Part shown: positions 1 to 64,000 of the stretch, piece after piece
How positions within the stretch are numbered: the stretch's first letter is position 1
How the letters are laid out: every line of letters begins with the position of its first letter
NCBI RefSeq assembly: GCF_011764445.1
Contig: NZ_BLPG01000001.1
Coordinates: forward strand, 124,001 to 188,000
Source: Phytohabitans rumicis
GTDB taxonomy: Bacteria; Actinomycetota; Actinomycetes; Mycobacteriales; Micromonosporaceae
Length of the DNA stretch: 64,000 nucleotides
Reading direction: 5' to 3'
Made by a program: the position numbers and the translations under genes
Notes under the pieces: model-generated
Seen by the model: the letters and a program-made list of their open reading frames with translations, nothing else
Databases searched by the model: none
What the model was told of the DNA's origin: nothing

Positions 1-363
1 GGGCCGTTGACCGCCCGTCGCGACCGCGCCGCGGGCCGGCTCTGCCCGCAGCCGCGCGTGCGTACGGCGGACGGCGACGTGCCGCTGGACCAGGCCCTCG
101 GCGACGGGTTCGCGGTCGTCACCCGCCGCCCCGACACGGGTAGCGCCTTCGACCCGCGGACGCGTGACTTCTTCGAGGCGCTCGGCACCCGGTTCGTCCA
201 CTGCGACGATCCAGCGCTGCGGCCCCTGTTCGACCGGGCCCGCGCCGAGGCTCTGCTGGTGCGGCCGGACCGGGTGGTCGCCGCCAGCGCCGACCGGGCC
301 GACCTGCGCGGCTGGCGCCACCTCCTGGAGGCCGCCGGGATCACCTCTACGATTTCGGCATGA
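1..363 (+). CDS. FAD-dependent aromatic hydroxylase, C-terminal part (cut by window edge)
   Basis: Only the last ~120 residues are present; the frame is open to base 1. The piece resembles the thioredoxin-like C-terminal domain of MhpA/phenol-hydroxylase type flavoprotein monooxygenases: a PQPRV segment near the start, a DGFAVV-like strand and a final LLVRPDRVVA strand before the end. This domain helps dimerise the enzyme; the FAD and substrate domains lie outside the window. The stop overlaps the start of the TetR gene (ATGA), so the two are probably co-transcribed and the regulator may control this hydroxylase. The family call rests on C-terminal motifs only. Confidence 0.72.
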   Translation, partial: GPLTARRDRAAGRLCPQPRVRTADGDVPLDQALGDGFAVVTRRPDTGSAFDPRTRDFFEALGTRFVHCDDPALRPLFDRARAEALLVRPDRVVAASADRADLRGWRHLLEAAGITSTISA

Positions 364-995
364 CGCAGGCGGCATCCGGAAATCGTCTGGACCGGCGCAA
401 GGCACGCACCCGCGCCGCGCTGGTGTCGGCCGCCCGGGCGCTGCTGACCTCCCGCGATCCGGGCGAAGTCAGCATCCAGGAGATCACCGACGCGGCCGAC
501 GTGGGCTTCGGGTCCTTCTACAACCACTTCACGTCGAAGCAGGAGCTCTTCGAGGCGGCCGTGGACGAGGTCATCGAGGAGCACGGCGCGATGCTGGACG
601 AGGTCACCGCGGACATCCGCGATCCGGCCGAGGTCTTCGCCGCGTCGGTGCGCATCACCGCGCGGTTCCCGAAGACGCAGCCCGAGATGGCGAAGATCAT
701 CGACCGGGTCGGGCCGCGCTACCTCACCGCGTCGCACGGGCTGGCGCCGCGGGCGCTGCGCGATCTGCTGCACGCCCGGGACGCCGGCCGGCTCGCGTTC
801 GCCGACCCGACCGTGGCCATCGCGTGCGCCGGCGGCGCCCTGCTGGGCGTGCTGCACCTGAGCCTGTTCCAGCAGCAGGCGTCCGCCATCGACCACGCCG
901 CGGACGAGCTCGCCGTCAGCCTGCTGCGGATGTTCGGACTGGCCGAGGCCGACGCCCGCGAGGTGGCCGGCCGCCCGCTGCCGCGCTCACGCTGA
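360..995 (+). CDS. TetR-family transcriptional regulator
   Basis: 211 residues, a normal TetR length. The N-terminal helix-turn-helix is clear at about residues 14-60: a TRAALVSAARALL helix, then VSIQEITDAADVGFGSFYNHF, where the SFYNHF recognition end is characteristic. The C-terminal part is all-helical and presumably binds a ligand. It starts inside the stop codon of the upstream flavin hydroxylase (ATGA overlap), so translational coupling is likely, and by TetR precedent it may repress the hydroxylase operon. No ligand can be inferred. Confidence 0.9.
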   Translation: MTQAASGNRLDRRKARTRAALVSAARALLTSRDPGEVSIQEITDAADVGFGSFYNHFTSKQELFEAAVDEVIEEHGAMLDEVTADIRDPAEVFAASVRITARFPKTQPEMAKIIDRVGPRYLTASHGLAPRALRDLLHARDAGRLAFADPTVAIACAGGALLGVLHLSLFQQQASAIDHAADELAVSLLRMFGLAEADAREVAGRPLPRSR

Positions 996-996
996 C

Positions 997-1009
997 CCCG
1001 CCTCGCGGG
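997..1009. terminator. Short hairpin between convergent genes
   Basis: A five-base-pair CCCGC/GCGGG stem with a three-base loop lies just after the TetR stop and before the end of the convergent MarR gene. It could serve both genes, but it is short and has no U-tract, so it is a weak candidate. Confidence 0.3.
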
Positions 1010-1021
1010 CTGAGCCGCCGG

Positions 1022-1507
1022 TCAAGCGCTGGCGGACAGGTCGTGCGTGGCGGTACGGCCGGCGCCGGTGGCCTTGGCCAGGAAGTCGGCCACTAGCCGC
1101 AGTTGCCCGTCGTCGTACTCGGCGCAGATGGCGTCCATCGCCGTGTTCATCCCGGCGAAGAGGCCGAACATCTCCTTGCCGCGGTCCGGCAGCGCGCGGA
1201 CGATGACAGCGCGCCGGTCCGCGGCGTCACGCTCGCGCACGATCCAGCCGGCGCGCTCCAGCCGGTCCAGGATGCCGGTCATGGTGGCCGGGTGCAGGCC
1301 GGCCAGGCGGGCCAGGGCGGTCGGGCTCAGCGGCCCCTGCCGGCTGACGAGGTCGAGACAGTCCATGTCGATGTCCTTGAGGTCGAGGTGGGTCCCGACC
1401 TGGCGGTTCAGCATCGACAGCTGGTTGTGCAGGTCGCGCATCGACTCCTTGATCTGCGTGGTGAGGCGCCGCCGGGCACGCTGATCCCCTGATGTTACGT
1501 GACTCAT
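1022..1507 (-). CDS. MarR-family transcriptional regulator
   Basis: 161 residues with a typical MarR winged helix in the middle: LSPTALARLAGLHPATMTGI as the helix-turn-helix, LDRLERAGWIVRERDAADRR as the wing with the conserved DRR. It is divergent from the NAD(P)-binding protein gene at 1585, with an AT-rich 77-base intergenic region holding overlapping promoters. MarR proteins usually bind such shared regions and regulate both genes in response to small phenolic or oxidising ligands; that control is inferred here. Confidence 0.9.
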   Translation of the reverse strand: MSHVTSGDQRARRRLTTQIKESMRDLHNQLSMLNRQVGTHLDLKDIDMDCLDLVSRQGPLSPTALARLAGLHPATMTGILDRLERAGWIVRERDAADRRAVIVRALPDRGKEMFGLFAGMNTAMDAICAEYDDGQLRLVADFLAKATGAGRTATHDLSASA

Positions 1508-1508
1508 A

Positions 1509-1536
1509 TTGTCTCGATCCCGAACTCAACTAATAT
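1509..1536 (+). promoter_or_regulatory. Candidate sigma70-type promoter for the 1585 gene
   Basis: TTGTCT at 1509-1514 and TAATAT at 1531-1536 are separated by 16 bases, unusually AT-rich for this genome. They sit about 50 bases ahead of the start at 1585 and overlap the MarR gene start region, so MarR binding here would affect both directions. Confidence 0.5.
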
Positions 1537-1584
1537 GGTTCTCAAATAATACGGCATCGAGAGTCCCAGAGAGGGGCAGGACCG

Positions 1585-2253
1585 ATGAGACTCACGATCG
1601 TGGCCGCCACCGGCGGCATCGGACGGCACCTGGTCGAGCAGGCGGTGGCCGGCGGGCACGAGGTGACCGCCGTCGCGCGCCGCCCCCGCGACCTTCCGCC
1701 CGGCATCCGCACCGTCGCCGTCGACCTCGCCGCGCCGGACCCGCGGGCGCTGGCCTCGGCCGTCCGCGGCGCCGACGCCGTGCTGTCCGGGCTCGGCCCG
1801 CGCGACCCGCGCACGGACGTCGGCATCACCTCGGGCGGCACCCGCGCGATCGTCGCGGCCATGCAGGCCGAGCACGTCCGGCGGATCATCATCGTCAGCG
1901 CCGCACCGGTCGGACCGGTGCCCGTGCCCGGCCAGCCGAAGCCGCCCCGGCACGATCCGGGCGACGGCTTCTTCATGCGCCACCTGGGCAGCCGGTTCGC
2001 CCGCGCGCTGTTCGGCAAGCACTACGCCGACCTCGCCCTGACCGAGCAGATCCTGCGCGACAGCGGTCTGGAGTGGACGGTGTCCCGCCCGCCGAAGCTC
2101 ATCGACAAGCCGCTGACCGGCACGTACCGGGTGGCGCTGAACCGCAACATCCGCGGCGGGTTCTCCGTGCCCCGCGCCGACGTGGCCCACCATATGCTCC
2201 GCATGGTGGACCAACCCGAGACCGTCAAGCAGGTCGTCGGCGTCGCGAGCTGA
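1585..2253 (+). CDS. NAD(P)-binding NmrA/SDR-like protein
   Basis: 222 residues with an N-terminal Rossmann motif MRLTIVAATGGIGRHLVEQA (TGGIGRH in place of TGATGxxG), then alternating strands and helices as in atypical short-chain dehydrogenases of the NmrA/NAD(P)H-binding group. There is no clear YxxxK pair, so it could be a redox sensor or a reductase on a small substrate. The start has an AG-rich ribosome site (GAGAGGGGCAGGA). It is divergent from a MarR gene, an arrangement common for stress-responsive quinone or NAD(P)H modules. Confidence 0.8.
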   Translation: MRLTIVAATGGIGRHLVEQAVAGGHEVTAVARRPRDLPPGIRTVAVDLAAPDPRALASAVRGADAVLSGLGPRDPRTDVGITSGGTRAIVAAMQAEHVRRIIIVSAAPVGPVPVPGQPKPPRHDPGDGFFMRHLGSRFARALFGKHYADLALTEQILRDSGLEWTVSRPPKLIDKPLTGTYRVALNRNIRGGFSVPRADVAHHMLRMVDQPETVKQVVGVAS

Positions 2254-2266
2254 CACACTCGGCGGT

Positions 2267-3994
2267 ATGGACCCGTCCGCCGCAGCCCGCGAGCGCGCCG
2301 GCGCGTACCTGCGAGCCGGGGAGGAGCTGTCCCAGCTCCAGCTGGCGGCCCGCCGCGCCGGGGCGGACCAGCTCGCCGACCGGTTCGCCTACGACGGTGG
2401 CCTACCGTGGACGGCGCGGTGGCTGTTGCCGGTCGAGGAGACGCACCACCGCACGCTCGCCGCGCTGCGCGGGCCGGTCGTGGCACTGTGGACGGTCCGC
2501 GGGATCGTCGGCGCCGTCGCCGCGTCCGGCGAGTACGGGGTGTGGGACCTCGACAGCGGCGACCCCCTCGCGCACGGGCACGGCGCCGTGGAGGTGGGCG
2601 CCACCACCGTCACCGGCCGGCACGTCCTGGCCGCCACCGACGAGACCGGGCTGCGGCTGTGGGAGGCCGTGGACGGCGCCCCGGTCGAGCGGGACCGGGT
2701 CGCCGTGGTCCTGCGGCCGCGGTCCCTGCGGGCCGTCACGCCGCGCGACGGGGATCCGCTGCTGGTCGGCGTCGAGCAGACCGTCTACGTCGACGACTGG
2801 ACCATGATGGACTCCACCACGACCGCCGGCGGCGTACGCGCGTGGGCGATCGCCGGCGACCCGCCCCGGCTGCGCGAGTGCCAACCGCCGCCGCTGCCGC
2901 ACCCGCCGCGGGTCGACGCCCGGTATCCGGCGGTGTCGGTGCTCGCTCACGCCGAGACCTGCCTGCTCACCGGCGGCCTCGACGGCGTCCTGCGGGCCTG
3001 GGAGCCGGCCGGGCGCCCGGACCCGCCCCCGGTACCGGTCGCGTCGCCGACGGCCGCCGCCTGCGCCACCCGGTCCGACGGGCGGCGGATCGCCGTGGTC
3101 ACCCACGACAACCGGCGGGTCGGCGCCTGGGACCTGGTCGAGGGCGCGCCGCCGCCGGACGCGCTGCACGACGCGCACTACGCCGTCGGGGTCGCCTGCG
3201 TACGGGCGCCCGGCGGGCCGCTTCTCGCGGTGACGGCCGGCCTCGACGGGCGGATGTGCGTGTTCGACGTGGACACCGGTGCCCTGCTGCGCACGGTCGT
3301 CATGCCGGTGGCCGATCCGCTGCCCGGCACCGGCAGCTACCGCCCGCCCGGAGTGCCGGCGCCGGAGCCGGGCCCCGAGCCGGTGCGCGCCGTCGCCGCC
3401 ACGGTGCTGCCGGACGGCCGCGCGGTCGCCGTCACCGTCGGAGACCTGGGCTGGCTGCGCTGGTGGTGCCCGCTGACCGGGGCGGCGCTCGGCGCCGTCC
3501 GGCTGAGCCAGGGCGGCCGGGCCGTCGCGTGCGGTCGCCGCCCGGTCCTCGCCGTCACGACCGGGCACGTGCTGCGCGTGTACGACGTGACGACCGCCCA
3601 ACCGACCGCCGCCATCCCGGTCAGCGGGCCGCATGCCCTGTCCGCCCTGGCGATCCTCGACGACCTGGTCGTCGCGCTCGACGACACGGGCCGCCTGCAC
3701 CGGTACCGGTTGCCGGACGGCGCGCCGGTGGGCGATCCGCTGCACGGGCACTACCGGGACGCCCGGACCGTCGCGTGTGGACGGCACCCGGACGGGCGCG
3801 CGATCGCGGTCTCCGGCGGCTTCGACGGCACGGTACGGGTCTGGGACCTGGACGCCGGTACGCGGCTGCACCGGATCCCGATGGAGCACCCGGTCTACGC
3901 CGTCGCCCTCGCCGACGACGGCGCCATCCTGGTCGGTATGCAAAGCGCAATCGGTGTCCTGCGCCTACACCCGGCTGTCCGGAGTGGACGGTAG
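2267..3994 (+). CDS. WD40-repeat (beta-propeller) protein
   Basis: 575 residues made mostly of WD40-like blades, seen as recurring W-D or W-x-L endings: YGVWDLDSGD, GLRLWEAVDG, GVLRAWEPAG, RVGAWDLVEG, GRMCVFDVDTG, GTVRVWDLDAG. There is no signal peptide, kinase or NACHT domain, so it is a free-standing cytoplasmic propeller, probably a protein-interaction scaffold. It begins 13 bases after the upstream stop. Its 3' end converges on the HEAT-like gene and, as read here, overlaps it by 100 bases; the overlap disappears if the neighbour carries one missing base (see that entry). The partner is unknown. Confidence 0.85.
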   Translation: MDPSAAARERAGAYLRAGEELSQLQLAARRAGADQLADRFAYDGGLPWTARWLLPVEETHHRTLAALRGPVVALWTVRGIVGAVAASGEYGVWDLDSGDPLAHGHGAVEVGATTVTGRHVLAATDETGLRLWEAVDGAPVERDRVAVVLRPRSLRAVTPRDGDPLLVGVEQTVYVDDWTMMDSTTTAGGVRAWAIAGDPPRLRECQPPPLPHPPRVDARYPAVSVLAHAETCLLTGGLDGVLRAWEPAGRPDPPPVPVASPTAAACATRSDGRRIAVVTHDNRRVGAWDLVEGAPPPDALHDAHYAVGVACVRAPGGPLLAVTAGLDGRMCVFDVDTGALLRTVVMPVADPLPGTGSYRPPGVPAPEPGPEPVRAVAATVLPDGRAVAVTVGDLGWLRWWCPLTGAALGAVRLSQGGRAVACGRRPVLAVTTGHVLRVYDVTTAQPTAAIPVSGPHALSALAILDDLVVALDDTGRLHRYRLPDGAPVGDPLHGHYRDARTVACGRHPDGRAIAVSGGFDGTVRVWDLDAGTRLHRIPMEHPVYAVALADDGAILVGMQSAIGVLRLHPAVRSGR

Positions 3995-5493
3995 GCGTCA
4001 GCGGGGTCCTCCCCCAGGTCCTCGCCGTCCAGCAGCAGCCGGCGCACCGGATCCGACGGCACCGGGTCCACCCCGGCGCGGATCAGCCGGGCGGTGTACA
4101 GGTGCACCAGACGGGTCAGCTCCCGCGCCCGCCGCGCGGCGACGACCGGCCCGCGTACCGGGTCGACACGGCTCCACAGTGGATCGCGGCGGGCCGCCTG
4201 CGCGGCCGTACCCGCGGCGGCGCGCATGGCGTCGCGGACGTCGCCGGAAAGGGCGGCGCCCAGGCAGTCCCAGACCTCCTCGATCCGCGGCGCGTCGGGG
4301 TCGCCGACCGACCCGGCCGCGGCGTCCAGCTCGGCCCGTAGCGCGCCGCGCGTCGCCTCGCCGGGCCGCGCCAGCCACGCCCGCAGGCATCCGAGCGCCC
4401 GGGTCTCCCCCTGGTCCGGCGCGGCGGCGATCCGCGGCTCGATCGCGGCGGCGGCCTGGCGCAGGACCTCCCGACCCAGCCGCGCCCGCTGCGGGCCGTC
4501 CAGTCCGTCGACCGGATCCGGCCGGGCACCGGTGTCCGGCGGCGGCTCGACGGCGAGCGCGCCATCCAGCGCCCACCGCTGCCCATCTTGGCGGGTGTGG
4601 CGGCGCATCCGCTCCAGCACGGCCCGCAGCTCGGGCGCGTGGGTCAGCAGGTGCCGGTAGCCCAGCAGCCCGATCAGCTTGCGCTCGTCGGGCTCGGTCA
4701 GGACGCGCACCGCGATCGCCGCGCCGACCGCCGCGTCGTCCACGCCGCGCAGCGCTTCGCACGCCTGGCTTCGCGTGTACGGCGCGGCGTCGGCGAAGAA
4801 CCCGGCCACGGCCAGCGCGTTGGGCCGGTCCCGGCGACGGCGTACCAGGCAGGACAGCAGCATGGCCCGCGCCCGCGGGTCACGCTCCACCCGCGCCGCC
4901 GCGATGAACGGCTCGCTGCCGACCGGCGTGAACCGCAGCGACCGGGCGGCCACGGTGCGCACCGAGGGCGCGGGGTCCTCGCGCAGGAGCCGCAGGCAGA
5001 CGTCCAGGTCCAGCACCGTCGCCGGCACCTCCAGCGCCTCCACCCGCACCGCCGCCGCGGGGTCGGTGACGAACCGCGCGCTGAACTCCCCCGTCCGGTC
5101 GATCGACAGCACCGCTCGGACGGCACGCAGCCGTACCCGGTCCTCGGCGTGCGTCTCCAACTCCCGCCGCAGCGGCTCGTACTTCGGCCCGAGGAAGTGC
5201 AGCAGGGTGGCGACCCGGTCGTCGTCCAGGTCCAGGTCGAGCGCCGCCGCCCGGATCCGCGGGTCGTCCTCCTGCCGCCGGCCCAGGATCCGGCCCAGCG
5301 CCTGCGCCGCGGCGTCGCCGACGTGCTCGTACACCTCGGCGATCCCGCCTTCCGTACGGACCTCGGCGGTGTCGTGCAGCGCCATCTCCAGCAGCGGGTC
5401 CACCAGCCCCAGGTCGCCGGAGATCGCGGCGCGGCGGGCCGCGGCCAGCCGTACCTCGTCGTCCGGATGCCCGAGTCGGTCGCGCAGCGACAT
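3895..5493 (-). CDS. HEAT-like helical repeat protein
   Basis: 532 residues as read. The N-terminal third has HEAT/PBS-lyase-like repeats (DRLGHPDDEVRLAAARRAA; LDLDDDRVATLLHFLG; RTVAARSLRF), each a pair of helices with Asp/Arg at the turn. No catalytic motif is visible, so it is probably a binding scaffold. The last ~33 codons overlap the WD40 gene on the other strand and read like non-coding sequence. One extra base in the five-C run at 4011-4015 would put a stop at 3998, just beyond the WD40 stop; I consider that the true end more likely. The convergent WD40/HEAT pairing suggests, but does not prove, a shared role. Confidence 0.72.
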   Translation of the reverse strand: MSLRDRLGHPDDEVRLAAARRAAISGDLGLVDPLLEMALHDTAEVRTEGGIAEVYEHVGDAAAQALGRILGRRQEDDPRIRAAALDLDLDDDRVATLLHFLGPKYEPLRRELETHAEDRVRLRAVRAVLSIDRTGEFSARFVTDPAAAVRVEALEVPATVLDLDVCLRLLREDPAPSVRTVAARSLRFTPVGSEPFIAAARVERDPRARAMLLSCLVRRRRDRPNALAVAGFFADAAPYTRSQACEALRGVDDAAVGAAIAVRVLTEPDERKLIGLLGYRHLLTHAPELRAVLERMRRHTRQDGQRWALDGALAVEPPPDTGARPDPVDGLDGPQRARLGREVLRQAAAAIEPRIAAAPDQGETRALGCLRAWLARPGEATRGALRAELDAAAGSVGDPDAPRIEEVWDCLGAALSGDVRDAMRAAAGTAAQAARRDPLWSRVDPVRGPVVAARRARELTRLVHLYTARLIRAGVDPVPSDPVRRLLLDGEDLGEDPADAYRPLRTAGCRRRTPIALCIPTRMAPSSARATA

Positions 5494-5564
5494 GCCCGCC
5501 TCCCCCTGCCAGGCAGCCCAGAATAGCCGGACATCGAGTCCACCGGATGCGGCAAGCTTGACCG

Positions 5565-6110
5565 ATGTACACGATTTCCCTGGGCGACGACGGCGCGCAG
5601 CTGCGCCCGCTGGAGCCGTGGCGGGCCGAGGAGTTCCTGGCCCACATCGACCGCGGGCGCGAGTTCATCGGGCGGTACGTCGGACTCCCGGACGTCGTCA
5701 CGAGCCCGCAGTCGAGCCGCGCGTTCCTCCAGTCGTACGCGGACAAGGCCGCGGCCGACGCCGGGCGGATCTACGGCATCTGGACGGACGGCACACTGGT
5801 CGGCGGGGTGCTGTTCAAGACGATGGACGTCGAGCGCGGGACCGCGGAGGCCGGCTGCTGGCTGGAACCGTCGGCGGCGGGCAAGGGGCTGGTCACCCGG
5901 GCCGCCCGCGTGATCATCGACTGGGCCATCGACGAGCGCGGCATCCACCGCGTGGAATGGCTGGTCGCCGCGGCGAACGAGGCCAGCATCGCGGTGGCAC
6001 GGCGGCTCGGGATGAGCAAGGACGGCGTGCTGCGGGAGAGCTACGCGCACCGGGGCGAGCGGCACGACATCGAGGTCTGGTCGGTGCTCGCGCCGGAGTG
6101 GCGCCGTTAG
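5565..6110 (+). CDS. GNAT N-acetyltransferase, RimJ/RimL type
   Basis: 181 residues with the GNAT order: an N-terminal strand (LRPLEPWRAEEFLAHIDR), a central GVLFKTMDVERGTAEAGCWL strand pair, the acetyl-CoA loop in SAAGKGLVTRAARVIIDWAI (Q/RxxGxG/A equivalent AAGKG), and a final VAAANEASIAVARRLGMSKDG motif typical of RimJ/RimL and SpeG-like enzymes. It probably acetylates a protein alpha-amine or a small amine; the substrate cannot be told. Start is ATG at 5565; ligA follows after 38 bases on the same strand. Confidence 0.88.
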   Translation: MYTISLGDDGAQLRPLEPWRAEEFLAHIDRGREFIGRYVGLPDVVTSPQSSRAFLQSYADKAAADAGRIYGIWTDGTLVGGVLFKTMDVERGTAEAGCWLEPSAAGKGLVTRAARVIIDWAIDERGIHRVEWLVAAANEASIAVARRLGMSKDGVLRESYAHRGERHDIEVWSVLAPEWRR

Positions 6111-6148
6111 GCTGCGACTATTCGGCAACCGAGCGGGGGTGGGTGGCG

Positions 6149-8239
6149 ATGGCGTCGGTGGACTCCGTCGATCCGGTCGTGGACGCGGCGCGGGCCGTGC
6201 CGCTGGCGTCGGCGCAGGCGTACCAGGAGGCGGTCGACCAGCTCCGGGCGGCCGCGGCGGCGTACTACAGCGGGCCCGACCTGGACATGGACGACGCCAC
6301 CTACGACGGGGTGATGGCGCGGGTGGCGGCGACCGAGGCCGCCCACCCGGAGTGGAAGGACGCGCGGTCACCGACCGAGACGGTGGGTGCCGGCGGGGGC
6401 GTCGGCGGCGACATCGTGCACAGCGAGCCGATGCTCAGCCTCGATAACGTCTTCGGCGAGGAGGCGCTGCGCAAGTGGGCCGCCCGGCTCGACAAGGTGA
6501 TCGGCCACCCGGCCGGCGGCTACACGGTCGAGCCGAAGATCGACGGCCTCGCGATCGCCGCGCGGTACGCCGGCGGCGAGCTGACGCTCGTCGCCACCCG
6601 CGGCGATGGCCGGGCCGGCGAGGACGTCACCGGCCAGGCCCGCCGGGCTGCTGGGCTCCCGGCCCGGCTGCGCGAGCCGGTGACGCTCGAGGTCCGCGGT
6701 GAGGTCTTCATGACCGACGCGGACTTCGCCACGGCCAACGCGCTGCGCACCGGGCACGGCGAGCCGGCGTTCGCGCACCCGCGCAGCGCCGCGGCGGGCA
6801 CCCTGCGCGCGCAGGACCGGGCGTACGACGCCCCGCTGTCCTTCCTGGCGTACGCGGTGCACGGGCTCGACGGCGGCGACGGCGAGCCGATGCCGCACTC
6901 CGCCGCCATGGCGCTCATCGAGGAGCTGGGCGTCGCCACGACCGCCGGGTCGCCGGCCGGCATGCCGGTGTGCGCGACGATCGACGAGGTGGTCACCGCG
7001 GTGCAGGCGCTCACGGCCGCGCGGGGCACGCTCGGCTTCGGCGTCGACGGCGCGGTCATCAAGGCCGACCAGCCCGCCGACCGGGCCGCCGCCGGGTCGT
7101 CCAGCCGCGCGCCGCGCTGGGGCATCGCCTACAAGTACCCGGCGGACACCCGCACCACGACGCTGCTGCGCATCGAGGTCCAGGTCGGCCGCACCGGCGT
7201 CATCACGCCCGTGGCCGTTCTCGATCCGGTACAGATCAGCGGCGTCATCGTCACGTCCGCGACGCTGCACAACTTCGACGACCTGGTCCGCCGCAACGTA
7301 CGGGCCGGCGACACCGTCTTCGTCCGCCGGGCCGGCGACGTCATCCCCGAGGTGACCGGCGCCCAGCTCGACCTGCGCCCGGCCGACTCGGTGCCGTTCG
7401 AGCCGCCCACCCACTGCCCGCGCTGCGGCGGCGACATCGACCGTGCCCAGAAGCGCTGGCGCTGCACCCGCGGCCGGGCCTGCGGCGCGCACGAGTCGCT
7501 GGCCTACTACGCCGCCCGCACGTCGGTGGACATCGAAGGGCTCGGCGACAAGATCATCGACGCAGTGGTCAAGGCCGGTCTGGTCACCGACCCCGCCGAC
7601 CTGTACGACCTCGACGTGCCCGCCCTGGCCGCCCTGGAGCGGCTCGGCGAGGTGTCCGCCACCAAGCTCGTCGCCAACATCCAGGCGTCCAAGGCCCAGC
7701 CGCTGTCCCGCGTGCTCACCGGCCTCGGCGTACGGATGACCGGCCGGTCCATGTCCCGGCGGCTGGCCCGGCACTTCGGCACCATGGACGCGCTGCTCGC
7801 CGCCACCGTGGAGGACCTGCAACGGGTCGAGGGCGTCGGCCCGGAGCGCGCGGTCACCATCGCCGCCGAACTGGTCGAGCTGACCCCCGTCATCCGCAAG
7901 CTCGCCGACCGCGGCCTCGCCATGACCGAGCCCGACGCCACCGTCCACGACGTACCGCCCGAGGGTGCCGCGCTGCTGCCCCTGCAGCGCCCGGACGGCA
8001 CGCCGATGACCGTGGTCGTCACCGGCTCCGTGCCCGGCCTCACCCGCGACGAGGGCAACGAGGCCGTCGAACGCCTCGGCGGCCGGTCGTCCGGCTCGGT
8101 CTCCAAGAAGACGGACCTCGTCGTCGTCGGCGACGGCGCCGGCTCCAAGGCCGACAAGGCCGCCCAACTGGGCATCCGCGTCATGCCGGCGGCCGACTTC
8201 GCCGCCCTCATCCACGAGATCCAGAACCCCGCCCTCTGA
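6149..8239 (+). CDS. ligA: NAD-dependent DNA ligase LigA
   Basis: 696 residues, the usual LigA length. Domains in order: an NMN-binding Ia region (about 20-70, YYSGPDLDMDDATYDGVMARV); the PMLSLDNVF segment (94-102); the adenylation core with EPKIDGLA, active lysine at about 130; the OB fold; a four-cysteine zinc finger (about 421-447, CPRC...WRCTRGRAC); helix-hairpin-helix repeats including VEGVGPERA; and a BRCT domain (about 612-690, VVVTGSVPGLTRDE). It seals nicks in replication and repair. ATG at 6149 is chosen because it precedes the NMN domain; the frame is open far upstream but reads as noise. Some motifs are divergent (KIDGLAIA, GRAC spacing), so this could be a second, accessory LigA. 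Confidence 0.92.
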   Translation: MASVDSVDPVVDAARAVPLASAQAYQEAVDQLRAAAAAYYSGPDLDMDDATYDGVMARVAATEAAHPEWKDARSPTETVGAGGGVGGDIVHSEPMLSLDNVFGEEALRKWAARLDKVIGHPAGGYTVEPKIDGLAIAARYAGGELTLVATRGDGRAGEDVTGQARRAAGLPARLREPVTLEVRGEVFMTDADFATANALRTGHGEPAFAHPRSAAAGTLRAQDRAYDAPLSFLAYAVHGLDGGDGEPMPHSAAMALIEELGVATTAGSPAGMPVCATIDEVVTAVQALTAARGTLGFGVDGAVIKADQPADRAAAGSSSRAPRWGIAYKYPADTRTTTLLRIEVQVGRTGVITPVAVLDPVQISGVIVTSATLHNFDDLVRRNVRAGDTVFVRRAGDVIPEVTGAQLDLRPADSVPFEPPTHCPRCGGDIDRAQKRWRCTRGRACGAHESLAYYAARTSVDIEGLGDKIIDAVVKAGLVTDPADLYDLDVPALAALERLGEVSATKLVANIQASKAQPLSRVLTGLGVRMTGRSMSRRLARHFGTMDALLAATVEDLQRVEGVGPERAVTIAAELVELTPVIRKLADRGLAMTEPDATVHDVPPEGAALLPLQRPDGTPMTVVVTGSVPGLTRDEGNEAVERLGGRSSGSVSKKTDLVVVGDGAGSKADKAAQLGIRVMPAADFAALIHEIQNPAL

Positions 8240-8285
8240 CCCCGCCCCTGACCCGGCCCGCGGCCCCGGCGCCGGGCGCCGCGCC

Positions 8286-8450
8286 GATCAAGGCTTTGCC
8301 CGTCGATCAAGGCTTTGCCCGTCGATCAAGGCTTTGCCCGTCGATCAAGGGCGAACGGTCGTGGTTCGATCTCCGATTCACGACCATATGCCCTTGATCG
8401 ACGCGGAAAGCCTTGATCGATGCGCGAAGTCCTTGATCGGCGTGCGAAGG
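8286..8450. repeat. GATCAAGG repeat cluster: 19-bp tandem units plus an imperfect palindrome
   Basis: Three head-to-tail copies of the 19-bp unit GATCAAGGCTTTGCCCGTC start at 8286, 8305 and 8324, with a fourth partial at 8343. They run into an imperfect hairpin: left arm 8340-8363 pairs with 8379-8402 with a four-base mismatch in mid-stem. Further inverted CCTTGATCG units follow to about 8450. The same family recurs at 60966-61145 and 61264-61365. It fills most of the 337-base gap after ligA; no gene is seen here. Confidence 0.85.
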
Positions 8451-8503
8451 CCGCGGACGGCGGTACGCGGCGGCGCGTGTGACGGGGGCACACCGCTTGG
8501 TTG

Positions 8504-8555
8504 TTGAAGTTTCAAGGTCAAGGGCTGGAGACTGGCGACGCAGTTGAAGCTTCAA
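8504..8555. promoter_or_regulatory. Twin TTGAAGYTTCAA palindromes, candidate MarR-type operators
   Basis: TTGAAGTTTCAA at 8504-8515 and the perfect palindrome TTGAAGCTTCAA at 8544-8555 are 40 bp apart, four helical turns, so both face the same side of DNA. The second ends 21 bases before the GTG start of the membrane protein gene. Short TTGAA/TTCAA dyads are typical of MarR/DUF24-type regulators. The regulator is not adjacent; the MarR at 1022 lacks this motif in its own upstream region. Confidence 0.6.
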
Positions 8556-8576
8556 ACGAACCCCGGAGGAACCGCC

Positions 8577-9017
8577 GTGACCACCACCCTCAGCGTCGGC
8601 AAGGCGTCCTGGAAGTCCACCGTCACCGCGGCCGGCCTCGCGGCGCTCGGAGCGCTGGTCGCCAACAGCGTCATCGCGCTGGTCAGCCGCGGCCCGCTCG
8701 ACGCCCCGGCGGAGTTCCAGCCGCTCACCCCGGCGGCCTACGTGCCGCTCACGATCCTGGGCGTCATCGCCGGCGCGGTCGGCTGGCGGCTGAACGTCGG
8801 CCGGAGCCGCAACGCCGCAGCCATGTTGCGCACACTCGTGCCCATCGTGGTGGCCGTGTCCCTGATCCCGGACGTCGCACTGCTGGTGGACACCGAGATG
8901 CAGCCCGGCATCACGACGACCGGCGTGGTGGCGCTCATGCTGATGCACGTGGCCGTCGCCGCGGTCGCCGTCCCGACCTTCCGTCGCTTCATGCCACCAC
9001 AGCAACACGCCGCGTGA
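8577..9017 (+). CDS. Small membrane protein, DUF6069-like
   Basis: 146 residues with four hydrophobic segments (about 15-37, 60-75, 88-107, 117-135): ALGALVANSVIALV, YVPLTILGVIAGAVGW, LVPIVVAVSLIPDVALLV, GVVALMLMHVAVAAVAV. The length and four-helix plan match DUF6069 family proteins of unknown function. GTG at 8577 is preferred to the upstream in-frame ATG because GGAGGA lies seven bases before it and the ATG overlaps an operator-like palindrome. Twin palindromes directly upstream suggest repression by a MarR-like protein. Confidence 0.75.
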   Translation: MTTTLSVGKASWKSTVTAAGLAALGALVANSVIALVSRGPLDAPAEFQPLTPAAYVPLTILGVIAGAVGWRLNVGRSRNAAAMLRTLVPIVVAVSLIPDVALLVDTEMQPGITTTGVVALMLMHVAVAAVAVPTFRRFMPPQQHAA

Positions 9018-9259
9018 GCACTATCCACTGTGGGGTGGGCGTTCTCTACTCCTCCGAACGGCGCCGCGGTATCGGGCGTGCCGGGGACCTCGCGTGGTGC
9101 TCGGGCCGGGCCTGACCAACCGCTCAGTCACGAATCACCGCATCCGCTGCGTCCGACCGAGCATCGTGCAAGTCTCCACCAGGGAACCAGGCGCCCGGCC
9201 GACCACCGCGCGACAGCGCGGTGGGTGGCGCCTCAATCGTTGACACAGGAGGCACGAGC

Positions 9260-9630
9260 ATGGCTGCGATTGACACCGCGCTGAAGGATGCGATGAACAT
9301 CGAGGGCGCGATCGGTGTCGCGCTCGTCGACTACTCCAGCGGCATGACCCTCGGGTGGCCGGTGGATCGGCGGAACTGGACCTGACCGTGGCGGCGGCGG
9401 GCAACACCGACGTGGTGCGGGCCAAGATGCGCACGCTGGAGATGCTCAACATCGCGGACGGCATCGAGGACATCCTGATCACGCTGGACACGCAGTACCA
9501 CCTGATCCGCCCGCTCGGCACGCGTGGCGGCAAGGGGCTGTTCCTCTACCTGGCGCTGAGCAAGTCCCGGGCGAACCTGGGCATGGCTCGGCATCAGTTA
9601 AGGATGATCGAGTCGTCGATCGAGATCTGA
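9260..9630 (+). pseudogene. Roadblock/LC7 domain protein (one-base deletion in this sequence)
   Basis: The reading begins at ATG 9260 behind AGGAGG with MAAIDTALKDAMNIEGAIGV and continues, after a shift of one base at the GGG run 9353-9355, as GGSAELDLTVAAAGNTDVV through to the stop at 9630. One added G restores about 123 residues with a full Roadblock/LC7 (MglB-like) fold, including YHLIRPL, FLYLALSKSRANL and MARHQLRMIE. Such proteins dimerise and usually regulate small Ras-like GTPases. It heads a same-strand cluster of four such proteins. The 240-base gap upstream shows nothing clear beyond the ribosome site. The shift matches the window-wide one-base-loss pattern, so the gene is probably intact in the organism. 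Confidence 0.8.
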
Positions 9631-9638
9631 GCCGGACG

Positions 9639-10066
9639 ATGAGCGAGCCGAGCATCAGTCAGATCATCACCAACACGGTGAAGGAACTCCGGCAGAACGT
9701 GCCGGACTGTGTGGCCGCCGGGATGGTGGACATGTCCACCGGCATGCTCCTGGCCGTCGACACCGTCGACAGCCACCCGGGTGAGGTGCTCGACCTGCTG
9801 GCCGCCGCGACGTTCGACATGTTCCAGGGCCGCAACGTGGTCATGATCGAAGAGATGTTCAACAAGCGCCGGGCATCGACAACGCGGGCCACTACTTCCG
9901 GGAGATCCTGGTCAACAGCGAGAACCTCGTGCACCTTTTCATCCGCAGTTCGATGGCGGAGGACATGGTGTCGGTGGTCGTCACCCGCCGGTCGGTGAAC
10001 ATCGGCATGCTCTTCGCCCAGGCCAGGATGGTGATGCGCCGCCTGGACGCCAGCCTTGCCGGCTGA
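9639..10066 (+). pseudogene. Second Roadblock/LC7 domain protein (one-base deletion in this sequence)
   Basis: Starts at ATG 9639, nine bases after the first Roadblock gene. The N-terminal half reads IITNTVKELRQNVPDCVAAG and MVDMSTGMLLAVDTVDSHPG, then loses frame at the GGG run 9871-9873. In the next frame the sequence continues as GIDNAGHYFREILVNSENLV, HLFIRSSMAEDMVSVVVTRR and SVNIGMLFAQARMVMRRLDA to a stop at 10066. One added G gives about 142 residues of a complete Roadblock-type domain. It probably forms hetero- or homodimers with its neighbours. Confidence 0.78.
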
Positions 10067-10087
10067 CGGCCGCCGGGCCGAGGTCTC

Positions 10088-10660
10088 ATGTGGATCGACG
10101 ATGTCGTCTGGAAGGACGCGCTGCGGATAACCGGTGCGCGCGCCGTCATCGTGACCGCCATCGAGACCCGGACCCGGCTTCAGATGGCCACCGTCCGGGA
10201 CCTTCCCGACGGCGACAGCGTGACGGCGCTGGCGGCCGGCCTGGCCGAGACGGCCGCCGAGTTGGTCCGTCTCACGGATTCCGGCTCCACTATGGACGAC
10301 CTGGTGGTCACCGGGCCGACGTGGTTCCACGTGCTGCGGACCGTGCGGAGCCAGGACGCCGGCGGCTGCGTCGCGCACCTGATGCTCGACCGCCGTACCG
10401 CCAACCTCGCGATGGCCCGGCGGGAGTTCCGGCACCTGCTCGACCCGGCCGCCCGCGGTCCGGCCCGGGAACGCGCCTCCGCCACCGCCAAGCCGGCCGC
10501 CGGCGCGCTGCCGCGGCGTACCCCGGCGGCGCCCGGACCGGCGGCGGTGGCGGCGCCGCACGCGTCACCGATGTGGTTCACCTCGCTGGTCGGCGAGCCG
10601 TTCGAGGCCGACCGGCGCACGCTGCGCCGGGTCCGCGACGGCCTGCACCGGCTCGCCTGA
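10088..10660 (+). CDS. Roadblock-like protein with a Pro/Ala-rich C-terminal extension
   Basis: 190 residues. Residues 1-120 resemble a Roadblock domain: a strand pair with ITGARAVIVTAIETRTRLQM, then WFHVLRTVRSQDAGGCVAHL and LDRRTANLAMARREFRHLL, the last matching the ending of the neighbouring Roadblock proteins. Residues 125-165 are Ala/Pro/Arg-rich and probably disordered; a short conserved-looking tail follows (MWFTSLVGEPFEADRRTLRR). No GTPase is encoded nearby. The domain call is by similarity to the flanking genes and is less certain than theirs. Confidence 0.6.
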   Translation: MWIDDVVWKDALRITGARAVIVTAIETRTRLQMATVRDLPDGDSVTALAAGLAETAAELVRLTDSGSTMDDLVVTGPTWFHVLRTVRSQDAGGCVAHLMLDRRTANLAMARREFRHLLDPAARGPARERASATAKPAAGALPRRTPAAPGPAAVAAPHASPMWFTSLVGEPFEADRRTLRRVRDGLHRLA

Positions 10661-10684
10661 CCAGTGTTAGTACGGAGGTTTTCG

Positions 10685-11100
10685 ATGAATGACATCAACG
10701 CCGAGGAGCAGGTCAAGGCGGCGTACGCGGAGATGGAGTCGCTGCGGCACACGGTCAGCGGCGTCCTGGGGTCGGTGATCGCGGGCGTGGACGGACTGCT
10801 GATCCTGCACGACCTCGGCACCGGGCCGGAGCCGCACGACCTGGCGGCGCTGGCGGCGGCGACGTTCGGGCTGGGCCGGCAGACCGGCCTCGCGCTGCGT
10901 CACGGGCCGTTTCGGGAGTCCACCGTCCGCAGCCTCAAGGGCTACTTCTCCGTGTACGCCATCGGCGACTCCGCCCTGCTGGCGGTGCTGGGCGGTGAGG
11001 GGCTGAACATCGCCCGGCTGCACATCGAGGCGCGCGGCGTGACCAGCCGGCTGACCCCATGGTGGGGTGCACCTGGCCGTCCAGTCACGGCTGTAGATAG
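10685..11100 (+). pseudogene. Fourth Roadblock/LC7-type protein (frame lost near its end)
   Basis: ATG at 10685 has GGAGG eight to ten bases upstream. The reading EEQVKAAYAEMESLRHTVSG, SVIAGVDGLLILHDLGTG, HDLAALAAATFGLGRQTGLA, KGYFSVYAIGDSALLAVLGG and GLNIARLHIEARGVTSRL is a complete Roadblock domain. After about 11065 the frame runs on for 400 bases over the amidohydrolase gene, which is implausible. One added base between 11070 and 11080 gives a stop at 11098-11100, just before the next gene. About 138 residues are expected. The exact place of the shift is not certain. Confidence 0.65.
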
Positions 11101-11119
11101 CCCCAAATGGGATCTATCT
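11095..11119. terminator. Hairpin between the fourth Roadblock gene and the amidohydrolase
   Basis: AGATAG and CTATCT arms enclose an inner CCC/GGG stem around an AAAT loop, immediately after the inferred Roadblock stop. It could attenuate readthrough into the amidohydrolase or act as an operator for it. No U-tract follows. Confidence 0.35.
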
Positions 11120-11127
11120 CTCGTGCC

Positions 11128-12008
11128 ATGGTCGATAATGAGGTGGTGTCAGCCCCGGACCGGATCCCCTACGAGCGCTACTTCGAGATCTTGGTGGTGC
11201 CGGAGCGCGGCGTGCCGTTGCACTCGTACGCCTACCTGCGGCGGCTCACCTCCGGGATGCTGGAGGACTCGCCGGTGTGGGACACGCACACGCACCTGGG
11301 CCGGGACCGGGACGGCCGCGCGCTGGACCTGGACGACCTGCTGCGCGACCTCGACGAGTACCACGTCGACGGCGCGGTGGTCTTCCCGTTCGACGACCCC
11401 GAGCAGGGCGACGACTTCCGGGTGCCGAACGACCGGATCTGGGCCGCGCACGAGAAGGCGCCCGAGCGGCTCATCCCGTTCATGCGGCTGAACCCGGGCG
11501 GGCCGTGGGAGCCGGAGTACACCCGGTGCCGGGACCGCGGACACCGCGGGATCAAGCTGCACCCGCGGGCGCAGGACTTCACCCTGGACTCACCGGCCGT
11601 CAAGGAGTTGCTGGCGCAGGCGGCGGCGGATCGGCTGCCGGTGCTCATCCACACCGGGTACGGCATGCGGGCGGTCTCCAGCGACCTGGCGCGGATCGCC
11701 GAGGCGCTGCCCGACCTGCGGCTGATCCTCGGCCACTCCACGTTCATCGACATGCCCGGGCGATCTCGGTGCTGGCCCCGTACCCGAATCTGTACTTCGA
11801 GACCTCGGTGGTGCGGGCCTACGACCTGTACGCGGTGCTGGACACCATCGACCCGTCGCGGGTGCTCTACGGATCGGACCTGCCGTACGCCAGCAGCGCC
11901 AACTCGCTGCACGAACTGGCCGTCATGGCCAACATCGCCGGGATCGACGTCGCGCGCTTCGCCGACCTCTTCGGCGGCAACCTGCTGCGGCTGCTCGGGC
12001 GGCGGTGA
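11128..12008 (+). pseudogene. Amidohydrolase-2 family protein (one-base deletion in this sequence)
   Basis: About 293 residues once one G is restored at the GGG run 11758-11760. Before the break: VWDTHTHLGRDRDG (metal-binding HxH), IPFMRLNPGG, GIKLHPRAQDF, PVLIHTGYG and LILGHSTFIDMPG. After it, in the next frame: VLAPYPNLYFETSVVRAYDL, RVLYGSDLPYASSANSLHEL and FADLFGGNLLRLLG. These are the metal ligands and barrel strands of the COG2159 amidohydrolase group, TIM-barrel hydrolases or decarboxylases. The substrate is unknown. It ends in a GTGA overlap with the next gene, and its position behind four Roadblock genes suggests it belongs to that system. Confidence 0.8.
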
Positions 12009-12478
12009 GCGCGGTGGACGAGGGCGGCCGGGTGGTGTTGCGGGGCAGCGATCCGCTGGAGGTCTGCGAGGAGGTGGTGGCGCGCGGGCTGCATCCGGAG
12101 GGCGTCGACGTGGACACCGGCACCCGCGTACTCCCGCTGGTCCTGGACGACCGGAACCACCTGCTCACCTGGATCCGCCTGTACTCCCGTTGCCTGGCCG
12201 CGCGCAGCCTGCTGCTGGCCGGCGCGGCCGACCGGTGCATGTGGGAGATCGAGGCGGCGCTGATCGCGGCCGCGGACCCACCGTGCTTCCTGGACGAGGT
12301 GTACCTCGCCGAACTGGTCCAGTTGCTCCGCTCGGCGCAGCGGGCGATCCTCGCCGGCGAGACCGACATCGAGCACCACGGACCGTACGTGGCGGTCACC
12401 ATGGCCGAGAACCTGTGCGCCACCCGGATGATCCGCCGCGAGGTCCACCAGGACCGGCGCCAGTACCCACGTACCTAG
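12005..12478 (+). CDS. Unknown protein downstream of the amidohydrolase
   Basis: 157 residues starting at GTG inside the upstream stop (GTGA), so coupled to the amidohydrolase. I do not recognise a family. It is mainly helical: LLTWIRLYSRCLAARSLLLA, CMWEIEAALIAAADPPCFLD, LAELVQLLRSAQRAILAGET. There are four cysteines and no signal peptide or membrane helix. Being translationally linked to the amidohydrolase, it is probably part of the Roadblock-amidohydrolase unit. Its stop overlaps that of the convergent DUF916-like gene in a CTAG. Confidence 0.7.
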   Translation: MSAVDEGGRVVLRGSDPLEVCEEVVARGLHPEGVDVDTGTRVLPLVLDDRNHLLTWIRLYSRCLAARSLLLAGAADRCMWEIEAALIAAADPPCFLDEVYLAELVQLLRSAQRAILAGETDIEHHGPYVAVTMAENLCATRMIRREVHQDRRQYPRT

Positions 12479-12770
12479 TGCGACACCGCCCTAGCGACGG
12501 CCGAGTACCCGCAGGCCCGCGCCCCGCCGAGGAGCGCCACTCCGGCCACGATGATCGCGCCGAACGCGAGGCCCGTCCGCGGCAGGTCGCCACCTCCTCC
12601 CCGCCGTCGGTCGGGCTCGGCGCGGGCGTCGGTGTCGGGGTGACCGGCGTGGACGACGGCGCTATCGAGACCTGGATGTCGATCTGCGCCGGGCTCGGCT
12701 CCAGCGCCGCCGGCCCACCCAACGCGGCCAGCGCCACCACGACCAGCGCGACGCCGCGGGCCGCCGGCAC
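12475..12770 (-). CDS. Possible separate small LPxTG surface protein (frameshifted)
   Basis: After the DUF916 membrane anchor the sequence looks like a new secreted protein. GTG at 12770 would give a signal-like RGVALVVVALAALGGPAAL, a short Ser/Thr/Pro-rich linker, then LPRTG, a hydrophobic span (LAFGAIIVAGVALLGG) and a short tail. Firmicute WxL loci carry exactly such a small LPxTG protein next to DUF916. No stop separates it from the DUF916 reading in the frames I can follow, so a fusion is equally possible. It needs the base missing at 12599-12602. Confidence 0.4.
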
Positions 12771-13768
12771 CGCCGCGGGCAGGTCGTCGAAGCCGGGCTG
12801 CGCGGCCAGCCGGCGGGCCCGCCGGCGCCGCCACCACACCAGCAGGGGTACGGCGAGCGCCGCCAGCAGCACGGCGATGACGAGCCAGGGCAGCGCCCAC
12901 AGGAGCGGGACTCGCTCAGTGACTCCAGCGCCCCCGACTGCGCCGTCGGGTTGACGATGACCTCGGCGCTCAGCCGCCCGGCCGGGAAGACACCGGACAC
13001 CTTCCGGGTCAGCCGGACCTCCGAGTCCGGCAGCAGCTCGGGGATGTCGATCAGTTCGCTGTTGGCCACGCGTACGCCCAGCGGCCCCTTGACGACCACC
13101 CGCGAGGTACCCGAGAAGCGCACGTTGCCGAGGTTCGCGACCCGGTACGTGACGGTCATGTCGCGGCCGCCGAACGGCTGCAGCGGGTTGTCGTACTGGA
13201 CGTCCACGGCGGTGATCTGGGCGACCGGCTGGAGCGGTCCGTCCACCCGCAGGTAGACCCGCGCGGCCACCCGACGCTCCACGTTGACCTGCTGGCCCTC
13301 CGCGTTCGTGGTGGCCTCGGTGGCGGAGGCGATGATGCCGCCGATGTGGTCGCCCGGCTCGGCGTTCGCGGGTACCTTCAGCCGGAACGGGATGTCCACC
13401 CGCTTGCCGACCGGCACGGTGTACTGCTTGACCTGCAACGCGACCCACGAGCCGACGCCCTTCGGCTGCTGGTTGGCCAGCATGAGCGCGAAGCCGCCGT
13501 CCGGGGCGTTCAACGCGTCGGTGGCGTAGATGTCCACCTTCAGCGGCTTCTTGCCCAGGTTGCTCACCGCCACCCAGTCGGCGATCTCCTCGCGCGGCTT
13601 GAGCGTGTACTCGAAGCGGCTGCGCCCGCTGGGTCCGCTGCGGCTGGACGGGACGACGCTCCACTTGAACTCGTCGCCGGGCGCGGCCGCTGACGCCGGC
13701 AGGGCGGGCAGCGCCGCGACCGCCAGAGCCAGGACGGCTAGGAAAAACCCGGGTCGGCCAATTCTCAT
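12475..13768 (-). pseudogene. DUF916/WxL-interacting-like surface protein (two one-base deletions)
   Basis: Start ATG 13768 with GAGGAG seven bases upstream. A signal peptide (FFLAVLALAVAALPALPASA) is followed by about 270 residues resembling the DUF916/DUF3324 WxL-interacting proteins of Firmicutes: FEYTLKPREEIADWVAVSNL, VPANAEPGDHIGGIIAS, VYLRVDGPLQPVAQITAVDV, MTVTYRVANLGNVRFSGTSR. The frame slips at the CCCCC run 12931-12935 (GGGGG on the coding strand), after which LLWALPWLVIAVLLAALAVP is the membrane anchor, ending WWRRRRARR. A second slip at CCCC 12599-12602 precedes the LPRTG tail. Both slips are repaired by one added G. Whether the LPRTG part is a separate small gene is discussed in the next entry. 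Confidence 0.7.
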
Positions 13769-13797
13769 GATGAGGCTCCTCGGAACAGGCATGCGGC

Positions 13798-13831
13798 GGA
13801 GGTGCCGCAGGCTTGCGCCTGCGACACCTCC
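13798..13831. terminator. 15-bp hairpin between the WxL-like and DUF916-like genes
   Basis: Arms 13798-13812 and 13817-13831 pair over 15 positions with one mismatch around a TTGC loop. It lies 55 bases after the stop of the WxL-like gene and 30 bases before the DUF916-like start, so it probably terminates or attenuates transcription between them and may set the ratio of the two proteins. Confidence 0.65.
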
Positions 13832-13885
13832 GCCTGGGTCACCCGTGGCGGGCGCGACCAGCTCGGCGTTCAGAACGACGAAGGG

Positions 13886-15085
13886 TCAGGCCAGCGTCAG
13901 GGTCAGGGTGGCGGCGTACGAACCCGGGTTGGCGGTGTCCGGGATGGCCAGGCTCAGGCCCGCGCCGGCGGTGAAGACGCCCGCGCTGCCGCCCGAAGCC
14001 GCGGAGGCCAGGGTGCGGGGCGCACCCAGGTTCCCCGCGGCACCCGCCGTGACCGTGCCCGAACCGCTGGTCTTCGCCGCGGACGGGGTCCACGTGAGGG
14101 CCGAGTTCGGGATGGTGGTCGTGGCCGGGACCGTGTTGAAGTCCTCCAGCTGGCCGGTCAGGGTCCAGCCGGCGTTGCTGCCGCGCTGGTCCGTGACGGT
14201 GGCCGTCTGCAGGTTGCCCGTCGCCGCGCCGCCGACGACGCCGCCGGTCAGGCTCGTCGTGTTGCCGGCCACCGTCAGGCTGAACGCACCCGGGGTGATG
14301 TCGGCGACGATCTCCTGCTCGGTACCGCCGGGCGGCGGACCCTCCACCGTGACGGACACCGGGCTCGAGGTCGACCCGAGGAAGTCCGCTCCGGTGGCGG
14401 GCGTGAACACCGCGGTCAGCGAGTGCGTACCCGCCGGCAGCGTGGCGGTCAACGTGGCCGTACCGCTGCCGACCGGGGCCGAACCGACCACGGTCGAGCC
14501 ACGCCGGAACTCGACGGTGCCCGTGGCGGTGCCCGGGGACACCGTCGCGGTGAGGGTCACCGTCGCGCCGGACGGAATCGTGCCGGACGGCGAGACGGCG
14601 AGCGTGGTGGTCGTCGCCTCAGGGCCGGAGTCAACGGCCCAGTTGCCGCCGGTGACCTCGATGGGGATCTGGAACTCGTCGGCGTGCCGGCCCAGGGTCA
14701 GGCTGAAGCACTCCACGATGACCCACCACGTGCCGGCAGCCGGCGCGGTGCCGCCCAGCGCGGTGGTGAACGAGCGGTTCGCGCCCACCGAGATGGGAGC
14801 GGTGTCGTACCCGCCGCCGCCCAAGGCCGGGGCGAGGTTGGAGTAAGGCCCGCCCGGCCGGCCGACCCGAAGCGCCGCGTTCTCCCCGTACCCGGTGGGG
14901 CAGGCAGCGGAGGTCGTCGCGTTGGCGAACATCGGCGAACCGGCCACGGTGCCGCTGGTCTGCGACAGCGTGATGGTGCCAAGCGACGCCGCCTGCGCGG
15001 GTGACGCGACGGCGACGAGCACGCCCGCCGACATGACGGCCGCACCAAGCAGCGCGCCCGCGCGAGCGAACATACGCTTGCTCAT
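13886..15085 (-). CDS. WxL-like surface protein with Ig-like domain
   Basis: 399 residues. Signal peptide (about 1-33, GALLGAAVMSAGVLVAVASP). Residues 34-145 form an N-terminal domain shared with two other proteins here (LGTITLSQTSGTV, two cysteines, RVGRPGGPYSN, WWVIVECFS). Residues 155-245 are a group-3 bacterial Ig-like domain (TLAVSPSGTIPSGATVTLTA). The C-terminal 150 residues resemble a WxL domain: DITPGAFSLTV, GWTLTGQLEDF, SALTWTPSA and a final SYAATLTLTLA, where the distal Trp is Leu. WxL domains bind peptidoglycan non-covalently and pair with DUF916 proteins, which is encoded next door. No LPxTG. Confidence 0.75.
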   Translation of the reverse strand: MSKRMFARAGALLGAAVMSAGVLVAVASPAQAASLGTITLSQTSGTVAGSPMFANATTSAACPTGYGENAALRVGRPGGPYSNLAPALGGGGYDTAPISVGANRSFTTALGGTAPAAGTWWVIVECFSLTLGRHADEFQIPIEVTGGNWAVDSGPEATTTTLAVSPSGTIPSGATVTLTATVSPGTATGTVEFRRGSTVVGSAPVGSGTATLTATLPAGTHSLTAVFTPATGADFLGSTSSPVSVTVEGPPPGGTEQEIVADITPGAFSLTVAGNTTSLTGGVVGGAATGNLQTATVTDQRGSNAGWTLTGQLEDFNTVPATTTIPNSALTWTPSAAKTSGSGTVTAGAAGNLGAPRTLASAASGGSAGVFTAGAGLSLAIPDTANPGSYAATLTLTLA

Positions 15086-15125
15086 GAATCACTTCCTCTC
15101 ATTGAGGATGTTGCTCAGGCCAGGT

Positions 15126-15212
15126 CCTGGTGACCCGGCCGGTCATCAGGTTCCACGCAGGCTTTGACCCGGCAGGCAGGCCAATCTCTCCGCCGGACGT
15201 GCGGAAGGCGAA
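15126..15212. promoter_or_regulatory. Upstream region of the WxL-like gene: hairpin and motif shared with the pst operon
   Basis: A ten-base stem (15126-15135 with 15141-15150, one mismatch, CGGCC loop) lies between pstB and the WxL-like gene and could end pstB transcription. At 15191-15212, 106 bases ahead of the WxL-like start, is a 22-base stretch identical at 20 positions to 26972-26993, which lies about 95 bases ahead of the pst operon. Core on the plus strand: CGCCGGACRTGCGGAAGG. Confidence 0.45.
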
Positions 15213-15245
15213 TTCTCGGTGTCCGCACCTCAGCTCGATGAGGAT

Positions 15246-16088
15246 TCAGCCGAAACGGCCGTGGACGTAGTCGGACGTACGAGGGTCCTGCGGGTGGTCG
15301 AACATCGCCGACGTCGGTCCATGTTCGACGATCACGCCGGGTGTGCCGTGCGAGGCGAGGAAGAACGCGCATTGGTGCGACACGCGGGCCGCCTGCTGCA
15401 TGTTGTGTGTGACGATGACGATGGTGACTTCGTCGGCCAGCTCCCCGATGGTCTCTTCGATGCGCCGCGTCGACGTGGGGTCGAGCGCCGAGCACGGCTC
15501 GTCCATGAGCAGCACCCGCGGGCGTACGGCCAGCGATCGCGCGATGCACAGCCGCTGCTGCTGGCCGCCGGACAGCGCGCCGCCCGGCTGCCGGAGCCGG
15601 TCCCGGACCTCCTTCCAGAGCCCGGCCTTGGTGAGCGTCTCCTCCACCAGGTCGTCGCGCCCGCGCTTGGAGGTCCGGGTGCCGGTGAGCTTGAGACCGG
15701 CCACCACGTTGTCGTAGATGGACATGGCCGGGAACGGGTTCGGCTTCTGGAAGACCATGCCGACCTGCCGGCGGGCGTCGGTGATGCGCCGGTCGGCGGA
15801 GTACAGGTCGCGGCCGTCGAGCAGCACCTCCCCGGCCAGCGACGCGTTGGGCACCAGCTCGTGCATCCGGTTGAGGATGCGCAGGAACGTCGACTTCCCG
15901 CAGCCGGACGGCCCGATCAGCGCGGTCACCTCCCCGGCCGGCATGGTCAGCGACACCCGGTCGAGGACCTTGTGGTCGCCGAACCAGGCCGAGATCGACC
16001 GGGCCTCCAGCGTGGCCAACCCTTCCCGGTTGGTCGCCGCCACGGGGGCCGTCGCGGTCAGCGTCGGGGCTTGCAGCTCGGTCACCAC
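15246..16088 (-). CDS. pstB: Phosphate-type ABC transporter ATPase PstB
   Basis: 280 residues. Walker [10 protein letters not shown] at 59-67, Q-loop in VFQKPNPFP (about 112-120), signature LSGGQQQRL at 172-180, Walker B VLLMDEP at 192-198, followed by [14 protein letters not shown], a PstB hallmark. It would power the PstC/PstA channel encoded at 24.2-26.4 kb, from which it is separated by four surface genes. Two GTG codons (16088, 16085) follow an AAAGGA site. The spacer from the sortase-like gene carries a repeated CTGGACCGTTAC (16099-16110 and 16116-16127). No phoU is in the window. Confidence 0.92.
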
Positions 16089-16123
16089 ACTGTCCTTTCT
16101 GGACCGTTACTACAGCTGGACCG

Positions 16124-17089
16124 TTACAACAGGTTGGGCAGCAGCCGGGCGGCCTGGTCGGCGATGGCGAGCCCGAGCGCGCCCAGCACCGGTGCGCCGA
16201 CGATCCACGCCTGCCAGCCGCCCCACCGGTTCCGGAGGTACGTGACGGCCAGGGTGGCCAGCAGCAGCGCCTGCCCCCAGAGCATCAGCGGCGTCCACGC
16301 CCCCGGGTCAATCGCCATCGCGGCCTCGGCGCCGGGCAGCGAGGCGGCGCCGAACTTGCGCGCCGGGGCCGGCTGTGCGGGCGTGACCAGGTCGGCGTCC
16401 ACCCGCAGCAGGTCCTGCGGGATGAACGGGTCGCCGTCCGCGGTGACCAGCGTGAGCCGCCCCTGGCCGGCCGCGAGCGCCGGTGGCGCCGGGTCGCCCG
16501 GGCGGCGCAACCCGGTGACCCGGTACGTGTGCTCGCCCTGCCCGGTGGTCACGATGACCGCGTCGCCGGGCAACAGCAGGTCGAGGTCCAGGAACGGTCC
16601 GCCGTACGCGGCGCGGCGGCCCATCACGACGCTGGTGCCGGACTGTCCCGGTAGGACGGTGTCGCGGCGGTGCCCGGGCCCGTTGCGCAGCACGTCGCCG
16701 CTCGTGCCCTCGAAGACGACGGTGCGCAGCCCGACGGCCGGGATCCTGAGCACGGCGACCGCCGAGCCGGGATCGACGAGGCGTTCCCGCCCGTTCTCGG
16801 CGCCGTCGGCGTACTCCACCCGCGTCTGCCCGACCGGGGCGGTGCCGCGGGCCAGCTCCGCGCGAAAGTCGGAGAACGCGGTCTGCTGGTTGCGCGCGTA
16901 CTGCAGCTGGGACACCAGGGTCAGGTGGACGACGAAGCCGAGCGTGAGCGCGGCGAGGATGCTCAGCGCGATGCCCGGCACCTGGAGGGCGAGCCGGACC
17001 TGCGGCTGCGGCGCCGGTGCCGGCCGTGGCGGCAACACCGGCGCATCGGGCGGGCTGGCGCCCGGCGGCCGCTCGACGGTGACGGTCAT
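16124..17089 (-). CDS. Sortase-fold membrane protein lacking catalytic residues
   Basis: 321 residues: a proline-rich N-terminus, a transmembrane helix (about 36-58), a class E-like sortase core (about 110-235), then two C-terminal hydrophobic segments (about 265-282, 292-312). Core landmarks are present: VLRIPAVGLRTVVFEGTSGD, GPGHRRDTVLPGQSGTSVVM, GGPFLDLDLLLPGDAVIVTT, HTYRVTGLRR and LTLVTADGDPF. But the catalytic His of GHR is Arg (VMGRRAAYGG) and the TLxTC cysteine is Ala (TLVTADG), so transpeptidation is unlikely. It overlaps the LAxTG Ig gene by four bases. It may be a binding or regulatory sortase relative. Confidence 0.75.
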   Translation of the reverse strand: MTVTVERPPGASPPDAPVLPPRPAPAPQPQVRLALQVPGIALSILAALTLGFVVHLTLVSQLQYARNQQTAFSDFRAELARGTAPVGQTRVEYADGAENGRERLVDPGSAVAVLRIPAVGLRTVVFEGTSGDVLRNGPGHRRDTVLPGQSGTSVVMGRRAAYGGPFLDLDLLLPGDAVIVTTGQGEHTYRVTGLRRPGDPAPPALAAGQGRLTLVTADGDPFIPQDLLRVDADLVTPAQPAPARKFGAASLPGAEAAMAIDPGAWTPLMLWGQALLLATLAVTYLRNRWGGWQAWIVGAPVLGALGLAIADQAARLLPNLL

Positions 17090-18732
17090 GGCTGACCGTC
17101 CGGCCAGTCGACGGGCTCGGGCTCGGGCCGGCGGCGCCGGGTGACGAACAGCGCGCCCGCGCCGAGGCCGACCAGGGCGAGGCCGGAGGCGCCGATGGCG
17201 ATCAGCGGCGTGCCGGTGCTGGCCAGCGACCCGCCGCCGCCGTCGCCGTCGCCATCACCGTCCCCGTCGCCATCACCATCTCCGTCGCCGGCTGTGGTGA
17301 TCTCGTACGTCAACACGGGCGAGGTGGACGCCGCGAAGTCGGCGGGCGTGGTGGGCACGAAGGTCGCGGTGAACGAGTGGTCGCCGGCGGCCAGCGCACT
17401 CGTCGCGTACGTGGCCTTGCCGTCCACCAGTGCGGCCGTGTCCAGCAGCACCGTGCCGTCGCGGAACTCGACGTTTCCGGCGGCTCCGGCCGGCCTCACC
17501 GTCGCGGTCAGCGTCACGTCGGCCCCTTCCTCGGCCGACCCGGTCGGGGCGGCGGCGAGCGCGGTCTGGGTCGTCGCCGGCTCGGGCGCCTCCCCGACCA
17601 CGTAGTTGGGCTGCGCGCCGCTGGACGTCTGGTAGTCGTCGGGCTCCGCCGGCACGAAGGTGGCCTGCAGGTCGTACGCCCCGTCCGGAAGGGTGCCGGC
17701 GGGCAGCGTGTGGGCGGCCTGGCGCCCGGTGAGTGGGACCGTGGTGATGTCCGTGAAGGTCGAGCTGCCGGCGGGCCGCCGCTGGAACGTCACGCTCCCC
17801 GCGGGCTCGGCGGCCTCGTCGCCCTCGACCGCCACGGAGGCGGTCAGCGCGACCGCCGAGCCCGAAGGCGCGGGGCTCGCCGGCGCGACGCCCAGCGTGG
17901 TCTTGGTCTTCTTCGCGCTCCCCGGGACGGACACGACGAGTTCGGTGGGCTCGGCGGTCGTCGAGGGACGGTACGCGCTCTCGTCGCCGGGCATGAAGGT
18001 CGCGGTCAGCTCGATGGTGAGGCTGGTCCGGCCGCCCTCCAGCGTGAACGTCGCCTGGAGGGTGGCGGTGCCGCCGCTCACCGGCGCGGCGCCGATCGCC
18101 GTCGCCGACGTGGTCGTCTCGTCCTCGCGGTAGAACGTCACCGTTCCCCCGGCGGCGGCCGGCGTGACGGTGGCCGTCAGCGTCACCGGCTCGCCCGCCG
18201 GGACGCTGCCGCTGGGCGAGACCGCCAGCGTGGTCTCGGTCTCCGCCGCGGTGCTGCACGAGGTGCCCTGGAACCAGTCCTCGCCGCACACGAAGATCGG
18301 CGTCTGGAACACCTCGGGATGCGGGTCGCCGATCAACGGCCAGCAGTCCGCGGTGATGAACCAGGCGCCGTCGGCCGGGGTGCTGCCCACCGCCGCGGCG
18401 AAGGAGCGGTTCGGCTCGAACTGCACCGGCTTCTGGTCGAGGTCGCCGCCACCGACCGCCGGCGACAGGTTCCGGTACGGCACATCCGGCCGGCCGATCT
18501 TCAGGTTCGAGTTCTCCCCGAAGCCGGCCGGGCAGGCCGCGGACGTCACGGCGCTGATGACCATCGGGCTCTCGGTGACCTTGCCGCTGGTCTTCGCGAG
18601 CGTGACCGTGCCGAGCGCGGCGGCCGCGGGCCCGGCCGAGCCGACGAGCAGTCCGGCCGTCAGCACGCCGCTGGACAGCACGGCGGCCGCCGCCAGGGCG
18701 AGCCAGCGTCGGAGCGTTCGGTGTGCCCTCAT
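17086..18732 (-). CDS. LAxTG-anchored Ig-like repeat surface protein
   Basis: About 548 residues from ATG 18732, chosen for GGAAGGA upstream. Signal peptide (LALAAAAVLSSGVLTAGLLV), the shared N-terminal domain (LGTVTLAKTSGKV, LKIGRPDVPYRNLSPAVGGG, WFITADCWPL), then three group-3 Ig-like domains (TLAVSPSGSVPAGEPVTLTA; TLGVAPASPAPSGSAVALTA; ALAAAPTGSAEEGADVTLTA). A Gly-Asp repeat (codons at about 17230-17285) precedes a sorting signal: LASTG, hydrophobic span LIAIGASGLALVGLGAGALF and a TRRRR tail. It would need an active sortase from elsewhere if covalently attached. Coupled to the sortase-like gene. Confidence 0.82.
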   Translation of the reverse strand: MRAHRTLRRWLALAAAAVLSSGVLTAGLLVGSAGPAAAALGTVTLAKTSGKVTESPMVISAVTSAACPAGFGENSNLKIGRPDVPYRNLSPAVGGGDLDQKPVQFEPNRSFAAAVGSTPADGAWFITADCWPLIGDPHPEVFQTPIFVCGEDWFQGTSCSTAAETETTLAVSPSGSVPAGEPVTLTATVTPAAAGGTVTFYREDETTTSATAIGAAPVSGGTATLQATFTLEGGRTSLTIELTATFMPGDESAYRPSTTAEPTELVVSVPGSAKKTKTTLGVAPASPAPSGSAVALTASVAVEGDEAAEPAGSVTFQRRPAGSSTFTDITTVPLTGRQAAHTLPAGTLPDGAYDLQATFVPAEPDDYQTSSGAQPNYVVGEAPEPATTQTALAAAPTGSAEEGADVTLTATVRPAGAAGNVEFRDGTVLLDTAALVDGKATYATSALAAGDHSFTATFVPTTPADFAASTSPVLTYEITTAGDGDGDGDGDGDGDGDGGGGSLASTGTPLIAIGASGLALVGLGAGALFVTRRRRPEPEPVDWPDGQP

Positions 18733-18758
18733 GTCACGCGTCCTTCCGTTCACACGGG

Positions 18759-18791
18759 GGTCCGGGCGGCCTTGGTGAGGCCGCCCGGACC
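18759..18791. terminator. Perfect 14-bp hairpin after the secreted PstS-like gene
   Basis: Arms 18759-18772 and 18778-18791 are perfectly complementary around a TGGTG loop, 22 bases after the stop at 18814. It separates the PstS-like gene from the Ig-protein/sortase-like/pstB unit and should end or reduce transcription between them. Confidence 0.7.
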
Positions 18792-18813
18792 GGGGTAACG
18801 CCTGAGCCCTCGG

Positions 18814-19959
18814 TCAGGTGTTGAACCGCAGGTCGGTGTAGCCGCAGGCGGCGTCGAGCGGTGACACCTGGGTGGTGCGCCGGCCGAAGCCGAACAGCTC
18901 GATCACGTTGTAGGTGGTGCCGCCGTCGGTGACGGTGGCGGTGCAGACGTCCGAGTCGGCGCCGGTGAAGGTGTCGTCGATCTCGGCGTTGCTCAGGTCC
19001 GCGGTCGGCACGACGTTGTAGACGTCCCGGCGCAGGGTGTAGTTGGTGTTGACCACCAGGGTGGTGCGGTTGAAGGGCTGCTCGGCCGAGCTGAGGCCGG
19101 TCAGGTACGCGTCACCGCGCCGGTCGGTCACGGTCACGCCGGTCGCCCCGGCGATCGTGGCGGCCCGGCTCTGCGCGATGAACTGGGCGGCCGAGAACGG
19201 CACCACCTGGGTGAGGTTGCCGTTCAGGATCGTGCCGTCGTGCTCCTGCACGCGCGGGTGCACCGGGGTCACCGGGCTGCCCGTGGCGAGGCAGGCGTAG
19301 TCGCCAAGGGCGATCTCGGCCTCGGTCATCTGCATCCGCTGCAGCCAGAACTGCCAGGTGCCCGAGTCGGCCTGGATCATTCGCGGCGTCACCGGGTTGC
19401 CGGCGATGTTGTTGGTGAAGCACTTGTAGACCCGCTGCACCTGCGCGAAGGAGACGTTGTTCGGCAGGTCGCCGTTGACGTTCTTCGCCAGCGTCATCGC
19501 GTCCACGCCGAACGGGATGTAGGTGAGCGTCCCGGTGCTCGACGGCGTCGTGCCGCCGCCGTAGCTGGACGACCGCGCGAAGTCCGCGCAGCCGACCACG
19601 TTGGCGCCGAGGTAGAAGCCCGCACCGCCGTGCGTGCCGCCCAGGTTCTCACCCTCCGAGGCCCGCAGCGCCTGCCGGCCGGCCCCCGAACCGTTCGGCC
19701 GGGTGAACGTGCAGCCGGTCGCCTTGGTCTTGATGGTGCTGGTGCCGCGCGCGTCCCACGAGGCGATCACCCCGGCGCCTTCGACCGCGGCGCCCAGCCC
19801 GTTCACGGCGTCCTGGGTGGTGTCCGAGCCGACGCCGGTCAGGATCCGGTAGTCCGTGGGCGACGGCGGGTCAGCGACAGCCGGGGTGGCCGCCATCGCC
19901 ACGGCGAGGACGGCGGTAAAGCCGACCACCACCGCGTTGCCGATGGTCTTGACCTTCAT
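18814..19959 (-). CDS. Secreted PstS-like substrate-binding protein
   Basis: 381 residues with a signal peptide (about 1-29, VVVGFTAVLAVAMAATPAVA) and a PBP-like fold: YRILTGVGSDTTQDAVNGLG near the N-terminus, GSGAGRQALRASEGENLGG, CADFARSSS, LTYIPFGVDAMTLAKNVNGD and NNVSFAQVQRVYKCFTNN. The order matches PstS-type binding proteins. It has no lipobox or membrane anchor, so it should be released or held by other surface proteins. A short CTTTCT-purine ribosome site precedes ATG 19959; a GTTCATCC core lies about 90 bases upstream on the coding strand. Confidence 0.75.
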   Translation of the reverse strand: MKVKTIGNAVVVGFTAVLAVAMAATPAVADPPSPTDYRILTGVGSDTTQDAVNGLGAAVEGAGVIASWDARGTSTIKTKATGCTFTRPNGSGAGRQALRASEGENLGGTHGGAGFYLGANVVGCADFARSSSYGGGTTPSSTGTLTYIPFGVDAMTLAKNVNGDLPNNVSFAQVQRVYKCFTNNIAGNPVTPRMIQADSGTWQFWLQRMQMTEAEIALGDYACLATGSPVTPVHPRVQEHDGTILNGNLTQVVPFSAAQFIAQSRAATIAGATGVTVTDRRGDAYLTGLSSAEQPFNRTTLVVNTNYTLRRDVYNVVPTADLSNAEIDDTFTGADSDVCTATVTDGGTTYNVIELFGFGRRTTQVSPLDAACGYTDLRFNT

Positions 19960-20054
19960 ATGTGCTCCCTTTCTCCATGCAAGGACGAGCCGCAGTCATC
20001 GTCGCGGCGTTGCGCGCGTGCTTTGCCTCGCCAACACGTAGGCCGGATGAACGG

Positions 20055-22610
20055 TCATTGTCGGTTTGCCCTACGCGTACGGGTCGCCAGCCGCTGCATG
20101 ATCGGCCCGGCCACCCCGCCGAGCAGGCCCATGACGAGCGCCACCACGAGCAGGAAGCGGATCATCCCCAGTGGACTGCCGAGCGTCGACTGGGCCACCG
20201 GGGCGACGGTGGGTCGCGTGGTGGGCGCGCTGAGCCCCGGCGACGGCGCGAGTCCGCTCGCCGGCACGCTCGCGGGTGGTGTGGTGGGGCTCTGCGAAAC
20301 GCTGTCCGTCTGCGGTGGCGTGGTCGGCGCGACCCAGTTCTGGAGCTTGTCCGCCGCGCTCATCGTCTGCTCGCGCAGGGCCGCCGTCAGCGGGGCGTAC
20401 CCCTCGGGAAGCTGGCCGTCGGCGGGTCCCGGCTGCTGGCCCGTGCCCGCGGAGTAACGCAGCAGCGCGGCGTAGTCGCGGCGGGCGTCCGCCGGCTCGC
20501 TGGTGTCCGCGACCGCGTACGTGATGGTGGTCAGCGGGTACGCCCCGGCGGTCGTCCAAGCCTTGGCCGGGTCGATGGTGCTGACGCCGGTGACCTGGCT
20601 CGGCACCGCGGCGGCGAGCGCGGCCGTCATCGCGTCGGCGGTGGGGGCCCGGCAGTCGGTCGCGGTGAACTTCCCGTCCGTGCCCCGGCCGGCCTTGCAG
20701 AGCTTGGCGGTGTACAGCCCGTACCGGGCCGCCGAGGCGGAGTCCGTGATGGACAGTGCGAACCGGTACCCCGGACTCTGCCGCGCGATCGTGTCGAACC
20801 TCGGCAGGTTCGGGTCGAAGCTCGAGTTGCCCTCGGTGTTGGTCGTCATCTGGTTGCTGCTGGCCTTGGGATCGGCGCGCAGGGTCTGCAGCGCCGTCTC
20901 GCCGAGGCCGCCCAGGTACGGCCGGTAGCTGAACGTGCAGTTGAGGACCTGGTCGTACTCGGGCACGTCGCCCCGGGCGCAGCTGGGGTCCAGCTTCGGG
21001 TAGGTGTCCAGTGTGGTCAGAGACAGTCCCTTGTAGACCGGGTTGACCACCATGCCGCTCTCGTCGGGGGTGCCCGACAGCCACGCCTTGGCCGCCGGGT
21101 CCGCGGCGATCCAGCGCCACACCTCGCGCGCCGCGACCGAGCTGCCGACCGTGACCATGAGCCCGTTGAGGGTGTGGCTCTCGATGGACGACCAGCTCTC
21201 GAACATCGGGTTGAGGTCGAGGAACTCGCGGTCGAACCGGAGCGAGTGCGGGTTGCTCGCCAGCGGCGGGTACGGGTCGCCCGCGCCGATGGCGACGTCG
21301 TACTTGTACGAGAAGGTCAGCAACTTGGCGACCAGCCGCGGGGTGAGCTTGAGGTCGCTGAGCGCCAGCCCGCGCTGCGCGTTGATCTCGGGCGGGAGCA
21401 CCACCTCGTTCGGATCCTTGAGGTTGGCGTCGATGTTGAGCGCGATGACCGGCCCGCTCAGCGCGACCGGGGCGTGCACCACCGCCGGTTCGGACGCCAG
21501 GGTGACCACCGGATCGGCCGTGAAGCCGAGGCCCGGTGCACCGCTGGAAGAGGAGACGACCTGCCGCCCGACCTCGAAGTCGCTGACGGCGGCGTACCCG
21601 TAGACCGGCCCGTCGCCGGCGCACAGCGCCGGTTGCCAGGAGGTGATCGCCTCGGCCATCAGCTCGGTACCGGTGGTGCGGCGCTCCGCCTTGGTAAGCG
21701 AGCACGCGCCGGCGACCGGGTCGAACAGCAGCGGCACGACGATCCGGTTCTTCCACAGCGCCGGGCGGAACGGGCTGCCGTGCACCGTGGTCGCCGCCGT
21801 GCCGTCGTACGGGTTCGTGTGCCCGCGCGGCACGATGACCAGCGAGCACTTCGGCGCCGGCTGGGTCTGGTTGTTCTCGTCGGTGTACGGGGCGCCGCAG
21901 CTCAGGTGCGGGGCGAGCGAGGCGTTCTGCATCTCGAACACGACCCGGCCGGCGCCGGCGCCGGTGCTGAGCGCGAACGGCACCTCGTTGGTCGACGCCG
22001 GCGTGAAGTGCGTCGCCAGCACCTGCACGTCGGTCATCTCCAGCTCGCGGTGCGGCGGCGCCGGCTCCCGGTACGTCGGGAACGGGTGCTGCGGACTCCC
22101 GTCCGCCGTGGCCGTGCCGCCGGCCGGCCGGAAGGGGACGATCGTCGCCTCACCGAGCGCCGCGTCGGCCGGATCGGTCACCGGGTACCCCTCGCCCTGG
22201 AACTTCCTGCCCCGGCTGGCGGCGTCGACGCTGACCGCGCCGTTCGCACCCGTGACCGGGGCCAGCAGGCGGGTGCCGAACTGGCAGGTCTCGCGCAGCT
22301 TCAGCCCGTCGGGGTCGGCGGGGTCGTTCGGGTCACCCCAGCACTGCATGATCTGCAGGTAGTCGGTGCCGAGCAGGCGGTCCCGCGGGGTCGGCGTGGC
22401 ACCCGTCCAGGTGATCTCTACCGCCTGGTTGCCGAGGCCGGTGGTCTGCGAGACCGTCACCTCAAGGCCCGCGAACTCGCCCTCGGTGACGCTGACCGTC
22501 GTGCCCGCGTTGCTGGCGTCGCCGCGCGCCGGCTCCGCCGCCGGGCGTACCACGAAGAGCCCGCCCGCGGCGAGCAGCGCCACCAGGAACGCCGCGACCC
22601 TCGACCGCAT
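20055..22610 (-). CDS. Very large membrane-anchored PstS-like protein
   Basis: 851 residues. Signal peptide (VAAFLVALLAAGGLFVVRPA), an N-terminal beta-rich region (VSVTEGEFAGLEVTVSQTTG, YLQIMQCWGDPNDPADPDGL), then PstS-like elements in the middle (YGYAAVSDFEVGRQV, LTPRLVAKLLTFSYKYDVAI, VNPVYKGLSLTTLDTYPKL, QSPGYRFALSITDSASAARY). A Pro/Thr/Ser linker (about 765-810) leads to a C-terminal transmembrane helix (FLLVVALVMGLLGGVAG) and a basic tail. It starts inside the pstS stop (TGATG). It is more than twice the usual PstS size and likely has a role beyond simple solute capture. Confidence 0.75.
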   Translation of the reverse strand: MRSRVAAFLVALLAAGGLFVVRPAAEPARGDASNAGTTVSVTEGEFAGLEVTVSQTTGLGNQAVEITWTGATPTPRDRLLGTDYLQIMQCWGDPNDPADPDGLKLRETCQFGTRLLAPVTGANGAVSVDAASRGRKFQGEGYPVTDPADAALGEATIVPFRPAGGTATADGSPQHPFPTYREPAPPHRELEMTDVQVLATHFTPASTNEVPFALSTGAGAGRVVFEMQNASLAPHLSCGAPYTDENNQTQPAPKCSLVIVPRGHTNPYDGTAATTVHGSPFRPALWKNRIVVPLLFDPVAGACSLTKAERRTTGTELMAEAITSWQPALCAGDGPVYGYAAVSDFEVGRQVVSSSSGAPGLGFTADPVVTLASEPAVVHAPVALSGPVIALNIDANLKDPNEVVLPPEINAQRGLALSDLKLTPRLVAKLLTFSYKYDVAIGAGDPYPPLASNPHSLRFDREFLDLNPMFESWSSIESHTLNGLMVTVGSSVAAREVWRWIAADPAAKAWLSGTPDESGMVVNPVYKGLSLTTLDTYPKLDPSCARGDVPEYDQVLNCTFSYRPYLGGLGETALQTLRADPKASSNQMTTNTEGNSSFDPNLPRFDTIARQSPGYRFALSITDSASAARYGLYTAKLCKAGRGTDGKFTATDCRAPTADAMTAALAAAVPSQVTGVSTIDPAKAWTTAGAYPLTTITYAVADTSEPADARRDYAALLRYSAGTGQQPGPADGQLPEGYAPLTAALREQTMSAADKLQNWVAPTTPPQTDSVSQSPTTPPASVPASGLAPSPGLSAPTTRPTVAPVAQSTLGSPLGMIRFLLVVALVMGLLGGVAGPIMQRLATRTRRANRQ

Positions 22611-24226
22611 CAGGACCGCCCCCGCTGGTCGCCGTCCCGGCGGCCGCGCAGCGCGTGCGCCAGGAACGGCGGCCCGAGCACCAGTCCGACGAAGAGCAGG
22701 GCGGCGAGCAGCATCATCGTGTGCCGCAGCTTCCACCCGCCCTCGCCGTCCAGGGACACCGGCACGGCCGCCACCTGCTCGCCGTCGGCAACGCCGCCGC
22801 CGTCGCCGGCCGGCAGGCCGGTGTCCGGGTCGATCGCCCCGGCCGAGGCGGTGGGGTTGGCGCTCGCCGAGGGGCCGGTGGTCGCCCCGCCGGTGGTGCT
22901 GGTGCCGCCGCTGCCGGCGCACCGGGCGGCCGCGACGACCGGGGTGTCCTGCCGCGCCCCGCCGGTGCCGGCCGGGTTCTGCCGCGACCCCTTCTTGTCG
23001 CATTCGGACGGTTGGGCCGCGTTGCGGGCCAGGGTGTTCGTGCCGTCCGGGGAGAACGTCGGGTTGTTGCAGCCGGCGATGTTGATGTCCTTGGTCGGGG
23101 CGCCGGGAATCTTCTTCACCTGCTCCATCCCGGCCTTCACCAGGTTGATCGGCAGCGGCGAGTAGCCGAGCACGTCGGCCTGCTGCTGCCCCTCGCACAG
23201 GAAGTAGTACGCGAACGAGCTGAGCGTGTACCCCTTGTTCTCGTCGACGCCCAGCTCGACCTTGTGCGGGATCAGCATGTACGAGTACGACGAGAGCGGG
23301 TACGTGCGCTTGTCGCTGGACCGGTAGACGTCGTCGAGGATCTGGGTCAGGTAGTCGGCGCTGCTCTTGTTCTCGTTGATCCGGGCCTTGGTCAGCGCGA
23401 CGGCCACATTGGACGCCGTCGGCTCGGTGTAGTAGCCGGCCTGGTTTAGCAGCTTCACCACCGGGAAGCGGGCGTTGATGGCGTACGAGTACTCGACGTA
23501 GGTGATCGCGCCCTCGGCGTTGTCCTGCGCCACGTACCCGGACACGCCGGTCGAGCCGCTCTGCCCGATGAAGCCGTCGCTGGCCCGGAACGGGTAGTTC
23601 GACGTGAGCCCGCACGGGGCCGGCTTGCCGAACTTCTTGCAGTACGCGTTCCAGATCGACGGGTACTGCTTGCTCATCCACAGCGTGAACTGGGCGCTGG
23701 TGCCGGAGCCGTCCTGGCGTACCACCGGCCGGATGGCGCGGGCCGGCAGGTTGATGCCCGGGTTGTCGGCCTTGATCTCACCGTCGTTCCAGCGCTTGAT
23801 CTCACCGGTGAAGATCTTCGCGACGACCTCGCCGGACAGCCGCAGGTTGGTGACCCGCCGCCCACCGATCTTCAGGTTGTACATGAAGGACGTGCCACCG
23901 GCGACGATCGGCATGTACGCGAAGCCACGGTTCGGCCGGGTGTCCACTCCCCCGAACGCGTCCTTGAGCCCGTAAGGGATCTCCGACACTCCAAAGTCGA
24001 CGGTGCCGCTGCGGAACTGGGCCCGGCCGTCGCTGGAACCGGTCGACGCGTAGTTGACGAAGATGCCGCGCTGCTGCACGTTGCGCCGCCAGTTGTCGAT
24101 GGCGTTGGCGCTCCACGTCGACCCGGCGCCGTTGATCTGCACCAACTTCGGGGCGGCCGCGGCCGGGGGCGCCGCCCCGACGAGCACCGCGACCGCGGCG
24201 ACCGCGCACACCAGCCTTCTTTTCAT
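22610..24226 (-). CDS. pstS: Phosphate-binding protein PstS, membrane-anchored
   Basis: 538 residues. Signal peptide (VCAVAAVAVLVGAAPPAAAA), then a clear PstS fold: INGAGSTWSANAIDNWRRNV, VNYASTGSSDGRAQF, VDFGVSEIPYG, VAKIFTGEIKRWNDGEI and VVRQDGSGTSAQFTLWMS, giving the phosphate-loop serines and the RQDGSGT motif. After residue 400 a Gly/Thr/Ser linker leads to a C-terminal helix (LLAALLFVGLVLGPPFLAHA) and basic tail; ordinary actinobacterial PstS are lipoproteins without this extension. It overlaps pstA by four bases and the large protein by one. Confidence 0.9.
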   Translation of the reverse strand: MKRRLVCAVAAVAVLVGAAPPAAAAPKLVQINGAGSTWSANAIDNWRRNVQQRGIFVNYASTGSSDGRAQFRSGTVDFGVSEIPYGLKDAFGGVDTRPNRGFAYMPIVAGGTSFMYNLKIGGRRVTNLRLSGEVVAKIFTGEIKRWNDGEIKADNPGINLPARAIRPVVRQDGSGTSAQFTLWMSKQYPSIWNAYCKKFGKPAPCGLTSNYPFRASDGFIGQSGSTGVSGYVAQDNAEGAITYVEYSYAINARFPVVKLLNQAGYYTEPTASNVAVALTKARINENKSSADYLTQILDDVYRSSDKRTYPLSSYSYMLIPHKVELGVDENKGYTLSSFAYYFLCEGQQQADVLGYSPLPINLVKAGMEQVKKIPGAPTKDINIAGCNNPTFSPDGTNTLARNAAQPSECDKKGSRQNPAGTGGARQDTPVVAAARCAGSGGTSTTGGATTGPSASANPTASAGAIDPDTGLPAGDGGGVADGEQVAAVPVSLDGEGGWKLRHTMMLLAALLFVGLVLGPPFLAHALRGRRDGDQRGRS

Positions 24227-25428
24227 GACCTCACCTTGTCGGTATCCGCCGGAACCGGGCCGCGCGCCCTTTCCCGCGCGGCGAAGCGCACCGCGTCCCG
24301 CCGGGACGCGCGGGCCCGGCGCCGCCGCTGGCCCCGGCCGAGCTGCCCCGGCGCCCGGCCGCCCACCAACCGGGCCAGCGCGAACAGGAACAGCACCAGG
24401 ACCATCAGCACGGCCGCCGCGCCGAAGGCGCGGGCGATCAGCCCCGGCTCACCGGTCCGCACCATCTGGAACGTGTAGAGCGGCAGCGAGGTCTGCGCGC
24501 CCGAGGTCGGGTCGGCGTTCAGCGTCTGCGCGAACCCGGCGGTCAGCAGCACGGGCGAGGTCTCGCCGATGCCGCGCGCGGTGCCAAGGATCACCGCGGT
24601 GGTGATGCCGGACCGGGCGGTGGGCAGCACCACGTGCCAGATCGTCCGCCACTGGGACGCGCCCAGCGCCAGCGCCGCCTCGCGCAGCGTGCCGGGCACC
24701 AGCCGGATCACCACGTCGGCGGCCCGGATGATGATGGGCAGCATCATCACGCTCAGCGCCAGCCCGGCCGCCAGGCCCGACTTCTGCATGCCGAGGCCGA
24801 GAATCACCATCGCGAAGATGAACAGTCCGGCCACGATGGACGGCAGCGCGGTCATCGCCTCGACGATGATGCGGACGAACCGGCTGAACGGGCCCGGCAC
24901 CTCGCTGAGGAACACCGCGCCGATGATGCCCAGCGGGATGGTGATGGTCAGCGCGATGCCGATCTGCTCCAGGGTGCCGACGATCGCGTGCTTGACCCCG
25001 CCGACGCTCAGCGGCTGCAGCGGGCCCGCCAGGCCCATGTCCTGGTAGTAGAAGTTGAGGTGCGCCAGCGCCGAGCGGCCGCGGAAGAACGTGTACCCCA
25101 CGACCACGACCAGGCCGATCAGCATCACGAACGCGAGGCTGTGGATCAGCGCCGCGGCGAGCCGGTCGCGCACCGCCGGTCCGGACTCGTCGAGCGAGAC
25201 CAGCAGCGTGTAGATGCCGAGGAACGCCACATAGGACACCACGAGGAAGCCGAGCAGGGCGTCGAACGGGGCCAGCTGGGTGAAGACGACCGACGCGAGC
25301 GCGACGGCGGACGCGGCCGCGCCCAGGACCGCGAAGACGTCGGTGCGGCGGGTGTTCGAGGTGCCGCGCCGCGCCTCCGGTTCCCCGGTGTCCGGCGGCG
25401 TCCTGGGCAGCGTCGTCGTGGAAGTCAT
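24223..25428 (-). CDS. pstA: Phosphate ABC transporter permease PstA
   Basis: 401 residues from ATG 25428, which overlaps the pstC stop (TGATG). Two N-terminal hydrophobic segments are followed by the permease core: LEQIGIALTITIPLGIIGAV, VEAMTALPSIVAGLFIFAMV and the EAA loop region LREAALALGASQWRTIWHVV, LPTARSGITTAVILGTARGI, GETSPVLLTAG. The EAALALGA-GETSPVLLT pair is typical of PstA. The basic C-terminus (LGRGQRRRRARASRRD) is longer than usual. It forms the inner-membrane channel with PstC. Confidence 0.92.
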   Translation of the reverse strand: MTSTTTLPRTPPDTGEPEARRGTSNTRRTDVFAVLGAAASAVALASVVFTQLAPFDALLGFLVVSYVAFLGIYTLLVSLDESGPAVRDRLAAALIHSLAFVMLIGLVVVVGYTFFRGRSALAHLNFYYQDMGLAGPLQPLSVGGVKHAIVGTLEQIGIALTITIPLGIIGAVFLSEVPGPFSRFVRIIVEAMTALPSIVAGLFIFAMVILGLGMQKSGLAAGLALSVMMLPIIIRAADVVIRLVPGTLREAALALGASQWRTIWHVVLPTARSGITTAVILGTARGIGETSPVLLTAGFAQTLNADPTSGAQTSLPLYTFQMVRTGEPGLIARAFGAAAVLMVLVLFLFALARLVGGRAPGQLGRGQRRRRARASRRDAVRFAARERARGPVPADTDKVRS

Positions 25429-26438
25429 CACGCCTCGCTCGTGGCGCCGGACCGGCTGCGGCTGATGATGATTCCGGCCGCGAAGTTGACGATCAGCGTC
25501 ATGGCGAAGAGCACCAGGCCGGCGGCCATCAGCGCGGCCAGCGCGACGCCGCTGTCGTCGGAGTATCGCAGCGCGATCAGGGCGGCGATCGACCCGCCGC
25601 CGGTCTGCAGGATGTGCGGCTGGATCACGAAGACCATGGAAATGACCAGGAAGACCCCGATCGTCTCGCCGAGCGCGCGGCCGAGCCCGAGCATGGTGCC
25701 GCCGATCATCCCGCCGCGCCCGAACGGCAGCACGACCGCGCGGATCATCCCCCACTTGGTGGCGCCCAGGGCGTACGCGCCCTCCCGCTCGCCGAGCGGC
25801 GCCTGGGAGAAGACCTCCCGCATCACCGACGCGATGATGGGCGTGACCATCATCGAGACGATGATGCCGGCCACGAAGCTGGACGAGGTGAGCGCGGTCG
25901 GGCTCGCCGCCGGGTCCCGCGGGTCGTATCCGTCCACTTCGAACAGTGGAATCCAGCCGAGGTACGTGGTGAGCCAGCGGGGCAGTCCGTCGCCCTGGTC
26001 ACCCCGTACCAGGATGTGCGGTTGCAGCAGGAAGAAGCCCCAGATGCCGTACACCACGCTGGGCACCGCGGCCATCAGGTCGACCATGTTGACCAGCACC
26101 GGCTGGATCCGGCCCGGCGCGTACTCGGAGATGTAGAGGGCCGCGCCGGTGGCCAGCGGCACCGCGATGCTGATCGCGACGAGCGCGATGAGCACCGTGC
26201 CGACGAGCACCCCGGCGACGCCGAAGTCGAGTTGGGCCGGCACCCAGTTCTGCGTGGTGAGGAAGTCGAAGCCGACCGCGCGTACGGCCGGCACCGCGCG
26301 CACGCTCAGGAAGATCCCGACCAGCAGCATCACCGCCAGCACCACGGTGCCGCCGGCCCGGGCGACGCCCCGGAAGACCACGTCCGAGGGCGCGCGCCGC
26401 AGCCGGATCCGGCGCGGCGCGTCCACTGCTTCCGCCAT
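25428..26438 (-). CDS. pstC: Phosphate ABC transporter permease PstC
   Basis: 336 residues from ATG 26438, inside the upstream stop (TGATG). Six hydrophobic segments and PstC landmarks: TTQNWVPAQLDFGVAGVLVG, PLATGAALYISEYAPG, LMAAVPSVVYGIWGFFLLQP, MREVFSQAPLGEREGAYALG, ATKWGMIRAVVLPFGRGG and LGRALGETIGVFLVI. Partner of PstA in the same coupled operon. Confidence 0.93.
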   Translation of the reverse strand: MAEAVDAPRRIRLRRAPSDVVFRGVARAGGTVVLAVMLLVGIFLSVRAVPAVRAVGFDFLTTQNWVPAQLDFGVAGVLVGTVLIALVAISIAVPLATGAALYISEYAPGRIQPVLVNMVDLMAAVPSVVYGIWGFFLLQPHILVRGDQGDGLPRWLTTYLGWIPLFEVDGYDPRDPAASPTALTSSSFVAGIIVSMMVTPIIASVMREVFSQAPLGEREGAYALGATKWGMIRAVVLPFGRGGMIGGTMLGLGRALGETIGVFLVISMVFVIQPHILQTGGGSIAALIALRYSDDSGVALAALMAAGLVLFAMTLIVNFAAGIIISRSRSGATSEA

Positions 26439-26878
26439 CAGCCCGCGTTCCGCAGCTCTCGCCTCGGCGGCGCCTCGGTGACGCTGGCCCGCCGCCGTCC
26501 ACGCCGGACACTCCGGGTGCCGGCGACGACCTGGGCTTCCGGCACCGCCTCCAGGAAGCGCTCCAGGTTGTACGTGCACTCCCGGGACCGCAGGTACGAC
26601 CGGCTGGAGACGGCCACCGGCTCGCCGTCCAGGTCCATCCGCCAGGTCCACTGACCGGTCATCTCGACCGTCGACTCGACCGGCTTGGCCCGCTCATAGT
26701 TCGCCTTCAGGTCCAGGACGGCCTGCCGGCAGGAGCCGTACGTCTCGTGGTAGCTGGTGCCGCGACCAAGTGGGCGGTTGTTCGGCGAGACGAGCATCCA
26801 GAGGATGCCATCGGCCTCGTCCCCGTCCTTCGACTCGGGCATCGGCGCGGCAAGAAACACGAACCGTGAATGCTGCAC
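26438..26878 (-). CDS. DUF1508-like small protein heading the pst operon
   Basis: 146 residues from GTG 26878 (a 157-residue form from 26911 is also open); AAGGGA lies about nine bases before the GTG. It resembles DUF1508/YegP-like domains: RFVFLAAPMPES, DGILWMLVSPNNRPLGRGTS, YGSCRQAVLDLKANYERAK and WTWRMDLDGEPVAVSSRSYL. The tail is basic (RSVRRGRRR). No signal peptide, so cytoplasmic. TGATG coupling to pstC suggests a regulatory or accessory role in this transporter; such a partner is not standard in pst operons. Confidence 0.72.
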   Translation of the reverse strand: MQHSRFVFLAAPMPESKDGDEADGILWMLVSPNNRPLGRGTSYHETYGSCRQAVLDLKANYERAKPVESTVEMTGQWTWRMDLDGEPVAVSSRSYLRSRECTYNLERFLEAVPEAQVVAGTRSVRRGRRRASVTEAPPRRELRNAG

Positions 26879-26971
26879 CTCTGGTCCCTTCCCCAGTGCC
26901 GCGCTCCCCAAATGCGCGGACGGAGATCAGCCTCGTGACGGACGATGACTGAGCGCGCAGGCTCATGCTCA

Positions 26972-26993
26972 CGCCGGACATGCGGAAGGTGAA
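26972..26993. promoter_or_regulatory. Motif shared by the pst operon and the WxL-like gene
   Basis: Twenty of 22 bases match 15191-15212 in the same orientation relative to the downstream genes, each about 95-106 bases before a start codon. On the coding strand it reads TTCACCTTCCGCATGTCCG. The GTTCACC start resembles one PhoP (PHO-box) half unit of streptomycetes, but the second 11-base unit does not match, so a PhoP site is not established. Confidence 0.4.
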
Positions 26994-27031
26994 CAGCGAG
27001 TAATGAAGCATCCACCGTTCGGGTACATCGT

Positions 27032-27745
27032 CTAGCCGGACCGGCGCCGGCGGGTCAGCAGCATGATCCCGCCGACGACCGCCAGCACCGCGACGACGCC
27101 GGCGACCCAGGCCACGCTCGCCAGCGGGGAACCGGATCCGGTCCGGTCGTTGCTGGCCAGCAGCGGCGTCGGGCCCGGCGTACCGGCGACGGTCGGCGCG
27201 GGCGTGGTGGCCGGTGCCCCCGTCGGGGACGCCGTCGCTCCGGCGGTGGGGACCGCCGGCCGCGGCGGCGGAGGCGAGTCGAGGTCGGCCGCGCCGCTGG
27301 CCGGCTGCCCGACCTTCCAGGTCCGGCCGGTCACCGTGACCGGCGTGACGAAGCGGTCGGCGTGCTGCCCCAGGTCCTGGCTGAAGCACTCCACGACGAC
27401 CCACCACTCGCCGTCGGTGGGCGCCCCGGCGAGCGCCGTGGCGAACGAGCGGTTCGGCCGCACGGTCACGGCCTTCCTGTCGTAGCCGCCGCTCATCAGC
27501 GGTTTGGCCACATTGGAGTACGGACCGCCGGGTGGGCCGATCCGGACCAGCGCGTCGCTGCCGTACCCGGACGGGCAGGGCTTGGACGCCGTCGCGGTGC
27601 CGAAGATCGGGGTGGCGTCGACGGTGCCGCTGCTCTGCGACAGCTTGACGGTGCCCAGCGGGGCGGCTGCCGCGGGTGCCGGCAGGAGCAGGGGCGCCGT
27701 GGTGGCCGCGACGAGGACGGCGAGGGCGATCCGGATTTGCTTCAC
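27032..27745 (-). CDS. Membrane-anchored protein with the shared surface N-terminal domain
   Basis: About 237 residues from GTG 27745. Signal peptide (IALAVLVAATTAPLLLPAPA), then the ~115-residue domain shared with the two Ig proteins: LGTVKLSQSSGTVDATPIFG, CPSGYGSDALVRIGPPGGPY, VTVRPNRSFATALAG, WWVVVECFSQDLGQHADRFV. A Pro/Thr/Ala linker leads to a C-terminal helix (VAWVAGVVAVLAVVGGIMLL) and TRRRR tail; there is no LPxTG. It is closest to the WxL-like protein. Expected to be displayed on the outer face of the membrane. Confidence 0.78.
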   Translation of the reverse strand: MKQIRIALAVLVAATTAPLLLPAPAAAAPLGTVKLSQSSGTVDATPIFGTATASKPCPSGYGSDALVRIGPPGGPYSNVAKPLMSGGYDRKAVTVRPNRSFATALAGAPTDGEWWVVVECFSQDLGQHADRFVTPVTVTGRTWKVGQPASGAADLDSPPPPRPAVPTAGATASPTGAPATTPAPTVAGTPGPTPLLASNDRTGSGSPLASVAWVAGVVAVLAVVGGIMLLTRRRRSG

Positions 27746-27829
27746 ACCGGACGGTCTATTCAGCCTCCACGACGGCCGCCCCAATCCCAGCCACGCGCCA
27801 GACGGACAGCGGGTTAACTGCTCGCCCCG

Positions 27830-28690
27830 CTACAGCGGCGGCCCGGCGTACCGCTCGCCGTCCACGTACGGCCAGGGGTTGGCCACGCACCCGTTGAGAA
27901 ACAGCGTCTGCTGCATCATCACCGGTGCCAACTTGCCGCGTCCCGGGCACCGTTCATGCGCGAACCCCAGCTCGTGCCCGACCTCGTGATTGACCACATA
28001 GGACCGGTACACGTCGAGCGGCACCTTGGCCGCGACGTAGTGGGGCACCGACAGCCGCCAGCGGTCCAGGTTGATGATCACCTTCCCGAGGCCACGGCAC
28101 GAGGTGTACGACTTGCCGTCCACCCGGTTGTCGACCCAGACCGCGGCGCACATCTCCCGCGCGGTGGCGGCGGTGACCAGGTAGACCGTGAAGTCGTGCC
28201 CGCCGCCGTCCGGCACCCGCTGGAAGCGCCGCTGCCCATTGGCGATCCAGCTGCCCGGCGCACCCAGCGCGGAGTCCACCGCCGTGGCGAACCGGGCGAC
28301 GTCCTCGTCGGCGCCGTCCTCGACGGCCACCCGGTACCGGCGCAGCTGGCCGGCCCGGCCGAGGACCGGGCCGCGCCCGGTGGCGTACTCGAAGGTGCCC
28401 GACCCGGTGGACGGCACCGGGCCGGGAAGGCGCAGCACCGGGGTCGGCGATGCGGACGGCGCCGGCGTGGGTGTCGCCGAGCCGCTCGGGGCCGGTGTGG
28501 TCGGCGCGCCCGCGTCCCAGACCGGTCCGTCCGCGGCCGGCGCGTCGGGCGAGGCGACCAGCACGCCGGCGAGCGCGAGCACGCCGGCCAAGCTCACCGA
28601 TGCCAGCGCCACCACCGGACCCCGCCGCCCCCGAGGTGCCCGCCGCCGCCCTACCCGTCCGTACGCCGAGTCACTGATGTTCTTCCGCAC
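27830..28690 (-). CDS. DUF3152 zinc-metalloprotease-like secreted protein
   Basis: About 286 residues from GTG 28690; the start is uncertain because the frame is open further upstream and no ribosome site is evident. A basic N-terminus (GRRRAPRGRRG) and a hydrophobic span (VVALASVSLAGVLALAGVLV) give a signal anchor. A Pro/Thr/Ser linker precedes the DUF3152 domain (about 115-286): FEYATGRGPVLG, HDFTVYLVTAATAREMCAA, LDRWRLSVPHYV and the zinc-binding VVNHEVGHELGFAHERCPG, followed by PVMMQQTLFLNGCVANPWP. Actinobacterial DUF3152 proteins carry this HExxHxxGxxH; the substrate is unknown. The possible start lies inside a CGCACAT/ATGTGCG inverted repeat (28686-28703). Confidence 0.83.
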   Translation of the reverse strand: MRKNISDSAYGRVGRRRAPRGRRGPVVALASVSLAGVLALAGVLVASPDAPAADGPVWDAGAPTTPAPSGSATPTPAPSASPTPVLRLPGPVPSTGSGTFEYATGRGPVLGRAGQLRRYRVAVEDGADEDVARFATAVDSALGAPGSWIANGQRRFQRVPDGGGHDFTVYLVTAATAREMCAAVWVDNRVDGKSYTSCRGLGKVIINLDRWRLSVPHYVAAKVPLDVYRSYVVNHEVGHELGFAHERCPGRGKLAPVMMQQTLFLNGCVANPWPYVDGERYAGPPL

Positions 28691-28841
28691 ATCTATATGT
28701 GCGAACCAGACCGCCGTTCGGTTGCGTGAGCTGAGTAACCAACACGACAATGCGCCGGCGCGGCACATCGCGTACGCTCACCTGCACGCCGGGTGCTGCG
28801 ATCCCCCCGTGTCGTCGCACCCGGCGCTCACTCTCGACTTC

Positions 28842-29948
28842 CTACCCTTGGTGCCGGGCGGGCCAGCGGGCCGCCGGTTCGGGGAAGGTGACGTCGATGT
28901 CCAGGCCGCCCTCCGGGCGGGCGCGCGCGCCCAGCGTGGCGCCGTGCGCGCCGGCGATGGCCCGGACGATGGCCAGGCCCAGCCCGTGCCCGTCGGCGTG
29001 CCCGATGCGCTGACCGCCCAACCGCTGGAACGGCTGGAACAGCCGGTCGACCTCGCCGGGCGGGACCACCGGCCCGGTGTTGCGCACCGTCAGCGTGGCC
29101 CGGCCCGCGGTCGCCGCCGTCACCAGCTCGACCCGGCCGCCCTGCGCGTTGTGCCGCAGCGCGTTGTCCACGAGGTTCGCCACCAGGCTCTCGACCAGCT
29201 GCGGGTCGCCGGCCGCCGGGGCCTTCGCGAGGAACGCGTCGACGCGGATGCCGCGGTGCCGGGCCCGCTCCCGGCGCGTCGACACGACGTTCCCGGTGAT
29301 GGTGGCGAGGTCGAGCGGCTCGCGCCGCTCGATGCCCTGCTCGCTGCTGGCCAGGGTCAGCAGCGAGTCGATGAGGCGCTCCTGCGCCTCCCCCAGCGCC
29401 AGCAGGTCCCGGCACATCGCGCGCAGCGTCTCGGTGTTCGCGTCCGGATCGGCGAGCGCGACCTGCAAGAGCGTCCGTTCCGCGGTCAGCGGGGTGCGCA
29501 GCTCGTGGGAGGCGTTCGCGACGAAGCGCCGCTGCGACGCGAACGCCGCCTCCAGGCGCTCGAACAGGTCGTCGAGGGTCTGTGCCAGCTCGGTGAACTC
29601 GTCGCCGCGGCCGGTGCGGCCGAGGCGGCGGTGCAGGTTGCTGGCGGAGATGTCCCGGGCGGTCGCGATGATGCTCCGCAGCGGGCGCAGGAACCGGCCG
29701 GCGATCAGCCAGCCGAGGACGACGGAGACCAGCACCATGACGACGAGGCCGATCGCGGCCCCGACCAGGATCGGGGTGAGGCGCTCGGTGTCGGTCGGGG
29801 CGGCTGGACGGGGCAGCGGCGCCTGGCCGCCGGCCGGCTCGGTGCTGCTGGTCTGCAGGACCGGGATGGTCACGAGGATGGCGCCGGACAGGAAGAACGG
29901 CACGACGTACAGCAGGGTGAGCCGGGTCCGCAGCGAACGGCGGGCCAT
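28842..29948 (-). CDS. Sensor histidine kinase
   Basis: 368 residues from ATG 29948, overlapping the response-regulator stop (TGATG). Two membrane helices (about 10-30 and 60-83) flank a short outside loop of only ~30 residues; then HAMP, the H-box FVANASHELRTPLTAERTLL (His148), and a HATPase with LVANLVDNALRHNA and GHGLGLAIVRAIAGAHG. The short sensor loop is typical of kinases that sense within the membrane or through a partner transporter. It forms a pair with the regulator at 29948-30610, beside a divergent ABC exporter that is its likely target. Confidence 0.93.
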   Translation of the reverse strand: MARRSLRTRLTLLYVVPFFLSGAILVTIPVLQTSSTEPAGGQAPLPRPAAPTDTERLTPILVGAAIGLVVMVLVSVVLGWLIAGRFLRPLRSIIATARDISASNLHRRLGRTGRGDEFTELAQTLDDLFERLEAAFASQRRFVANASHELRTPLTAERTLLQVALADPDANTETLRAMCRDLLALGEAQERLIDSLLTLASSEQGIERREPLDLATITGNVVSTRRERARHRGIRVDAFLAKAPAAGDPQLVESLVANLVDNALRHNAQGGRVELVTAATAGRATLTVRNTGPVVPPGEVDRLFQPFQRLGGQRIGHADGHGLGLAIVRAIAGAHGATLGARARPEGGLDIDVTFPEPAARWPARHQG

Positions 29949-30610
29949 CACGGTTCGCCGATCCGGTAGCCGGCTTCCCGGACCGTGTGGATGACCGGCG
30001 GGTCGCCGAGCTTGGCCCGCAGCCGGCGGATCGTCGTCTTCACCGCCGTCGTGAACGGGTCGGCCGCCTCGTCCCAGACCCGTTCGAGCAGTTCCTCGGC
30101 GGAGACCAGCCGGCCCTGCGCGGCCAGCAGGCACTCCAGGACGGCGAACTCCTTCGGGCTCAGGTCCAGGCGCCGCCCGCCGCGCGTGGCCACCCGCCGG
30201 CTGGGGTCGACGCTCAGGTCGCCGGACTCCAGGATCGGCGGCACCGCGGCACCGACGCGGCGCCCCAGCGCCCGGATGCGGGCCACCAACTCGTCGAAGT
30301 CGAACGGCTTGGGCAGGTAGTCGTCGGCGCCCAGGCCCAGGCCGTCGACCCGCTGCCGGACGGTGCTCGCCGCGGTCAGCATCAGCACGCGGCTCTCGGC
30401 GTGCTCGGCCACGATCCGGCGGCACACCTCGTCGCCGTGCACGCCCGGCAGGTCCCGGTCCAGCACCACCACGTCGTACCGGGTGACGGCCAGGTGGTCG
30501 AGCGCGTCCGCGCCGTCGAGGACCACGTCGACCGCCATCCCCTCGCGGCGCAGCCCGGTGCCGATGGTCCGGGCCAGGATCTCGAAGTCTTCCACGACCA
30601 GCACGCGCAT
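29948..30610 (-). CDS. OmpR/PhoB-type response regulator
   Basis: 220 residues. Receiver domain with Asp51 (VVVLDRDLPG), Thr in MLTAAST and Lys in YLPKPFDFDE; C-terminal winged helix with LDLSPKEFAVLECLLAAQGR and VKTTIRRLRAKLGDPPVIHT, then GYRIGEP. ATG 30610 is chosen because it begins the receiver; upstream in-frame sequence is not domain-like. It probably binds the inverted repeat at 30645-30685 and controls the divergent ABC genes. Confidence 0.94.
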   Translation of the reverse strand: MRVLVVEDFEILARTIGTGLRREGMAVDVVLDGADALDHLAVTRYDVVVLDRDLPGVHGDEVCRRIVAEHAESRVLMLTAASTVRQRVDGLGLGADDYLPKPFDFDELVARIRALGRRVGAAVPPILESGDLSVDPSRRVATRGGRRLDLSPKEFAVLECLLAAQGRLVSAEELLERVWDEAADPFTTAVKTTIRRLRAKLGDPPVIHTVREAGYRIGEP

Positions 30611-30644
30611 GATCCCCACGATGCCAGGTGCCCGGTGGCGGGAC

Positions 30645-30685
30645 GGTGTCAACGCGGTGTCGTCCGCTGGCACCGTATTGACACC
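30645..30685. promoter_or_regulatory. Inverted repeat in the divergent RR/ABC promoter region
   Basis: GGTGTCAA (30645-30652) and TTGACACC (30678-30685) are exact inverted copies 25 bases apart. Each contains TTGACA reading outward toward one of the two divergent genes, so these may be -35 elements, operator half-sites, or both. The ABC gene starts 24 bases after the second arm. Confidence 0.5.
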
Positions 30686-30708
30686 GGGCACCGCGTACAA
30701 ACCGACGC

Positions 30709-31638
30709 ATGAACGACACGACTATTGCCGTCAGCGGCCTGCGCAAGCGGTACGGGCCGAACACCGCCCTGGACGGGATGACCTTCGCCGTCCGGCCCGG
30801 TCAGGTCACCGGGTTCGTCGGCCCCAACGGCGCCGGCAAGTCCACCACGATGCGGGTGATCCTGGGCCTGGACCGGGCCGACGAGGGCACCGCGCTGATC
30901 GGCGGGCGGCCGTACCGGAGCCTGCGCCGCCCGCTGTGCCAGGTGGGGTCCCTGCTGGACGCCGGCGCGCTGATGCCCAGCCGGACCGCCCGCAACCACC
31001 TGCTGTGGCTGGCCCACTCGCAGGGCCTGACCGCCCGCCGGGTCGACGAGGTCATCGAGCAGGCCGGTCTGGCGGCGGTGGCCCGGCGGCGGGCCGGAAA
31101 CTTCTCCCTCGGCATGCGGCAGCGGCTGGGCATCGCCGCCGCCCTCCTCGGCGACCCGAAGGCGCTGCTGCTCGACGAGCCGTTCAACGGCATGGACCCG
31201 GAGGGCATCATCTGGATGCGCCGGTTCCTGCGGTCGCTGGCCGCGCAGGGCCGCGCGGTGCTGGTCTCCAGCCACCTGATGAGCGAGCTGCAGGACACCG
31301 CCGACCACGTGGTTGTCGTCGGCCGGGGCCGGGTCATCGCCGACGCCGCCGTGGCGCAGCTGCTCGCCGCCACCGCCGGCGGCCGGGTCGCGGTGCGTAC
31401 CGCCGCTGCCTCGGCGGCGACGGTGCTGGCCGGCGCCGGCGGCATCGTGACACCCACCGGACCGGACACGCTGACCGTGTCCGGCCTGAGCGCCGAGGCC
31501 GTCATCGCGGTGCTGGGCCGGGCCGGCGTGCCGTTCTCCGAGGTCTCGGCGCACCGGGCCACCCTGGAAGAGGCGTACCTGGGACTGACGCGGGACGCCG
31601 TCGAGTACCGCGCGACCGCGCCGGAGGTGTCGCGATGA
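30709..31638 (+). CDS. ABC-2 type exporter ATPase
   Basis: 309 residues. Walker A GPNGAGKST at 38-46, signature region NFSLGMRQRLGIAAALLGDP, Walker B ALLLDEPFNGMDPEG, and the H-loop LVSSHLMSEL. The C-terminal extension ending RATLEEAYLGLTRDAVEYRA is typical of drug/antibiotic exporter ATPases of the BcrA/DrrA type. It overlaps the permease start by four bases. Divergent from an HK/RR pair, it is probably induced by a membrane-active stress. Confidence 0.92.
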   Translation: MNDTTIAVSGLRKRYGPNTALDGMTFAVRPGQVTGFVGPNGAGKSTTMRVILGLDRADEGTALIGGRPYRSLRRPLCQVGSLLDAGALMPSRTARNHLLWLAHSQGLTARRVDEVIEQAGLAAVARRRAGNFSLGMRQRLGIAAALLGDPKALLLDEPFNGMDPEGIIWMRRFLRSLAAQGRAVLVSSHLMSELQDTADHVVVVGRGRVIADAAVAQLLAATAGGRVAVRTAAASAATVLAGAGGIVTPTGPDTLTVSGLSAEAVIAVLGRAGVPFSEVSAHRATLEEAYLGLTRDAVEYRATAPEVSR

Positions 31639-33119
31639 CCGGCTTCGGGTGGCTGCTGCGCGCCGAGTGGACCAAGTTCCGGACCGTACGCGGCTGGGTG
31701 GTCGCGATGGCGGTGGCCGCGGCCGCGGTCGTCGGCCTGGGCGTGCTGGCCGGCGGAAAGGGATCGTGCGGGTCGGAGTGCGTGCTCCCGGTCGGGCCCG
31801 GCGGGGAGGAGGTGACGGACAGCTTCTTCTTCGTCCACCGGCCGCTGACCGGCGACGGCAGCATCACGGTACGGGTGGCGTCGCTGACCGGCGTGCTCCT
31901 GCCGGACAGGCCGGGGCTGCCGCCGTGGGCCAAGGCCGGCCTCATCGTCAAGGACGGCACCCGGCAGGGATCGAGCTACGCCGCCGTCATGGCCACGGCC
32001 GCGCGCGGCGTACGGATGCAGTACGACTACACGCACGACCGCGCCGGCCGGGCGGGCGCCGTCACCGCCGAGTCCCCGCGCTGGCTGCGGCTCACCCGGG
32101 CCGGCGACGCCATCACCGGCGAGGAGTCGACCGACGGCGCGACCTGGACCACCGTCGGCACCGCGCGCCTGCCGGGGCTCCCCTCGACCGTGCAGGCGGG
32201 CCTGTTCGTCACCTCCCCGCAGTACACCGAGGAGTTCCGTGATTCGCTCACCGGATCGGGCGCCATGGGCGGGCCCAGCCGGGCCACCGCCGCCTTCGAC
32301 CACCTCGACCGGCAGGGAGCCTGGGCCGGACAGGACTGGACCGGCGAAGGCATCGGCGAGCGGGACGGCGGGCCCGGGGACCTGCGCGGCGGGTTCCAGC
32401 CGACCGGCGGCGGGTTCACCGTGACCGGATCCGGCGACATCGCTCCGGCGGTGCCCGGCGCGGCCGGCCTCGGGTTCAGCATCAGCCAGACGCTCGTCGG
32501 CACGTTCGCCGGGCTGATCGTCGTCGTGGTCGTCGGGACCATGTTCGTCACGGCCGAGTACCGGCGCGGCCTGATCCGCACCACCCTCGCCGCCGGCGTC
32601 GGGCGCGGCCGCGTGCTCGCCGCCAAGGCCCTCGTCCTCGGCGGGGTCACCTACCTGACCGGGCTGGTCGCGGCGGCCGTCGTGGTCACCGTCGGCCAGC
32701 GGGTCCTGCGCGGCAACGGCGTGTACGTCCACCCGGCGTCCACCGGCACCGAACTGCGCGTGGTGGCCGGCACCGCGGCGCTGCTCGCCGTCGCGGCCGT
32801 CCTCGCACTCGCCCTCGGCACGGTGCTGCGCCGCGGCGTCACCGCGATCACCGCCGCGGTCGCCGTCATCGTCCTGCCGTACCTGCTCGCCATGACCGTG
32901 CTGCCGACCGGCCCCGCGCAGTGGCTGCTGCGGGTCACCCCGGCCGCCGCGTTCGCCGTCCAGCAGAGCAGCCCGCAGTACGACCAGGTCGCCAACCTCT
33001 ACACCCCGGTCAACGGGTACTTTCCGCTGGCGCCGTGGGCCGGCCTCGCGGTGCTCGCCGGGTGGGCCGCGCTGGCCCTGGCCGTGGCCGCCTACCTGCT
33101 GCGCCGGAGGGACGCGTGA
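31635..33119 (+). CDS. ABC-2 permease with a large extracellular insertion
   Basis: 494 residues. Helix 1 (about 20-37) is followed not by a short loop but by about 250 residues outside the membrane, then five more helices (from ~278: LVGTFAGLIVVVVVGTMFVT and on), with the ABC-2 signature TAEYRRGLIRTTLAAGVGRG. The insertion reads like a DUF1349/laminin-G type beta-sandwich: WAKAGLIVKDGTRQGSSYAA, WLRLTRAGDAITGEESTDGA, TVQAGLFVTSPQ. This would put a ligand-binding module on the exporter. Start ATG is in the ATGA overlap with the ATPase gene. Confidence 0.85.
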   Translation: MTGFGWLLRAEWTKFRTVRGWVVAMAVAAAAVVGLGVLAGGKGSCGSECVLPVGPGGEEVTDSFFFVHRPLTGDGSITVRVASLTGVLLPDRPGLPPWAKAGLIVKDGTRQGSSYAAVMATAARGVRMQYDYTHDRAGRAGAVTAESPRWLRLTRAGDAITGEESTDGATWTTVGTARLPGLPSTVQAGLFVTSPQYTEEFRDSLTGSGAMGGPSRATAAFDHLDRQGAWAGQDWTGEGIGERDGGPGDLRGGFQPTGGGFTVTGSGDIAPAVPGAAGLGFSISQTLVGTFAGLIVVVVVGTMFVTAEYRRGLIRTTLAAGVGRGRVLAAKALVLGGVTYLTGLVAAAVVVTVGQRVLRGNGVYVHPASTGTELRVVAGTAALLAVAAVLALALGTVLRRGVTAITAAVAVIVLPYLLAMTVLPTGPAQWLLRVTPAAAFAVQQSSPQYDQVANLYTPVNGYFPLAPWAGLAVLAGWAALALAVAAYLLRRRDA

Positions 33120-33886
33120 GCGCCGCACCGCACCTGCGGGTGGCCCTGCACGCGGAGTGGACCAAGCTGCGTACCGCCCCGGGCACCGTGGGGCTGCTGC
33201 TCGCCGTCGTCGCGACCACCGTCGCCATCGGTGCCCTGGCGGCCGCGGCGACGCCATGCCCGGCGACGGGGTGCGAACTGGACCCGACAAGGCTCAGCCT
33301 CACCGGCGTCCAACTGGGCCAGGCGGTGGTCGCCATCCTCGCCGTGCAGGCGATCGGCGGCGAGTACGGCACCGGCATGGTCCGGGTCAGCCTCACCGCG
33401 ATGCCGCACCGCGTCGCCATGCTGACCGCCAAGGCCATCATCCTGGTGAGCGTCGTGACGGCCGCCGCCGCCGTCGCCGTACCCGCATCGCTGCTCTTCG
33501 GTGGGCTGGCCCTGCCGGACGGCGCCGAGCCACCGGCGGGCGGCGGGGCGGTGCTGCGCGCGGCCGTCGGGTCGGTCCTCTACCTCGCGCTGATCGCCCT
33601 GCTGAGCCTCGGCATCGCCACCGCCGCCCGCAACGCGGCCGCCGCCGTCGGGCTCGTCCTCGCCCTGCTGTACGTCTACCCGCTCGTCGCGCTGGCCTTC
33701 GCCGACCAGGACTGGCAACGCCGGCTCGAGAAGCTCGGTCCAGCGACCGCCGGACTCGCCGTCCGGGCCACCACCGGCCTGGACGACCTGCCGATCGGCC
33801 CGTGGAAGGGGTTGGGCGTGCTCGCGGCCTGGGCCGCCGCCGCCCTGGTCACCGGCGCCCTGCTGCTCCACCGCCGCGACGCGTAG
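33116..33886 (+). CDS. Second ABC-2 permease subunit
   Basis: 256 residues from GTG 33116 (GTGA overlap with the preceding stop). Six hydrophobic segments, with EWTKLRTAPGTVGLLLAVVA at the start and GGEYGTGMVRVSLTAMPHRV after helix 2, matching the EYxxGMxR region of ABC-2 permeases and the partner permease. It ends in LLLHRRDA, nearly the same as its partner (LLRRRDA). The two likely form a heterodimer with the ATPase at 30709. Confidence 0.9.
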   Translation: MSAAPHLRVALHAEWTKLRTAPGTVGLLLAVVATTVAIGALAAAATPCPATGCELDPTRLSLTGVQLGQAVVAILAVQAIGGEYGTGMVRVSLTAMPHRVAMLTAKAIILVSVVTAAAAVAVPASLLFGGLALPDGAEPPAGGGAVLRAAVGSVLYLALIALLSLGIATAARNAAAAVGLVLALLYVYPLVALAFADQDWQRRLEKLGPATAGLAVRATTGLDDLPIGPWKGLGVLAAWAAAALVTGALLLHRRDA

Positions 33887-33911
33887 CCGGCAGAAGGGCA
33901 ACGGCCGCAAC

Positions 33912-33951
33912 GTGAAGGATCCGTGTCGCTCCAGCGACCCAGATCCTTCAC
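33912..33951. terminator. Bidirectional terminator hairpin
   Basis: GTGAAGGAT (33912-33920) pairs with ATCCTTCAC (33943-33951), and an inner GTCGCT/AGCGAC stem (33925-33930 and 33933-33938) stacks within. It lies between the convergent permease and RNA ligase genes and reads equally on both strands. Confidence 0.7.
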
Positions 33952-33953
33952 GA

Positions 33954-34775
33954 TCACGCCGCAGCGCGCGGGAAGTCCTTACGCTTGATCTTGGCGCGGC
34001 GGCCGTCCGGGTGGTGGAAGACGATCCCCTCGGCCAGGTGACCGGGGGCGAACCTGCTCTCCAGCTTGGTGAGGTAGTCCCACAGCTGCCCGTAGCTGCG
34101 GGGCACGTCGCCGTACTCGGGCACCTGGAGGTTGAACGGGACGCAGCGGTGCTCCTCCAGCGCCAGCGCGTTGCCCTGGATGCGCGGGCCGAGTGCCTCG
34201 CAGGCGTGCTCGCCGTCCGGCCAGCCGGACACCTCGGTGTTGCGCGCGGCGACCAGGATCCACTTGTCCTCCGCCGAGTGGTCGTCGGCGTCGACGTACC
34301 ACCCGTCGACGATGCCCTGCTGCTTCTGGACCTTGCTGGGGTTGCGGCGCTTCTCCACGCGGACGAGCTGGCCGGAGCGGACGGTGAGCCGCACGTTGGT
34401 GCCGTCCAGCTTCTCGGTCGCGGCGCCCGCGCCGTCGAAGACCCACGCGCACTCGGCGCGCGGGCGGTCGACGACCTTGAACTGGTCGTCGCGCTCGAAC
34501 AGCGTCGGGATCTTCTCCATGACCCGCATCCCCTTCCTGACGTGCCCGGTCAACTCCTCGTGGGTGATCGCTCCGCCGGCCAGCCCGCCGGCGAGCGCCC
34601 GGACCAGGTCGGCGACCGAGACCTCGGCCTCGACCGCGACCCGCTTGAGCGCCTTCTTCTCCTCCGGAGAGATCCAGGCGACCAACCGGGACCAGCCGTC
34701 CGGCGGCGTCCACCGGGCCAGCTGCCCGGGATTTTTCCGGGGCCGTCCGCGGCCGCTGCCCTCGTCCACGCTCAT
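33954..34775 (-). CDS. RNA ligase with N-terminal ribbon-helix-helix domain
   Basis: 273 residues from ATG 34775. Residues ~25-70 look like a ribbon-helix-helix DNA-binding unit: a strand RLVAWISPEEKKALKRVAVE, then EAEVSVADLVRALAGGLA. Residues ~95-273 are a nucleotidyltransferase of the RNA-ligase family: TEKLDGTNVRLTV (motif I, adenylated Lys), VEKRRNPSK, HLAEGIVFHHPDG (motif IV) and AKIKRKDFP (motif V). It could seal RNA and control its own promoter through the palindrome at 34794-34815. Alternatives are ATG 34811, inside that palindrome, and a leaderless GTG at 34769 (TTGACA, 17 bases, TACGGT just upstream). Confidence 0.82.
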   Translation of the reverse strand: MSVDEGSGRGRPRKNPGQLARWTPPDGWSRLVAWISPEEKKALKRVAVEAEVSVADLVRALAGGLAGGAITHEELTGHVRKGMRVMEKIPTLFERDDQFKVVDRPRAECAWVFDGAGAATEKLDGTNVRLTVRSGQLVRVEKRRNPSKVQKQQGIVDGWYVDADDHSAEDKWILVAARNTEVSGWPDGEHACEALGPRIQGNALALEEHRCVPFNLQVPEYGDVPRSYGQLWDYLTKLESRFAPGHLAEGIVFHHPDGRRAKIKRKDFPRAAA

Positions 34776-34793
34776 ACCGTAGGGCGGGGTTGC

Positions 34794-34815
34794 TGTTGTG
34801 TCAATTGGCATAACA
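34794..34815. promoter_or_regulatory. 22-bp near-palindromic operator at the RNA ligase promoter
   Basis: Two 11-base half-sites TGTTRTGYCAA face each other with only two mismatched positions, centred on CAATTG. The coding-strand TTGACA of the putative -35 element lies inside it. The position is ideal for autorepression by the RHH domain of the ligase or for another repressor. Confidence 0.65.
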
Positions 34816-34917
34816 GAAAAACGCCCAGGAGTACGTCGGTGAAAGTTTTTGCCATGGGACGCGACCAGAATGTAAGTTCTATCCATCCGTGTTGGCGAAT
34901 ACAGAACGGAGCTGGCC

Positions 34918-35769
34918 ATGAGGGTGCCGAGGCGATGGGTACTCACCCGCGGTGCGGCGGTGGCGGCAGCGGCCGTCGGCACGACCACGGCGTTCTCCCC
35001 GAACGCGTCGGCGCTCGCCCTCCCGGTCGTCGACATGGAGATGGTGCTGCTCGCCGCCCAGGTCGACCCGCCGAAGGCCGACACCGGACTGACCCCCGGC
35101 GCGGCCAGCCACGTCCTGGAGGTGGAGCGAGCGCTGAACGCCAAGGGCCTGCTCTCCGCCGGCGCCGTCGACGGGCACTACGGGACCTCGACGGTCTCCG
35201 CGTACGCCGCCTGGCAGCGGTCCCTCGGCTACACGGGCATCGACGCGAACGGCATACCCGGGCCCACCTCGCTGACCGCGCTCGGCGACGGCAGGTTCAC
35301 CCTCACCAGGACCGTGTCCACCGGTTCGCAGACCGACACGTACGGCGGCCAGCGGGTCAACACCCGCACCCGCAGCATGCTCACGGCGGCGGACGCCATG
35401 CTGTCCTGGAGCATCGTGCTCTCCCAGGGTTCCTACACCTCCACGAACCCCAGTTCCGCCGGCACGCACGACGGCGGCGGGGTCGTCGACATCTCGGTGA
35501 CGAGCCTGACCACCACGCAGCGCTGGGAGACCGTCCGCGCCCTGCGTACGGTCGGCTTCGCCGCCTGGCTGCGCAATCCGTCGCAGGGATCCTGGCCGTA
35601 CCACATTCACGCCGCCGCCGTCTCCGACCCGGACCTGGCATCGGCCGCCCGCAACCAGATCCACGACTACTACTTCGGCAAGAACGGTCTGGCCACCCAC
35701 GCCGCGGACGACACCCCGGCCGCCTACCAGGCGGCCTTCACCTGGTGGGAGAAGTACCGCCGAGGCTGA
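34918..35769 (+). CDS. Tat-exported peptidoglycan-binding protein with M15-like domain
   Basis: 283 residues. Twin-arginine signal (RRWVLTRGAAVAAAAVG). Residues ~55-120 form a peptidoglycan-binding PF01471 domain (VLEVERALNAKGLL, DGHYGTSTVSAYAAWQRSLG). Residues ~130-283 resemble a DD-carboxypeptidase M15-like fold: GGQRVNTRTRSMLTAADAML, SAGTHDGGGVVDISV (His and Asp metal ligands) and WPYHIHAAAV (HxH). It probably trims or binds cell-wall peptides outside the cell. GGAG precedes the ATG. Confidence 0.83.
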   Translation: MRVPRRWVLTRGAAVAAAAVGTTTAFSPNASALALPVVDMEMVLLAAQVDPPKADTGLTPGAASHVLEVERALNAKGLLSAGAVDGHYGTSTVSAYAAWQRSLGYTGIDANGIPGPTSLTALGDGRFTLTRTVSTGSQTDTYGGQRVNTRTRSMLTAADAMLSWSIVLSQGSYTSTNPSSAGTHDGGGVVDISVTSLTTTQRWETVRALRTVGFAAWLRNPSQGSWPYHIHAAAVSDPDLASAARNQIHDYYFGKNGLATHAADDTPAAYQAAFTWWEKYRRG

Positions 35770-35877
35770 CCCGAACGCACGCATAGTGCGACGACCCGGG
35801 CGATATTCGGGCACGATGGCAGTCGAGACCGTCCGGATCCACGCGGTACCCGATCCCTGGGTCCGGTCGCGTACAGA

Positions 35878-35905
35878 GCGGGCCCTTGCCGAGGCAGGGG
35901 CCCGC
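35878..35905. terminator. GC-rich terminator hairpin between convergent genes
   Basis: Arms 35878-35890 and 35893-35905 pair over 13 positions with one G-U-type mismatch (GCGGGCCCTTGCC against its partner). It lies between the M15-like gene and the end of the response regulator and may stop transcription from both sides. Confidence 0.7.
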
Positions 35906-35917
35906 CGCGCATCGCTC

Positions 35918-36586
35918 TTAGGTACGTGGCTGGACCAGGCCGATGTCGTACGCGAGGATGACCGCCTGGATGCGGTCCCGCGCGCCCACCTTGGCGAGGA
36001 CCCGGCCGACGTGCTTTTTCACCGTGGACTCGGTCAGCACGAAGCGTTCGGCGATCTCGGTGTTGGTCAGGCCCTGGCCGATGGCGAGCAGGATCTCCTG
36101 TTCCCGGTCGCTCAGCGCCCGCAGGCGCGGATCGTCGGCCGGTGCGGGCGCCGCGCCGGCGGGCCCGTGACCGATGTACGCGTCCATCAGCCGGCGGGTC
36201 AGGCTGGGCGCCACGATGGCGTCGCCGGTGGCGACCGCCTGGATGCCGGCGAGCAGTTCCTCCGGCCGGGCGTCCTTGAGCAGGAACCCGCTCGCGCCGG
36301 CGCGCAGCCCCGCGTACACGTACTCGTCGAGGTCGAACGTGGTCAGGATGAGGATCCGGGTGCGGCCGCCGGCGGCGGTGATCCGTCTGGTCGCCTCGAT
36401 CCCGTCCATGCCGGGCATGCGCACGTCCATGAGCACGACGTCGGGCCGCAACTCGGCGGTCATCCGGACCGCCTCCGCGCCGTTCTCGGCCTCGCCCACC
36501 GCGACCATGCCGGGGGTGCCCTGCAGCAGCATGCGGAATCCGAGCCGTTGCAGCGGCTGGTCGTCGGCGATCAGCACCGTGGTCAT
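35918..36586 (-). CDS. NarL/LuxR-type response regulator
   Basis: 222 residues. Receiver with Asp54 (VVLMDVRMPGMDG), Thr in ILTTFDLDEY and Lys in FLLKDARPEE; LuxR HTH at the end (LSDREQEILLAIGQGLTNTE, ERFVLTESTVKKHVGRVLAK). Overlaps the kinase stop in ATGA. It is the last gene of the ABC-ABC-HK-RR operon. Confidence 0.95.
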   Translation of the reverse strand: MTTVLIADDQPLQRLGFRMLLQGTPGMVAVGEAENGAEAVRMTAELRPDVVLMDVRMPGMDGIEATRRITAAGGRTRILILTTFDLDEYVYAGLRAGASGFLLKDARPEELLAGIQAVATGDAIVAPSLTRRLMDAYIGHGPAGAAPAPADDPRLRALSDREQEILLAIGQGLTNTEIAERFVLTESTVKKHVGRVLAKVGARDRIQAVILAYDIGLVQPRT

Positions 36587-37857
36587 GCCTGTCCCAGTCT
36601 CGGCTCGGCGGCCGCGCGCGCCGCGCGGGTGTGCAGCAGTACGTCGACGATCCAGCCGCCACCCGGGCGGGGGCCGATGGTGACGTCGCCGTCGTACAGG
36701 CCGGCGCGCTCGCGGATGCCGACCAGCCCGTGCCGCGTCTCGTCCGGCTCCACCGGATCCCGCGGCCGCCGGGCGCCGGGCGGTGGGCCGGTGTCGGCGA
36801 CGCGCACGCGTACGTCGTCGCGGTCGACGGTCACGGTGACCTCGGCGGCGGCCGTACCCGCGTGTTTGAGGGTGTTGGTGAGCGCCTCCTGCACGACGCG
36901 GTAGACCGTGAGCTGCACCCCGCGGCCGAGCGCGTTGAGGTCTCCGGCGGTCCGGTAGGTCACGGTCAACCCGGCCGCGCGGACCCGTTGCAGGAGCGCG
37001 TCGAGGTCGGCGAGGGCCGGCTGCGGGTTCAGCTCGGCGTCGCGCGGCTCGTCGCGCAGTACGCCGAGGAGCCGGCGCAGCTCGGCGAGGGCCTGCCGCC
37101 CGGTGTCGCCGATGGCGCGCAGCGGCTCGGCGGCCAGCTCCTGGCGGCTCTCGGCGAGGACAGCACCGCCGTCGGCCAGTCCGATCATGACAGCGAGATT
37201 GTGGCCGATGATGTCGTGCATCTCCCGCGCCACGCGGGAGCGCTCCGCGGCGGCGGTGAGCCGGACGCGCTGGTCCCGTTCGATCTCCAGGCGCGCGGCC
37301 CGGTCCTCCAGCGCCGCCAGGTACGCGCCGTGGGTCCGCACCGCCAGGCCCAGGGCGACGGCGGCGGTCGTGGTGCCCAGCAACAGGAACACGCCCGGCA
37401 CCGGATGTGCGACCGGCAGGAAGACGAAGGCCGCCGCGCACACGCCCAGGACGGTGGCCCCGAAGGCCCACGCCACCGCCCGGAGCGGCCCGTACCGCGC
37501 GATGCTGTACAGGGCGATGAGCAGGCTCGCACCGGCGTCGAGCCACACGCCGAGCACCCACACGACGAGCATCACGGTCGCGACGGCGACGAACGCCGGC
37601 GTCGGGGCACGGCGGCGCCACCACAGCGGCAGCACGAGCCCGGCGATCAGCAGGAGCACCACGGCGCGGGGCAGGTCGGTGGCGGCGATCACCTCACCGA
37701 AGGGCCCGTCCTGCTGGCCGGTGCCCAGATCCGACAGGCCGAGGACGGTGACGACGGCCACGACGGCGCCGTCCAGCAGCCAGGGACGCCGCTGGTCCGC
37801 CGCCGCGATGCGGCGGCGGACCGAGAGGAGCCGATCCTGGGCGGTCTCAGTGGTCAT
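36583..37857 (-). CDS. HisKA_3-type sensor histidine kinase
   Basis: 424 residues with five or six membrane helices in the first ~165 residues, a short coiled segment (EDRAARLEIERDQRVRL), the HisKA_3 phosphoacceptor VAREMHDIIGHNLAVMIGLA (His214) and a HATPase with YRVVQEALTNTLKHA and GLVGIRERAGLYDG. Typical partner of NarL-type regulators. It is 26 bases downstream of the ABC permease gene and probably senses or regulates that exporter. Confidence 0.94.
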   Translation of the reverse strand: MTTETAQDRLLSVRRRIAAADQRRPWLLDGAVVAVVTVLGLSDLGTGQQDGPFGEVIAATDLPRAVVLLLIAGLVLPLWWRRRAPTPAFVAVATVMLVVWVLGVWLDAGASLLIALYSIARYGPLRAVAWAFGATVLGVCAAAFVFLPVAHPVPGVFLLLGTTTAAVALGLAVRTHGAYLAALEDRAARLEIERDQRVRLTAAAERSRVAREMHDIIGHNLAVMIGLADGGAVLAESRQELAAEPLRAIGDTGRQALAELRRLLGVLRDEPRDAELNPQPALADLDALLQRVRAAGLTVTYRTAGDLNALGRGVQLTVYRVVQEALTNTLKHAGTAAAEVTVTVDRDDVRVRVADTGPPPGARRPRDPVEPDETRHGLVGIRERAGLYDGDVTIGPRPGGGWIVDVLLHTRAARAAAEPRLGQA

Positions 37858-37883
37858 CGGTTTGATTCTCGCTGTTCAGCCGG

Positions 37884-38714
37884 TCACGCGTCGCTTCTTA
37901 CCAGCCGGTACGCGGCGGCGGCGAGGGCGATGGCGACCCAGCCGGCGAAGACGGCCAGTCCGGTCCAGGGGCCGAGGGAGTCGCTGGATTGGGTCAGGGA
38001 CATCACCGCGCTGCCGGCGTTGCTGGGTAGGTAGGGGCTGATCGTGTCGGACCAGGAGTCGGGCAGCAGTGAGGTCAGGCCGGGGACGATGAGTAGGACG
38101 CCGGCCAGGACGGTGATGGCGCCGGCGCTGGAGCGCAGCAGCGCGCCGAGGGCCACGCCGAGGATGCCGACCAGGCCGAGGTAGAGGCCGGCACCGAGCA
38201 GGCTGCGTACGACCCCGTCGTCGGTGAGGCTCAGCGCGATGTCCTGGCCGTTGAGCTGGGGGTTGCCCAGCGCGAATGCGGCGAACGCGCCGATGGTGGT
38301 GGCCACCAGGGCGATGGCGCCGAACACGGTGGCTTTGGACCAGAGGACTGGGAGTCGGGAGGGGATCGCGGCGAGGGTGGAGCGGATGGAGCCGGTGGTG
38401 TATTCGCCGGCGGACATGAGTACGCCGAGGACGCCGATGGCCAGGGAGGCGAAGGTGGCGCCGGTGAGGATGACCCCGACCGCGTCGGAGGCGGCCTGTT
38501 GACCCGGTGGCCCCTCGGCGGTGGTGATGGCGGGGTCGTAGGTGATGGCGGCGATCACGCCGAACGCGACCAGCAGGAACAGTGACACCGCGAGGGTGAT
38601 CCAGCTGGAGCGCAGGGACCAGAACTTGGTCCACTCGGCGTGCAGCACGCCCTTGGTGCTCAGCCGGTAGCGGGGCCGGGTGGTCGACGGTGCGGTGAGG
38701 GTCAGGGTGCTCAT
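37884..38714 (-). CDS. ABC-2 permease
   Basis: 276 residues, six hydrophobic segments; begins LSTKGVLHAEWTKFWSLRSS, the common N-terminal amphipathic stretch of this permease family, and holds LMSAGEYTTGSIRSTLAAIP after helix 2, as in other actinobacterial drug/antibiotic exporters. One base separates its start from the ATPase stop. Confidence 0.92.
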   Translation of the reverse strand: MSTLTLTAPSTTRPRYRLSTKGVLHAEWTKFWSLRSSWITLAVSLFLLVAFGVIAAITYDPAITTAEGPPGQQAASDAVGVILTGATFASLAIGVLGVLMSAGEYTTGSIRSTLAAIPSRLPVLWSKATVFGAIALVATTIGAFAAFALGNPQLNGQDIALSLTDDGVVRSLLGAGLYLGLVGILGVALGALLRSSAGAITVLAGVLLIVPGLTSLLPDSWSDTISPYLPSNAGSAVMSLTQSSDSLGPWTGLAVFAGWVAIALAAAAYRLVRSDA

Positions 38715-38715
38715 G

Positions 38716-39639
38716 TCAGGTGGCCTTTGCGGACGAAGGGGCGGTGGAGGCGTACTCGACGGCGTCGTGGGTCAGTTCCATGAACGCTTCTTCCAGCGAC
38801 ACCGACAGGGGGGACAGTTCGTACAGGGGTACGTCGTGCTTGTTCGCGATCTCGCCGATCTGGCGGGCGGTCAGGCCGGTCACCATCAGCTCTTCCGTGG
38901 TGGTCGAGCTGATCTTCACGTCCGGTCCGGCCAGCAGCGACCGCAGCCGGGCGGCGTTGTCGCTGGCGACCCGGACACCGGCGTCGTTCTGCGCGATCAG
39001 GTCGTGGACGGAGGTGTCGGCCAGCAGCCGGCCGCGGCCGACGATGACCAGATGGTCGGCGATCAGCGAGGTCTCGGTCATCAAATGGGAGGACAGCATC
39101 ACCGTGCGGCCCTCGGCGGCCAGGCCGGCGAGCAGGTTACGGACCCACAGCACGCCTTCGGGGTCCAGGCCGTTGACGGGTTCGTCGAGCATGACCACGG
39201 CGGGGTCGCCGAGCAGGGCGGTCGCGATGCCCAGGCGCTGGCCCATGCCGAGGGAGAACCCGCCGACCCGTTTGCCGGCCACCGCGCCCAGCCCGGCCAG
39301 GTCGATCACCTCTTCCACCCGGCCGCGGGGGATGCCATGCGTGCGGGCCAAACCGAGCAGGTGGCTGTACGCGGTGCGGCCCGGGTGGACCGCGCGGGCC
39401 TCCAACAGCACACCGATCTCCTGCAACGGCGCCGCGTGCTGCGCGTACCGGCGGCCGTTCACGGTGGCCGTACCCGAGGTCGGCCGGTCCAACCCGACGA
39501 TCATCCGCATCGTGGTCGACTTACCCGCCCCGTTCGGGCCCAGGAACCCGGTCACCTGCCCCGGCGCGGCGGTGAAGTCGAGCCCGTCAACCGCCACCTT
39601 CGGCCCGTACCGCTTCGTCAGTTTCCGCACTTCAATCAT
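38716..39639 (-). CDS. ABC-2 exporter ATPase
   Basis: 307 residues. Walker A GPNGAGKST at 34-42, signature GGFSLGMGQRLGIATALLGD, Walker B VVMLDEPVNGLDPEG, H-loop MLSSHLMTETS. The C-terminal region LSPLSVSLEEAFMELTHDAV resembles the ATPase at 30709, so the two modules are related. First gene of the ABC-ABC-HK-RR operon. No ribosome site is seen before ATG 39639; a short leader or leaderless start is possible. Confidence 0.92.
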   Translation of the reverse strand: MIEVRKLTKRYGPKVAVDGLDFTAAPGQVTGFLGPNGAGKSTTMRMIVGLDRPTSGTATVNGRRYAQHAAPLQEIGVLLEARAVHPGRTAYSHLLGLARTHGIPRGRVEEVIDLAGLGAVAGKRVGGFSLGMGQRLGIATALLGDPAVVMLDEPVNGLDPEGVLWVRNLLAGLAAEGRTVMLSSHLMTETSLIADHLVIVGRGRLLADTSVHDLIAQNDAGVRVASDNAARLRSLLAGPDVKISSTTTEELMVTGLTARQIGEIANKHDVPLYELSPLSVSLEEAFMELTHDAVEYASTAPSSAKAT

Positions 39640-39693
39640 GCAAACCACGCTATGAAGATCCGGCCCGCCATCCGTGGTACCGGCGGACACACT

Positions 39694-40632
39694 TCACGAC
39701 GCCACTGGTACCGGGGTACCAGCCCCGGCGGCGCTGGCGGCCGGTTCTTCCGCCGCCAGCCCGCCCGGCACCGCGCTCGGCGCCGGCCGTTGGGGTATGC
39801 GGGCACCGCCACGTTGTGCGCCGATGCCGGCGGCGACCACGAACGCGATGCCGGCGACCGGGCCCCAGCCGGGTACCTGGTGCAGGGCCAGCAGGCCGAC
39901 GACGAGGGCGATCGCCGGTTCCAGGCTCATCAGCGTGCCGAACGCCGCGGCGGTGAGCCGGCGCAGCGCCAGCAGTTCAAGGGTGAACGGGAGCACCGGC
40001 AGCAGCACGGCCAGGGCGAGACCGATGAGGAGGACCTCCGGGGTGAGGCGGCCGAAGACGGACGGCCCGGCGACCGCCGTGGCGACCAGACCCGCGACCG
40101 GCATGGACACGGCCAACCCGTTGATCCCGGAGACCTCGTCGCCGACGTGTTGGGTCAGCACGATGTAGGCCGCCCAGCACGCCGCGGCGGCCAGCGCGTA
40201 CGCGACGCCCACCGGGTCGACGGCACCGTGCCACGGCTCGGTGAGCAGCAGGACACCGACCGCGGCCAGCAGCGGCCACAGCTTGCGTCCACCACGGCCG
40301 CGGGCCACCGCCACACCCAACGGGCCGAGGAACTCCAACGCGCTCGCGGTACCCAGCGGCAACCGGGCCACCGCGGCCATGAACAGCATGGTCAGGGCGG
40401 CCGTCACGACGCCCAGGGCGGCGCAGGCCAGCAGGCCGGAACGGGTGAACGCGGACGGCCGCGGCCGGACCAGGACCAGCAGGAGCACGCCGGCCCACGC
40501 CAGCCGCAGCCACGCCGCGCCCTCGGCACCGACCTGGTCGAACAGCGTGACCGACACGGCCAGCCCCAGTTGGACACACGTCATCGACGCGACCGTCATG
40601 GCCGTCCCGCTCCGAGTGGCGTTCATCGTCAT
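39694..40632 (-). CDS. EamA/DMT-family exporter, RhtA-like
   Basis: 312 residues from ATG 40632 (a second ATG at 40626; the frame is open to 40659). Ten hydrophobic segments in two EamA repeats: [20 protein letters not shown] and [20 protein letters not shown], then [20 protein letters not shown] and [32 protein letters not shown] and SLEPA are typical of the threonine/homoserine exporter branch. Divergent from a LysR gene whose product probably controls it. Confidence 0.88.
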
Positions 40633-40657
40633 GGCCCCATTGCAGCCGACCGGGACC

Positions 40658-40675
40658 ATTCACGTCCACGTGAAT
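40658..40675. promoter_or_regulatory. Palindrome between exporter and LysR genes
   Basis: ATTCACGT and ACGTGAAT are exact inverted copies separated by CC. The TTCAC...GTGAA spacing includes the T-N11-A core of LysR-type operators, and the site sits between two divergent genes. Confidence 0.6.
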
Positions 40676-40716
40676 ATCATGGACATACCATTCGGGAATC
40701 CTGAACAATTGACCGC

Positions 40717-41616
40717 GTGGACATCCGCCGCCTCCAGATCCTGCTGCACCTGTCGCGGCTCGGCTCCATGCGCGAGGTCGCCGACGAGCTCGCCATCACC
40801 ACCTCGACGGTGTCCCAGCAGATCGCCACGCTGGCCCGCGAGGCCGGGGCCACGCTGATCGAGCCGGACGGCCGCCGGGTACGGCTCACCCCGGCCGGGC
40901 GGCGGCTGGCCGAGCACGCGGTGACGATCCTGGCCGCGGTCGAGGCGGCCCGGCTGGACCTGGACCCGAGCGCCGAACCGGCCGGCACGCTGCGCGTCGC
41001 CGGCTTCGCCACCGCCGTACGCCGGTCGCTGCTGCCGGTCACCGCGGACCTCGCCGCCCGGCACCCGAACGTGCGGATACACATCCACGAGTACGAGCCG
41101 GCCGAGGCGCTCACCCTGCTCGCCGCCGACGACATCGACCTCGCCCTCACGTACGAATACAACCTGGCACCGGCACCCGTGGACAGCACCATCGAAGCCA
41201 CACCGCTGTGGTCGACCGCCTGGAGCCTCGGCGTCCCGCACCCCACCACCGCGACCGCCGGGGACTCCCCCGCACTGTTCGAGCGGTTCCGCGACCACGA
41301 CTGGATCGTCAACTCCCGCAGCACCGCCGACGAACGCGTCGTACGCACCATCGCCTCGATGGCCGGCTACCAACCACGCGTCACCCACCAGGTCGACAGC
41401 CTCGACCTGGTCCAGGACCTGATCGTGGCCGGCTTCGGGGTCGGGCTCCTGCCCGCCGACCAACCGACCAAGCCCGGCGTACGCCTGCTGCCGGTCGCCA
41501 ACCCGCACGTGACTCTCCGCGCCTACGCCGTCGTACGCCGGGGACGCGCCAACTGGCCACCCCTCGCCCTGGTCCTGCGCCTACTCAACGCGCACCGCCC
41601 GCCCACGTCCGGGTAG
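40717..41616 (+). CDS. LysR-family transcriptional regulator
   Basis: 299 residues from GTG 40717. N-terminal winged helix (MDIRRLQILLHLSRLGSMRE, ELAITTSTVSQQIATLAREA), then the periplasmic-binding-like effector domain (GTLRVAGFATAVRRSLLPVT, NVRIHIHEYEPAEALTLLAA, VAGFGVGLLPADQP). It lies opposite the EamA exporter, suggesting it senses an exported amino acid or similar metabolite. Confidence 0.92.
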   Translation: MDIRRLQILLHLSRLGSMREVADELAITTSTVSQQIATLAREAGATLIEPDGRRVRLTPAGRRLAEHAVTILAAVEAARLDLDPSAEPAGTLRVAGFATAVRRSLLPVTADLAARHPNVRIHIHEYEPAEALTLLAADDIDLALTYEYNLAPAPVDSTIEATPLWSTAWSLGVPHPTTATAGDSPALFERFRDHDWIVNSRSTADERVVRTIASMAGYQPRVTHQVDSLDLVQDLIVAGFGVGLLPADQPTKPGVRLLPVANPHVTLRAYAVVRRGRANWPPLALVLRLLNAHRPPTSG

Positions 41617-41876
41617 ACGCCCCCTTGGACAGCTAGGCGAAAGTGTTCGGCTTCGCGTTCGTCGCGACTGTCCAACTTGGACCGCCTACGTCGCCGAGGC
41701 GTCCTGAGACGTCTCGCGGTGAGGGGTGAGGGGTGAGGAATTCAAGAGATTTGAGCTGCCGCGACCCCCGTCGAGGTCCAGGCCGTTGCTCCCGCGGCCT
41801 CACCCTCTCCGCTGACACGCTCGCCGACTGTCCGATATGGATGAACGGAGGTGGTGTGTTCCCGCTCGACGCCTGA

Positions 41877-43189
41877 ATGGACATTCGGAACACTGCCCTC
41901 ATACCGCCGGACGGGACAACGATCTTCGCACGCCTGTACGACAATGGATGGGTGATGCAAGATGTGTTGACGCAGCTCAAGGCCACGGCCGACGCTGGCG
42001 TCCACACACCCACCTGGTCGCTACGCGACGACGAACTCATCGAATCCTTGGACGCCGTCCACGCCATCACCCAAGCCGTCGCAGCATTGCAGTCCCGGCT
42101 GGTCCGGGAGATCGACAGCCGCGGCCTCGCCATCGCCCAGCACGCCTCCAGCACGAAAGCCTGGCTCCGAGAGCACCTACGAATCAGCCCACACGCCGCC
42201 AAGCGGATACTCGAACTGGCCCAAGCCTCGACACACGCCCCGTCCTGGCCAAAGCGGTCGCCGACGGCCTGGTCAACACCGAGCAAGCCCAGATCATCGC
42301 CGCCGCAATACAGCAGCTTCCCGCCGACGTGGTCGGCAAAGCGGAAAAGGCCATGATCAGTCGGGCCGCCGAATTCGAGCCGAACACGCTCCGCCGCTAC
42401 GGCGAAGGCATCCTCGCCTACGTCGCCCCCGAACTCGCCGAGGCCACCGACGCGGAGGCGCTGGAGCGGATGGAGGCCAGGGCGCGCCAGACCCGGGCGT
42501 TCCACCTGACCCGGCACGGGGATGGTCGGGTGCGGTTGACCGGCTGGCTGGACGAGGACGGCGCCGCCACCGTCAACGCAGCCCTCGACCCGTTGTGCGC
42601 ACCCCGCCACGACGTAGACGTCCGCACCCCGGCCCAACGCCGCGCCGACGCCCTCGTCGAGATCTGCGACCTCGCCATGCGCACCGAAGACCTACCCGAA
42701 AACGGTGGCGAACGGCCGCACGTGGTCGTCACCGTGTCGTTCGACATGCTCCGACTGGCCCTCGGTGTCGGCACCTTGGACACGGGTGAGCGGCTCAGTC
42801 CGGAGCAGGTGCGCCGGCTGGCGTGCGACGCCAAAATCATCCCCGCCATCCTGGGTGGCGATGGGCAGATCCTGGACCTGGGCCGCACCCGACGGTTGAT
42901 CAGCGGACCGTTGCGGCGGGCGCTGGAGTTACGGGACAAGGGCTGCGCGTTCCCCGGCTGCGACCGGCCACCGCGCTGGTGCCACGGGCACCACATCCGG
43001 TCGTGGGCCGACGGCGGACCCACCACCTTGGACAACAGCGTCATGCTGTGCGGCTACCACCACAGGCTGATCCACCGTGGACATTGGACGGTCCGGATCG
43101 CGGCGGACGGGATGCCAGAGTTCATCCCACCCGCGTACGTGGATCTGGAGCGCCGACCACGCCGCAACACCTACCACCATCGCGAGTGA
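41877..43189 (+). pseudogene. 13E12/DUF222-type HNH endonuclease protein (one-base deletion)
   Basis: The N-terminal part (DELIESLDAVHAITQAVAAL, SSTKAWLREHLRISPHAAKR) is the DUF222 region; the frame is lost near 42228-42236. In the next frame it resumes as DTRPVLAKAVADGLVNTEQA and runs to the HNH domain: CAFPGCDRPPRWCHGHHIRS, WADGGPTTLDNSVMLCGYHH, RLIHRGHWTV. One added base restores about 437 residues. Such REP13E12-related genes are multicopy in actinomycetes and may be mobile. The start could instead be near 41955. The 260-base gap before it holds a TTGGACAG/CTGTCCAA inverted repeat (41625-41632 with 41668-41675) and nothing else clear. Confidence 0.8.
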
Positions 43190-43201
43190 GCAACCGGTGG
43201 T

Positions 43202-43567
43202 TCATGGTGTCGAAGCGTGGCCCAGTGCGGCCTCGACGATCCGGATCGCCTCGGCGGGATCGATGCCGATGCTGGCGATGACCGCCGCGTAGTCGCGGGC
43301 GGCCCGGCGGGCCTGTTCGAGGGCCTGATCGCCGGCGGCGGAGACGAACGAGCCGGCCCGCCCGCGGGTCTCGATCAGCCCGGCCTCCTCCAGCTCCCGG
43401 TACGCGCGACCGACGGTGTTCACGGCGAGTCCGAGGTCGGCCGCGAGCCGGCGGATCGTCGGCAGTCTCGTGCCGACGGCGAGCGAGCGGTCCTGGATCT
43501 GCCTCGCGAGTTGGGCGCGCAGCTGCTCGTACGGCGGCGTCGGTGAGGCCGCGTCGATGACGATCAT
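43202..43567 (-). CDS. GntR-family (YtrA-type) regulator
   Basis: 121 residues: a GntR winged helix (PPYEQLRAQLARQIQDRSLA, LPTIRRLAADLGLAVNTVGR, RELEEAGLIETRGRAG) with only a short helical C-terminus, as in the YtrA subfamily that controls transporter genes. Its start overlaps the stop of the membrane protein gene upstream (ATGA), so it is co-transcribed with it and may regulate that operon. Confidence 0.92.
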   Translation of the reverse strand: MIVIDAASPTPPYEQLRAQLARQIQDRSLAVGTRLPTIRRLAADLGLAVNTVGRAYRELEEAGLIETRGRAGSFVSAAGDQALEQARRAARDYAAVIASIGIDPAEAIRIVEAALGHASTP

Positions 43568-44343
43568 CGGGTGGCCATGGCTCGCCGCGCCGTCGTCCCG
43601 ACACCCGCGGTCCGGATCTGGATCAGGCTCAAGGCGATGGCGCCCGCCACCACGAGCGCCAGCGAGACCGCGTTCCACCAGCCGAGCGATTCCCCGTACA
43701 GGAAGATGGCCGGCAGCGTCCACACCAAGCTGGGTGTGACGAGGGCGCGGGCGTCCTCGACCCGCATGATGACATCGGTCGTGAGTGACACCTCGTCCTC
43801 CGCCACGGCCGGGCTCGCCAGCACCTGGCGCAGCTGCATGATGACGCCGGCGCCCGCGCCGGCGAGGCCGATCAGCACGACGATCGCCCCGCGCCGCAAG
43901 CCGGAGTCCGAAACCGGCAGCACGCTCACCGCGAGCAGCAACGCGGCGGTGAAGGTGGCGACCGTGAAGACGGCATACGGCCGGCCCAGCACCGCCGGCC
44001 AGCCGAGCTCGACCGGGTGAGCCACCCGCCGGGACAGTTGCGCGCCGGCCCGCCGGTCGACGCGCCGCACCCACCAGCCGACCAGCCACTGTGCCACCAG
44101 CAACCCAACCACCAACGCCGCCAGCACCAGCAGCGGCAGCCGGGAGGAGGTGCCCTCGGCGATCCCTCCGAACGCGTGCGTGAGCGCCGCGCCGATCAGA
44201 AACGCGGCCAACAGGAGGCTGTCGACAAGCTTGGCACGCCGCCGCACCGCCAGCCGTGCGGCGAGCAGTAGGGTCGGCTCGGCGCCTGCCAAGCCGTGCT
44301 TGGCCAGCCACTGCCTAGCCTCCGTGTGATCTGCCTGGCGCAT
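43564..44343 (-). CDS. Polytopic membrane protein of unknown function
   Basis: 259 residues from ATG 44343 with GGAGGTG upstream. The N-terminal ~40 residues are cytoplasmic (EARQWLAKHGLAGAEPTLLL), followed by six hydrophobic segments (LLLAAFLIGAALTHAFGGIA; PLLVLAALVVGLLVAQWLVG; VFTVATFTAALLLAVSVLPV; GAIVVLIGLAGAGAGVIM; TLPAIFLYGESLGWWNAVSL and the end). I do not recognise the family. Coupling with a YtrA-type GntR gene resembles regulator/transporter pairs. Confidence 0.75.
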   Translation of the reverse strand: MRQADHTEARQWLAKHGLAGAEPTLLLAARLAVRRRAKLVDSLLLAAFLIGAALTHAFGGIAEGTSSRLPLLVLAALVVGLLVAQWLVGWWVRRVDRRAGAQLSRRVAHPVELGWPAVLGRPYAVFTVATFTAALLLAVSVLPVSDSGLRRGAIVVLIGLAGAGAGVIMQLRQVLASPAVAEDEVSLTTDVIMRVEDARALVTPSLVWTLPAIFLYGESLGWWNAVSLALVVAGAIALSLIQIRTAGVGTTARRAMATR

Positions 44344-44405
44344 GCCACCACCTCCGAATGTCGCAAGCTTTGTCTCAATACGATGAGTCATAGCATGCGA
44401 CAATG

Positions 44406-45122
44406 TCAACCCTCGGGAGCCTGGACCTGCTCGAAGCGGAACTCGCGGATGAAACAGTCTCGCGGCTGACCGACGGCGAAGAGCACACAGTCCACGATGG
44501 ACTTGGCGGTGAGCTCGGCGTGCGACTCGCGTGGTCCGTCCTGGACGAAGTCGGGCGGGAAGAGGGAGATCACCCGGATCCCGTCGGCCCGTACCCGATG
44601 GGAGAGGATCTCGGCGAACCCGGCCTGGCCGTGTTTGGCGGCGTAGAACGCCGCGTGGGCGCCGGAGCGGTGATGCCCGACCTCCCCGCAGGCGGAGATC
44701 ATGTTGACGACGTCGGGTCGCGGCGAGGCGCGCAGCAGCGGCAGCACGTGCTTGGTCAGCAGCACGGTGCCGGTCACGGCGCCGGCTATCGCGGCGACGA
44801 TGGCGTCGTCCTCGACGTCGCCGAGGTCTTCGCCGTGCAGATAGCCGGCACCGTTGTTGACCAGGACATCGAGCCGGTCGGTGCGGTCGGCCAGGGTCGC
44901 GGCGAACGCGCGTACCGAATCGGGGTTGGCCAGATCGCACGCGAACGCCTCAGCGGCGCCGCGGCCTCGCTGGCGGATCAGGTCCGCGGTCTGTTCGGCC
45001 GCCGCCGGGTCGCGGGCGGCGACGGACACGTGCGCGCCGCGTTCCGCGAACGCCGCCGCCAGCAGTCTTCCGGTGTCACGCCCGGCGCCGGTGACGGCGA
45101 CCCGCAGCCCATCGAGGTTCAC
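44406..45122 (-). CDS. Short-chain dehydrogenase/reductase-like protein
   Basis: 238 residues. NAD(P) motif TGAGRDTG at the N-terminus, LVNNGAG and VVNMISACGEVG (Ser). The catalytic stretch reads AAFYAAKHGQAGF: aligned on the lysine, Phe occupies the tyrosine position and the Tyr is one residue closer (YxxK rather than YxxxK), so catalysis is doubtful. The coenzyme fold looks intact. It is followed at once by the ABC half-transporter genes on the same strand, but the reading order (ABC first) makes it the last gene of that unit. Confidence 0.82.
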   Translation of the reverse strand: MNLDGLRVAVTGAGRDTGRLLAAAFAERGAHVSVAARDPAAAEQTADLIRQRGRGAAEAFACDLANPDSVRAFAATLADRTDRLDVLVNNGAGYLHGEDLGDVEDDAIVAAIAGAVTGTVLLTKHVLPLLRASPRPDVVNMISACGEVGHHRSGAHAAFYAAKHGQAGFAEILSHRVRADGIRVISLFPPDFVQDGPRESHAELTAKSIVDCVLFAVGQPRDCFIREFRFEQVQAPEG

Positions 45123-45129
45123 GACCAGA

Positions 45130-46938
45130 TCACATCATGGGTACGTCGCTCGCGGGTCGGCGGTACGCGGTGGCCTGGATGTTGTACAGGTTCGCGTAGC
45201 GCCCGCCCGCGGCGAGGAGTTCGTCGTGGGTGCCCCGCTCGACGAGCCGGCCTTGATGGAGTACGAGGATGTGGTCGGCGCCGGTCACGGTGGAGAAGCG
45301 GTGCGAGACGATGACGGTGATCGCGCCGGTGCGGGCGGCCAGTTCGCGGGCGCGGACCAGATAGCGCCGGAAGATGTGGTGTTCGCTGGGTGCGTCCAGC
45401 GACGCGGTGGGCTCGTCGAGCACGAAGAGCAGCGGGTCGGTACGCATCGACGCGCGGGCGAGTGCGGTGCGCTGCCATTGGCCCTCGGACAGGTCGACGC
45501 CGTCGAACTGGCGCCCCAGTTGGGTGTCCAACCCGTCGGGTAACCGGTCGACCAGTGGCCGCGCGTCGGCGGCGTGGACGGCGTCGGTGATGCGGCCGGT
45601 GTCGTGCAGGTGCGTCAGGTCGCCGATGCCGACGGTCTCGCCGAATGGGATGTGGAAGCGGCCGAAGTCCTGGAAGGCGGCGCTGATGCGGGCCCGCCAT
45701 TCGGTGGTGGCCAGGTCGGCGAGGTCGACGCCGTCGACCTCGATCCGGCCCCGGTCCGGCGGGTACAGCTTGGTCAACAGCTTGACCAGGGTGGTCTTTC
45801 CCGAGCCGTACTCCCCGACGACGGCGACGACCGCGCCGGCGGGCAGGTGGCAGCTGAAGTCGTCGAGTGCGGGCCGTCCGGTGCCCGGGTAGGTGAAGGC
45901 GACGCGGTCGAGGGTGATGCCGGCGCGCAGCGTGGCCGGCGGTGTCCGGCGTCCGGTACTGCGCGAGGTCGCCACGTAGTCGCGCAGCCACAGCAGCGGT
46001 TCGACCACGGTGCGCCCGCTCGTCGTGTGGCTGACCGCGAAGAGGGTTTCCTGGACGGCGTTGCGCAGCGTCACGGCGACGGTCACCGCGAGGACGAGGT
46101 CGCCGGCGGTCGCTTGGCCGTGCGCGGTGCGGTCGATCAGCAGCACCAGGCCGGTGGCGAAGCCCGCGGTGTACAGCGTCCACCCGGCCACCGACCACGC
46201 GGCGGCCCGCAGCCGGGCGCGGAACCGGCCGTCGACGGCCGCCTCCCATGCCTGCCGCTGCCGCCGGGCGATCTCCGGTCCTGCCCCGCTGACCCGCAGT
46301 TCCTTACCGCCCGCCGCCGCGGTGGCGAGGTTGAACAGGTGGCGCTGCAACCGGAACGCCTCCGCCGTCCGGGTCTCGGCGTCCACGATGGACCGCTGGC
46401 CGCGCTGGTCGAACCACAGCGGCGCGGCGGCGAAACCGAGCAGCAGCAACAACCAGGGGGTGACCGCCGCCAGCAGCAGGAGGAGCAGGCCCAGCCGCAG
46501 CGCGTCGCAGCCGGCCGCGACCGCCTGCCACGGGGCGTGGTTGAGCCGCCAGCCGGCGCCGCGCAGCACGGTGATCCGGTCCAGCAGGTCGGTGCGTTCC
46601 AGATGCTCCAGGCCGTCGAGCCGGGCGAGGTGCTCCTCGATGTGCCGGCGGATGTGCAGGGTGCCGATCCGGTCACCGATCATGACCTCCAGCGTGTCGG
46701 CGAGGCTGCGCAGGTACATCCCGACGGCGTACGCGATGACCGCGACCGCGGCGCCGGCAGCGGCCGTACCCGGATCGCGGTGGACGATCCCGTCGACCGC
46801 CGCGCGCAGCGCGAGCGCCATGGCCGGGGTGGTGGGCACGGTGGCCAGCCGCAGCGCCAGCAGTCCGGCGGTGGGCAGCGGATGCAGCCGCCAGGACAGT
46901 CGCAGCAGCTCGGCCAGCAGCTTGGCGTAGCGGATCAC
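45130..46938 (-). CDS. ABC half-transporter (membrane plus ATPase), subunit 2
   Basis: 602 residues. Membrane domain with six hydrophobic segments (about 20-315), then an ATPase with VGEYGSGKTTLVKLL (Walker A), FQDFGRFHIPFGETVGIGD (Q-loop), VDLSEGQWQRTALARASM (signature with Glu in place of the second Gly) and LFVLDEPTASLDAPSEHHIF. The altered signature suggests an asymmetric heterodimer with the adjacent gene, which keeps LSGGQ. Substrate unknown; such pairs often export peptides or lipids. Four-base overlap with the upstream gene. Confidence 0.9.
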   Translation of the reverse strand: MIRYAKLLAELLRLSWRLHPLPTAGLLALRLATVPTTPAMALALRAAVDGIVHRDPGTAAAGAAVAVIAYAVGMYLRSLADTLEVMIGDRIGTLHIRRHIEEHLARLDGLEHLERTDLLDRITVLRGAGWRLNHAPWQAVAAGCDALRLGLLLLLLAAVTPWLLLLLGFAAAPLWFDQRGQRSIVDAETRTAEAFRLQRHLFNLATAAAGGKELRVSGAGPEIARRQRQAWEAAVDGRFRARLRAAAWSVAGWTLYTAGFATGLVLLIDRTAHGQATAGDLVLAVTVAVTLRNAVQETLFAVSHTTSGRTVVEPLLWLRDYVATSRSTGRRTPPATLRAGITLDRVAFTYPGTGRPALDDFSCHLPAGAVVAVVGEYGSGKTTLVKLLTKLYPPDRGRIEVDGVDLADLATTEWRARISAAFQDFGRFHIPFGETVGIGDLTHLHDTGRITDAVHAADARPLVDRLPDGLDTQLGRQFDGVDLSEGQWQRTALARASMRTDPLLFVLDEPTASLDAPSEHHIFRRYLVRARELAARTGAITVIVSHRFSTVTGADHILVLHQGRLVERGTHDELLAAGGRYANLYNIQATAYRRPASDVPMM

Positions 46939-48848
46939 GTCAGCTCACCCTCTTCGAGCCGGTCGTCGAAGCCGCGCTGGAAGCGCTGCGCCTGGATCGC
47001 GAACATGCTCGCGTAGGTGCCGCCGGCGGCGATCAGTTCCTCGTGCGTGCCGTCCTCGGTGATCCGGCCGCCGCTGACCAGCACGATGCGGTCCGCCCGG
47101 CGCACCGTGGACAACCGGTGCGAGATCAGGATCACCGAGGCGGCACCGCGGTGGGCGGCGAGCCGGTCGAACACGTCGCGTTCGGTCCGCACGTCCAGGT
47201 GCGCGGTCGGTTCGTCCAGCACCAGCACCTGGGCGCCGGTGCGCAGCGCGTACAGCGCTCGGGCGAGGACGACCTGCTGCCACTGGCCGCCGGACAGGTC
47301 GACCCCGCCGTCGCGGGCACGCGCCAGCGGCGTGTCCCACCCACCCGGCAGCCGCGACACCACGGCGTCGAAGCCGGCGTCGCGGGCCGCGCCCACGACG
47401 GCCGCCATGTCCGGTACGGCGAGCGCGTTGCCGAGCGCCACGTTGTCGGCGGCGGACAGGTGGTAGCGCACGAAGTCCTGGAACACCACCGACAGCCGGG
47501 CCCGCCAGGCGGCCGGGCCGATGTCGGCCAGGTCGCGACCGTCGGCGGTGATCCGCCCGGCGGTCGGTTCGTATAGCCCGGCCAGCAACTTGATCAGCGT
47601 TGACTTGCCGGCACCGTTGACGCCGACGATCGCGAGCAGCTCTCCCGGCCGCACCTGCAGGTCCAGCCCGTCGAGTACCACCGACTCGGTGCCGGGATAC
47701 CGGAATCCCACCCCCTCGAAGCGGATCAGCGGCGGCTCCGGCCGCGTTCCGGCCGGCTCCGGCGCCGGCGGTGGGACCGCTCCGCCGCCGGCGAGTTCCG
47801 CGCGCACCCGGGTGAACGCCCGAACGCAGGTGATCGCGTTGAGCGTGGCCTGGGGCGCGTCGTCGAACGCCTCGAAGACGCCGGTGCCGGCCACCAGCGC
47901 GGCCGTGGCCACGGCCACCGGTGCGCCGCCGCGGGCCGCGTCGACGGCCACCACGACGTACACGATCCCCAGCGGAACGAGCACCGCCACCAACTGCTGC
48001 CAGGTCGCCGCGAGGATCCGCCGATCCATGGGCCAGAGCGGATCGTAGGCGGGCCGCAGGTGCCGATCGATGCGGTCGATGGCCCACTCCCCGAGGCCGA
48101 AGACGCGGATCTCCTTGCCCTCGGCCGGCGACACCAGCGCGTCGGACCACAGGTCCGCCCGCATGCTCGGCATGGGCACGTTCCGCCACACCCGCCGCCG
48201 CTGCCGGCCCTCGTGCCAGCGCAGCTGATGCAGGACCACGGCCGGCACCACGAGCAGCGGCACGGTCCACCACGCGTACGCGGCCAGCACCAGCGCGGAC
48301 GTGGCCAGGGCCAGCGACCGGCCGATCAGGTTGAGCTGGGCGAGCACGCCGGCGCCGGGCGTACCGTCCATGAAGCTCTCCGGATCGGCCCGGGCCGTGC
48401 GGATCAGGGCCTGCACCTCGGGGCGTTCCAGCGCGTCGATCGTGGGGCTGCCCGCGGCGAGCCGGGACAGCTCCGCGCGATGCCGCCCGTCGATGCGCGC
48501 TTCGGCCAGATAGGACAGTGGCGCCCGCACGGCGGTCGCGGCATGACCGATCAACAACACCACCGTGTACGCCGACAGCGCCGGCGCGGCGGCGGACAGA
48601 AGGTGGTCCGGATCCGCGTCGGTGAGGCGGTCGATCAGCCACCCCACCGTCGCCGCGGTGGCCGCGGGCACCACGCTGGCGAGCACGGTCAGCCCGACCA
48701 GCGCGGCCAGCAGTCCCGGACCGACCCACGGAAGTCTGACGAGCAGCTCGACACGGACGCGCACGGACGCGACCAGGATGGATGACAAGGAAACTCCCTG
48801 GACAGCACGTGAACCGCGGCGCTGGGGCGCCACGGTCTTGACGGGCAT
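46935..48848 (-). CDS. ABC half-transporter (membrane plus ATPase), subunit 1
   Basis: 637 residues as read from ATG 48848; a TTG at about 48791 with GGGAG upstream is an alternative start. Six membrane segments in residues ~40-320, then an ATPase: VGVNGAGKSTLIKLLAG, FQDFVRYHLSAADNVALGN, VDLSGGQWQQVVLARALY, VLVLDEPTAHLDVRTERD, ILISHRLSTVRRAD. Forms a pair with the next gene. No precursor-peptide gene for a lanthipeptide or similar product was seen next to it. The upstream region carries three long hairpins. Confidence 0.9.
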   Translation of the reverse strand: MPVKTVAPQRRGSRAVQGVSLSSILVASVRVRVELLVRLPWVGPGLLAALVGLTVLASVVPAATAATVGWLIDRLTDADPDHLLSAAAPALSAYTVVLLIGHAATAVRAPLSYLAEARIDGRHRAELSRLAAGSPTIDALERPEVQALIRTARADPESFMDGTPGAGVLAQLNLIGRSLALATSALVLAAYAWWTVPLLVVPAVVLHQLRWHEGRQRRRVWRNVPMPSMRADLWSDALVSPAEGKEIRVFGLGEWAIDRIDRHLRPAYDPLWPMDRRILAATWQQLVAVLVPLGIVYVVVAVDAARGGAPVAVATAALVAGTGVFEAFDDAPQATLNAITCVRAFTRVRAELAGGGAVPPPAPEPAGTRPEPPLIRFEGVGFRYPGTESVVLDGLDLQVRPGELLAIVGVNGAGKSTLIKLLAGLYEPTAGRITADGRDLADIGPAAWRARLSVVFQDFVRYHLSAADNVALGNALAVPDMAAVVGAARDAGFDAVVSRLPGGWDTPLARARDGGVDLSGGQWQQVVLARALYALRTGAQVLVLDEPTAHLDVRTERDVFDRLAAHRGAASVILISHRLSTVRRADRIVLVSGGRITEDGTHEELIAAGGTYASMFAIQAQRFQRGFDDRLEEGELT

Positions 48849-48912
48849 TGGCCAGGGGTCAGTTCATGGGTCGCAGCGTCTCCGATCGCCGCGCAAGCCG
48901 CAACCGAAATTC

Positions 48913-48985
48913 GGTTTGGGGGCCGGGGTGCCTCGCGAAGCCCGTCAGGCTTGATGTCTTCGCGAGTCACCCCGGCCCCCAAACC
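48913..48985. repeat. Long hairpin 1 of a three-hairpin array
   Basis: Arms 48913-48930 and 48968-48985 pair perfectly over 18 bases (GGTTTGGGGGCCGGGGTG with its complement). A two-by-two mismatch then leads to eight further pairs (48933-48940 with 48958-48965) and a 17-base loop. The loop is the exact reverse complement of that of hairpin 3. It lies just upstream of the ABC subunit 1 start. Confidence 0.9.
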
Positions 48986-49022
48986 TGACGAGGGCGTTCC
49001 AGTCGAAATACTCACCAACTCT

Positions 49023-49075
49023 GGAGTCCCCGCCGACCTTTACCACCCCAGGTAGTAAAGGTCGGCGGGGACTCC
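49023..49075. repeat. Long hairpin 2 (middle) of the array
   Basis: Arms 49023-49043 and 49055-49075 form a perfect 21-bp stem of unrelated sequence (GGAGTCCCCGCCGACC...) around an 11-base loop. A short TTTT follows on the plus strand at 49080-49083. Confidence 0.9.
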
Positions 49076-49120
49076 CAGGTTTTAAAAGCGTGACTGTCGC
49101 TGTTTGGTCGACCAGGTCAG

Positions 49121-49191
49121 TTTTGGGGGCCGGGGTGACCTGCGAAGACATCAAGCCTGACGGGCTTCGCAGGTCACCCCGGCCCCCAAAA
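49121..49191. repeat. Long hairpin 3 of the array, inverted copy of hairpin 1
   Basis: Arms 49121-49147 and 49165-49191 form a perfect 27-bp stem beginning TTTTGGGGGCCGGGGTGACC; the loop is 17 bases (ACATCAAGCCTGACGGG). It starts 16 bases beyond the lacI stop and may terminate that transcript. It repeats hairpin 1 in opposite orientation. Confidence 0.9.
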
Positions 49192-49206
49192 CGCCCTAAG
49201 CCACCG

Positions 49207-50235
49207 CTACGACGGCCCAGCCGTGCTCCCGCGGACGGTGAGCGAAGTGGCCAGTTCCAGCCCGACCTGAGGCCGCTCCTCCCCACGCCCCAAGGCCAGC
49301 GCCAGCTCGGTGGCGGCCACGGCCATCTCGGTGAGCGGTTGGTGGACGGTCGTGAGTGGAGGATCGACCAGGGCGGCGATCGGCAGGTCGTCGAAGCCGA
49401 CCACGCTCAGGTCCGCGGGGATCCGCCGCCCGAGCAGCCGCGCCGCCTGGTAGACGCCGAGCGCCTGCAGGTCGTTGCCGGTGAAGATCGCCGTGGGCGG
49501 CTCGGGGCGATCCAGCAGGGCGAGCGCGGCGGCGCGGCCGTCCTCCTGGGTCAGGTCGGTGCGCACGATCAGGTCGGCGTCCACCGGCAGGCCGGCGGAG
49601 TCCATGGCGGCGCGGTAGCCGTCCAGCCGGGCCCGGCAGCACAACACGTCGTCGGGACCACTGATCATCGCGATGCGGCGGTGTCCCAGCCCGATCAGGT
49701 GACGGGTGGCCGACCGGCCACCGCTCCAATTCGTCGCCCCGACAAACGGAACGTCGTCCGGCAACTCCATCGTGGGATCGAACACCACGCACGGAATCCC
49801 CCGGGCGCGCAGCTGGTTACGCTGCTCCTCCGACAACTGCGCCACCGTCACCACACAAGCCGGACGCCGCGCCAGGGTGTCGTCGATCCAGTAGCGGATC
49901 ATGTTGCGCTCCGGGCCGAACTCGGTCAGCACGACACCCAGCCGGTGCGCCCGGGCCACCCGCTCCACCCCGCGGATGATCTCGACCCCCCACATGTGCT
50001 CCAACTCGTCGAAGACGAGCTCCATCGTGGTGCTGCGGTGGACCGGATTCGACTTGCGGTACCCGTACTGGCTTATCAGGGCCTCGACGCGGGCGCGGGT
50101 GTCCGCGGCCACGCCGGAACGGCCGTTGATGACCTTGGATACCGTCGGGATCGACACCCCGGCCGACTCGGCGATGTAGGAGATGGTCACCGGCCCGGCC
50201 GGGAAGCCTTCTACGTGCTCCTCGGCGTGTGTCAA
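49207..50235 (-). CDS. LacI-family transcriptional regulator
   Basis: 342 residues from TTG 50235, chosen for GGAGGGG nine bases upstream; ATG 50298 in the same frame has no ribosome site. HTH with VTISYIAESAGVSIPTVSKV, NGRSGVAADTRARVEALISQ, then a sugar-binding-like core (NWSGGRSATRHLIGLGHRRI, MISGPDDVLCCRARLDGYRA, PTAIFTGNDLQALGVYQAAR, VVGFDDLPIAALVDPPLTTV). Probably a carbohydrate-responsive repressor; no sugar genes flank it, so the target is elsewhere or unclear. Confidence 0.92.
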   Translation of the reverse strand: MTHAEEHVEGFPAGPVTISYIAESAGVSIPTVSKVINGRSGVAADTRARVEALISQYGYRKSNPVHRSTTMELVFDELEHMWGVEIIRGVERVARAHRLGVVLTEFGPERNMIRYWIDDTLARRPACVVTVAQLSEEQRNQLRARGIPCVVFDPTMELPDDVPFVGATNWSGGRSATRHLIGLGHRRIAMISGPDDVLCCRARLDGYRAAMDSAGLPVDADLIVRTDLTQEDGRAAALALLDRPEPPTAIFTGNDLQALGVYQAARLLGRRIPADLSVVGFDDLPIAALVDPPLTTVHQPLTEMAVAATELALALGRGEERPQVGLELATSLTVRGSTAGPS

Positions 50236-50301
50236 CCTGGCTCCCCTCCGTAGGCGACGGGCTCGTGTCGAACCAGTCGAACCAGACGGTACCGGCATGG
50301 C

Positions 50302-52388
50302 TCACGGGCGGCGGCGCAGCCAGGCGGGCAGCCACCAGTTCGCGGGGCCGAGCAGGCTCATGACGGCCGGCACCAGGACCAGGCGGACGACGGTGGCGTC
50401 GAGCAGGACCGCGGTGGCCAGGCCGAGGCCGATCATCCGGGCGAACGGCGACGGGTTGGCGACGAAGGCGAGGAACACGGCGGTCATGATGAGCGCGGCC
50501 GAGGTGATCACCCGCCCGGTGGCGGCGATGCCGCGGGCGACCGAGTCGACGGTGTCGCCGCTGGTGCGGTACGCGTCGCGGATGCGCGAGAGCAGGAACA
50601 CCTCGTAGTCCATGGACAGTCCGAAGAGGACGGCGAAGAAGATGGCGGGCAGCGGTGAGGGAATGACGAGCGGCCCCTCCAGGCCGAACAGGCCCTTGAG
50701 CCACCCCCACTGGAACACGGCGACCACCACGCCGTAGGCGGCGCCGATCGACAGCAGGTTCATCAGGACGGCCTTGAGCGGCACGAGGATCGATCGGAAC
50801 ACCAGCATGAGCAGCAGGAACGAGGCGGCCAGGATCGCGGCGACGAAGATCGGCAGGGTACGCGCGAGCTGCCGGCTCAGGTCGTCGGTCATGGCGGTCA
50901 GGCCCGCGACAGAGACGTTGGCGGGCACCAGGCCGCGGATGCGGTCGAGGGTCTGGGACGTCGCGGCGTCGCCGGGTGCGGTGGTGGTGACCAGGCGCAG
51001 CACGACCGCGTCCGCGGCCGGGGACGCCTGTGGCTCGCCGATCGAGGCGATGCCGGGGTCGGCGGCGACGCGCTCGGCCAGCGCGGCGATGTCGCCGGTG
51101 CCCGCGCCGGGGCCGCGCAGGTCCACGACCAGCAGCAGCGGGCCGTTGACTCCCGGGCCGAAGCCGTCGGCCAGCAGGTCGTAGGCGCGCCGGTGGGTGG
51201 TGCTCGCCGAGTCGTCGCCGGCGTCGGGAAAGCCGGTCCGCATCCCCAGCGCCGGGACCGCCAGCGTCAGCAGGAGCGCCGCCGCCGCGAGGAGGTAGGG
51301 CCATGGCCGCCGGGAGATGTGGTGGGCCAGGCGCCACCAGGCGGTGCCGGGCGCGCGCCGCCGGCGCCGCCGGAGCCGGCCGCGGTCGATGCGGTCGCCG
51401 AGCAGCGCGAGCAGGGCGGGAAGGAGCGTCATGGCGGCGGCGGTGGCGCCGAGCACGACCAGCGCGGTGCTGAGCCCGATCGAGACCAGAAAGCCCATGC
51501 CGGTCAGCGCCAGCGCCGCCATCGCCACGACGACGGTCCCGCCGGCGAACAGGACGGCGGAGCCGGCCGAACCCATCGCCTCGGCCAGCGCGGTGGTGTT
51601 GTCCCGGCCGGCCGCGCGGCTCTCGCGGTAGCGGGCCGTGATGAACAGGGCGTAGTCGATGCCGACGCCCAGTCCGACCATGGCGGCGATCGTCGGCGCG
51701 GCGGTGGACACGTCCATCGCGTTGGCCAGCAGCGTGACGCCGGCGAGGCCGGCGGCGACCACGAGCAGCGCGAGCACGATCGGCACCAGGGCGGCCACGA
51801 CCGTCCCGAACGCCACCAGCAGCACGATGAGCGCGGCCAGCACCCCGGCCGCCTCCGCCCCGAGGTCGGGGTCTCGGCGTTGATGAACGCCGCGTCGCCG
51901 CCCAGCTCCGCCGTCACACCCGCTCGGCGGGCCGGCTCCAGCGCCCCGCCGATCGCTTCGAAGGGTCCCGGGCCGAGCCGCGTCGCGGGCGCGTCGAAGG
52001 CGATCTCGGCGTACCCGATGCGGCCGTCGGATGAGACGGTGCCGGCGGCGAACGGATCCGCCACCGCGGTGACGTGCTCGACGGCGGTGATCCGCGCGAC
52101 GGCGGCCTCGACGGCGGACCGCTGGTCCGCCAGCCGCTGGCCGTCCGGCGCGGCGAAGACCGCCAGGGCGTTGCCGCCGGCCGCCTCGGGGAACCGCTCC
52201 TCGAGCAGCTCCATCGCCCGCTCGCTCTGGCTGCCGGGGGCGATGAAGTCGTCGGCGAACGAGCCGCCGGCCGTGCCGGCCAGCGCAATGATGATCATGG
52301 CCGTGACCGTCCAGGCGGCGATCGTGATCCAGGGCCTGCGGGCGCTGGCCGCGCCGATGCGCCGGGTGAAGGAGTTCATGGCCGTCAT
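50302..52388 (-). pseudogene. MMPL/RND-family exporter (one-base deletion)
   Basis: Start ATG 52388 or 52379. The N-terminal third (RRPWITIAAWTVTAMIIIAL, ELGGDAAFINAETPTSG) loses frame at the CCCC run 51858-51861. One added G rejoins it to GVLAALIVLLVAFGTVVAAL and the rest: LGVGIDYALFITARYRESRA, the second large loop (LSRQLARTLPIFVAAILAAS) and LFGLSMDYEVFLLSRIRDAY. Restored length about 695 residues with two sets of membrane helices and two GxxxDY motifs, as in actinobacterial MMPL lipid/drug exporters. Divergent from the HK/RR pair at 52549. Confidence 0.85.
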
Positions 52389-52548
52389 CGTGGGCGCCGC
52401 CACCGGGCGCCGTCTCCCGGCGCCGGACGGACCGGCCCTCCCCCGCCGGGCGGGATGGCGTACGCGGCGCCTCCGCCCAGCGGCGGAGGCGGGCCCCACC
52501 GTGCGGGCGGATGACGGCGCCGCGTGCCCTGGCCTACCGTGACCTGGT

Positions 52549-53715
52549 ATGAACCGGACGGCCCTGTCCTCGCGCGGCTTCCGCGGCCCGTTCGCGCGCT
52601 GGCCGCGGGCCGCTGACGCGGTGCTCGCGGCGTTGCTGCTGCTGACGACGGTGTTCCTGACCGAGGGCCCCGGCGACTCGATGGTGCTCCGGCCGATCAC
52701 CGACGTCCCGCCCGCCGCCCTCGTCGTCTTCACCGTCGCCGGGGCCGTGTTCTCCCAGCGCCGCCGCCGGCCGCTCGCGGTCCTCGCCGTGGCGGTCGCC
52801 GGCTGGGCGCTCCTGCTGCCGGCCGGGCACGGCGACCTGGGCCTGATCGCGATCTTCGCGCTGTACAGCGTGGGCCGCTACGCGGCGAGCAGCCGGCGGG
52901 GCCAGGTCGGCCTGGCAACCGCGATCGCCGTGCTCAGCCTCGACGGCCTGCTCGCGTCCACCCCGTGGGCGAACACCGGCTTCGGCGCCGTGGTCATGTT
53001 CGTGGCCTGGTACGTCGGGCGGCGCCTGCGGCTACGCGAGGAGCGCGCCGCGCAGCGGCTGCGCCAGCAGGCGGCCGAGACCCGCCGGATCATCGCCGAG
53101 GAGCGCACCCACATCGCCCGCGAACTCCACGACGTGGTCGCCCACCAGGTGAGCATGATGACGGTACAGGCCGGTGCGGCGCAGGCCGTCGCGGACGCGG
53201 ACCCGGAAGGCGCCCGCCAGGCGATGGCCGCGGTCGAGCAGGCCGGGCGTCAGGCGCTGGAGGAACTGCGGCACCTGCTGGGCGTGCTGCGCCCCGAGAC
53301 CGAACGCGACGGCCTCGGCCCCCAACCCGGGCTCGCCGACCTGCCCCGGCTCATCGCGCAGGTCCGCACGGCGGGATTGGACGTCCGGCTCACCAACGAC
53401 CTGCGGACCCCGCTACCCACCCGGGTGCAGTTGTCGGCGTACCGGATCATCCAGGAGGCGCTCACCAACGTTCTCAAACACGGCGGACCGCGCACAATGG
53501 CCGAAGTACACCTATCCGAGGAAGGAACGGACATCACCCTCGAAATCCTCGACCACGCCCCACCGGGACTCACCCGCCCGCAGACGGGCGGGCACGGGAT
53601 CGTCGGCATGCGCGAGCGCGCGACCCTGCTCGGCGGCAGCCTCGAAACCGGCCCGCGTCCCGCGGGCGGCTTCCGGGTCCTCGCCCGCCTCCCACTGGCC
53701 GGAGAGCCCGCATGA
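52549..53715 (+). CDS. HisKA_3-type sensor histidine kinase
   Basis: 388 residues. Four or five membrane helices in the first ~150 residues, a coiled segment rich in Arg/Glu/Gln (RLREERAAQRLRQQAAETRR), the phosphoacceptor HIARELHDVVAHQVSMMTVQ (His194) and a HATPase with YRIIQEALTNVLKHGG and GHGIVGMRERATLLGG. Overlaps its regulator gene by ATGA. Likely regulates the divergent MMPL exporter. Confidence 0.94.
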   Translation: MNRTALSSRGFRGPFARWPRAADAVLAALLLLTTVFLTEGPGDSMVLRPITDVPPAALVVFTVAGAVFSQRRRRPLAVLAVAVAGWALLLPAGHGDLGLIAIFALYSVGRYAASSRRGQVGLATAIAVLSLDGLLASTPWANTGFGAVVMFVAWYVGRRLRLREERAAQRLRQQAAETRRIIAEERTHIARELHDVVAHQVSMMTVQAGAAQAVADADPEGARQAMAAVEQAGRQALEELRHLLGVLRPETERDGLGPQPGLADLPRLIAQVRTAGLDVRLTNDLRTPLPTRVQLSAYRIIQEALTNVLKHGGPRTMAEVHLSEEGTDITLEILDHAPPGLTRPQTGGHGIVGMRERATLLGGSLETGPRPAGGFRVLARLPLAGEPA

Positions 53716-54401
53716 ACGCACCCCGCGGCATCACCGTCGTCGTCGCCGACGACCAGGCGCTGGTCCGCGGCGGCTTCACCATGATCCTGCGGACCCACCC
53801 CGACATCGAGGTCGTGGCCGAGGCCGGCACCGGAATCGAAGCGATCGAGGCCGCGCACCGGCACCATCCGGACGTCATCCTCATGGACATCCGCATGCCC
53901 GAGCTCGACGGCCTCCAAGCGACCGAACGCATCCTGCGGGACGCCGACTGGCCCGTCCGGATCCTGATCCTCACCACCTTCGACCCCGACGAGTACGTCT
54001 ACCAGGCGCTGCGCGCCGGTGCCAGTGGCTTCGTCCTCAAGGACATCCCACCCCAGCAGCTGGCCACCGCGGTACGCACCATCGCCGACGGCGGCGCGCT
54101 CATCGCCCCCTCGATCACCCGCCGCCTCATCAGCCGCTTCGCCGAACGCCCCACCGTCAACACCGCCGTGGCCGACCGCCTGCACCGCCTCACCGACCGC
54201 GAACGCGACATCGTGACCGCCGTCGCCCGCGGCGCCACCAACACCGAGATCGCCCAGCAGCTCTACATCGGCCCGGCCACCGTCAAGTCACACGTCTCCA
54301 GCATCCTGACCAAGCTCGGCCTCCGCGACCGTGCCCAGATCGTCGTCTTCGCCTACGAAAGCGCCCTCGTCGAGCCCGGCGCCCACGACATCGGCCACTG
54401 A
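53712..54401 (+). CDS. NarL/LuxR-type response regulator
   Basis: 229 residues. Receiver with Asp59 (VILMDIRMPELDG), ILTTFDPDEY and FVLKDIPPQQ; LuxR HTH (LTDRERDIVTAVARGATNTE, YIGPATVKSHVSSILTKLGL). Partner of the kinase at 52549. Confidence 0.95.
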   Translation: MNAPRGITVVVADDQALVRGGFTMILRTHPDIEVVAEAGTGIEAIEAAHRHHPDVILMDIRMPELDGLQATERILRDADWPVRILILTTFDPDEYVYQALRAGASGFVLKDIPPQQLATAVRTIADGGALIAPSITRRLISRFAERPTVNTAVADRLHRLTDRERDIVTAVARGATNTEIAQQLYIGPATVKSHVSSILTKLGLRDRAQIVVFAYESALVEPGAHDIGH

Positions 54402-54574
54402 CCCGCCAGCGGTCGCTGACCTCCACGACCTCCTCGCACTCGCCGGACAGTGGCTCGAAGCTGTCGAGGTAGCGGGCCCTGTCCTGAGGCGGGAGAAGCT
54501 CAGGGGTGACTGGACCGGGCTAGTTATGCTGTGGCGTCCCTCTGCGACCGGAAGTGCGGTTGGAGGCAGTCGAG

Positions 54575-55539
54575 ATGAGTGACCGCCGTCCTTCCTCCGG
54601 CGTGCTCCGCAAGGTGCTCGTCGCCCTCGGCTCCGGGCTGCTCACGTACGTCGTCACCAGCCTCGGCCCCGGCGCGGACATCAGCCTGTCGGTGCTGATA
54701 GGCGGGGTGAGCCTGCTGGTGAGCTACATGGTGGACTTTGAGCGGCGGCTCGAAGCGACGGAATCCGCGGTACAGAAGGATGTCCGGGAAACCCAGGACC
54801 TGGTGCGGCGCGAGCTCCGCAAGATCAACGAGGCCACCGAGCTGTTCATGGGCGTGGAGTCGTCGGCCGTGGGCTCGGACCACGTCGTGCAGTTGGTGCA
54901 GAGCGCCAGCCGGATCGTTCCCCATGCTCCCCCGCTGGTCGCGGCCTTCGCGGACGGCGAGATCCAGCGCATGACGACGCTGTTGAAGTCGCTCGGCGAC
55001 GGCGGTGACGTGGCCTACGACGGCGAGGACCGCGACTGGCTGTTGGGCTTGACCCGCAACGCCTCGGCGACGATCGACGCGACCAGCCTGACGACCGTCG
55101 ACGCCCAAGGCGAGTCCAATGTCGACGGCGGACTGTGGCTCAGCGATCTGGGACAGCGGTACCTGGAGGTCCAGCGCGACGCGGTCCAGCGGGGGGTGCG
55201 GATCCGGCGGGTCTTCGTGCTGGACCGGCCGGAGATCATCGACGACGCCGGCATGCGAGAGGTTGTCCAGCTACAGATGTCGCTCGGGATCGACGTGCGG
55301 GTCCTGGACCCGTCCGCGCTGACCCGGACCATCCGCACCTCCCTGCTCGACTTCATCCTCTTCGACGGCGTCGTCAGCTATGAGGTGACGCCGGCCGCGC
55401 GGATCGCCGACGATTCCAAGCCGGTCATCGTCAGCACCAGGCTCGTCCTGCGCCCGGACCGGGTCGCCGACCGCCAACAGCGGTTCCAGGATGTCTGGGC
55501 ATCGGCGCGGTCGCTGCCGGAGACCCGGGGTCGCCATGA
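54575..55539 (+). CDS. Membrane/coiled-coil protein, first of a paralogous pair
   Basis: About 321 residues from ATG 54575 (GGAGG nine bases upstream). Two hydrophobic segments (about 15-30 and 36-50) are followed by a charged, probably coiled-coil stretch (VQKDVRETQDLVRRELRKIN), then a cytoplasmic domain with GEDRDWLLGLTRNASATIDA, LGQRYLEVQRDAVQRGVRIR, RVFVLDRPEI and LLDFILFDGVVSYEV. As read, the frame runs on to 55882 over the next gene. One G added to GGGG 55527-55530 makes it stop at 55537-55539, exactly overlapping the next ATG (ATGA), which I take as the true end. Family not recognised. Confidence 0.72.
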
Positions 55540-56534
55540 CGCAGCCGGTTCCACGCCGATGGAACGACCGGATCCCGCCGCCGCTGCGCAAGATGGCCGT
55601 CTCGCTGGGCACGGGTGGGGTGGCCCTGCTGTGCGCGAGCGTCATCGGCAAGGGCGATCCACTCTGGTCGGTGGGCTTCGGGTTCTTCATCGCCAGCGTC
55701 TCGTTCCTCGCCCAACAACTGCTGACGGTCGACCACGGGCTACGAGCGGTCAAGGCGGCGCAGGAGAACACCGCGGCGGCCACGACGGCGCTGGTGAGCC
55801 GGCGGTTCTCCGACGTCGGCGACGCGACCCGGCTGCACGAGTCGATCGGTGCCTCCCTGGTCAGTCACGACTCGGTCCGTGAGCTGGTCGCCGATCTGGT
55901 GCGCATCGGTGATCGGCCGCCGCTGGTACAGCAACTCGCCATCGCCGAGTTCAGGCGCCTGGCGGTGCTCGTCAACGAGCTGAGCGACGGCACCATCAGC
56001 AGCTGCGAAGGAGAGGACCGGACCTGGTTACTCACCCTGACCAGCACGTGCCGGCAGACCATCGACGCCATCACGATCGTCACCGTCGAGCGCGGGCAGC
56101 TCCTCATCGACGGTGGCCCCCGCCGGTCGGACCGCGCACAACGGTACTTCGACGCCCAGATCGCCGCGCTCCAGCACGAGGACGGCCGGGCGATGGAGAT
56201 CCGGCGCATCCTCGTGGTGGAGCGCGGCGACGTCACCGAACTGGCGGACTTCGTCGCCTTCCGCAACGCGCAGGAGGCTGCCGGCATCAAGACCCGGGTC
56301 TGGGATCTGTCCACCGGCGTCGGCCGCGAGTACGGCGACTCGTTCGAGCTGGTCATCTTCGACCGCGCGGTCTGCTATCTGCCGAGCCCGGCCGCCCGTA
56401 CCTCGCACGGCGAGCGGCCCGTCCTCGTCAACACCCAGCTGGAAATCGATCCGGAACGGGTACGCCGCCGGGTCCAGCACTTCGAGCGGCTGTGGGACGC
56501 GCTGCGCAGACCCGCCCGCCGGCGCTCGCCCTGA
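55536..56534 (+). CDS. Membrane/coiled-coil protein, second of a paralogous pair
   Basis: 332 residues. Two hydrophobic segments (VSLGTGGVALLCASVIG; VGFGFFIASVSFLAQQLL), a helical linker, then a domain matching the previous protein: GEDRTWLLTLTSTCRQTIDA, RAQRYFDAQIAALQ, MEIRRILVVERGDV and SFELVIFDRAVCYLP. The shared GEDRxWLLxLT, TIDA, QRYxxxQ and IRRxxV positions show common origin. The two are probably subunits of one membrane-tethered complex. No enzymatic motif is recognised. Confidence 0.78.
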   Translation: MTQPVPRRWNDRIPPPLRKMAVSLGTGGVALLCASVIGKGDPLWSVGFGFFIASVSFLAQQLLTVDHGLRAVKAAQENTAAATTALVSRRFSDVGDATRLHESIGASLVSHDSVRELVADLVRIGDRPPLVQQLAIAEFRRLAVLVNELSDGTISSCEGEDRTWLLTLTSTCRQTIDAITIVTVERGQLLIDGGPRRSDRAQRYFDAQIAALQHEDGRAMEIRRILVVERGDVTELADFVAFRNAQEAAGIKTRVWDLSTGVGREYGDSFELVIFDRAVCYLPSPAARTSHGERPVLVNTQLEIDPERVRRRVQHFERLWDALRRPARRRSP

Positions 56535-56549
56535 CCCTGGGGAGCCCGT

Positions 56550-58126
56550 TCAGGCGCTGAACGGTGGGGTGTCGGTGGGGCAGACGACTCCGGGCGGTGG
56601 CAGCACGAGGTCGACGAGGTAACGCGCCGCGATGGCCTGTGCGCAGCCGCTTCGCGGGCGGTTCGGGCGTCCGAGGCTGGTGTGGCCGAAGGCGTCGACG
56701 CTGACCAGCCGGGCGCCTCCGAGCTGTGCCGCCATCCGCTGGTTGAACGCGTAGTTGGTGGCCGGGTCGTGGTAGTTGCCGAACAGCAGCAGCGGCTGGG
56801 CGGGGACCCGGTTCCACGGCCCGTCGTACCGGTCGGGATGGCGGGCGGGCCAGGTGGCGCAGAAGACACCGCCGAAGGCGTGGGCGCGGCCGACGGTCGG
56901 CGCCTGGCGTTCCCAGCGGGGCGCGACCGCGGGGAAGACGTTCTGGTTCGCCGGGTACGGCTCGTCGGCGCAGGTGACCGCGTACTCCGACTCGTTGCCC
57001 GTGTACGGGGTGCCGGCCGCGGCGAGACGGGGCGACGCGGCGAGCGGTCCGCCTCCGGTCGGGTGGATGGCTTCGTAGACGGCTTGCAGCTGCGCCGCCA
57101 ACTCGGCGTACCGCTGCGGCGCGTACAGGGTGAAGGCCACCGCGGTGGTGAACGCGCTCAGGTCCACCTCGCCGAGCCCGGGGACGGTCACCGGCCCCTG
57201 CCGCAGCCGCCGACGGATGTCCGCCAGCTTCGCCTCCGGGTCGCCGCCGCTGAACGCGCACCGCGCCCCGACCTCGGCGCAGCGCCGCAGGAACGCGTCG
57301 ATGACGGACTCCATGCCGACGGCACGCCGACGCAGGTACTCCAGCCCGTTCGTGGTGCGCAGCGCCGGATCGACGTTGCCGTCACCGACGATCGCGCGGA
57401 CCCGGTGCGGGTACAGGTTGGCGTAGGTGGCGCCGACGAGCGTGCCGTACGAGAAGCCGAGGTAGGTCAGCCGCCGGTCGCCCACGGCCGCGCGCAGCCT
57501 GTCGAGGTCGCGGGCGACGTTCGCCGTGGACACGTGGGCCAGCAGCGGCCCGCCCCGCGCCGCGCAGGCGTCGGTGAGCTCCCGGTTGGCCCGCAGCGTC
57601 GACTCGATCTGCGGGCGGGTGACCGGCACCGGGACCACCCCGCCGTACACGGCCTCGGCCTCCTCGTCGGTGGCGAAGCACCGGATCGCCGCGCTGAGGC
57701 CGACGCCCCGCGGGTCGAAGCCGACCACGTCGAAACGCCGCAAGACCTCGGCCGGGAGCACGCCGTCCAGCTCGATGGGCAGCAGCGTGCCCCGGCCACC
57801 GGGCCCGCCCGGGTTGACGAACAGCGACCCGATCCGGTGGGCCGGATCGTCGGCCGCACGGCGCAGCAACGCCAGCGACACCGAGCCCGCCGCGGGCCGC
57901 CCATGGTCGACGGGTACGGCGTAGCTGGCGCAGTCGTACCTGTGCCGTTCCTCGGCCGGCACGCCACCGACCAGCTGCTCCGGGCAGTCCTGCCACCGGA
58001 TCGTCCCGGCCCGACCGGCCGCGCCCGCCGGGCCGGCCGGCCAGGCCAGGCCAGCGGAACGCACAGCGCGAGCACCGCCAGCACGGCCACCGGCCGGGAC
58101 ATCCGTGCGGGCCGGCGAAGCTCCAT
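56550..58126 (-). pseudogene. Exported TAP-like serine peptidase, alpha/beta hydrolase (one-base deletion)
   Basis: ATG 58126 starts a signal peptide (SRPVAVLAVLALCVPLAWPG); the frame then shifts by one base between about 58030 and 58050, and the mature enzyme follows: IRWQDCPEQ, SLFVNPGGPGGRG (oxyanion loop), DVVGFDPRGVGLS, TYLGFSYGTLVGATYANLYP (nucleophile Ser in GxSxG), and in the last part PLLLFGNYHDPATNY (Asp) and AFGHTSLGRPN (His). Restored length about 525 residues. It resembles the secreted tripeptidyl aminopeptidases (SlpD/SlpE, TAP) of streptomycetes, which cut peptides from protein N-termini. Confidence 0.85.
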
Positions 58127-58175
58127 ATCGGGCAGTCTGCACCACCGGGCCGGCCGCATACATCGCGGCGAATCC

Positions 58176-59099
58176 CTAAGGGCTCACCCTGACGACGAGC
58201 TTGCCGAGCGTCCCGCCGGTGAAATCGGCGATCGCCCGTGGCGCCTCGGCGAGCGGGTACGTCGTGGCGACCGGCACCCGCAGCCGTCCGGCGACGACAT
58301 CGGCGGCGAGACCGTCCAAAGTGATGGCCGAGGGGTCGGCCATCACCGCGATGGCTTTGATGTCCGCGCTTTCCGGGGTGAAGTTCAATGTGCTGGCGAA
58401 CCGTCCACCCTGGACGACCAGGCCGGCCACCGCCGCGCCGTCGCCGGCCAGGTGCAGGGCGGCCGGCACGCCGTCCGGCGCGATCGCGCGTACCTGGGTC
58501 ACGAGGTCGGTGTGGTCCACGGCCCAGGCCGCGCCGAGCGCGGCCACGAACGCGGCCTCCGGCCCCGGCCGGCCGGTGGCGATGACGTCCGCGCCGCGCG
58601 CCACCGCCAGTTGCACCGCGTACGCGCCGACGCCGCCGGTCGCGCCCGAAACGAGGACGGTGTCGCCGGGGCCGACCTCCAGCGCGTCGACGGCGTCGCG
58701 CGCGGCGGTGCCGGCCAGGCCCAGCGCGGCGGCCCGGACGCTGTCGAGGCCCGGCGGGATCCGGGTCAGGCCGTACCCCTCCCCCACGACCAGGTACTCG
58801 GCGAAGCCGCCCTGCCCGAGGGTCGGGCGCATCACCACGCCGTACACCTCGGCGCCGACGTCTACTGTGGACACGCCGGCGCCGACGGCGGCGACCACGC
58901 CGGCGAAGTCCTTGCCGAGCACGACCGGGAAGTCGTGCTCGTACACGCCTTTGAGGTAGCCGCCGAGCACGCCGAGGTCGAAGCCGTTGACGGACGCGGC
59001 GCGTACCCGGACGAGAACCTCGCCGGGGCCCGGCTCGGGCACCGGCAGGTCGGTGACGGCGGGCGCCGCGCCATGGTCGGAGAATGCCACTGCACGCAT
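58176..59099 (-). CDS. NADP-dependent quinone-oxidoreductase-like protein (MDR family)
   Basis: 307 residues of the zinc-free medium-chain reductase type: MRAVAFSDHGAAPAVTDLPV, FPVVLGKDFAGVVAAVGAGV, GDTVLVSGATGGVGAYAVQL (AxxGGVG NADP loop) and a C-terminal PVATTYPLAEAPRAIADFTG, GTLGKLVVRV. No catalytic zinc cysteines. Divergent from an HxlR gene, a common arrangement for quinone/aldehyde stress reductases. Confidence 0.92.
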   Translation of the reverse strand: MRAVAFSDHGAAPAVTDLPVPEPGPGEVLVRVRAASVNGFDLGVLGGYLKGVYEHDFPVVLGKDFAGVVAAVGAGVSTVDVGAEVYGVVMRPTLGQGGFAEYLVVGEGYGLTRIPPGLDSVRAAALGLAGTAARDAVDALEVGPGDTVLVSGATGGVGAYAVQLAVARGADVIATGRPGPEAAFVAALGAAWAVDHTDLVTQVRAIAPDGVPAALHLAGDGAAVAGLVVQGGRFASTLNFTPESADIKAIAVMADPSAITLDGLAADVVAGRLRVPVATTYPLAEAPRAIADFTGGTLGKLVVRVSP

Positions 59100-59141
59100 G
59101 GTGGTATCACACTTTCTGTACGTTGGTTACTTCTTGTGCGC

Positions 59142-59573
59142 ATGGAAAGTTTGATCCAGAATCCGGGTATGGCGGAAGACGGCACTTTGACCCGCGTAAC
59201 GCACACCGATGTGCGCGAGCCGACCTGCGAGCTGCGCGAGATCCTCGACCGGGTCGGCGACAAATGGAGCATGCTGGTGCTGCACCTGCTCGCCGCCGGG
59301 CCGCGGCGGTACTCGGAGCTGCACCGGGCGATCGACGGCATCTCGCCGCGGATGCTCACGCTGACGCTGCGGAGCCTGGAGCGGGACGGGCTGGTGAGCC
59401 GGAGCGTCACGCCGACCTCGCCACCCCGCGTGGACTACACGCTCACTGCGGTCGGCGAGACCCTCCAGCCGCCGGTGCACGCCCTCATCGAGTGGGCGCA
59501 GGTGCACCGCGACTACGTGAGCAAGTCCCGGGAGCACTACGACATCGCCGAGCGGGGCGGCCAGGCGCTATAG
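59142..59573 (+). CDS. HxlR-family transcriptional regulator
   Basis: 143 residues from ATG 59142 (ATG 59169 is also possible). Winged helix of HxlR type: CELREILDRVGDKWSMLVLH, AGPRRYSELHRAIDGISPRM, LTLRSLERDGLVSRSV, VDYTLTAVGETLQPPVHALI, with the conserved Cys near the N-terminus and GDKW. Divergent from the oxidoreductase it probably controls. The intergenic region (59100-59141) carries a GTACGTTGGTTAC stretch that may be its site. Confidence 0.93.
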   Translation: MESLIQNPGMAEDGTLTRVTHTDVREPTCELREILDRVGDKWSMLVLHLLAAGPRRYSELHRAIDGISPRMLTLTLRSLERDGLVSRSVTPTSPPRVDYTLTAVGETLQPPVHALIEWAQVHRDYVSKSREHYDIAERGGQAL

Positions 59574-60113
59574 ACCCGCCGCGGCGTTTCCGGCGTCGAG
59601 CAACCGGCGGGCGTCCGCGCGGGACCGGATGCGCACGAACGTCAGGTGCCGCCACATCGGGTCCGCCGCCATGGCCAGATACCGCTCCCGGTAGACCGAG
59701 TGCCGGCGCCAGGCCCACACGACGACCGACTCCTGCGGGTCCCGGGCGAAAAGGTTGCGCCACTGCTCACGGTTGCCGTTCCACAGCTCGACCCGGAGCG
59801 CGACCCGGCGCAGCGTACGCAGGATGACCTGGCGCATCACCGTACGCCGAGGCGGATCGAGCACGACCACCGTGTCGGCCCGTGCCCACACCAGGTCCCG
59901 GACCGCCGAGTAGTTGCCGTCCACGACCCAGCCACCGGCCGCGGTGGCCGCGTCGACGAGCGCGCGAAACTCCTCCGTGGGAAGCGGCTGCCAATCGGCC
60001 TGGTGATAGATGCCGTCGAGTTCGACATGGGGAACGCCGAGCCGGGCCGCGAGCGCACGGCCCAGCGTCGTCTTGCCGGAGCCGGAGTTGCCAACCACCG
60101 ATACGCGCATCAT
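59568..60113 (-). CDS. P-loop kinase of the adenylate-kinase/topology-modulation type
   Basis: 181 residues. Walker A GNSGSGKTTLGRAL, then LDGIYHQADWQPLPTEEF, WVVDGNYSAVRDLVWARADT and a FVRIRSRADARRLL ending. This matches the small AAA-like kinases often annotated FlaR/DNA topology modulation; their substrate is not established. Two ATGs (60113, 60110) begin it. Its 3' end overlaps the HxlR stop by six bases (convergent). Confidence 0.88.
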   Translation of the reverse strand: MMRVSVVGNSGSGKTTLGRALAARLGVPHVELDGIYHQADWQPLPTEEFRALVDAATAAGGWVVDGNYSAVRDLVWARADTVVVLDPPRRTVMRQVILRTLRRVALRVELWNGNREQWRNLFARDPQESVVVWAWRRHSVYRERYLAMAADPMWRHLTFVRIRSRADARRLLDAGNAAAGL

Positions 60114-60119
60114 GACGCG

Positions 60120-60904
60120 TCAGGATAGGTATTCGAGCGCGGCGTGGTGCAGGGCGTGACCGCCGGAGTACAGCGCCGGCCCGGTGTGTGGATGGCGTTG
60201 GCCGGCGAACCCGCTGAACCGGCCGCCGGCCTCGGTGACGATCAGCGACGTGGCCGCGAAGTCCCATACCTGGCCCGGGTCTGCACCGCGAGGTCCAGCT
60301 CGCCGCCGGCGACCAGCAGGGCGGGGTGCGCCGCCCAGGGCCGCGGGGCGGTCACCGCCGACAGCCGGGCGACGAGCCAGCGGTCCTGCGGCAGCGCGGC
60401 CGGTCCCGGTACCACGGCGAAGCGGCTGGCCGGTACGCCGGCCGGTGGCTGGCCGGTGACGGAGATGCGCCGTTCGCGATCGGGGCCGGCATCGGTGAGG
60501 TCGGCGACGAACGCGCCCGCTCCCGCTTCGGCCCACCAGATCCGCCGCTGCGCCGGGGCGGCCGCCACGCCGACCACCACCTCGCCGTCGACCTCCAGCG
60601 CGACGAGGACCAGCCAGCGGTCGCCGCCCTCGGCGAAGCCCACGGTTCCGTCGATCGGGTCGATGATCCAGCGCCGGCCCCCGTCGCCGTGCTGGCCTTC
60701 CTCCTCGCCGAGGATCGCGTCGCCGGGCCGGGCCGCCCCCAGCACCCGCCGGATGACCGCCTCCACCGCGCGGTCGGCCTCGGTCACAAGGCTGCCGTCC
60801 GGCTTCTCCTCGCGGTGCACCTCCGTGATCCGCGCGAAGTACCCCATCGCCAACCGGGCGCCGTCCACCGCGGCACCGACCGCCAAATCAAGATCGTCGG
60901 ACAT
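60120..60904 (-). pseudogene. Inositol-monophosphatase-family protein (one-base deletion)
   Basis: N-terminal part in one frame: KPDGSLVTEADRAVEAVIRR, AILGEEEGQHGDGGRRWIID, PIDGTVGFAEGGDRWLVLVA, giving the EE and WxxDPxDGT metal motifs. The frame shifts near 60274-60284, then WDFAATSLIVTEAGGRFSGF completes the WDxAA metal site and the C-terminus. One added base gives about 261 residues. Substrates include histidinol phosphate or inositol phosphates; the context gives no hint. Confidence 0.85.
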
Positions 60905-60965
60905 CCCCCATCATCGCCGACGCCCACCCGCTGCCCCGATCCAATCCCTCTCCCCCGCCGCCGCC

Positions 60966-61145
60966 GTCGATCAAGGCTTCCTACGCCGATCAAGGGCGTC
61001 CGCGCCTACGCAACGCCGTCGACAAAGGCTTCCTGCGTCGATCAAGGGCGTCCGACGCAACGCCGTCGATCAAGGCTTTCCACGTCGATCAAGGGCATAC
61101 GGCCGTGATTGGATCTCAGATCCGCGACCATTTGCCCTTGATCGA
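60966..61145. repeat. GATCAAGG palindromic repeat cluster
   Basis: Alternating GTCGATCAAGG and CCTTGATCG units, with an imperfect hairpin at about 61086-61144 of the same design as at 8340-8402. The cluster lies between the IMPase-like gene and the unknown gene ending at 61495, a 590-base gene-free stretch. Confidence 0.85.
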
Positions 61146-61263
61146 CGGGAAAGTCCTTGATCGGCGGCGCCGCCGCCGCGCCACACGAGCACGGGCGCGC
61201 GGTCGTCGACGCCCATCCGTCCCGCCCCCGCCGCCGGATCTGTGAGTCCGCGCCGACGCGACG

Positions 61264-61365
61264 CCGTCGATCAAGGATTTCTGCGTCGATCAAGGGCATA
61301 CGGCCGTGGATCGGAGATCAAACCACGGCCGTATGCCCTTGATCGGCGGGGAAAGCCTTGATCGG
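61264..61365. repeat. GATCAAGG repeat copy with a perfect 22-bp hairpin
   Basis: Arms 61287-61308 (CGATCAAGGGCATACGGCC...) and 61324-61345 are perfectly complementary over 22 bases around a 15-base loop. Flanking inverted GATCAAGG/CCTTGATC units extend it. From about 61370 to 61494 the DNA is low-complexity G/C with GCGGCGGGC units and no gene. Confidence 0.85.
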
Positions 61366-61494
61366 CGCCGCTCCGCGCCCGCGCGGCGCCGCACGGACGC
61401 GGAGCGAGGACGGCGGGCACCGCGCGAGGGCGGCGGGCGCGGAGCGCGGGCGGCGGGCACCAGAGCGCGGGGCGGAGGTGGGGCCTCGGTGGGG

Positions 61495-62820
61495 TTAGGG
61501 GGCGAAGCGGTGGGTTAGGCGGGCGAGTAGGAGGGCGGTGGCTGGCGTGGCGGATTCGGGGGCGCTGCGGGCCAGGGCCTCCTCGACTCGCCCCAGGTCG
61601 GCGGCGCGGAGCAGGTGGGGCGGTCGCTCGAACAGAGGGCGGAGCCGCGCCGGAACGGCCTGCCGGTCCAGCCCTTGCGCGGTCAGGTCGGTCGGGCGTA
61701 CGGCGGTCAGGCGCTCGAAGAGGGTGCGGTCGGGCTCGTGCGGCGGGCGCCAGCCGTTGAACACCCGGGCCGCGTGGACCGCGTGGACCAGCGGGAGGGC
61801 GAGCGCGAGTTGCCAGAGCGGGTCCCAGGCGCGCCGGCCGGCCAGGTGCCGGATCAGGTACTCGCGCTCGGCGGCGGTCATGGTGCGCCGCACCAGGTCG
61901 CTGCCGGTCAGGACGCGTACCGGGTTGACGCCGTCGACCTCGGTCATCGCCGCTCGCAGCCGCCGCCGCAGCCGTTGGGGTGCGCGGTGGTACGCGCGTG
62001 CCAGCAGGGCACCGTCCGGGTCGAGCACACGGTACCGGTCCATCTGTCCGGTGAGGACGAACAGCGCCGCCCGTGCGGCCGGGTCGTCGGGTGCGTAGCC
62101 GCGGTCCCGGCACCACCGCAGGGCGTGCGAGGCCACCAGGTCCGAGCTGGCGCCGCTGAGCACCGCCGCGTACGTCTGTGCCGGTGTCGCCAGCCCCAGC
62201 ACGACCCGGCTCAGCCGCCCTACGGCGCCGGTGGCGGCGGGGCGACCGTCCATTTTGTCCCACAGCCTGCGGTCCGGTGTGGACAGCCAGGCGGACCAGG
62301 CCGCGCCCAGCGCGTCGTCGGGCAGCGGCTCCGGGTTGGCCAGCACGAGTTCGCGTACGCGCGGGGCGGGTGCGCGCGCCCGCCACAGGGTGGACAGCGC
62401 CGGGCCGGACGCGGTGAGCGCGAACTGCTCGGCCGCCGCGACCACGTCCGGGTCCGGGTCGTCGAGCAGGGCGGGCAGCCCGTTGGCCACGCCCTGGGCG
62501 GGTGCCTCGTCCAGCCGGCGATGCAGCGCCAGCGTCACGAGGTGGGGCAGCCGGAAGTCCGGGTCCGCCGCGGCTACCGCGCCGGTATGGACGACCACCG
62601 CCCGCAACGCCGGATCGCGGGTACGCACCCAGAGTTCGGCGACCGCCGCCTGGGCCCGGGCGGCCAGCGGGTGGTCCGGGGTGCGGGCCAGCTGGCACAG
62701 CTCGTCGGGGTGCAGGCGCCCCCACGCACGTTCGCCGCGCCGACCGGGCCGGCCGGCAAGCCAGCTCCACCACCGCACCCGCCACCGCCGCATCGCACCA
62801 TGATGCCGGGTCGGCTCCAC
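61495..62820 (-). CDS. Unknown helical protein
   Basis: 441 residues, start ATG 62820 (a second ATG ten codons on). No signal peptide or membrane helix. Ala/Leu/Arg-rich and helical throughout, with HEAT-like units in the first half (LARTPDHPLAARAQAAVAEL, LDDPDPDVVAAAEQFALTAS). A conserved-looking middle (DKMDGRPAATGAVGRLSRVV) and end (RADLGRVEEALARSAPESAT) are not recognised. Possibly a scaffold related in kind to the HEAT-like protein at 3.9-5.5 kb. Confidence 0.75.
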   Translation of the reverse strand: MEPTRHHGAMRRWRVRWWSWLAGRPGRRGERAWGRLHPDELCQLARTPDHPLAARAQAAVAELWVRTRDPALRAVVVHTGAVAAADPDFRLPHLVTLALHRRLDEAPAQGVANGLPALLDDPDPDVVAAAEQFALTASGPALSTLWRARAPAPRVRELVLANPEPLPDDALGAAWSAWLSTPDRRLWDKMDGRPAATGAVGRLSRVVLGLATPAQTYAAVLSGASSDLVASHALRWCRDRGYAPDDPAARAALFVLTGQMDRYRVLDPDGALLARAYHRAPQRLRRRLRAAMTEVDGVNPVRVLTGSDLVRRTMTAAEREYLIRHLAGRRAWDPLWQLALALPLVHAVHAARVFNGWRPPHEPDRTLFERLTAVRPTDLTAQGLDRQAVPARLRPLFERPPHLLRAADLGRVEEALARSAPESATPATALLLARLTHRFAP

Positions 62821-62830
62821 GTCTCCTGAG

Positions 62831-63508
62831 TCAGACGGTGAACCGCAGTGTCGACGGCTCGCCGCGGGCCAGCCGCTCCGCGTGCTCGGCGACGTTGAGG
62901 CAGTCGCCGAGGCCGGCGCCCGCGGCCAGCCGCTCGGCGACCCGGGCCTCGGCCGCCATCAGCTCCGCGGCGGCGCCGAGCGACGCGATCGCGGTGGCCG
63001 GGTCGAGCACCACGATGCCGTTGTGATCGGCGATCACGATGTCACCGGCACTGACCCGGACGCCGCCGCAGCTGACCGTTTCACCGACCCGGGCCGGGCG
63101 TACGGTCGTACCGGCCATCGGGGTGACGTGCCGGCTGTAGACCGGCAGCTCGCACGCGGCGACGAACCGCAGGTCCCGGTACCCGCCGTCCACGATGATG
63201 CCGGCCAACGCCTTCGCGAGCGCGGCGCGGGCGAACAGCTCGCCGGCCAGCGCGGTCTCCCGGCCGCCGCCGTCGACCACCACGACCTGGCCGGGCGACG
63301 CCTGCTCGACGGCCTGGATCACGCCGAGGAAGTCGTCCCGGCAGCGCACCGTCAACGCCGGCCCGCACACCATCGGGTTGGCCGACCGGCACCGCAACGC
63401 CGGCGACATCACCTTGACGTCCTTCGCCACGTCGCACAGGGCGGTGGTGTCGACCGTCGCGGCGAGCCGCCGGATCGTTGCCAGGTCATCTGCTGTCAGC
63501 TGCGCCAC
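62831..63508 (-). CDS. RraA-like / HMG aldolase-type protein
   Basis: 225 residues with the RraA/4-hydroxy-4-methyl-2-oxoglutarate aldolase pattern: VDTTALCDVAKDVKVMSPAL, GQVVVVDGGGRETALAGELF, KALAGIIVDGGYRDLRFVAA (VDGxxRD), GDIVIADHNGIVVLDP. The group includes aldolases/decarboxylases and the RNase E inhibitor RraA; in an actinomycete an enzyme role is likelier. Substrate not evident. Confidence 0.88.
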   Translation of the reverse strand: MAQLTADDLATIRRLAATVDTTALCDVAKDVKVMSPALRCRSANPMVCGPALTVRCRDDFLGVIQAVEQASPGQVVVVDGGGRETALAGELFARAALAKALAGIIVDGGYRDLRFVAACELPVYSRHVTPMAGTTVRPARVGETVSCGGVRVSAGDIVIADHNGIVVLDPATAIASLGAAAELMAAEARVAERLAAGAGLGDCLNVAEHAERLARGEPSTLRFTV

Positions 63509-63533
63509 GAGGCGACGGTACCGCCCCGACCGG

Positions 63534-64000
63534 CTATGGGATCACCACCGCCTCCAGCGCGTCGTCGTAGTACTCCAGGCCGTGGTCCGGCGGCACCTCG
63601 GCGATGGGCCAGCTGGTGTAGCCCTGGATCGTGCCGGGCAGTTCGACCGCGTTGGCCCCGTAGGTCAGCGCCATGTCCAGCGTCTCGTTCCAGATGGCCG
63701 TGGCGCACGTCGTGGGGTCACCGCAGACCTTGTCCGGGGTCGCGGTCTGGTACGCGATCGGCCCACCCTTGGCGGCGATGTACGCGTACATCTGGTAGTA
63801 GCTGTTGGGCCGGTCGGGCACCAGCGAGTTGTTGCCGAGCACGCACCGCTGGCCCAGCGCCGTACGGCAGTAGTCGATCATCTGCTTGGTGAACGGCAGG
63901 TCCACAGAGGACGTCCATGCCGTGCTGTTGATCCGCTGGTACGGGTTGAACGCCAGGTAGGAGCGCGTCTGCTCCCACACGTCGTGCGCGTCGATCTCCT
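63534..64000 (-). CDS. C-terminal part of an unknown, probably secreted enzyme (cut by window edge)
   Basis: The frame is open to base 64000; 155 residues to the stop at 63534 are present. The sequence has TSSVDLPFTKQMIDYCRTAL, QRCVLGNNSL and GDPTTCATAIWNETLDMALT, with four cysteines suggesting disulfides, and ends HGLEYYDDALEAVVIP. It reads like the end of a TIM-barrel glycosidase-like enzyme, but I cannot name a family. Confidence 0.6.
   Translation of the reverse strand, partial: EIDAHDVWEQTRSYLAFNPYQRINSTAWTSSVDLPFTKQMIDYCRTALGQRCVLGNNSLVPDRPNSYYQMYAYIAAKGGPIAYQTATPDKVCGDPTTCATAIWNETLDMALTYGANAVELPGTIQGYTSWPIAEVPPDHGLEYYDDALEAVVIP

Follow-up and report, generated by a model that had tools for sequence, protein, structure and literature searches.

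To our knowledge, how a substrate passes through the thick Gram-positive wall to reach its importer has been worked out for few nutrients. The Isd system of staphylococci is a wall-to-membrane relay for haem. Another case is ZnuAECB of Corynebacterium diphtheriae, a zinc ABC importer working with the wall-located binding proteins ZnuF and ZnuG, which, in the available passages of the source, have a common motif and in one case a sortase signal (PMC12445094). The WxL/Csc clusters of Firmicutes combine WxL, WxLIP and LPxTG proteins; over 91% of WxL sequences are assigned to this phylum in the excerpt available (PMC9772566), and in a second partial source a WxL cluster is defined as a single WxLIP gene together with two or more WxL genes (PMC10599100). 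The WxL domain itself consists of Asp-x-Arg-Gly followed by two Trp-x-Leu motifs, and the available passages of the same article do not contain the phrase "ABC transporter" (PMC1534035). Two further systems serve for comparison, namely the phosphate importer PstSCAB of Escherichia coli and mycobacteria, and the class E sortase SrtE1 of Streptomyces coelicolor, whose catalytic residues are given as His251 and Cys320 in the excerpted text (PMC5148588).

In this study, a locus of Phytohabitans rumicis that resembles each of these systems in part was analyzed within a stretch of 64,000 nucleotides (hereafter the window). Its features, by window position, are:

27032..27784, minus strand: N1, secreted protein with an N-domain of about 115 aa and a C-terminal transmembrane (TM) segment read from the sequence; no intact LPxTG
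26438..26911, minus strand: DUF1508-like small protein, head gene, overlapping pstC by 1 base
25428..26438, minus strand: PstC-type permease (TIGR02138)
24223..25428, minus strand: PstA-type permease (TIGR00974) with a basic C-terminal extension
22610..24226, minus strand: PstS1 (TIGR00975), PstS with a C-terminal TM segment read from the sequence; phosphate signature kept
20055..22610, minus strand: giant protein of 851 aa, N-terminal beta part, PstS fold and C-terminal TM helix
18814..19959, minus strand: PstS2, secreted PstS-like protein with profile matches to PstS1 and to phosphate-binding-type structures
17086..18753, minus strand: LAxTG protein, N-domain, three Big_3_5 Ig repeats and the sorting signal LASTG
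16124..17089, minus strand: pseudosortase, sortase-type domain without catalytic His/Cys, hydrophobic N- and C-terminal stretches, ending LLPNLL
15246..16088, minus strand: PstB-type ATPase (TIGR00972 just under cut-off), of a separate clade
13886..15085, minus strand: WxL protein, N-domain, Ig part and C-terminal WxL-like domain
12475..13792, minus strand: WxLIP (DUF916 domain), frame broken here, LPRTG tail in a different frame

All genes listed by the initial annotation were recovered, on the minus strand and at approximately the same coordinates. In the window the one-strand order is DUF1508-like–PstC–PstA–PstS1–giant–PstS2–LAxTG–pseudosortase–PstB–WxL–WxLIP, with the surface genes interleaved with the pst genes. 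N1 gave no Pfam match and has homologues at the equivalent position in close relatives (L036-L040); its N-domain (ca. 115 aa) is common to the LAxTG and WxL proteins, and the three matches to this domain in the 10.7 Mb genome all lie at this locus. The LAxTG protein was rightly recognized as an Ig protein, as it matches Pfam Big_3_5 over three stretches (E 5.9e-28) and ends in the LASTG signal. As for the DUF1508-like head gene, present in 28 of the 60 long loci described below, the Pfam cut-off was passed by two of four scanned relatives, but the window protein itself had no DUF1508 match. Two further candidates, a DUF3152 gene (27830-28768) and a two-component pair (28842-30764), had no tblastn matches in the first 20 relative loci and for this reason were excluded from the system.

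Relatives of the giant protein were found in 312 stretches of one representative-genome collection, of which the best 80 were inspected; the counts for long loci refer to 60 of these 80 (20 shorter than 19.5 kb were left out). PstC, PstS1, the giant type, PstS2, the sortase-like gene and PstB were each present in 60/60 long loci and PstA in 59/60. In all 59 loci with all seven core genes, PstC, PstA, PstS1 and the giant follow one another in this order on the same strand, and the midpoints of the pseudosortase and PstB genes are less than 2.5 kb apart. WxL was found in 29/60 loci (not in the other 31) and WxLIP in 27/60, counts in which either may have been overlooked where a locus ends shortly past PstB (e.g. 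L081, L101). Two locus sets were used (L056-L135 and L036-L055; alignments A1 and A2 cover 16/20 loci), and because some genomes overlap (e.g. L057/L038, L060/L040), they are not independent. Among 118 sampled genomes of the class, 24 had a giant match above 300 bits, the source genome included. Non-pathogenic carriers of the locus include Cellulomonas gelida (L082) and soil Streptomyces. A chance neighbourhood is ruled out by the gene set and order kept among relatives, and the recurrence of the set in 60/60 long loci answers the concern that pst and surface genes might adjoin in a single strain only. By sequence, the importer core (PstC, PstA, PstB), the three PstS-fold proteins and a sortase-domain membrane protein lacking the catalytic His and Cys constitute a conserved gene unit, and it is this set that is the core, with WxL and WxLIP as optional additions; "WxL-type locus" was therefore too narrow a name.

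The permeases and one binding protein are phosphate-type by curated models (NCBIfam equivalogs), with 235.5 bits for PstC (cut-off 196.45), 213.8 for PstA (193.45) and 209 for PstS1 (205), so that the initial pstC, pstA and pstS calls hold. PstC aligned with E. coli PstC (9k3x_B, E 6.7e-48), both permeases align with their E. coli counterparts across the RALGET and AR..GET segments, and an extension comparable to the basic C-terminus of PstA occurs in several relatives. PstB, correctly named as pstB, scored 338.5 bits, below its equivalog cut-off of 343.2; altogether, 15 matches in the window or relative loci fell between 330.3 and 342.2 bits and 24 other matches exceeded the cut-off. In a tree of 57 rows the PstBs of these loci make up a single clade, separated from the canonical PstBs at 100% SH-aLRT. 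An above-cut-off PstB was encoded in 24/26 genomes, and all 11 genomes with a second, lower-scoring PstB also have one above the cut-off. Many soil actinobacteria carry such a locus, a putative second phosphate-type importer beside the ordinary one. The likeness to PstSCAB lies in a permease pair, an ATPase and a phosphate-binding protein whose scores are above, or nearly at, the cut-offs of the same family models; the differences are the separate PstB clade, the C-terminal TM of the binding protein and the addition of two more PstS-fold proteins, the pseudosortase and surface proteins. Control by the Pho regulon via GTTCACC repeats was considered and rejected, as the excess of PHO-box-like repeats over shuffled sequences was only slight (mean 10.00/14 versus 9.25 upstream of PstC, with at least 12 in 5/73; 9.64 versus 9.15 upstream of PstS2, with at least 12 in 6/72).

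The three PstS-fold proteins differ in their binding sites. The PstS1 family profile matched PstS 8ods (E 1.6e-45), and alignment to 1ixh, whose residues we take to have the roles on which the phosphate signature is based, indicated that the phosphate-site residues are retained (Arg 76/78, Asp 74/78, Ser 77/78, Gly 78/78), together with R-x-D-G-S-G-T/S; at the place of Asp56, set by the same alignment, Asp or Glu occurs in 77/77, of which Glu in 53. The PstS2 family profile found phosphate-binding-type proteins (best 1twy, E 7e-6) and matched PstS1 in a profile-profile comparison (82.5%), and its pocket (RPNGSGAG, FARSS) is unlike that of PstS1. The giant matched PstS1 at 98.9% in the profile-profile comparison, and its AlphaFold model (pLDDT 85.2, pTM 0.84; 53 of 81 giant proteins used) matched PstS in Foldseek (E 3.2e-10), while residue counts show the phosphate signature to be lost; the giant is a PstS fold without this signature. 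These profile and fold matches bear out the earlier naming of a secreted and a giant PstS-like protein. At its C-terminal end the giant has a linker and a short segment, then a TM helix followed by a basic tail. For the segment, 79 rows give the consensus T-P-x-x-P-x-G-x-x-R (Thr in 76, the first Pro in 59, the second in 52, Gly in 42 and Arg in 69), and the window has T-L-G-S-P-L-G-M-I-R. The whole arrangement looks like a cell-wall sorting signal minus the cleavable motif.

The sortase domain is well recognized by Pfam (E 2.5e-15, 56.8 bits, cut-off 26.6), which agrees with the sortase-fold call of the initial annotation; a score of 81 bits against the class E model NF033747 is below its cut-off of 160. 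The family profile matched the structures 5uus, 5go6, 5go5 and 5cuw (SrtE1). The genome encodes a class E sortase with both His and Cys elsewhere, and this was used as the alignment reference. The catalytic His place is occupied by Arg in 69/69 rows (Arg 19, Lys 2 in a second count of 21 rows), the Cys place by Ala 64, Gly 3 and Thr 2 (Ala 18, Ser 2, Val 1 in the second count), and no Arg aligns with the catalytic Arg of the genome's own SrtE, an Arg lying two residues further in 60/69. The protein is thus better called a pseudosortase, a predicted pseudoenzyme lacking the catalytic His and Cys. It has the sortase domain in common with SrtE1 and differs from it in having no counterparts of His251/Cys320, as judged via the genome's own SrtE, and in an extra C-terminal hydrophobic region. 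A phylum-wide sortase-profile search returned mostly partial-profile matches, which are probably ordinary sortases; of 100, only the near-full-length ones (G000, G149, G076, G061) were taken as kin. Searches of one open-licence library, some narrowly worded, found no paper on pseudosortases or on loci joining Pst with sortase or WxL genes.

The WxL protein contains Ig-type Big_3_5 (E 4.6e-16), and 9 of 12 family members match Pfam WxL at E<=0.01 (best 1.3e-6), but the window protein itself falls just under the Pfam cut-off (E 8.9e-5, 23.0 bits versus 25). Its first motif is present (D-Q-R-G..W-T-L) and the second reads W-T-P; its predicted model is modest (pLDDT 78.9, pTM 0.44), the fold search giving generic Ig-like matches. 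WxLIP passed the WxLIP_PGBD (DUF916) cut-off (E 9e-7, 29.4 bits versus 27.3). Of the initial "DUF916/DUF3324-like protein with LPxTG tail", the DUF916 part stood, but DUF3324 (HBD) had no matches in the window or in either of two scanned relatives, and the LPRTG tail lies in a different frame from the DUF916 part; the gene is a single frame of 466-470 aa in the close relatives L036-L038 and is broken also in L040. As in the WxL/Csc clusters, WxL and WxLIP occur together (27/29 WxL-bearing long loci), with LPxTG-type partners in 20/29 by pattern search. In contrast to those clusters, the window set sits inside an ABC importer and has a W-x-P second motif, no DUF3324 was found, and the P. rumicis genome has only one WxL match, located here (in the relative L038 there are two of WxL type).

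In 27/31 long loci without WxL, PstS2 is extended by a tail of at least 150 aa, and four of five scanned tailed PstS2 proteins from such loci have Big_3_5 Ig repeats. Across the 60 long loci, 28 have WxL and no tail, 27 a tail and no WxL, 4 neither, and one (L133, perhaps an edge effect) both (Fisher p 9e-12). On the tree there are 2 independent pairs at supported branches and 3 over all branches, which is not significant; because of these few independent events, the exclusion is given as a pattern only.

Our favoured reading, to which we give about an even chance, is that the locus encodes a second, dedicated ABC importer of Pst type, equipped with an extracellular, wall-spanning capture apparatus that a non-catalytic sortase-fold subunit holds. 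We infer substrate and mechanism from the gene products. PstS2, located in the wall through its own Ig tail or through the Ig/WxL/WxLIP/LAxTG scaffold, would capture phosphate or a phosphorylated solute and hand it over to membrane-tethered PstS1, which would dock on PstC/PstA, whereupon the ATPase would power import. The giant and pseudosortase would be a non-enzymatic scaffold through which PstS1, like the components in the wall, is kept at the permease. The proposed working mode is like that of the Isd haem relay or of the zinc importer with wall-located ZnuF and ZnuG; ZnuAECB differs in being of the zinc family, and PstS folds, a pseudosortase and WxL go unmentioned in the available part of its description (PMC12445094). 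In favour of this reading are the gene set and order kept in the long loci, the phosphate signature of PstS1, the permease alignments with E. coli, the PstS2 tails, the above-cut-off PstB encoded beside the lower-scoring one and the published zinc case. Against it stand the slightness of the PHO-box excess, the Glu at the Asp56 place in 53/77 PstS1, the few independent events behind the WxL/tail pattern and the broken WxLIP frame of the window. More tentatively, and doubtfully, the pseudosortase may be a dedicated ABC-transporter subunit that binds a sorting-signal-like tail uncut, a binding that we infer throughout; a dead sortase gripping the uncleavable signal of the giant would let the PstS-fold proteins stay at the permease instead of being sent to the wall.

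The most probable of the alternatives, itself unlikely, keeps real import and changes the ligand, which would be a phosphorylated or oxyanion-bearing solute (a phosphate ester, wall-polymer fragment or phosphonate) and not free phosphate. The canonical PstB of another clade in the same genomes, the frequent Glu at the Asp56 place of PstS1 and the distinct PstS2 pocket are in its favour; against this, PstS1 passes the phosphate-binding equivalog cut-off and keeps R-x-D-G-S-G-T/S. Next in order, and improbable, the Pst-type core might not be mainly an importer but serve the surface complex as a sensor or as an assembly motor, driven by ATP, with structural PstS folds and the pseudosortase as a chaperone. 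Loss of the ligand signature in one of three PstS-fold proteins, the absence of a clear PHO-box signal upstream and a sortase-type domain without catalytic residues in 60/60 long loci would suit such a module; however, the strongly conserved PstS1 and PstS2 pockets and the good alignment of the permeases with E. coli PstC/PstA would not be needed if nothing were transported.

That an ordinary duplicate Pst operon merely adjoins an unrelated WxL/LPxTG adhesion cluster is very unlikely: the 31 long loci in which no WxL was found would fit, but PstS2, the giant and the pseudosortase persist in 60/60, the surface genes sit among the pst genes in the window, PstS2 bears Ig tails in other loci, and the N-domain and WxL are matched only at this locus in the genome. 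Least probable, to the point of being nearly dismissed, is that the protein is active as a sortase by means of an unusual catalytic residue. The invariant Arg at the His place (69/69) in a well-conserved surrounding site is what speaks for it, whereas Cys occurs in none of the 69 or 21 rows, an intact class E sortase is encoded elsewhere, and a sorting-signal protein was detected by pattern search in just 2 of the 27 WxL-less loci with tailed PstS2, all 27 of which keep the pseudosortase gene.

The overall interpretation of the initial annotation is partly supported: a surface complex tied to a dedicated Pst-type importer is supported by the gene order kept across Actinomycetota, the separate PstB clade and the PstS2 Ig tails. 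New beyond it are the pseudosortase status, the giant PstS fold without signature and the Ig-type PstS2 tails in most WxL-less loci. The gene content suggests a candidate cell-wall capture device, so far unstudied. With it come a family of pseudosortases, what looks like a PstS fold repurposed as a scaffold, and a WxL complex that, outside Firmicutes, plausibly has a part in nutrient uptake. If the pseudosortase does hold the tail of the giant, the sortase fold would here be put to a new use, in a wall-spanning importer of a new type.

The gene calls place the locus on the minus strand throughout, from 27784 down to 12475, which agrees with the single-strand arrangement described in the initial annotation. 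Its genes are, in order:

27784 to 12475, minus strand: N1, DUF1508-like, PstC, PstA, PstS1, the 851-aa giant, PstS2, LAxTG Ig protein, sortase-like protein, PstB, WxL protein and the DUF916 protein WxLIP.

Each of the DUF1508, PstC, PstA and PstS1 genes overlaps the start of the next by 1 or 4 bases, and the five genes from DUF1508-like to the giant are therefore probably co-translated. N1 consists of an N-domain and a transmembrane segment; in the 10.7-Mb source genome the N-domain is matched at three places, every one within the locus, and WxL is matched once. The WxLIP gene (12475-13792, minus strand) is split into frames compared with relatives, for which sequencing error is a possible cause, since the genus-mate loci L038 and L040 also show broken frames. 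Beyond it, an amidohydrolase-like frame at 11107 (plus strand) appears to switch character midway. At the other end lie a DUF3152 protein (27830-28768, minus strand, E 6.2e-37) carrying the metallopeptidase-like motif HEVGHELGFAHE and, directly upstream in the same orientation, genes for a response regulator and a histidine kinase (28842-30764); neither the DUF3152 gene nor this pair was matched at the first 20 relative loci.

With the giant as bait, matches were found in 16 of 61 genomes (own genome counted), and the window proteins served as tblastn queries against 20 neighbourhoods from 15 of these. All 20 contained PstS1, the giant and the sortase-like protein; PstC and PstB were present in 19 (L051 ends at a contig edge), PstS2 in 17 and WxLIP in 15; this conservation excludes the case, raised in the initial annotation, that pst and surface genes are adjacent in one strain alone. 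A single scan across 84,980 representative genomes yielded 312 stretches encoding a giant relative, of which the best 80, all titled as Actinomycetota, were kept for further analysis. Among the 60 long loci (at least 19.5 kb) drawn from these best 80 of 312, PstC, PstS1, giant, PstS2, sortase-like protein and PstB each occur in 60 and PstA in 59, with WxL in 29, WxLIP in 27 and DUF1508 in 28. The order PstC-PstA-PstS1-giant on one strand is kept in 59/59 loci of this set with all seven core genes, and PstS2, sortase-like protein and PstB come next in line in 56/59. Sampling spread across the class gave giant matches above 300 bits in 24/118 genomes (own genome counted); the weak hits there fall mostly at profile positions 580-815 and probably represent ordinary PstS or PstS1. 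In three loci belonging to other classes within the phylum, the sortase-like gene is retained together with PstC, PstA, PstB and PstS-type proteins, with gene order altered in two; in L144 and L145, also from other classes, the sortase-like gene adjoins the pstC start. Two divergent copies of the system occur together in some genus-mate genomes (L038 and L047, L040 and L050, L037 and L045). The locus type (giant, PstS2, WxL, WxLIP) was also seen in L080, a metagenome-assembled contig titled Bifidobacterium breve, perhaps mis-binned.

The locus is distinct from the housekeeping Pst. A second pst locus lies at 4.87 Mb of the same genome, its pstC spread over several frames. PstB exceeds the curated cut-off in 24 of 26 genomes, and all 15 PstB matches in the window or fetched loci fall below it; in a tree of 57 PstBs one branch (100% SH-aLRT) parts 24 canonical from 33 locus rows. 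Elsewhere in the window (45130-48848, minus strand), two adjoining proteins with ABC ATPase domains are perhaps a heterodimeric exporter. The phosphate signature is kept in PstS1, which was aligned to E. coli PstS (1ixh), and absent in the giant. The giant's predicted structure is confident (pLDDT 85.2, pTM 0.84), and the 29 solved structures it matches at E<=0.001 are PstS/DING-type phosphate-binding proteins. PstS2 has a strongly conserved pocket of its own (Arg87, Gly94 and Arg129 in 76/76; Gly200 in 77/77).

Two surface layouts predominate among the 60 long loci from the best 80 of 312: WxL with a short PstS2 (28), or no WxL and a PstS2 tail of at least 150 aa (27); four have neither and one has both. 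Big_3_5 Ig repeats occur in 4/5 tailed PstS2 scanned; the fusion ties PstS2 to the Ig-repeat kind found in separate genes in the window. On a PstC+PstB+PstS1 tree, in which the window groups with Phytohabitans, the tail requires three changes and WxL four, too few for a test.

The sortase relationship proposed initially was upheld by profiles, which group the protein with sortases of class E and their relatives; it is very probably a dead sortase, as its catalytic His and Cys are replaced. The His place holds Arg in 69/69 rows and the Cys place Ala (64), Gly (3) or Thr (2); in a first set (n=21), Arg (19) or Lys (2) stands at the former and Ala (18), Ser (2) or Val (1) at the latter. Aligned to SrtE, the class E sortase of the same genome, it reads MGRR versus AGHR and VTA versus TTC; His251 and Cys320 are named as active-site residues of S. 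coelicolor SrtE1 in PMC5148588. The deep relative L145 carries AGRRTTYGAPF and LTTSNPEY (motif search, not alignment) and scores 120.7 bits against the class E model, which suggests descent from class E. Motif reading also places Ser at the expected Cys place in L144 and L145. The C-terminal stretch is conserved, ending LLPNLL, LLPNLM or similar. In the set from the best 80 of 312, a pattern search found a sorting-signal protein near 20/29 WxL long loci, 2/27 loci with tailed PstS2 and 3/4 with neither; as the sortase-like gene nevertheless persists in 60/60 long loci, it is hardly retained only for anchoring such proteins.

WxL is described as mainly found in Firmicutes in PMC9772566, and no description of a combined Pst, sortase-like and surface-protein system was found in the open-licence literature searched. 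WxLIP has been proposed to bind WxL on peptidoglycan (PMC10599100). Against the mechanism favoured here counts that no clear PHO-box signal was found. In that mechanism, wall-located PstS2 would capture a ligand and hand it to membrane-tethered PstS1 for import by PstC/PstA/PstB, and the giant and the sortase-like protein may serve as scaffold; these roles are supported by the conserved pockets, the tethered PstS1, the PstS2-Ig fusions and a precedent in print, the Znu system (PMC12445094).
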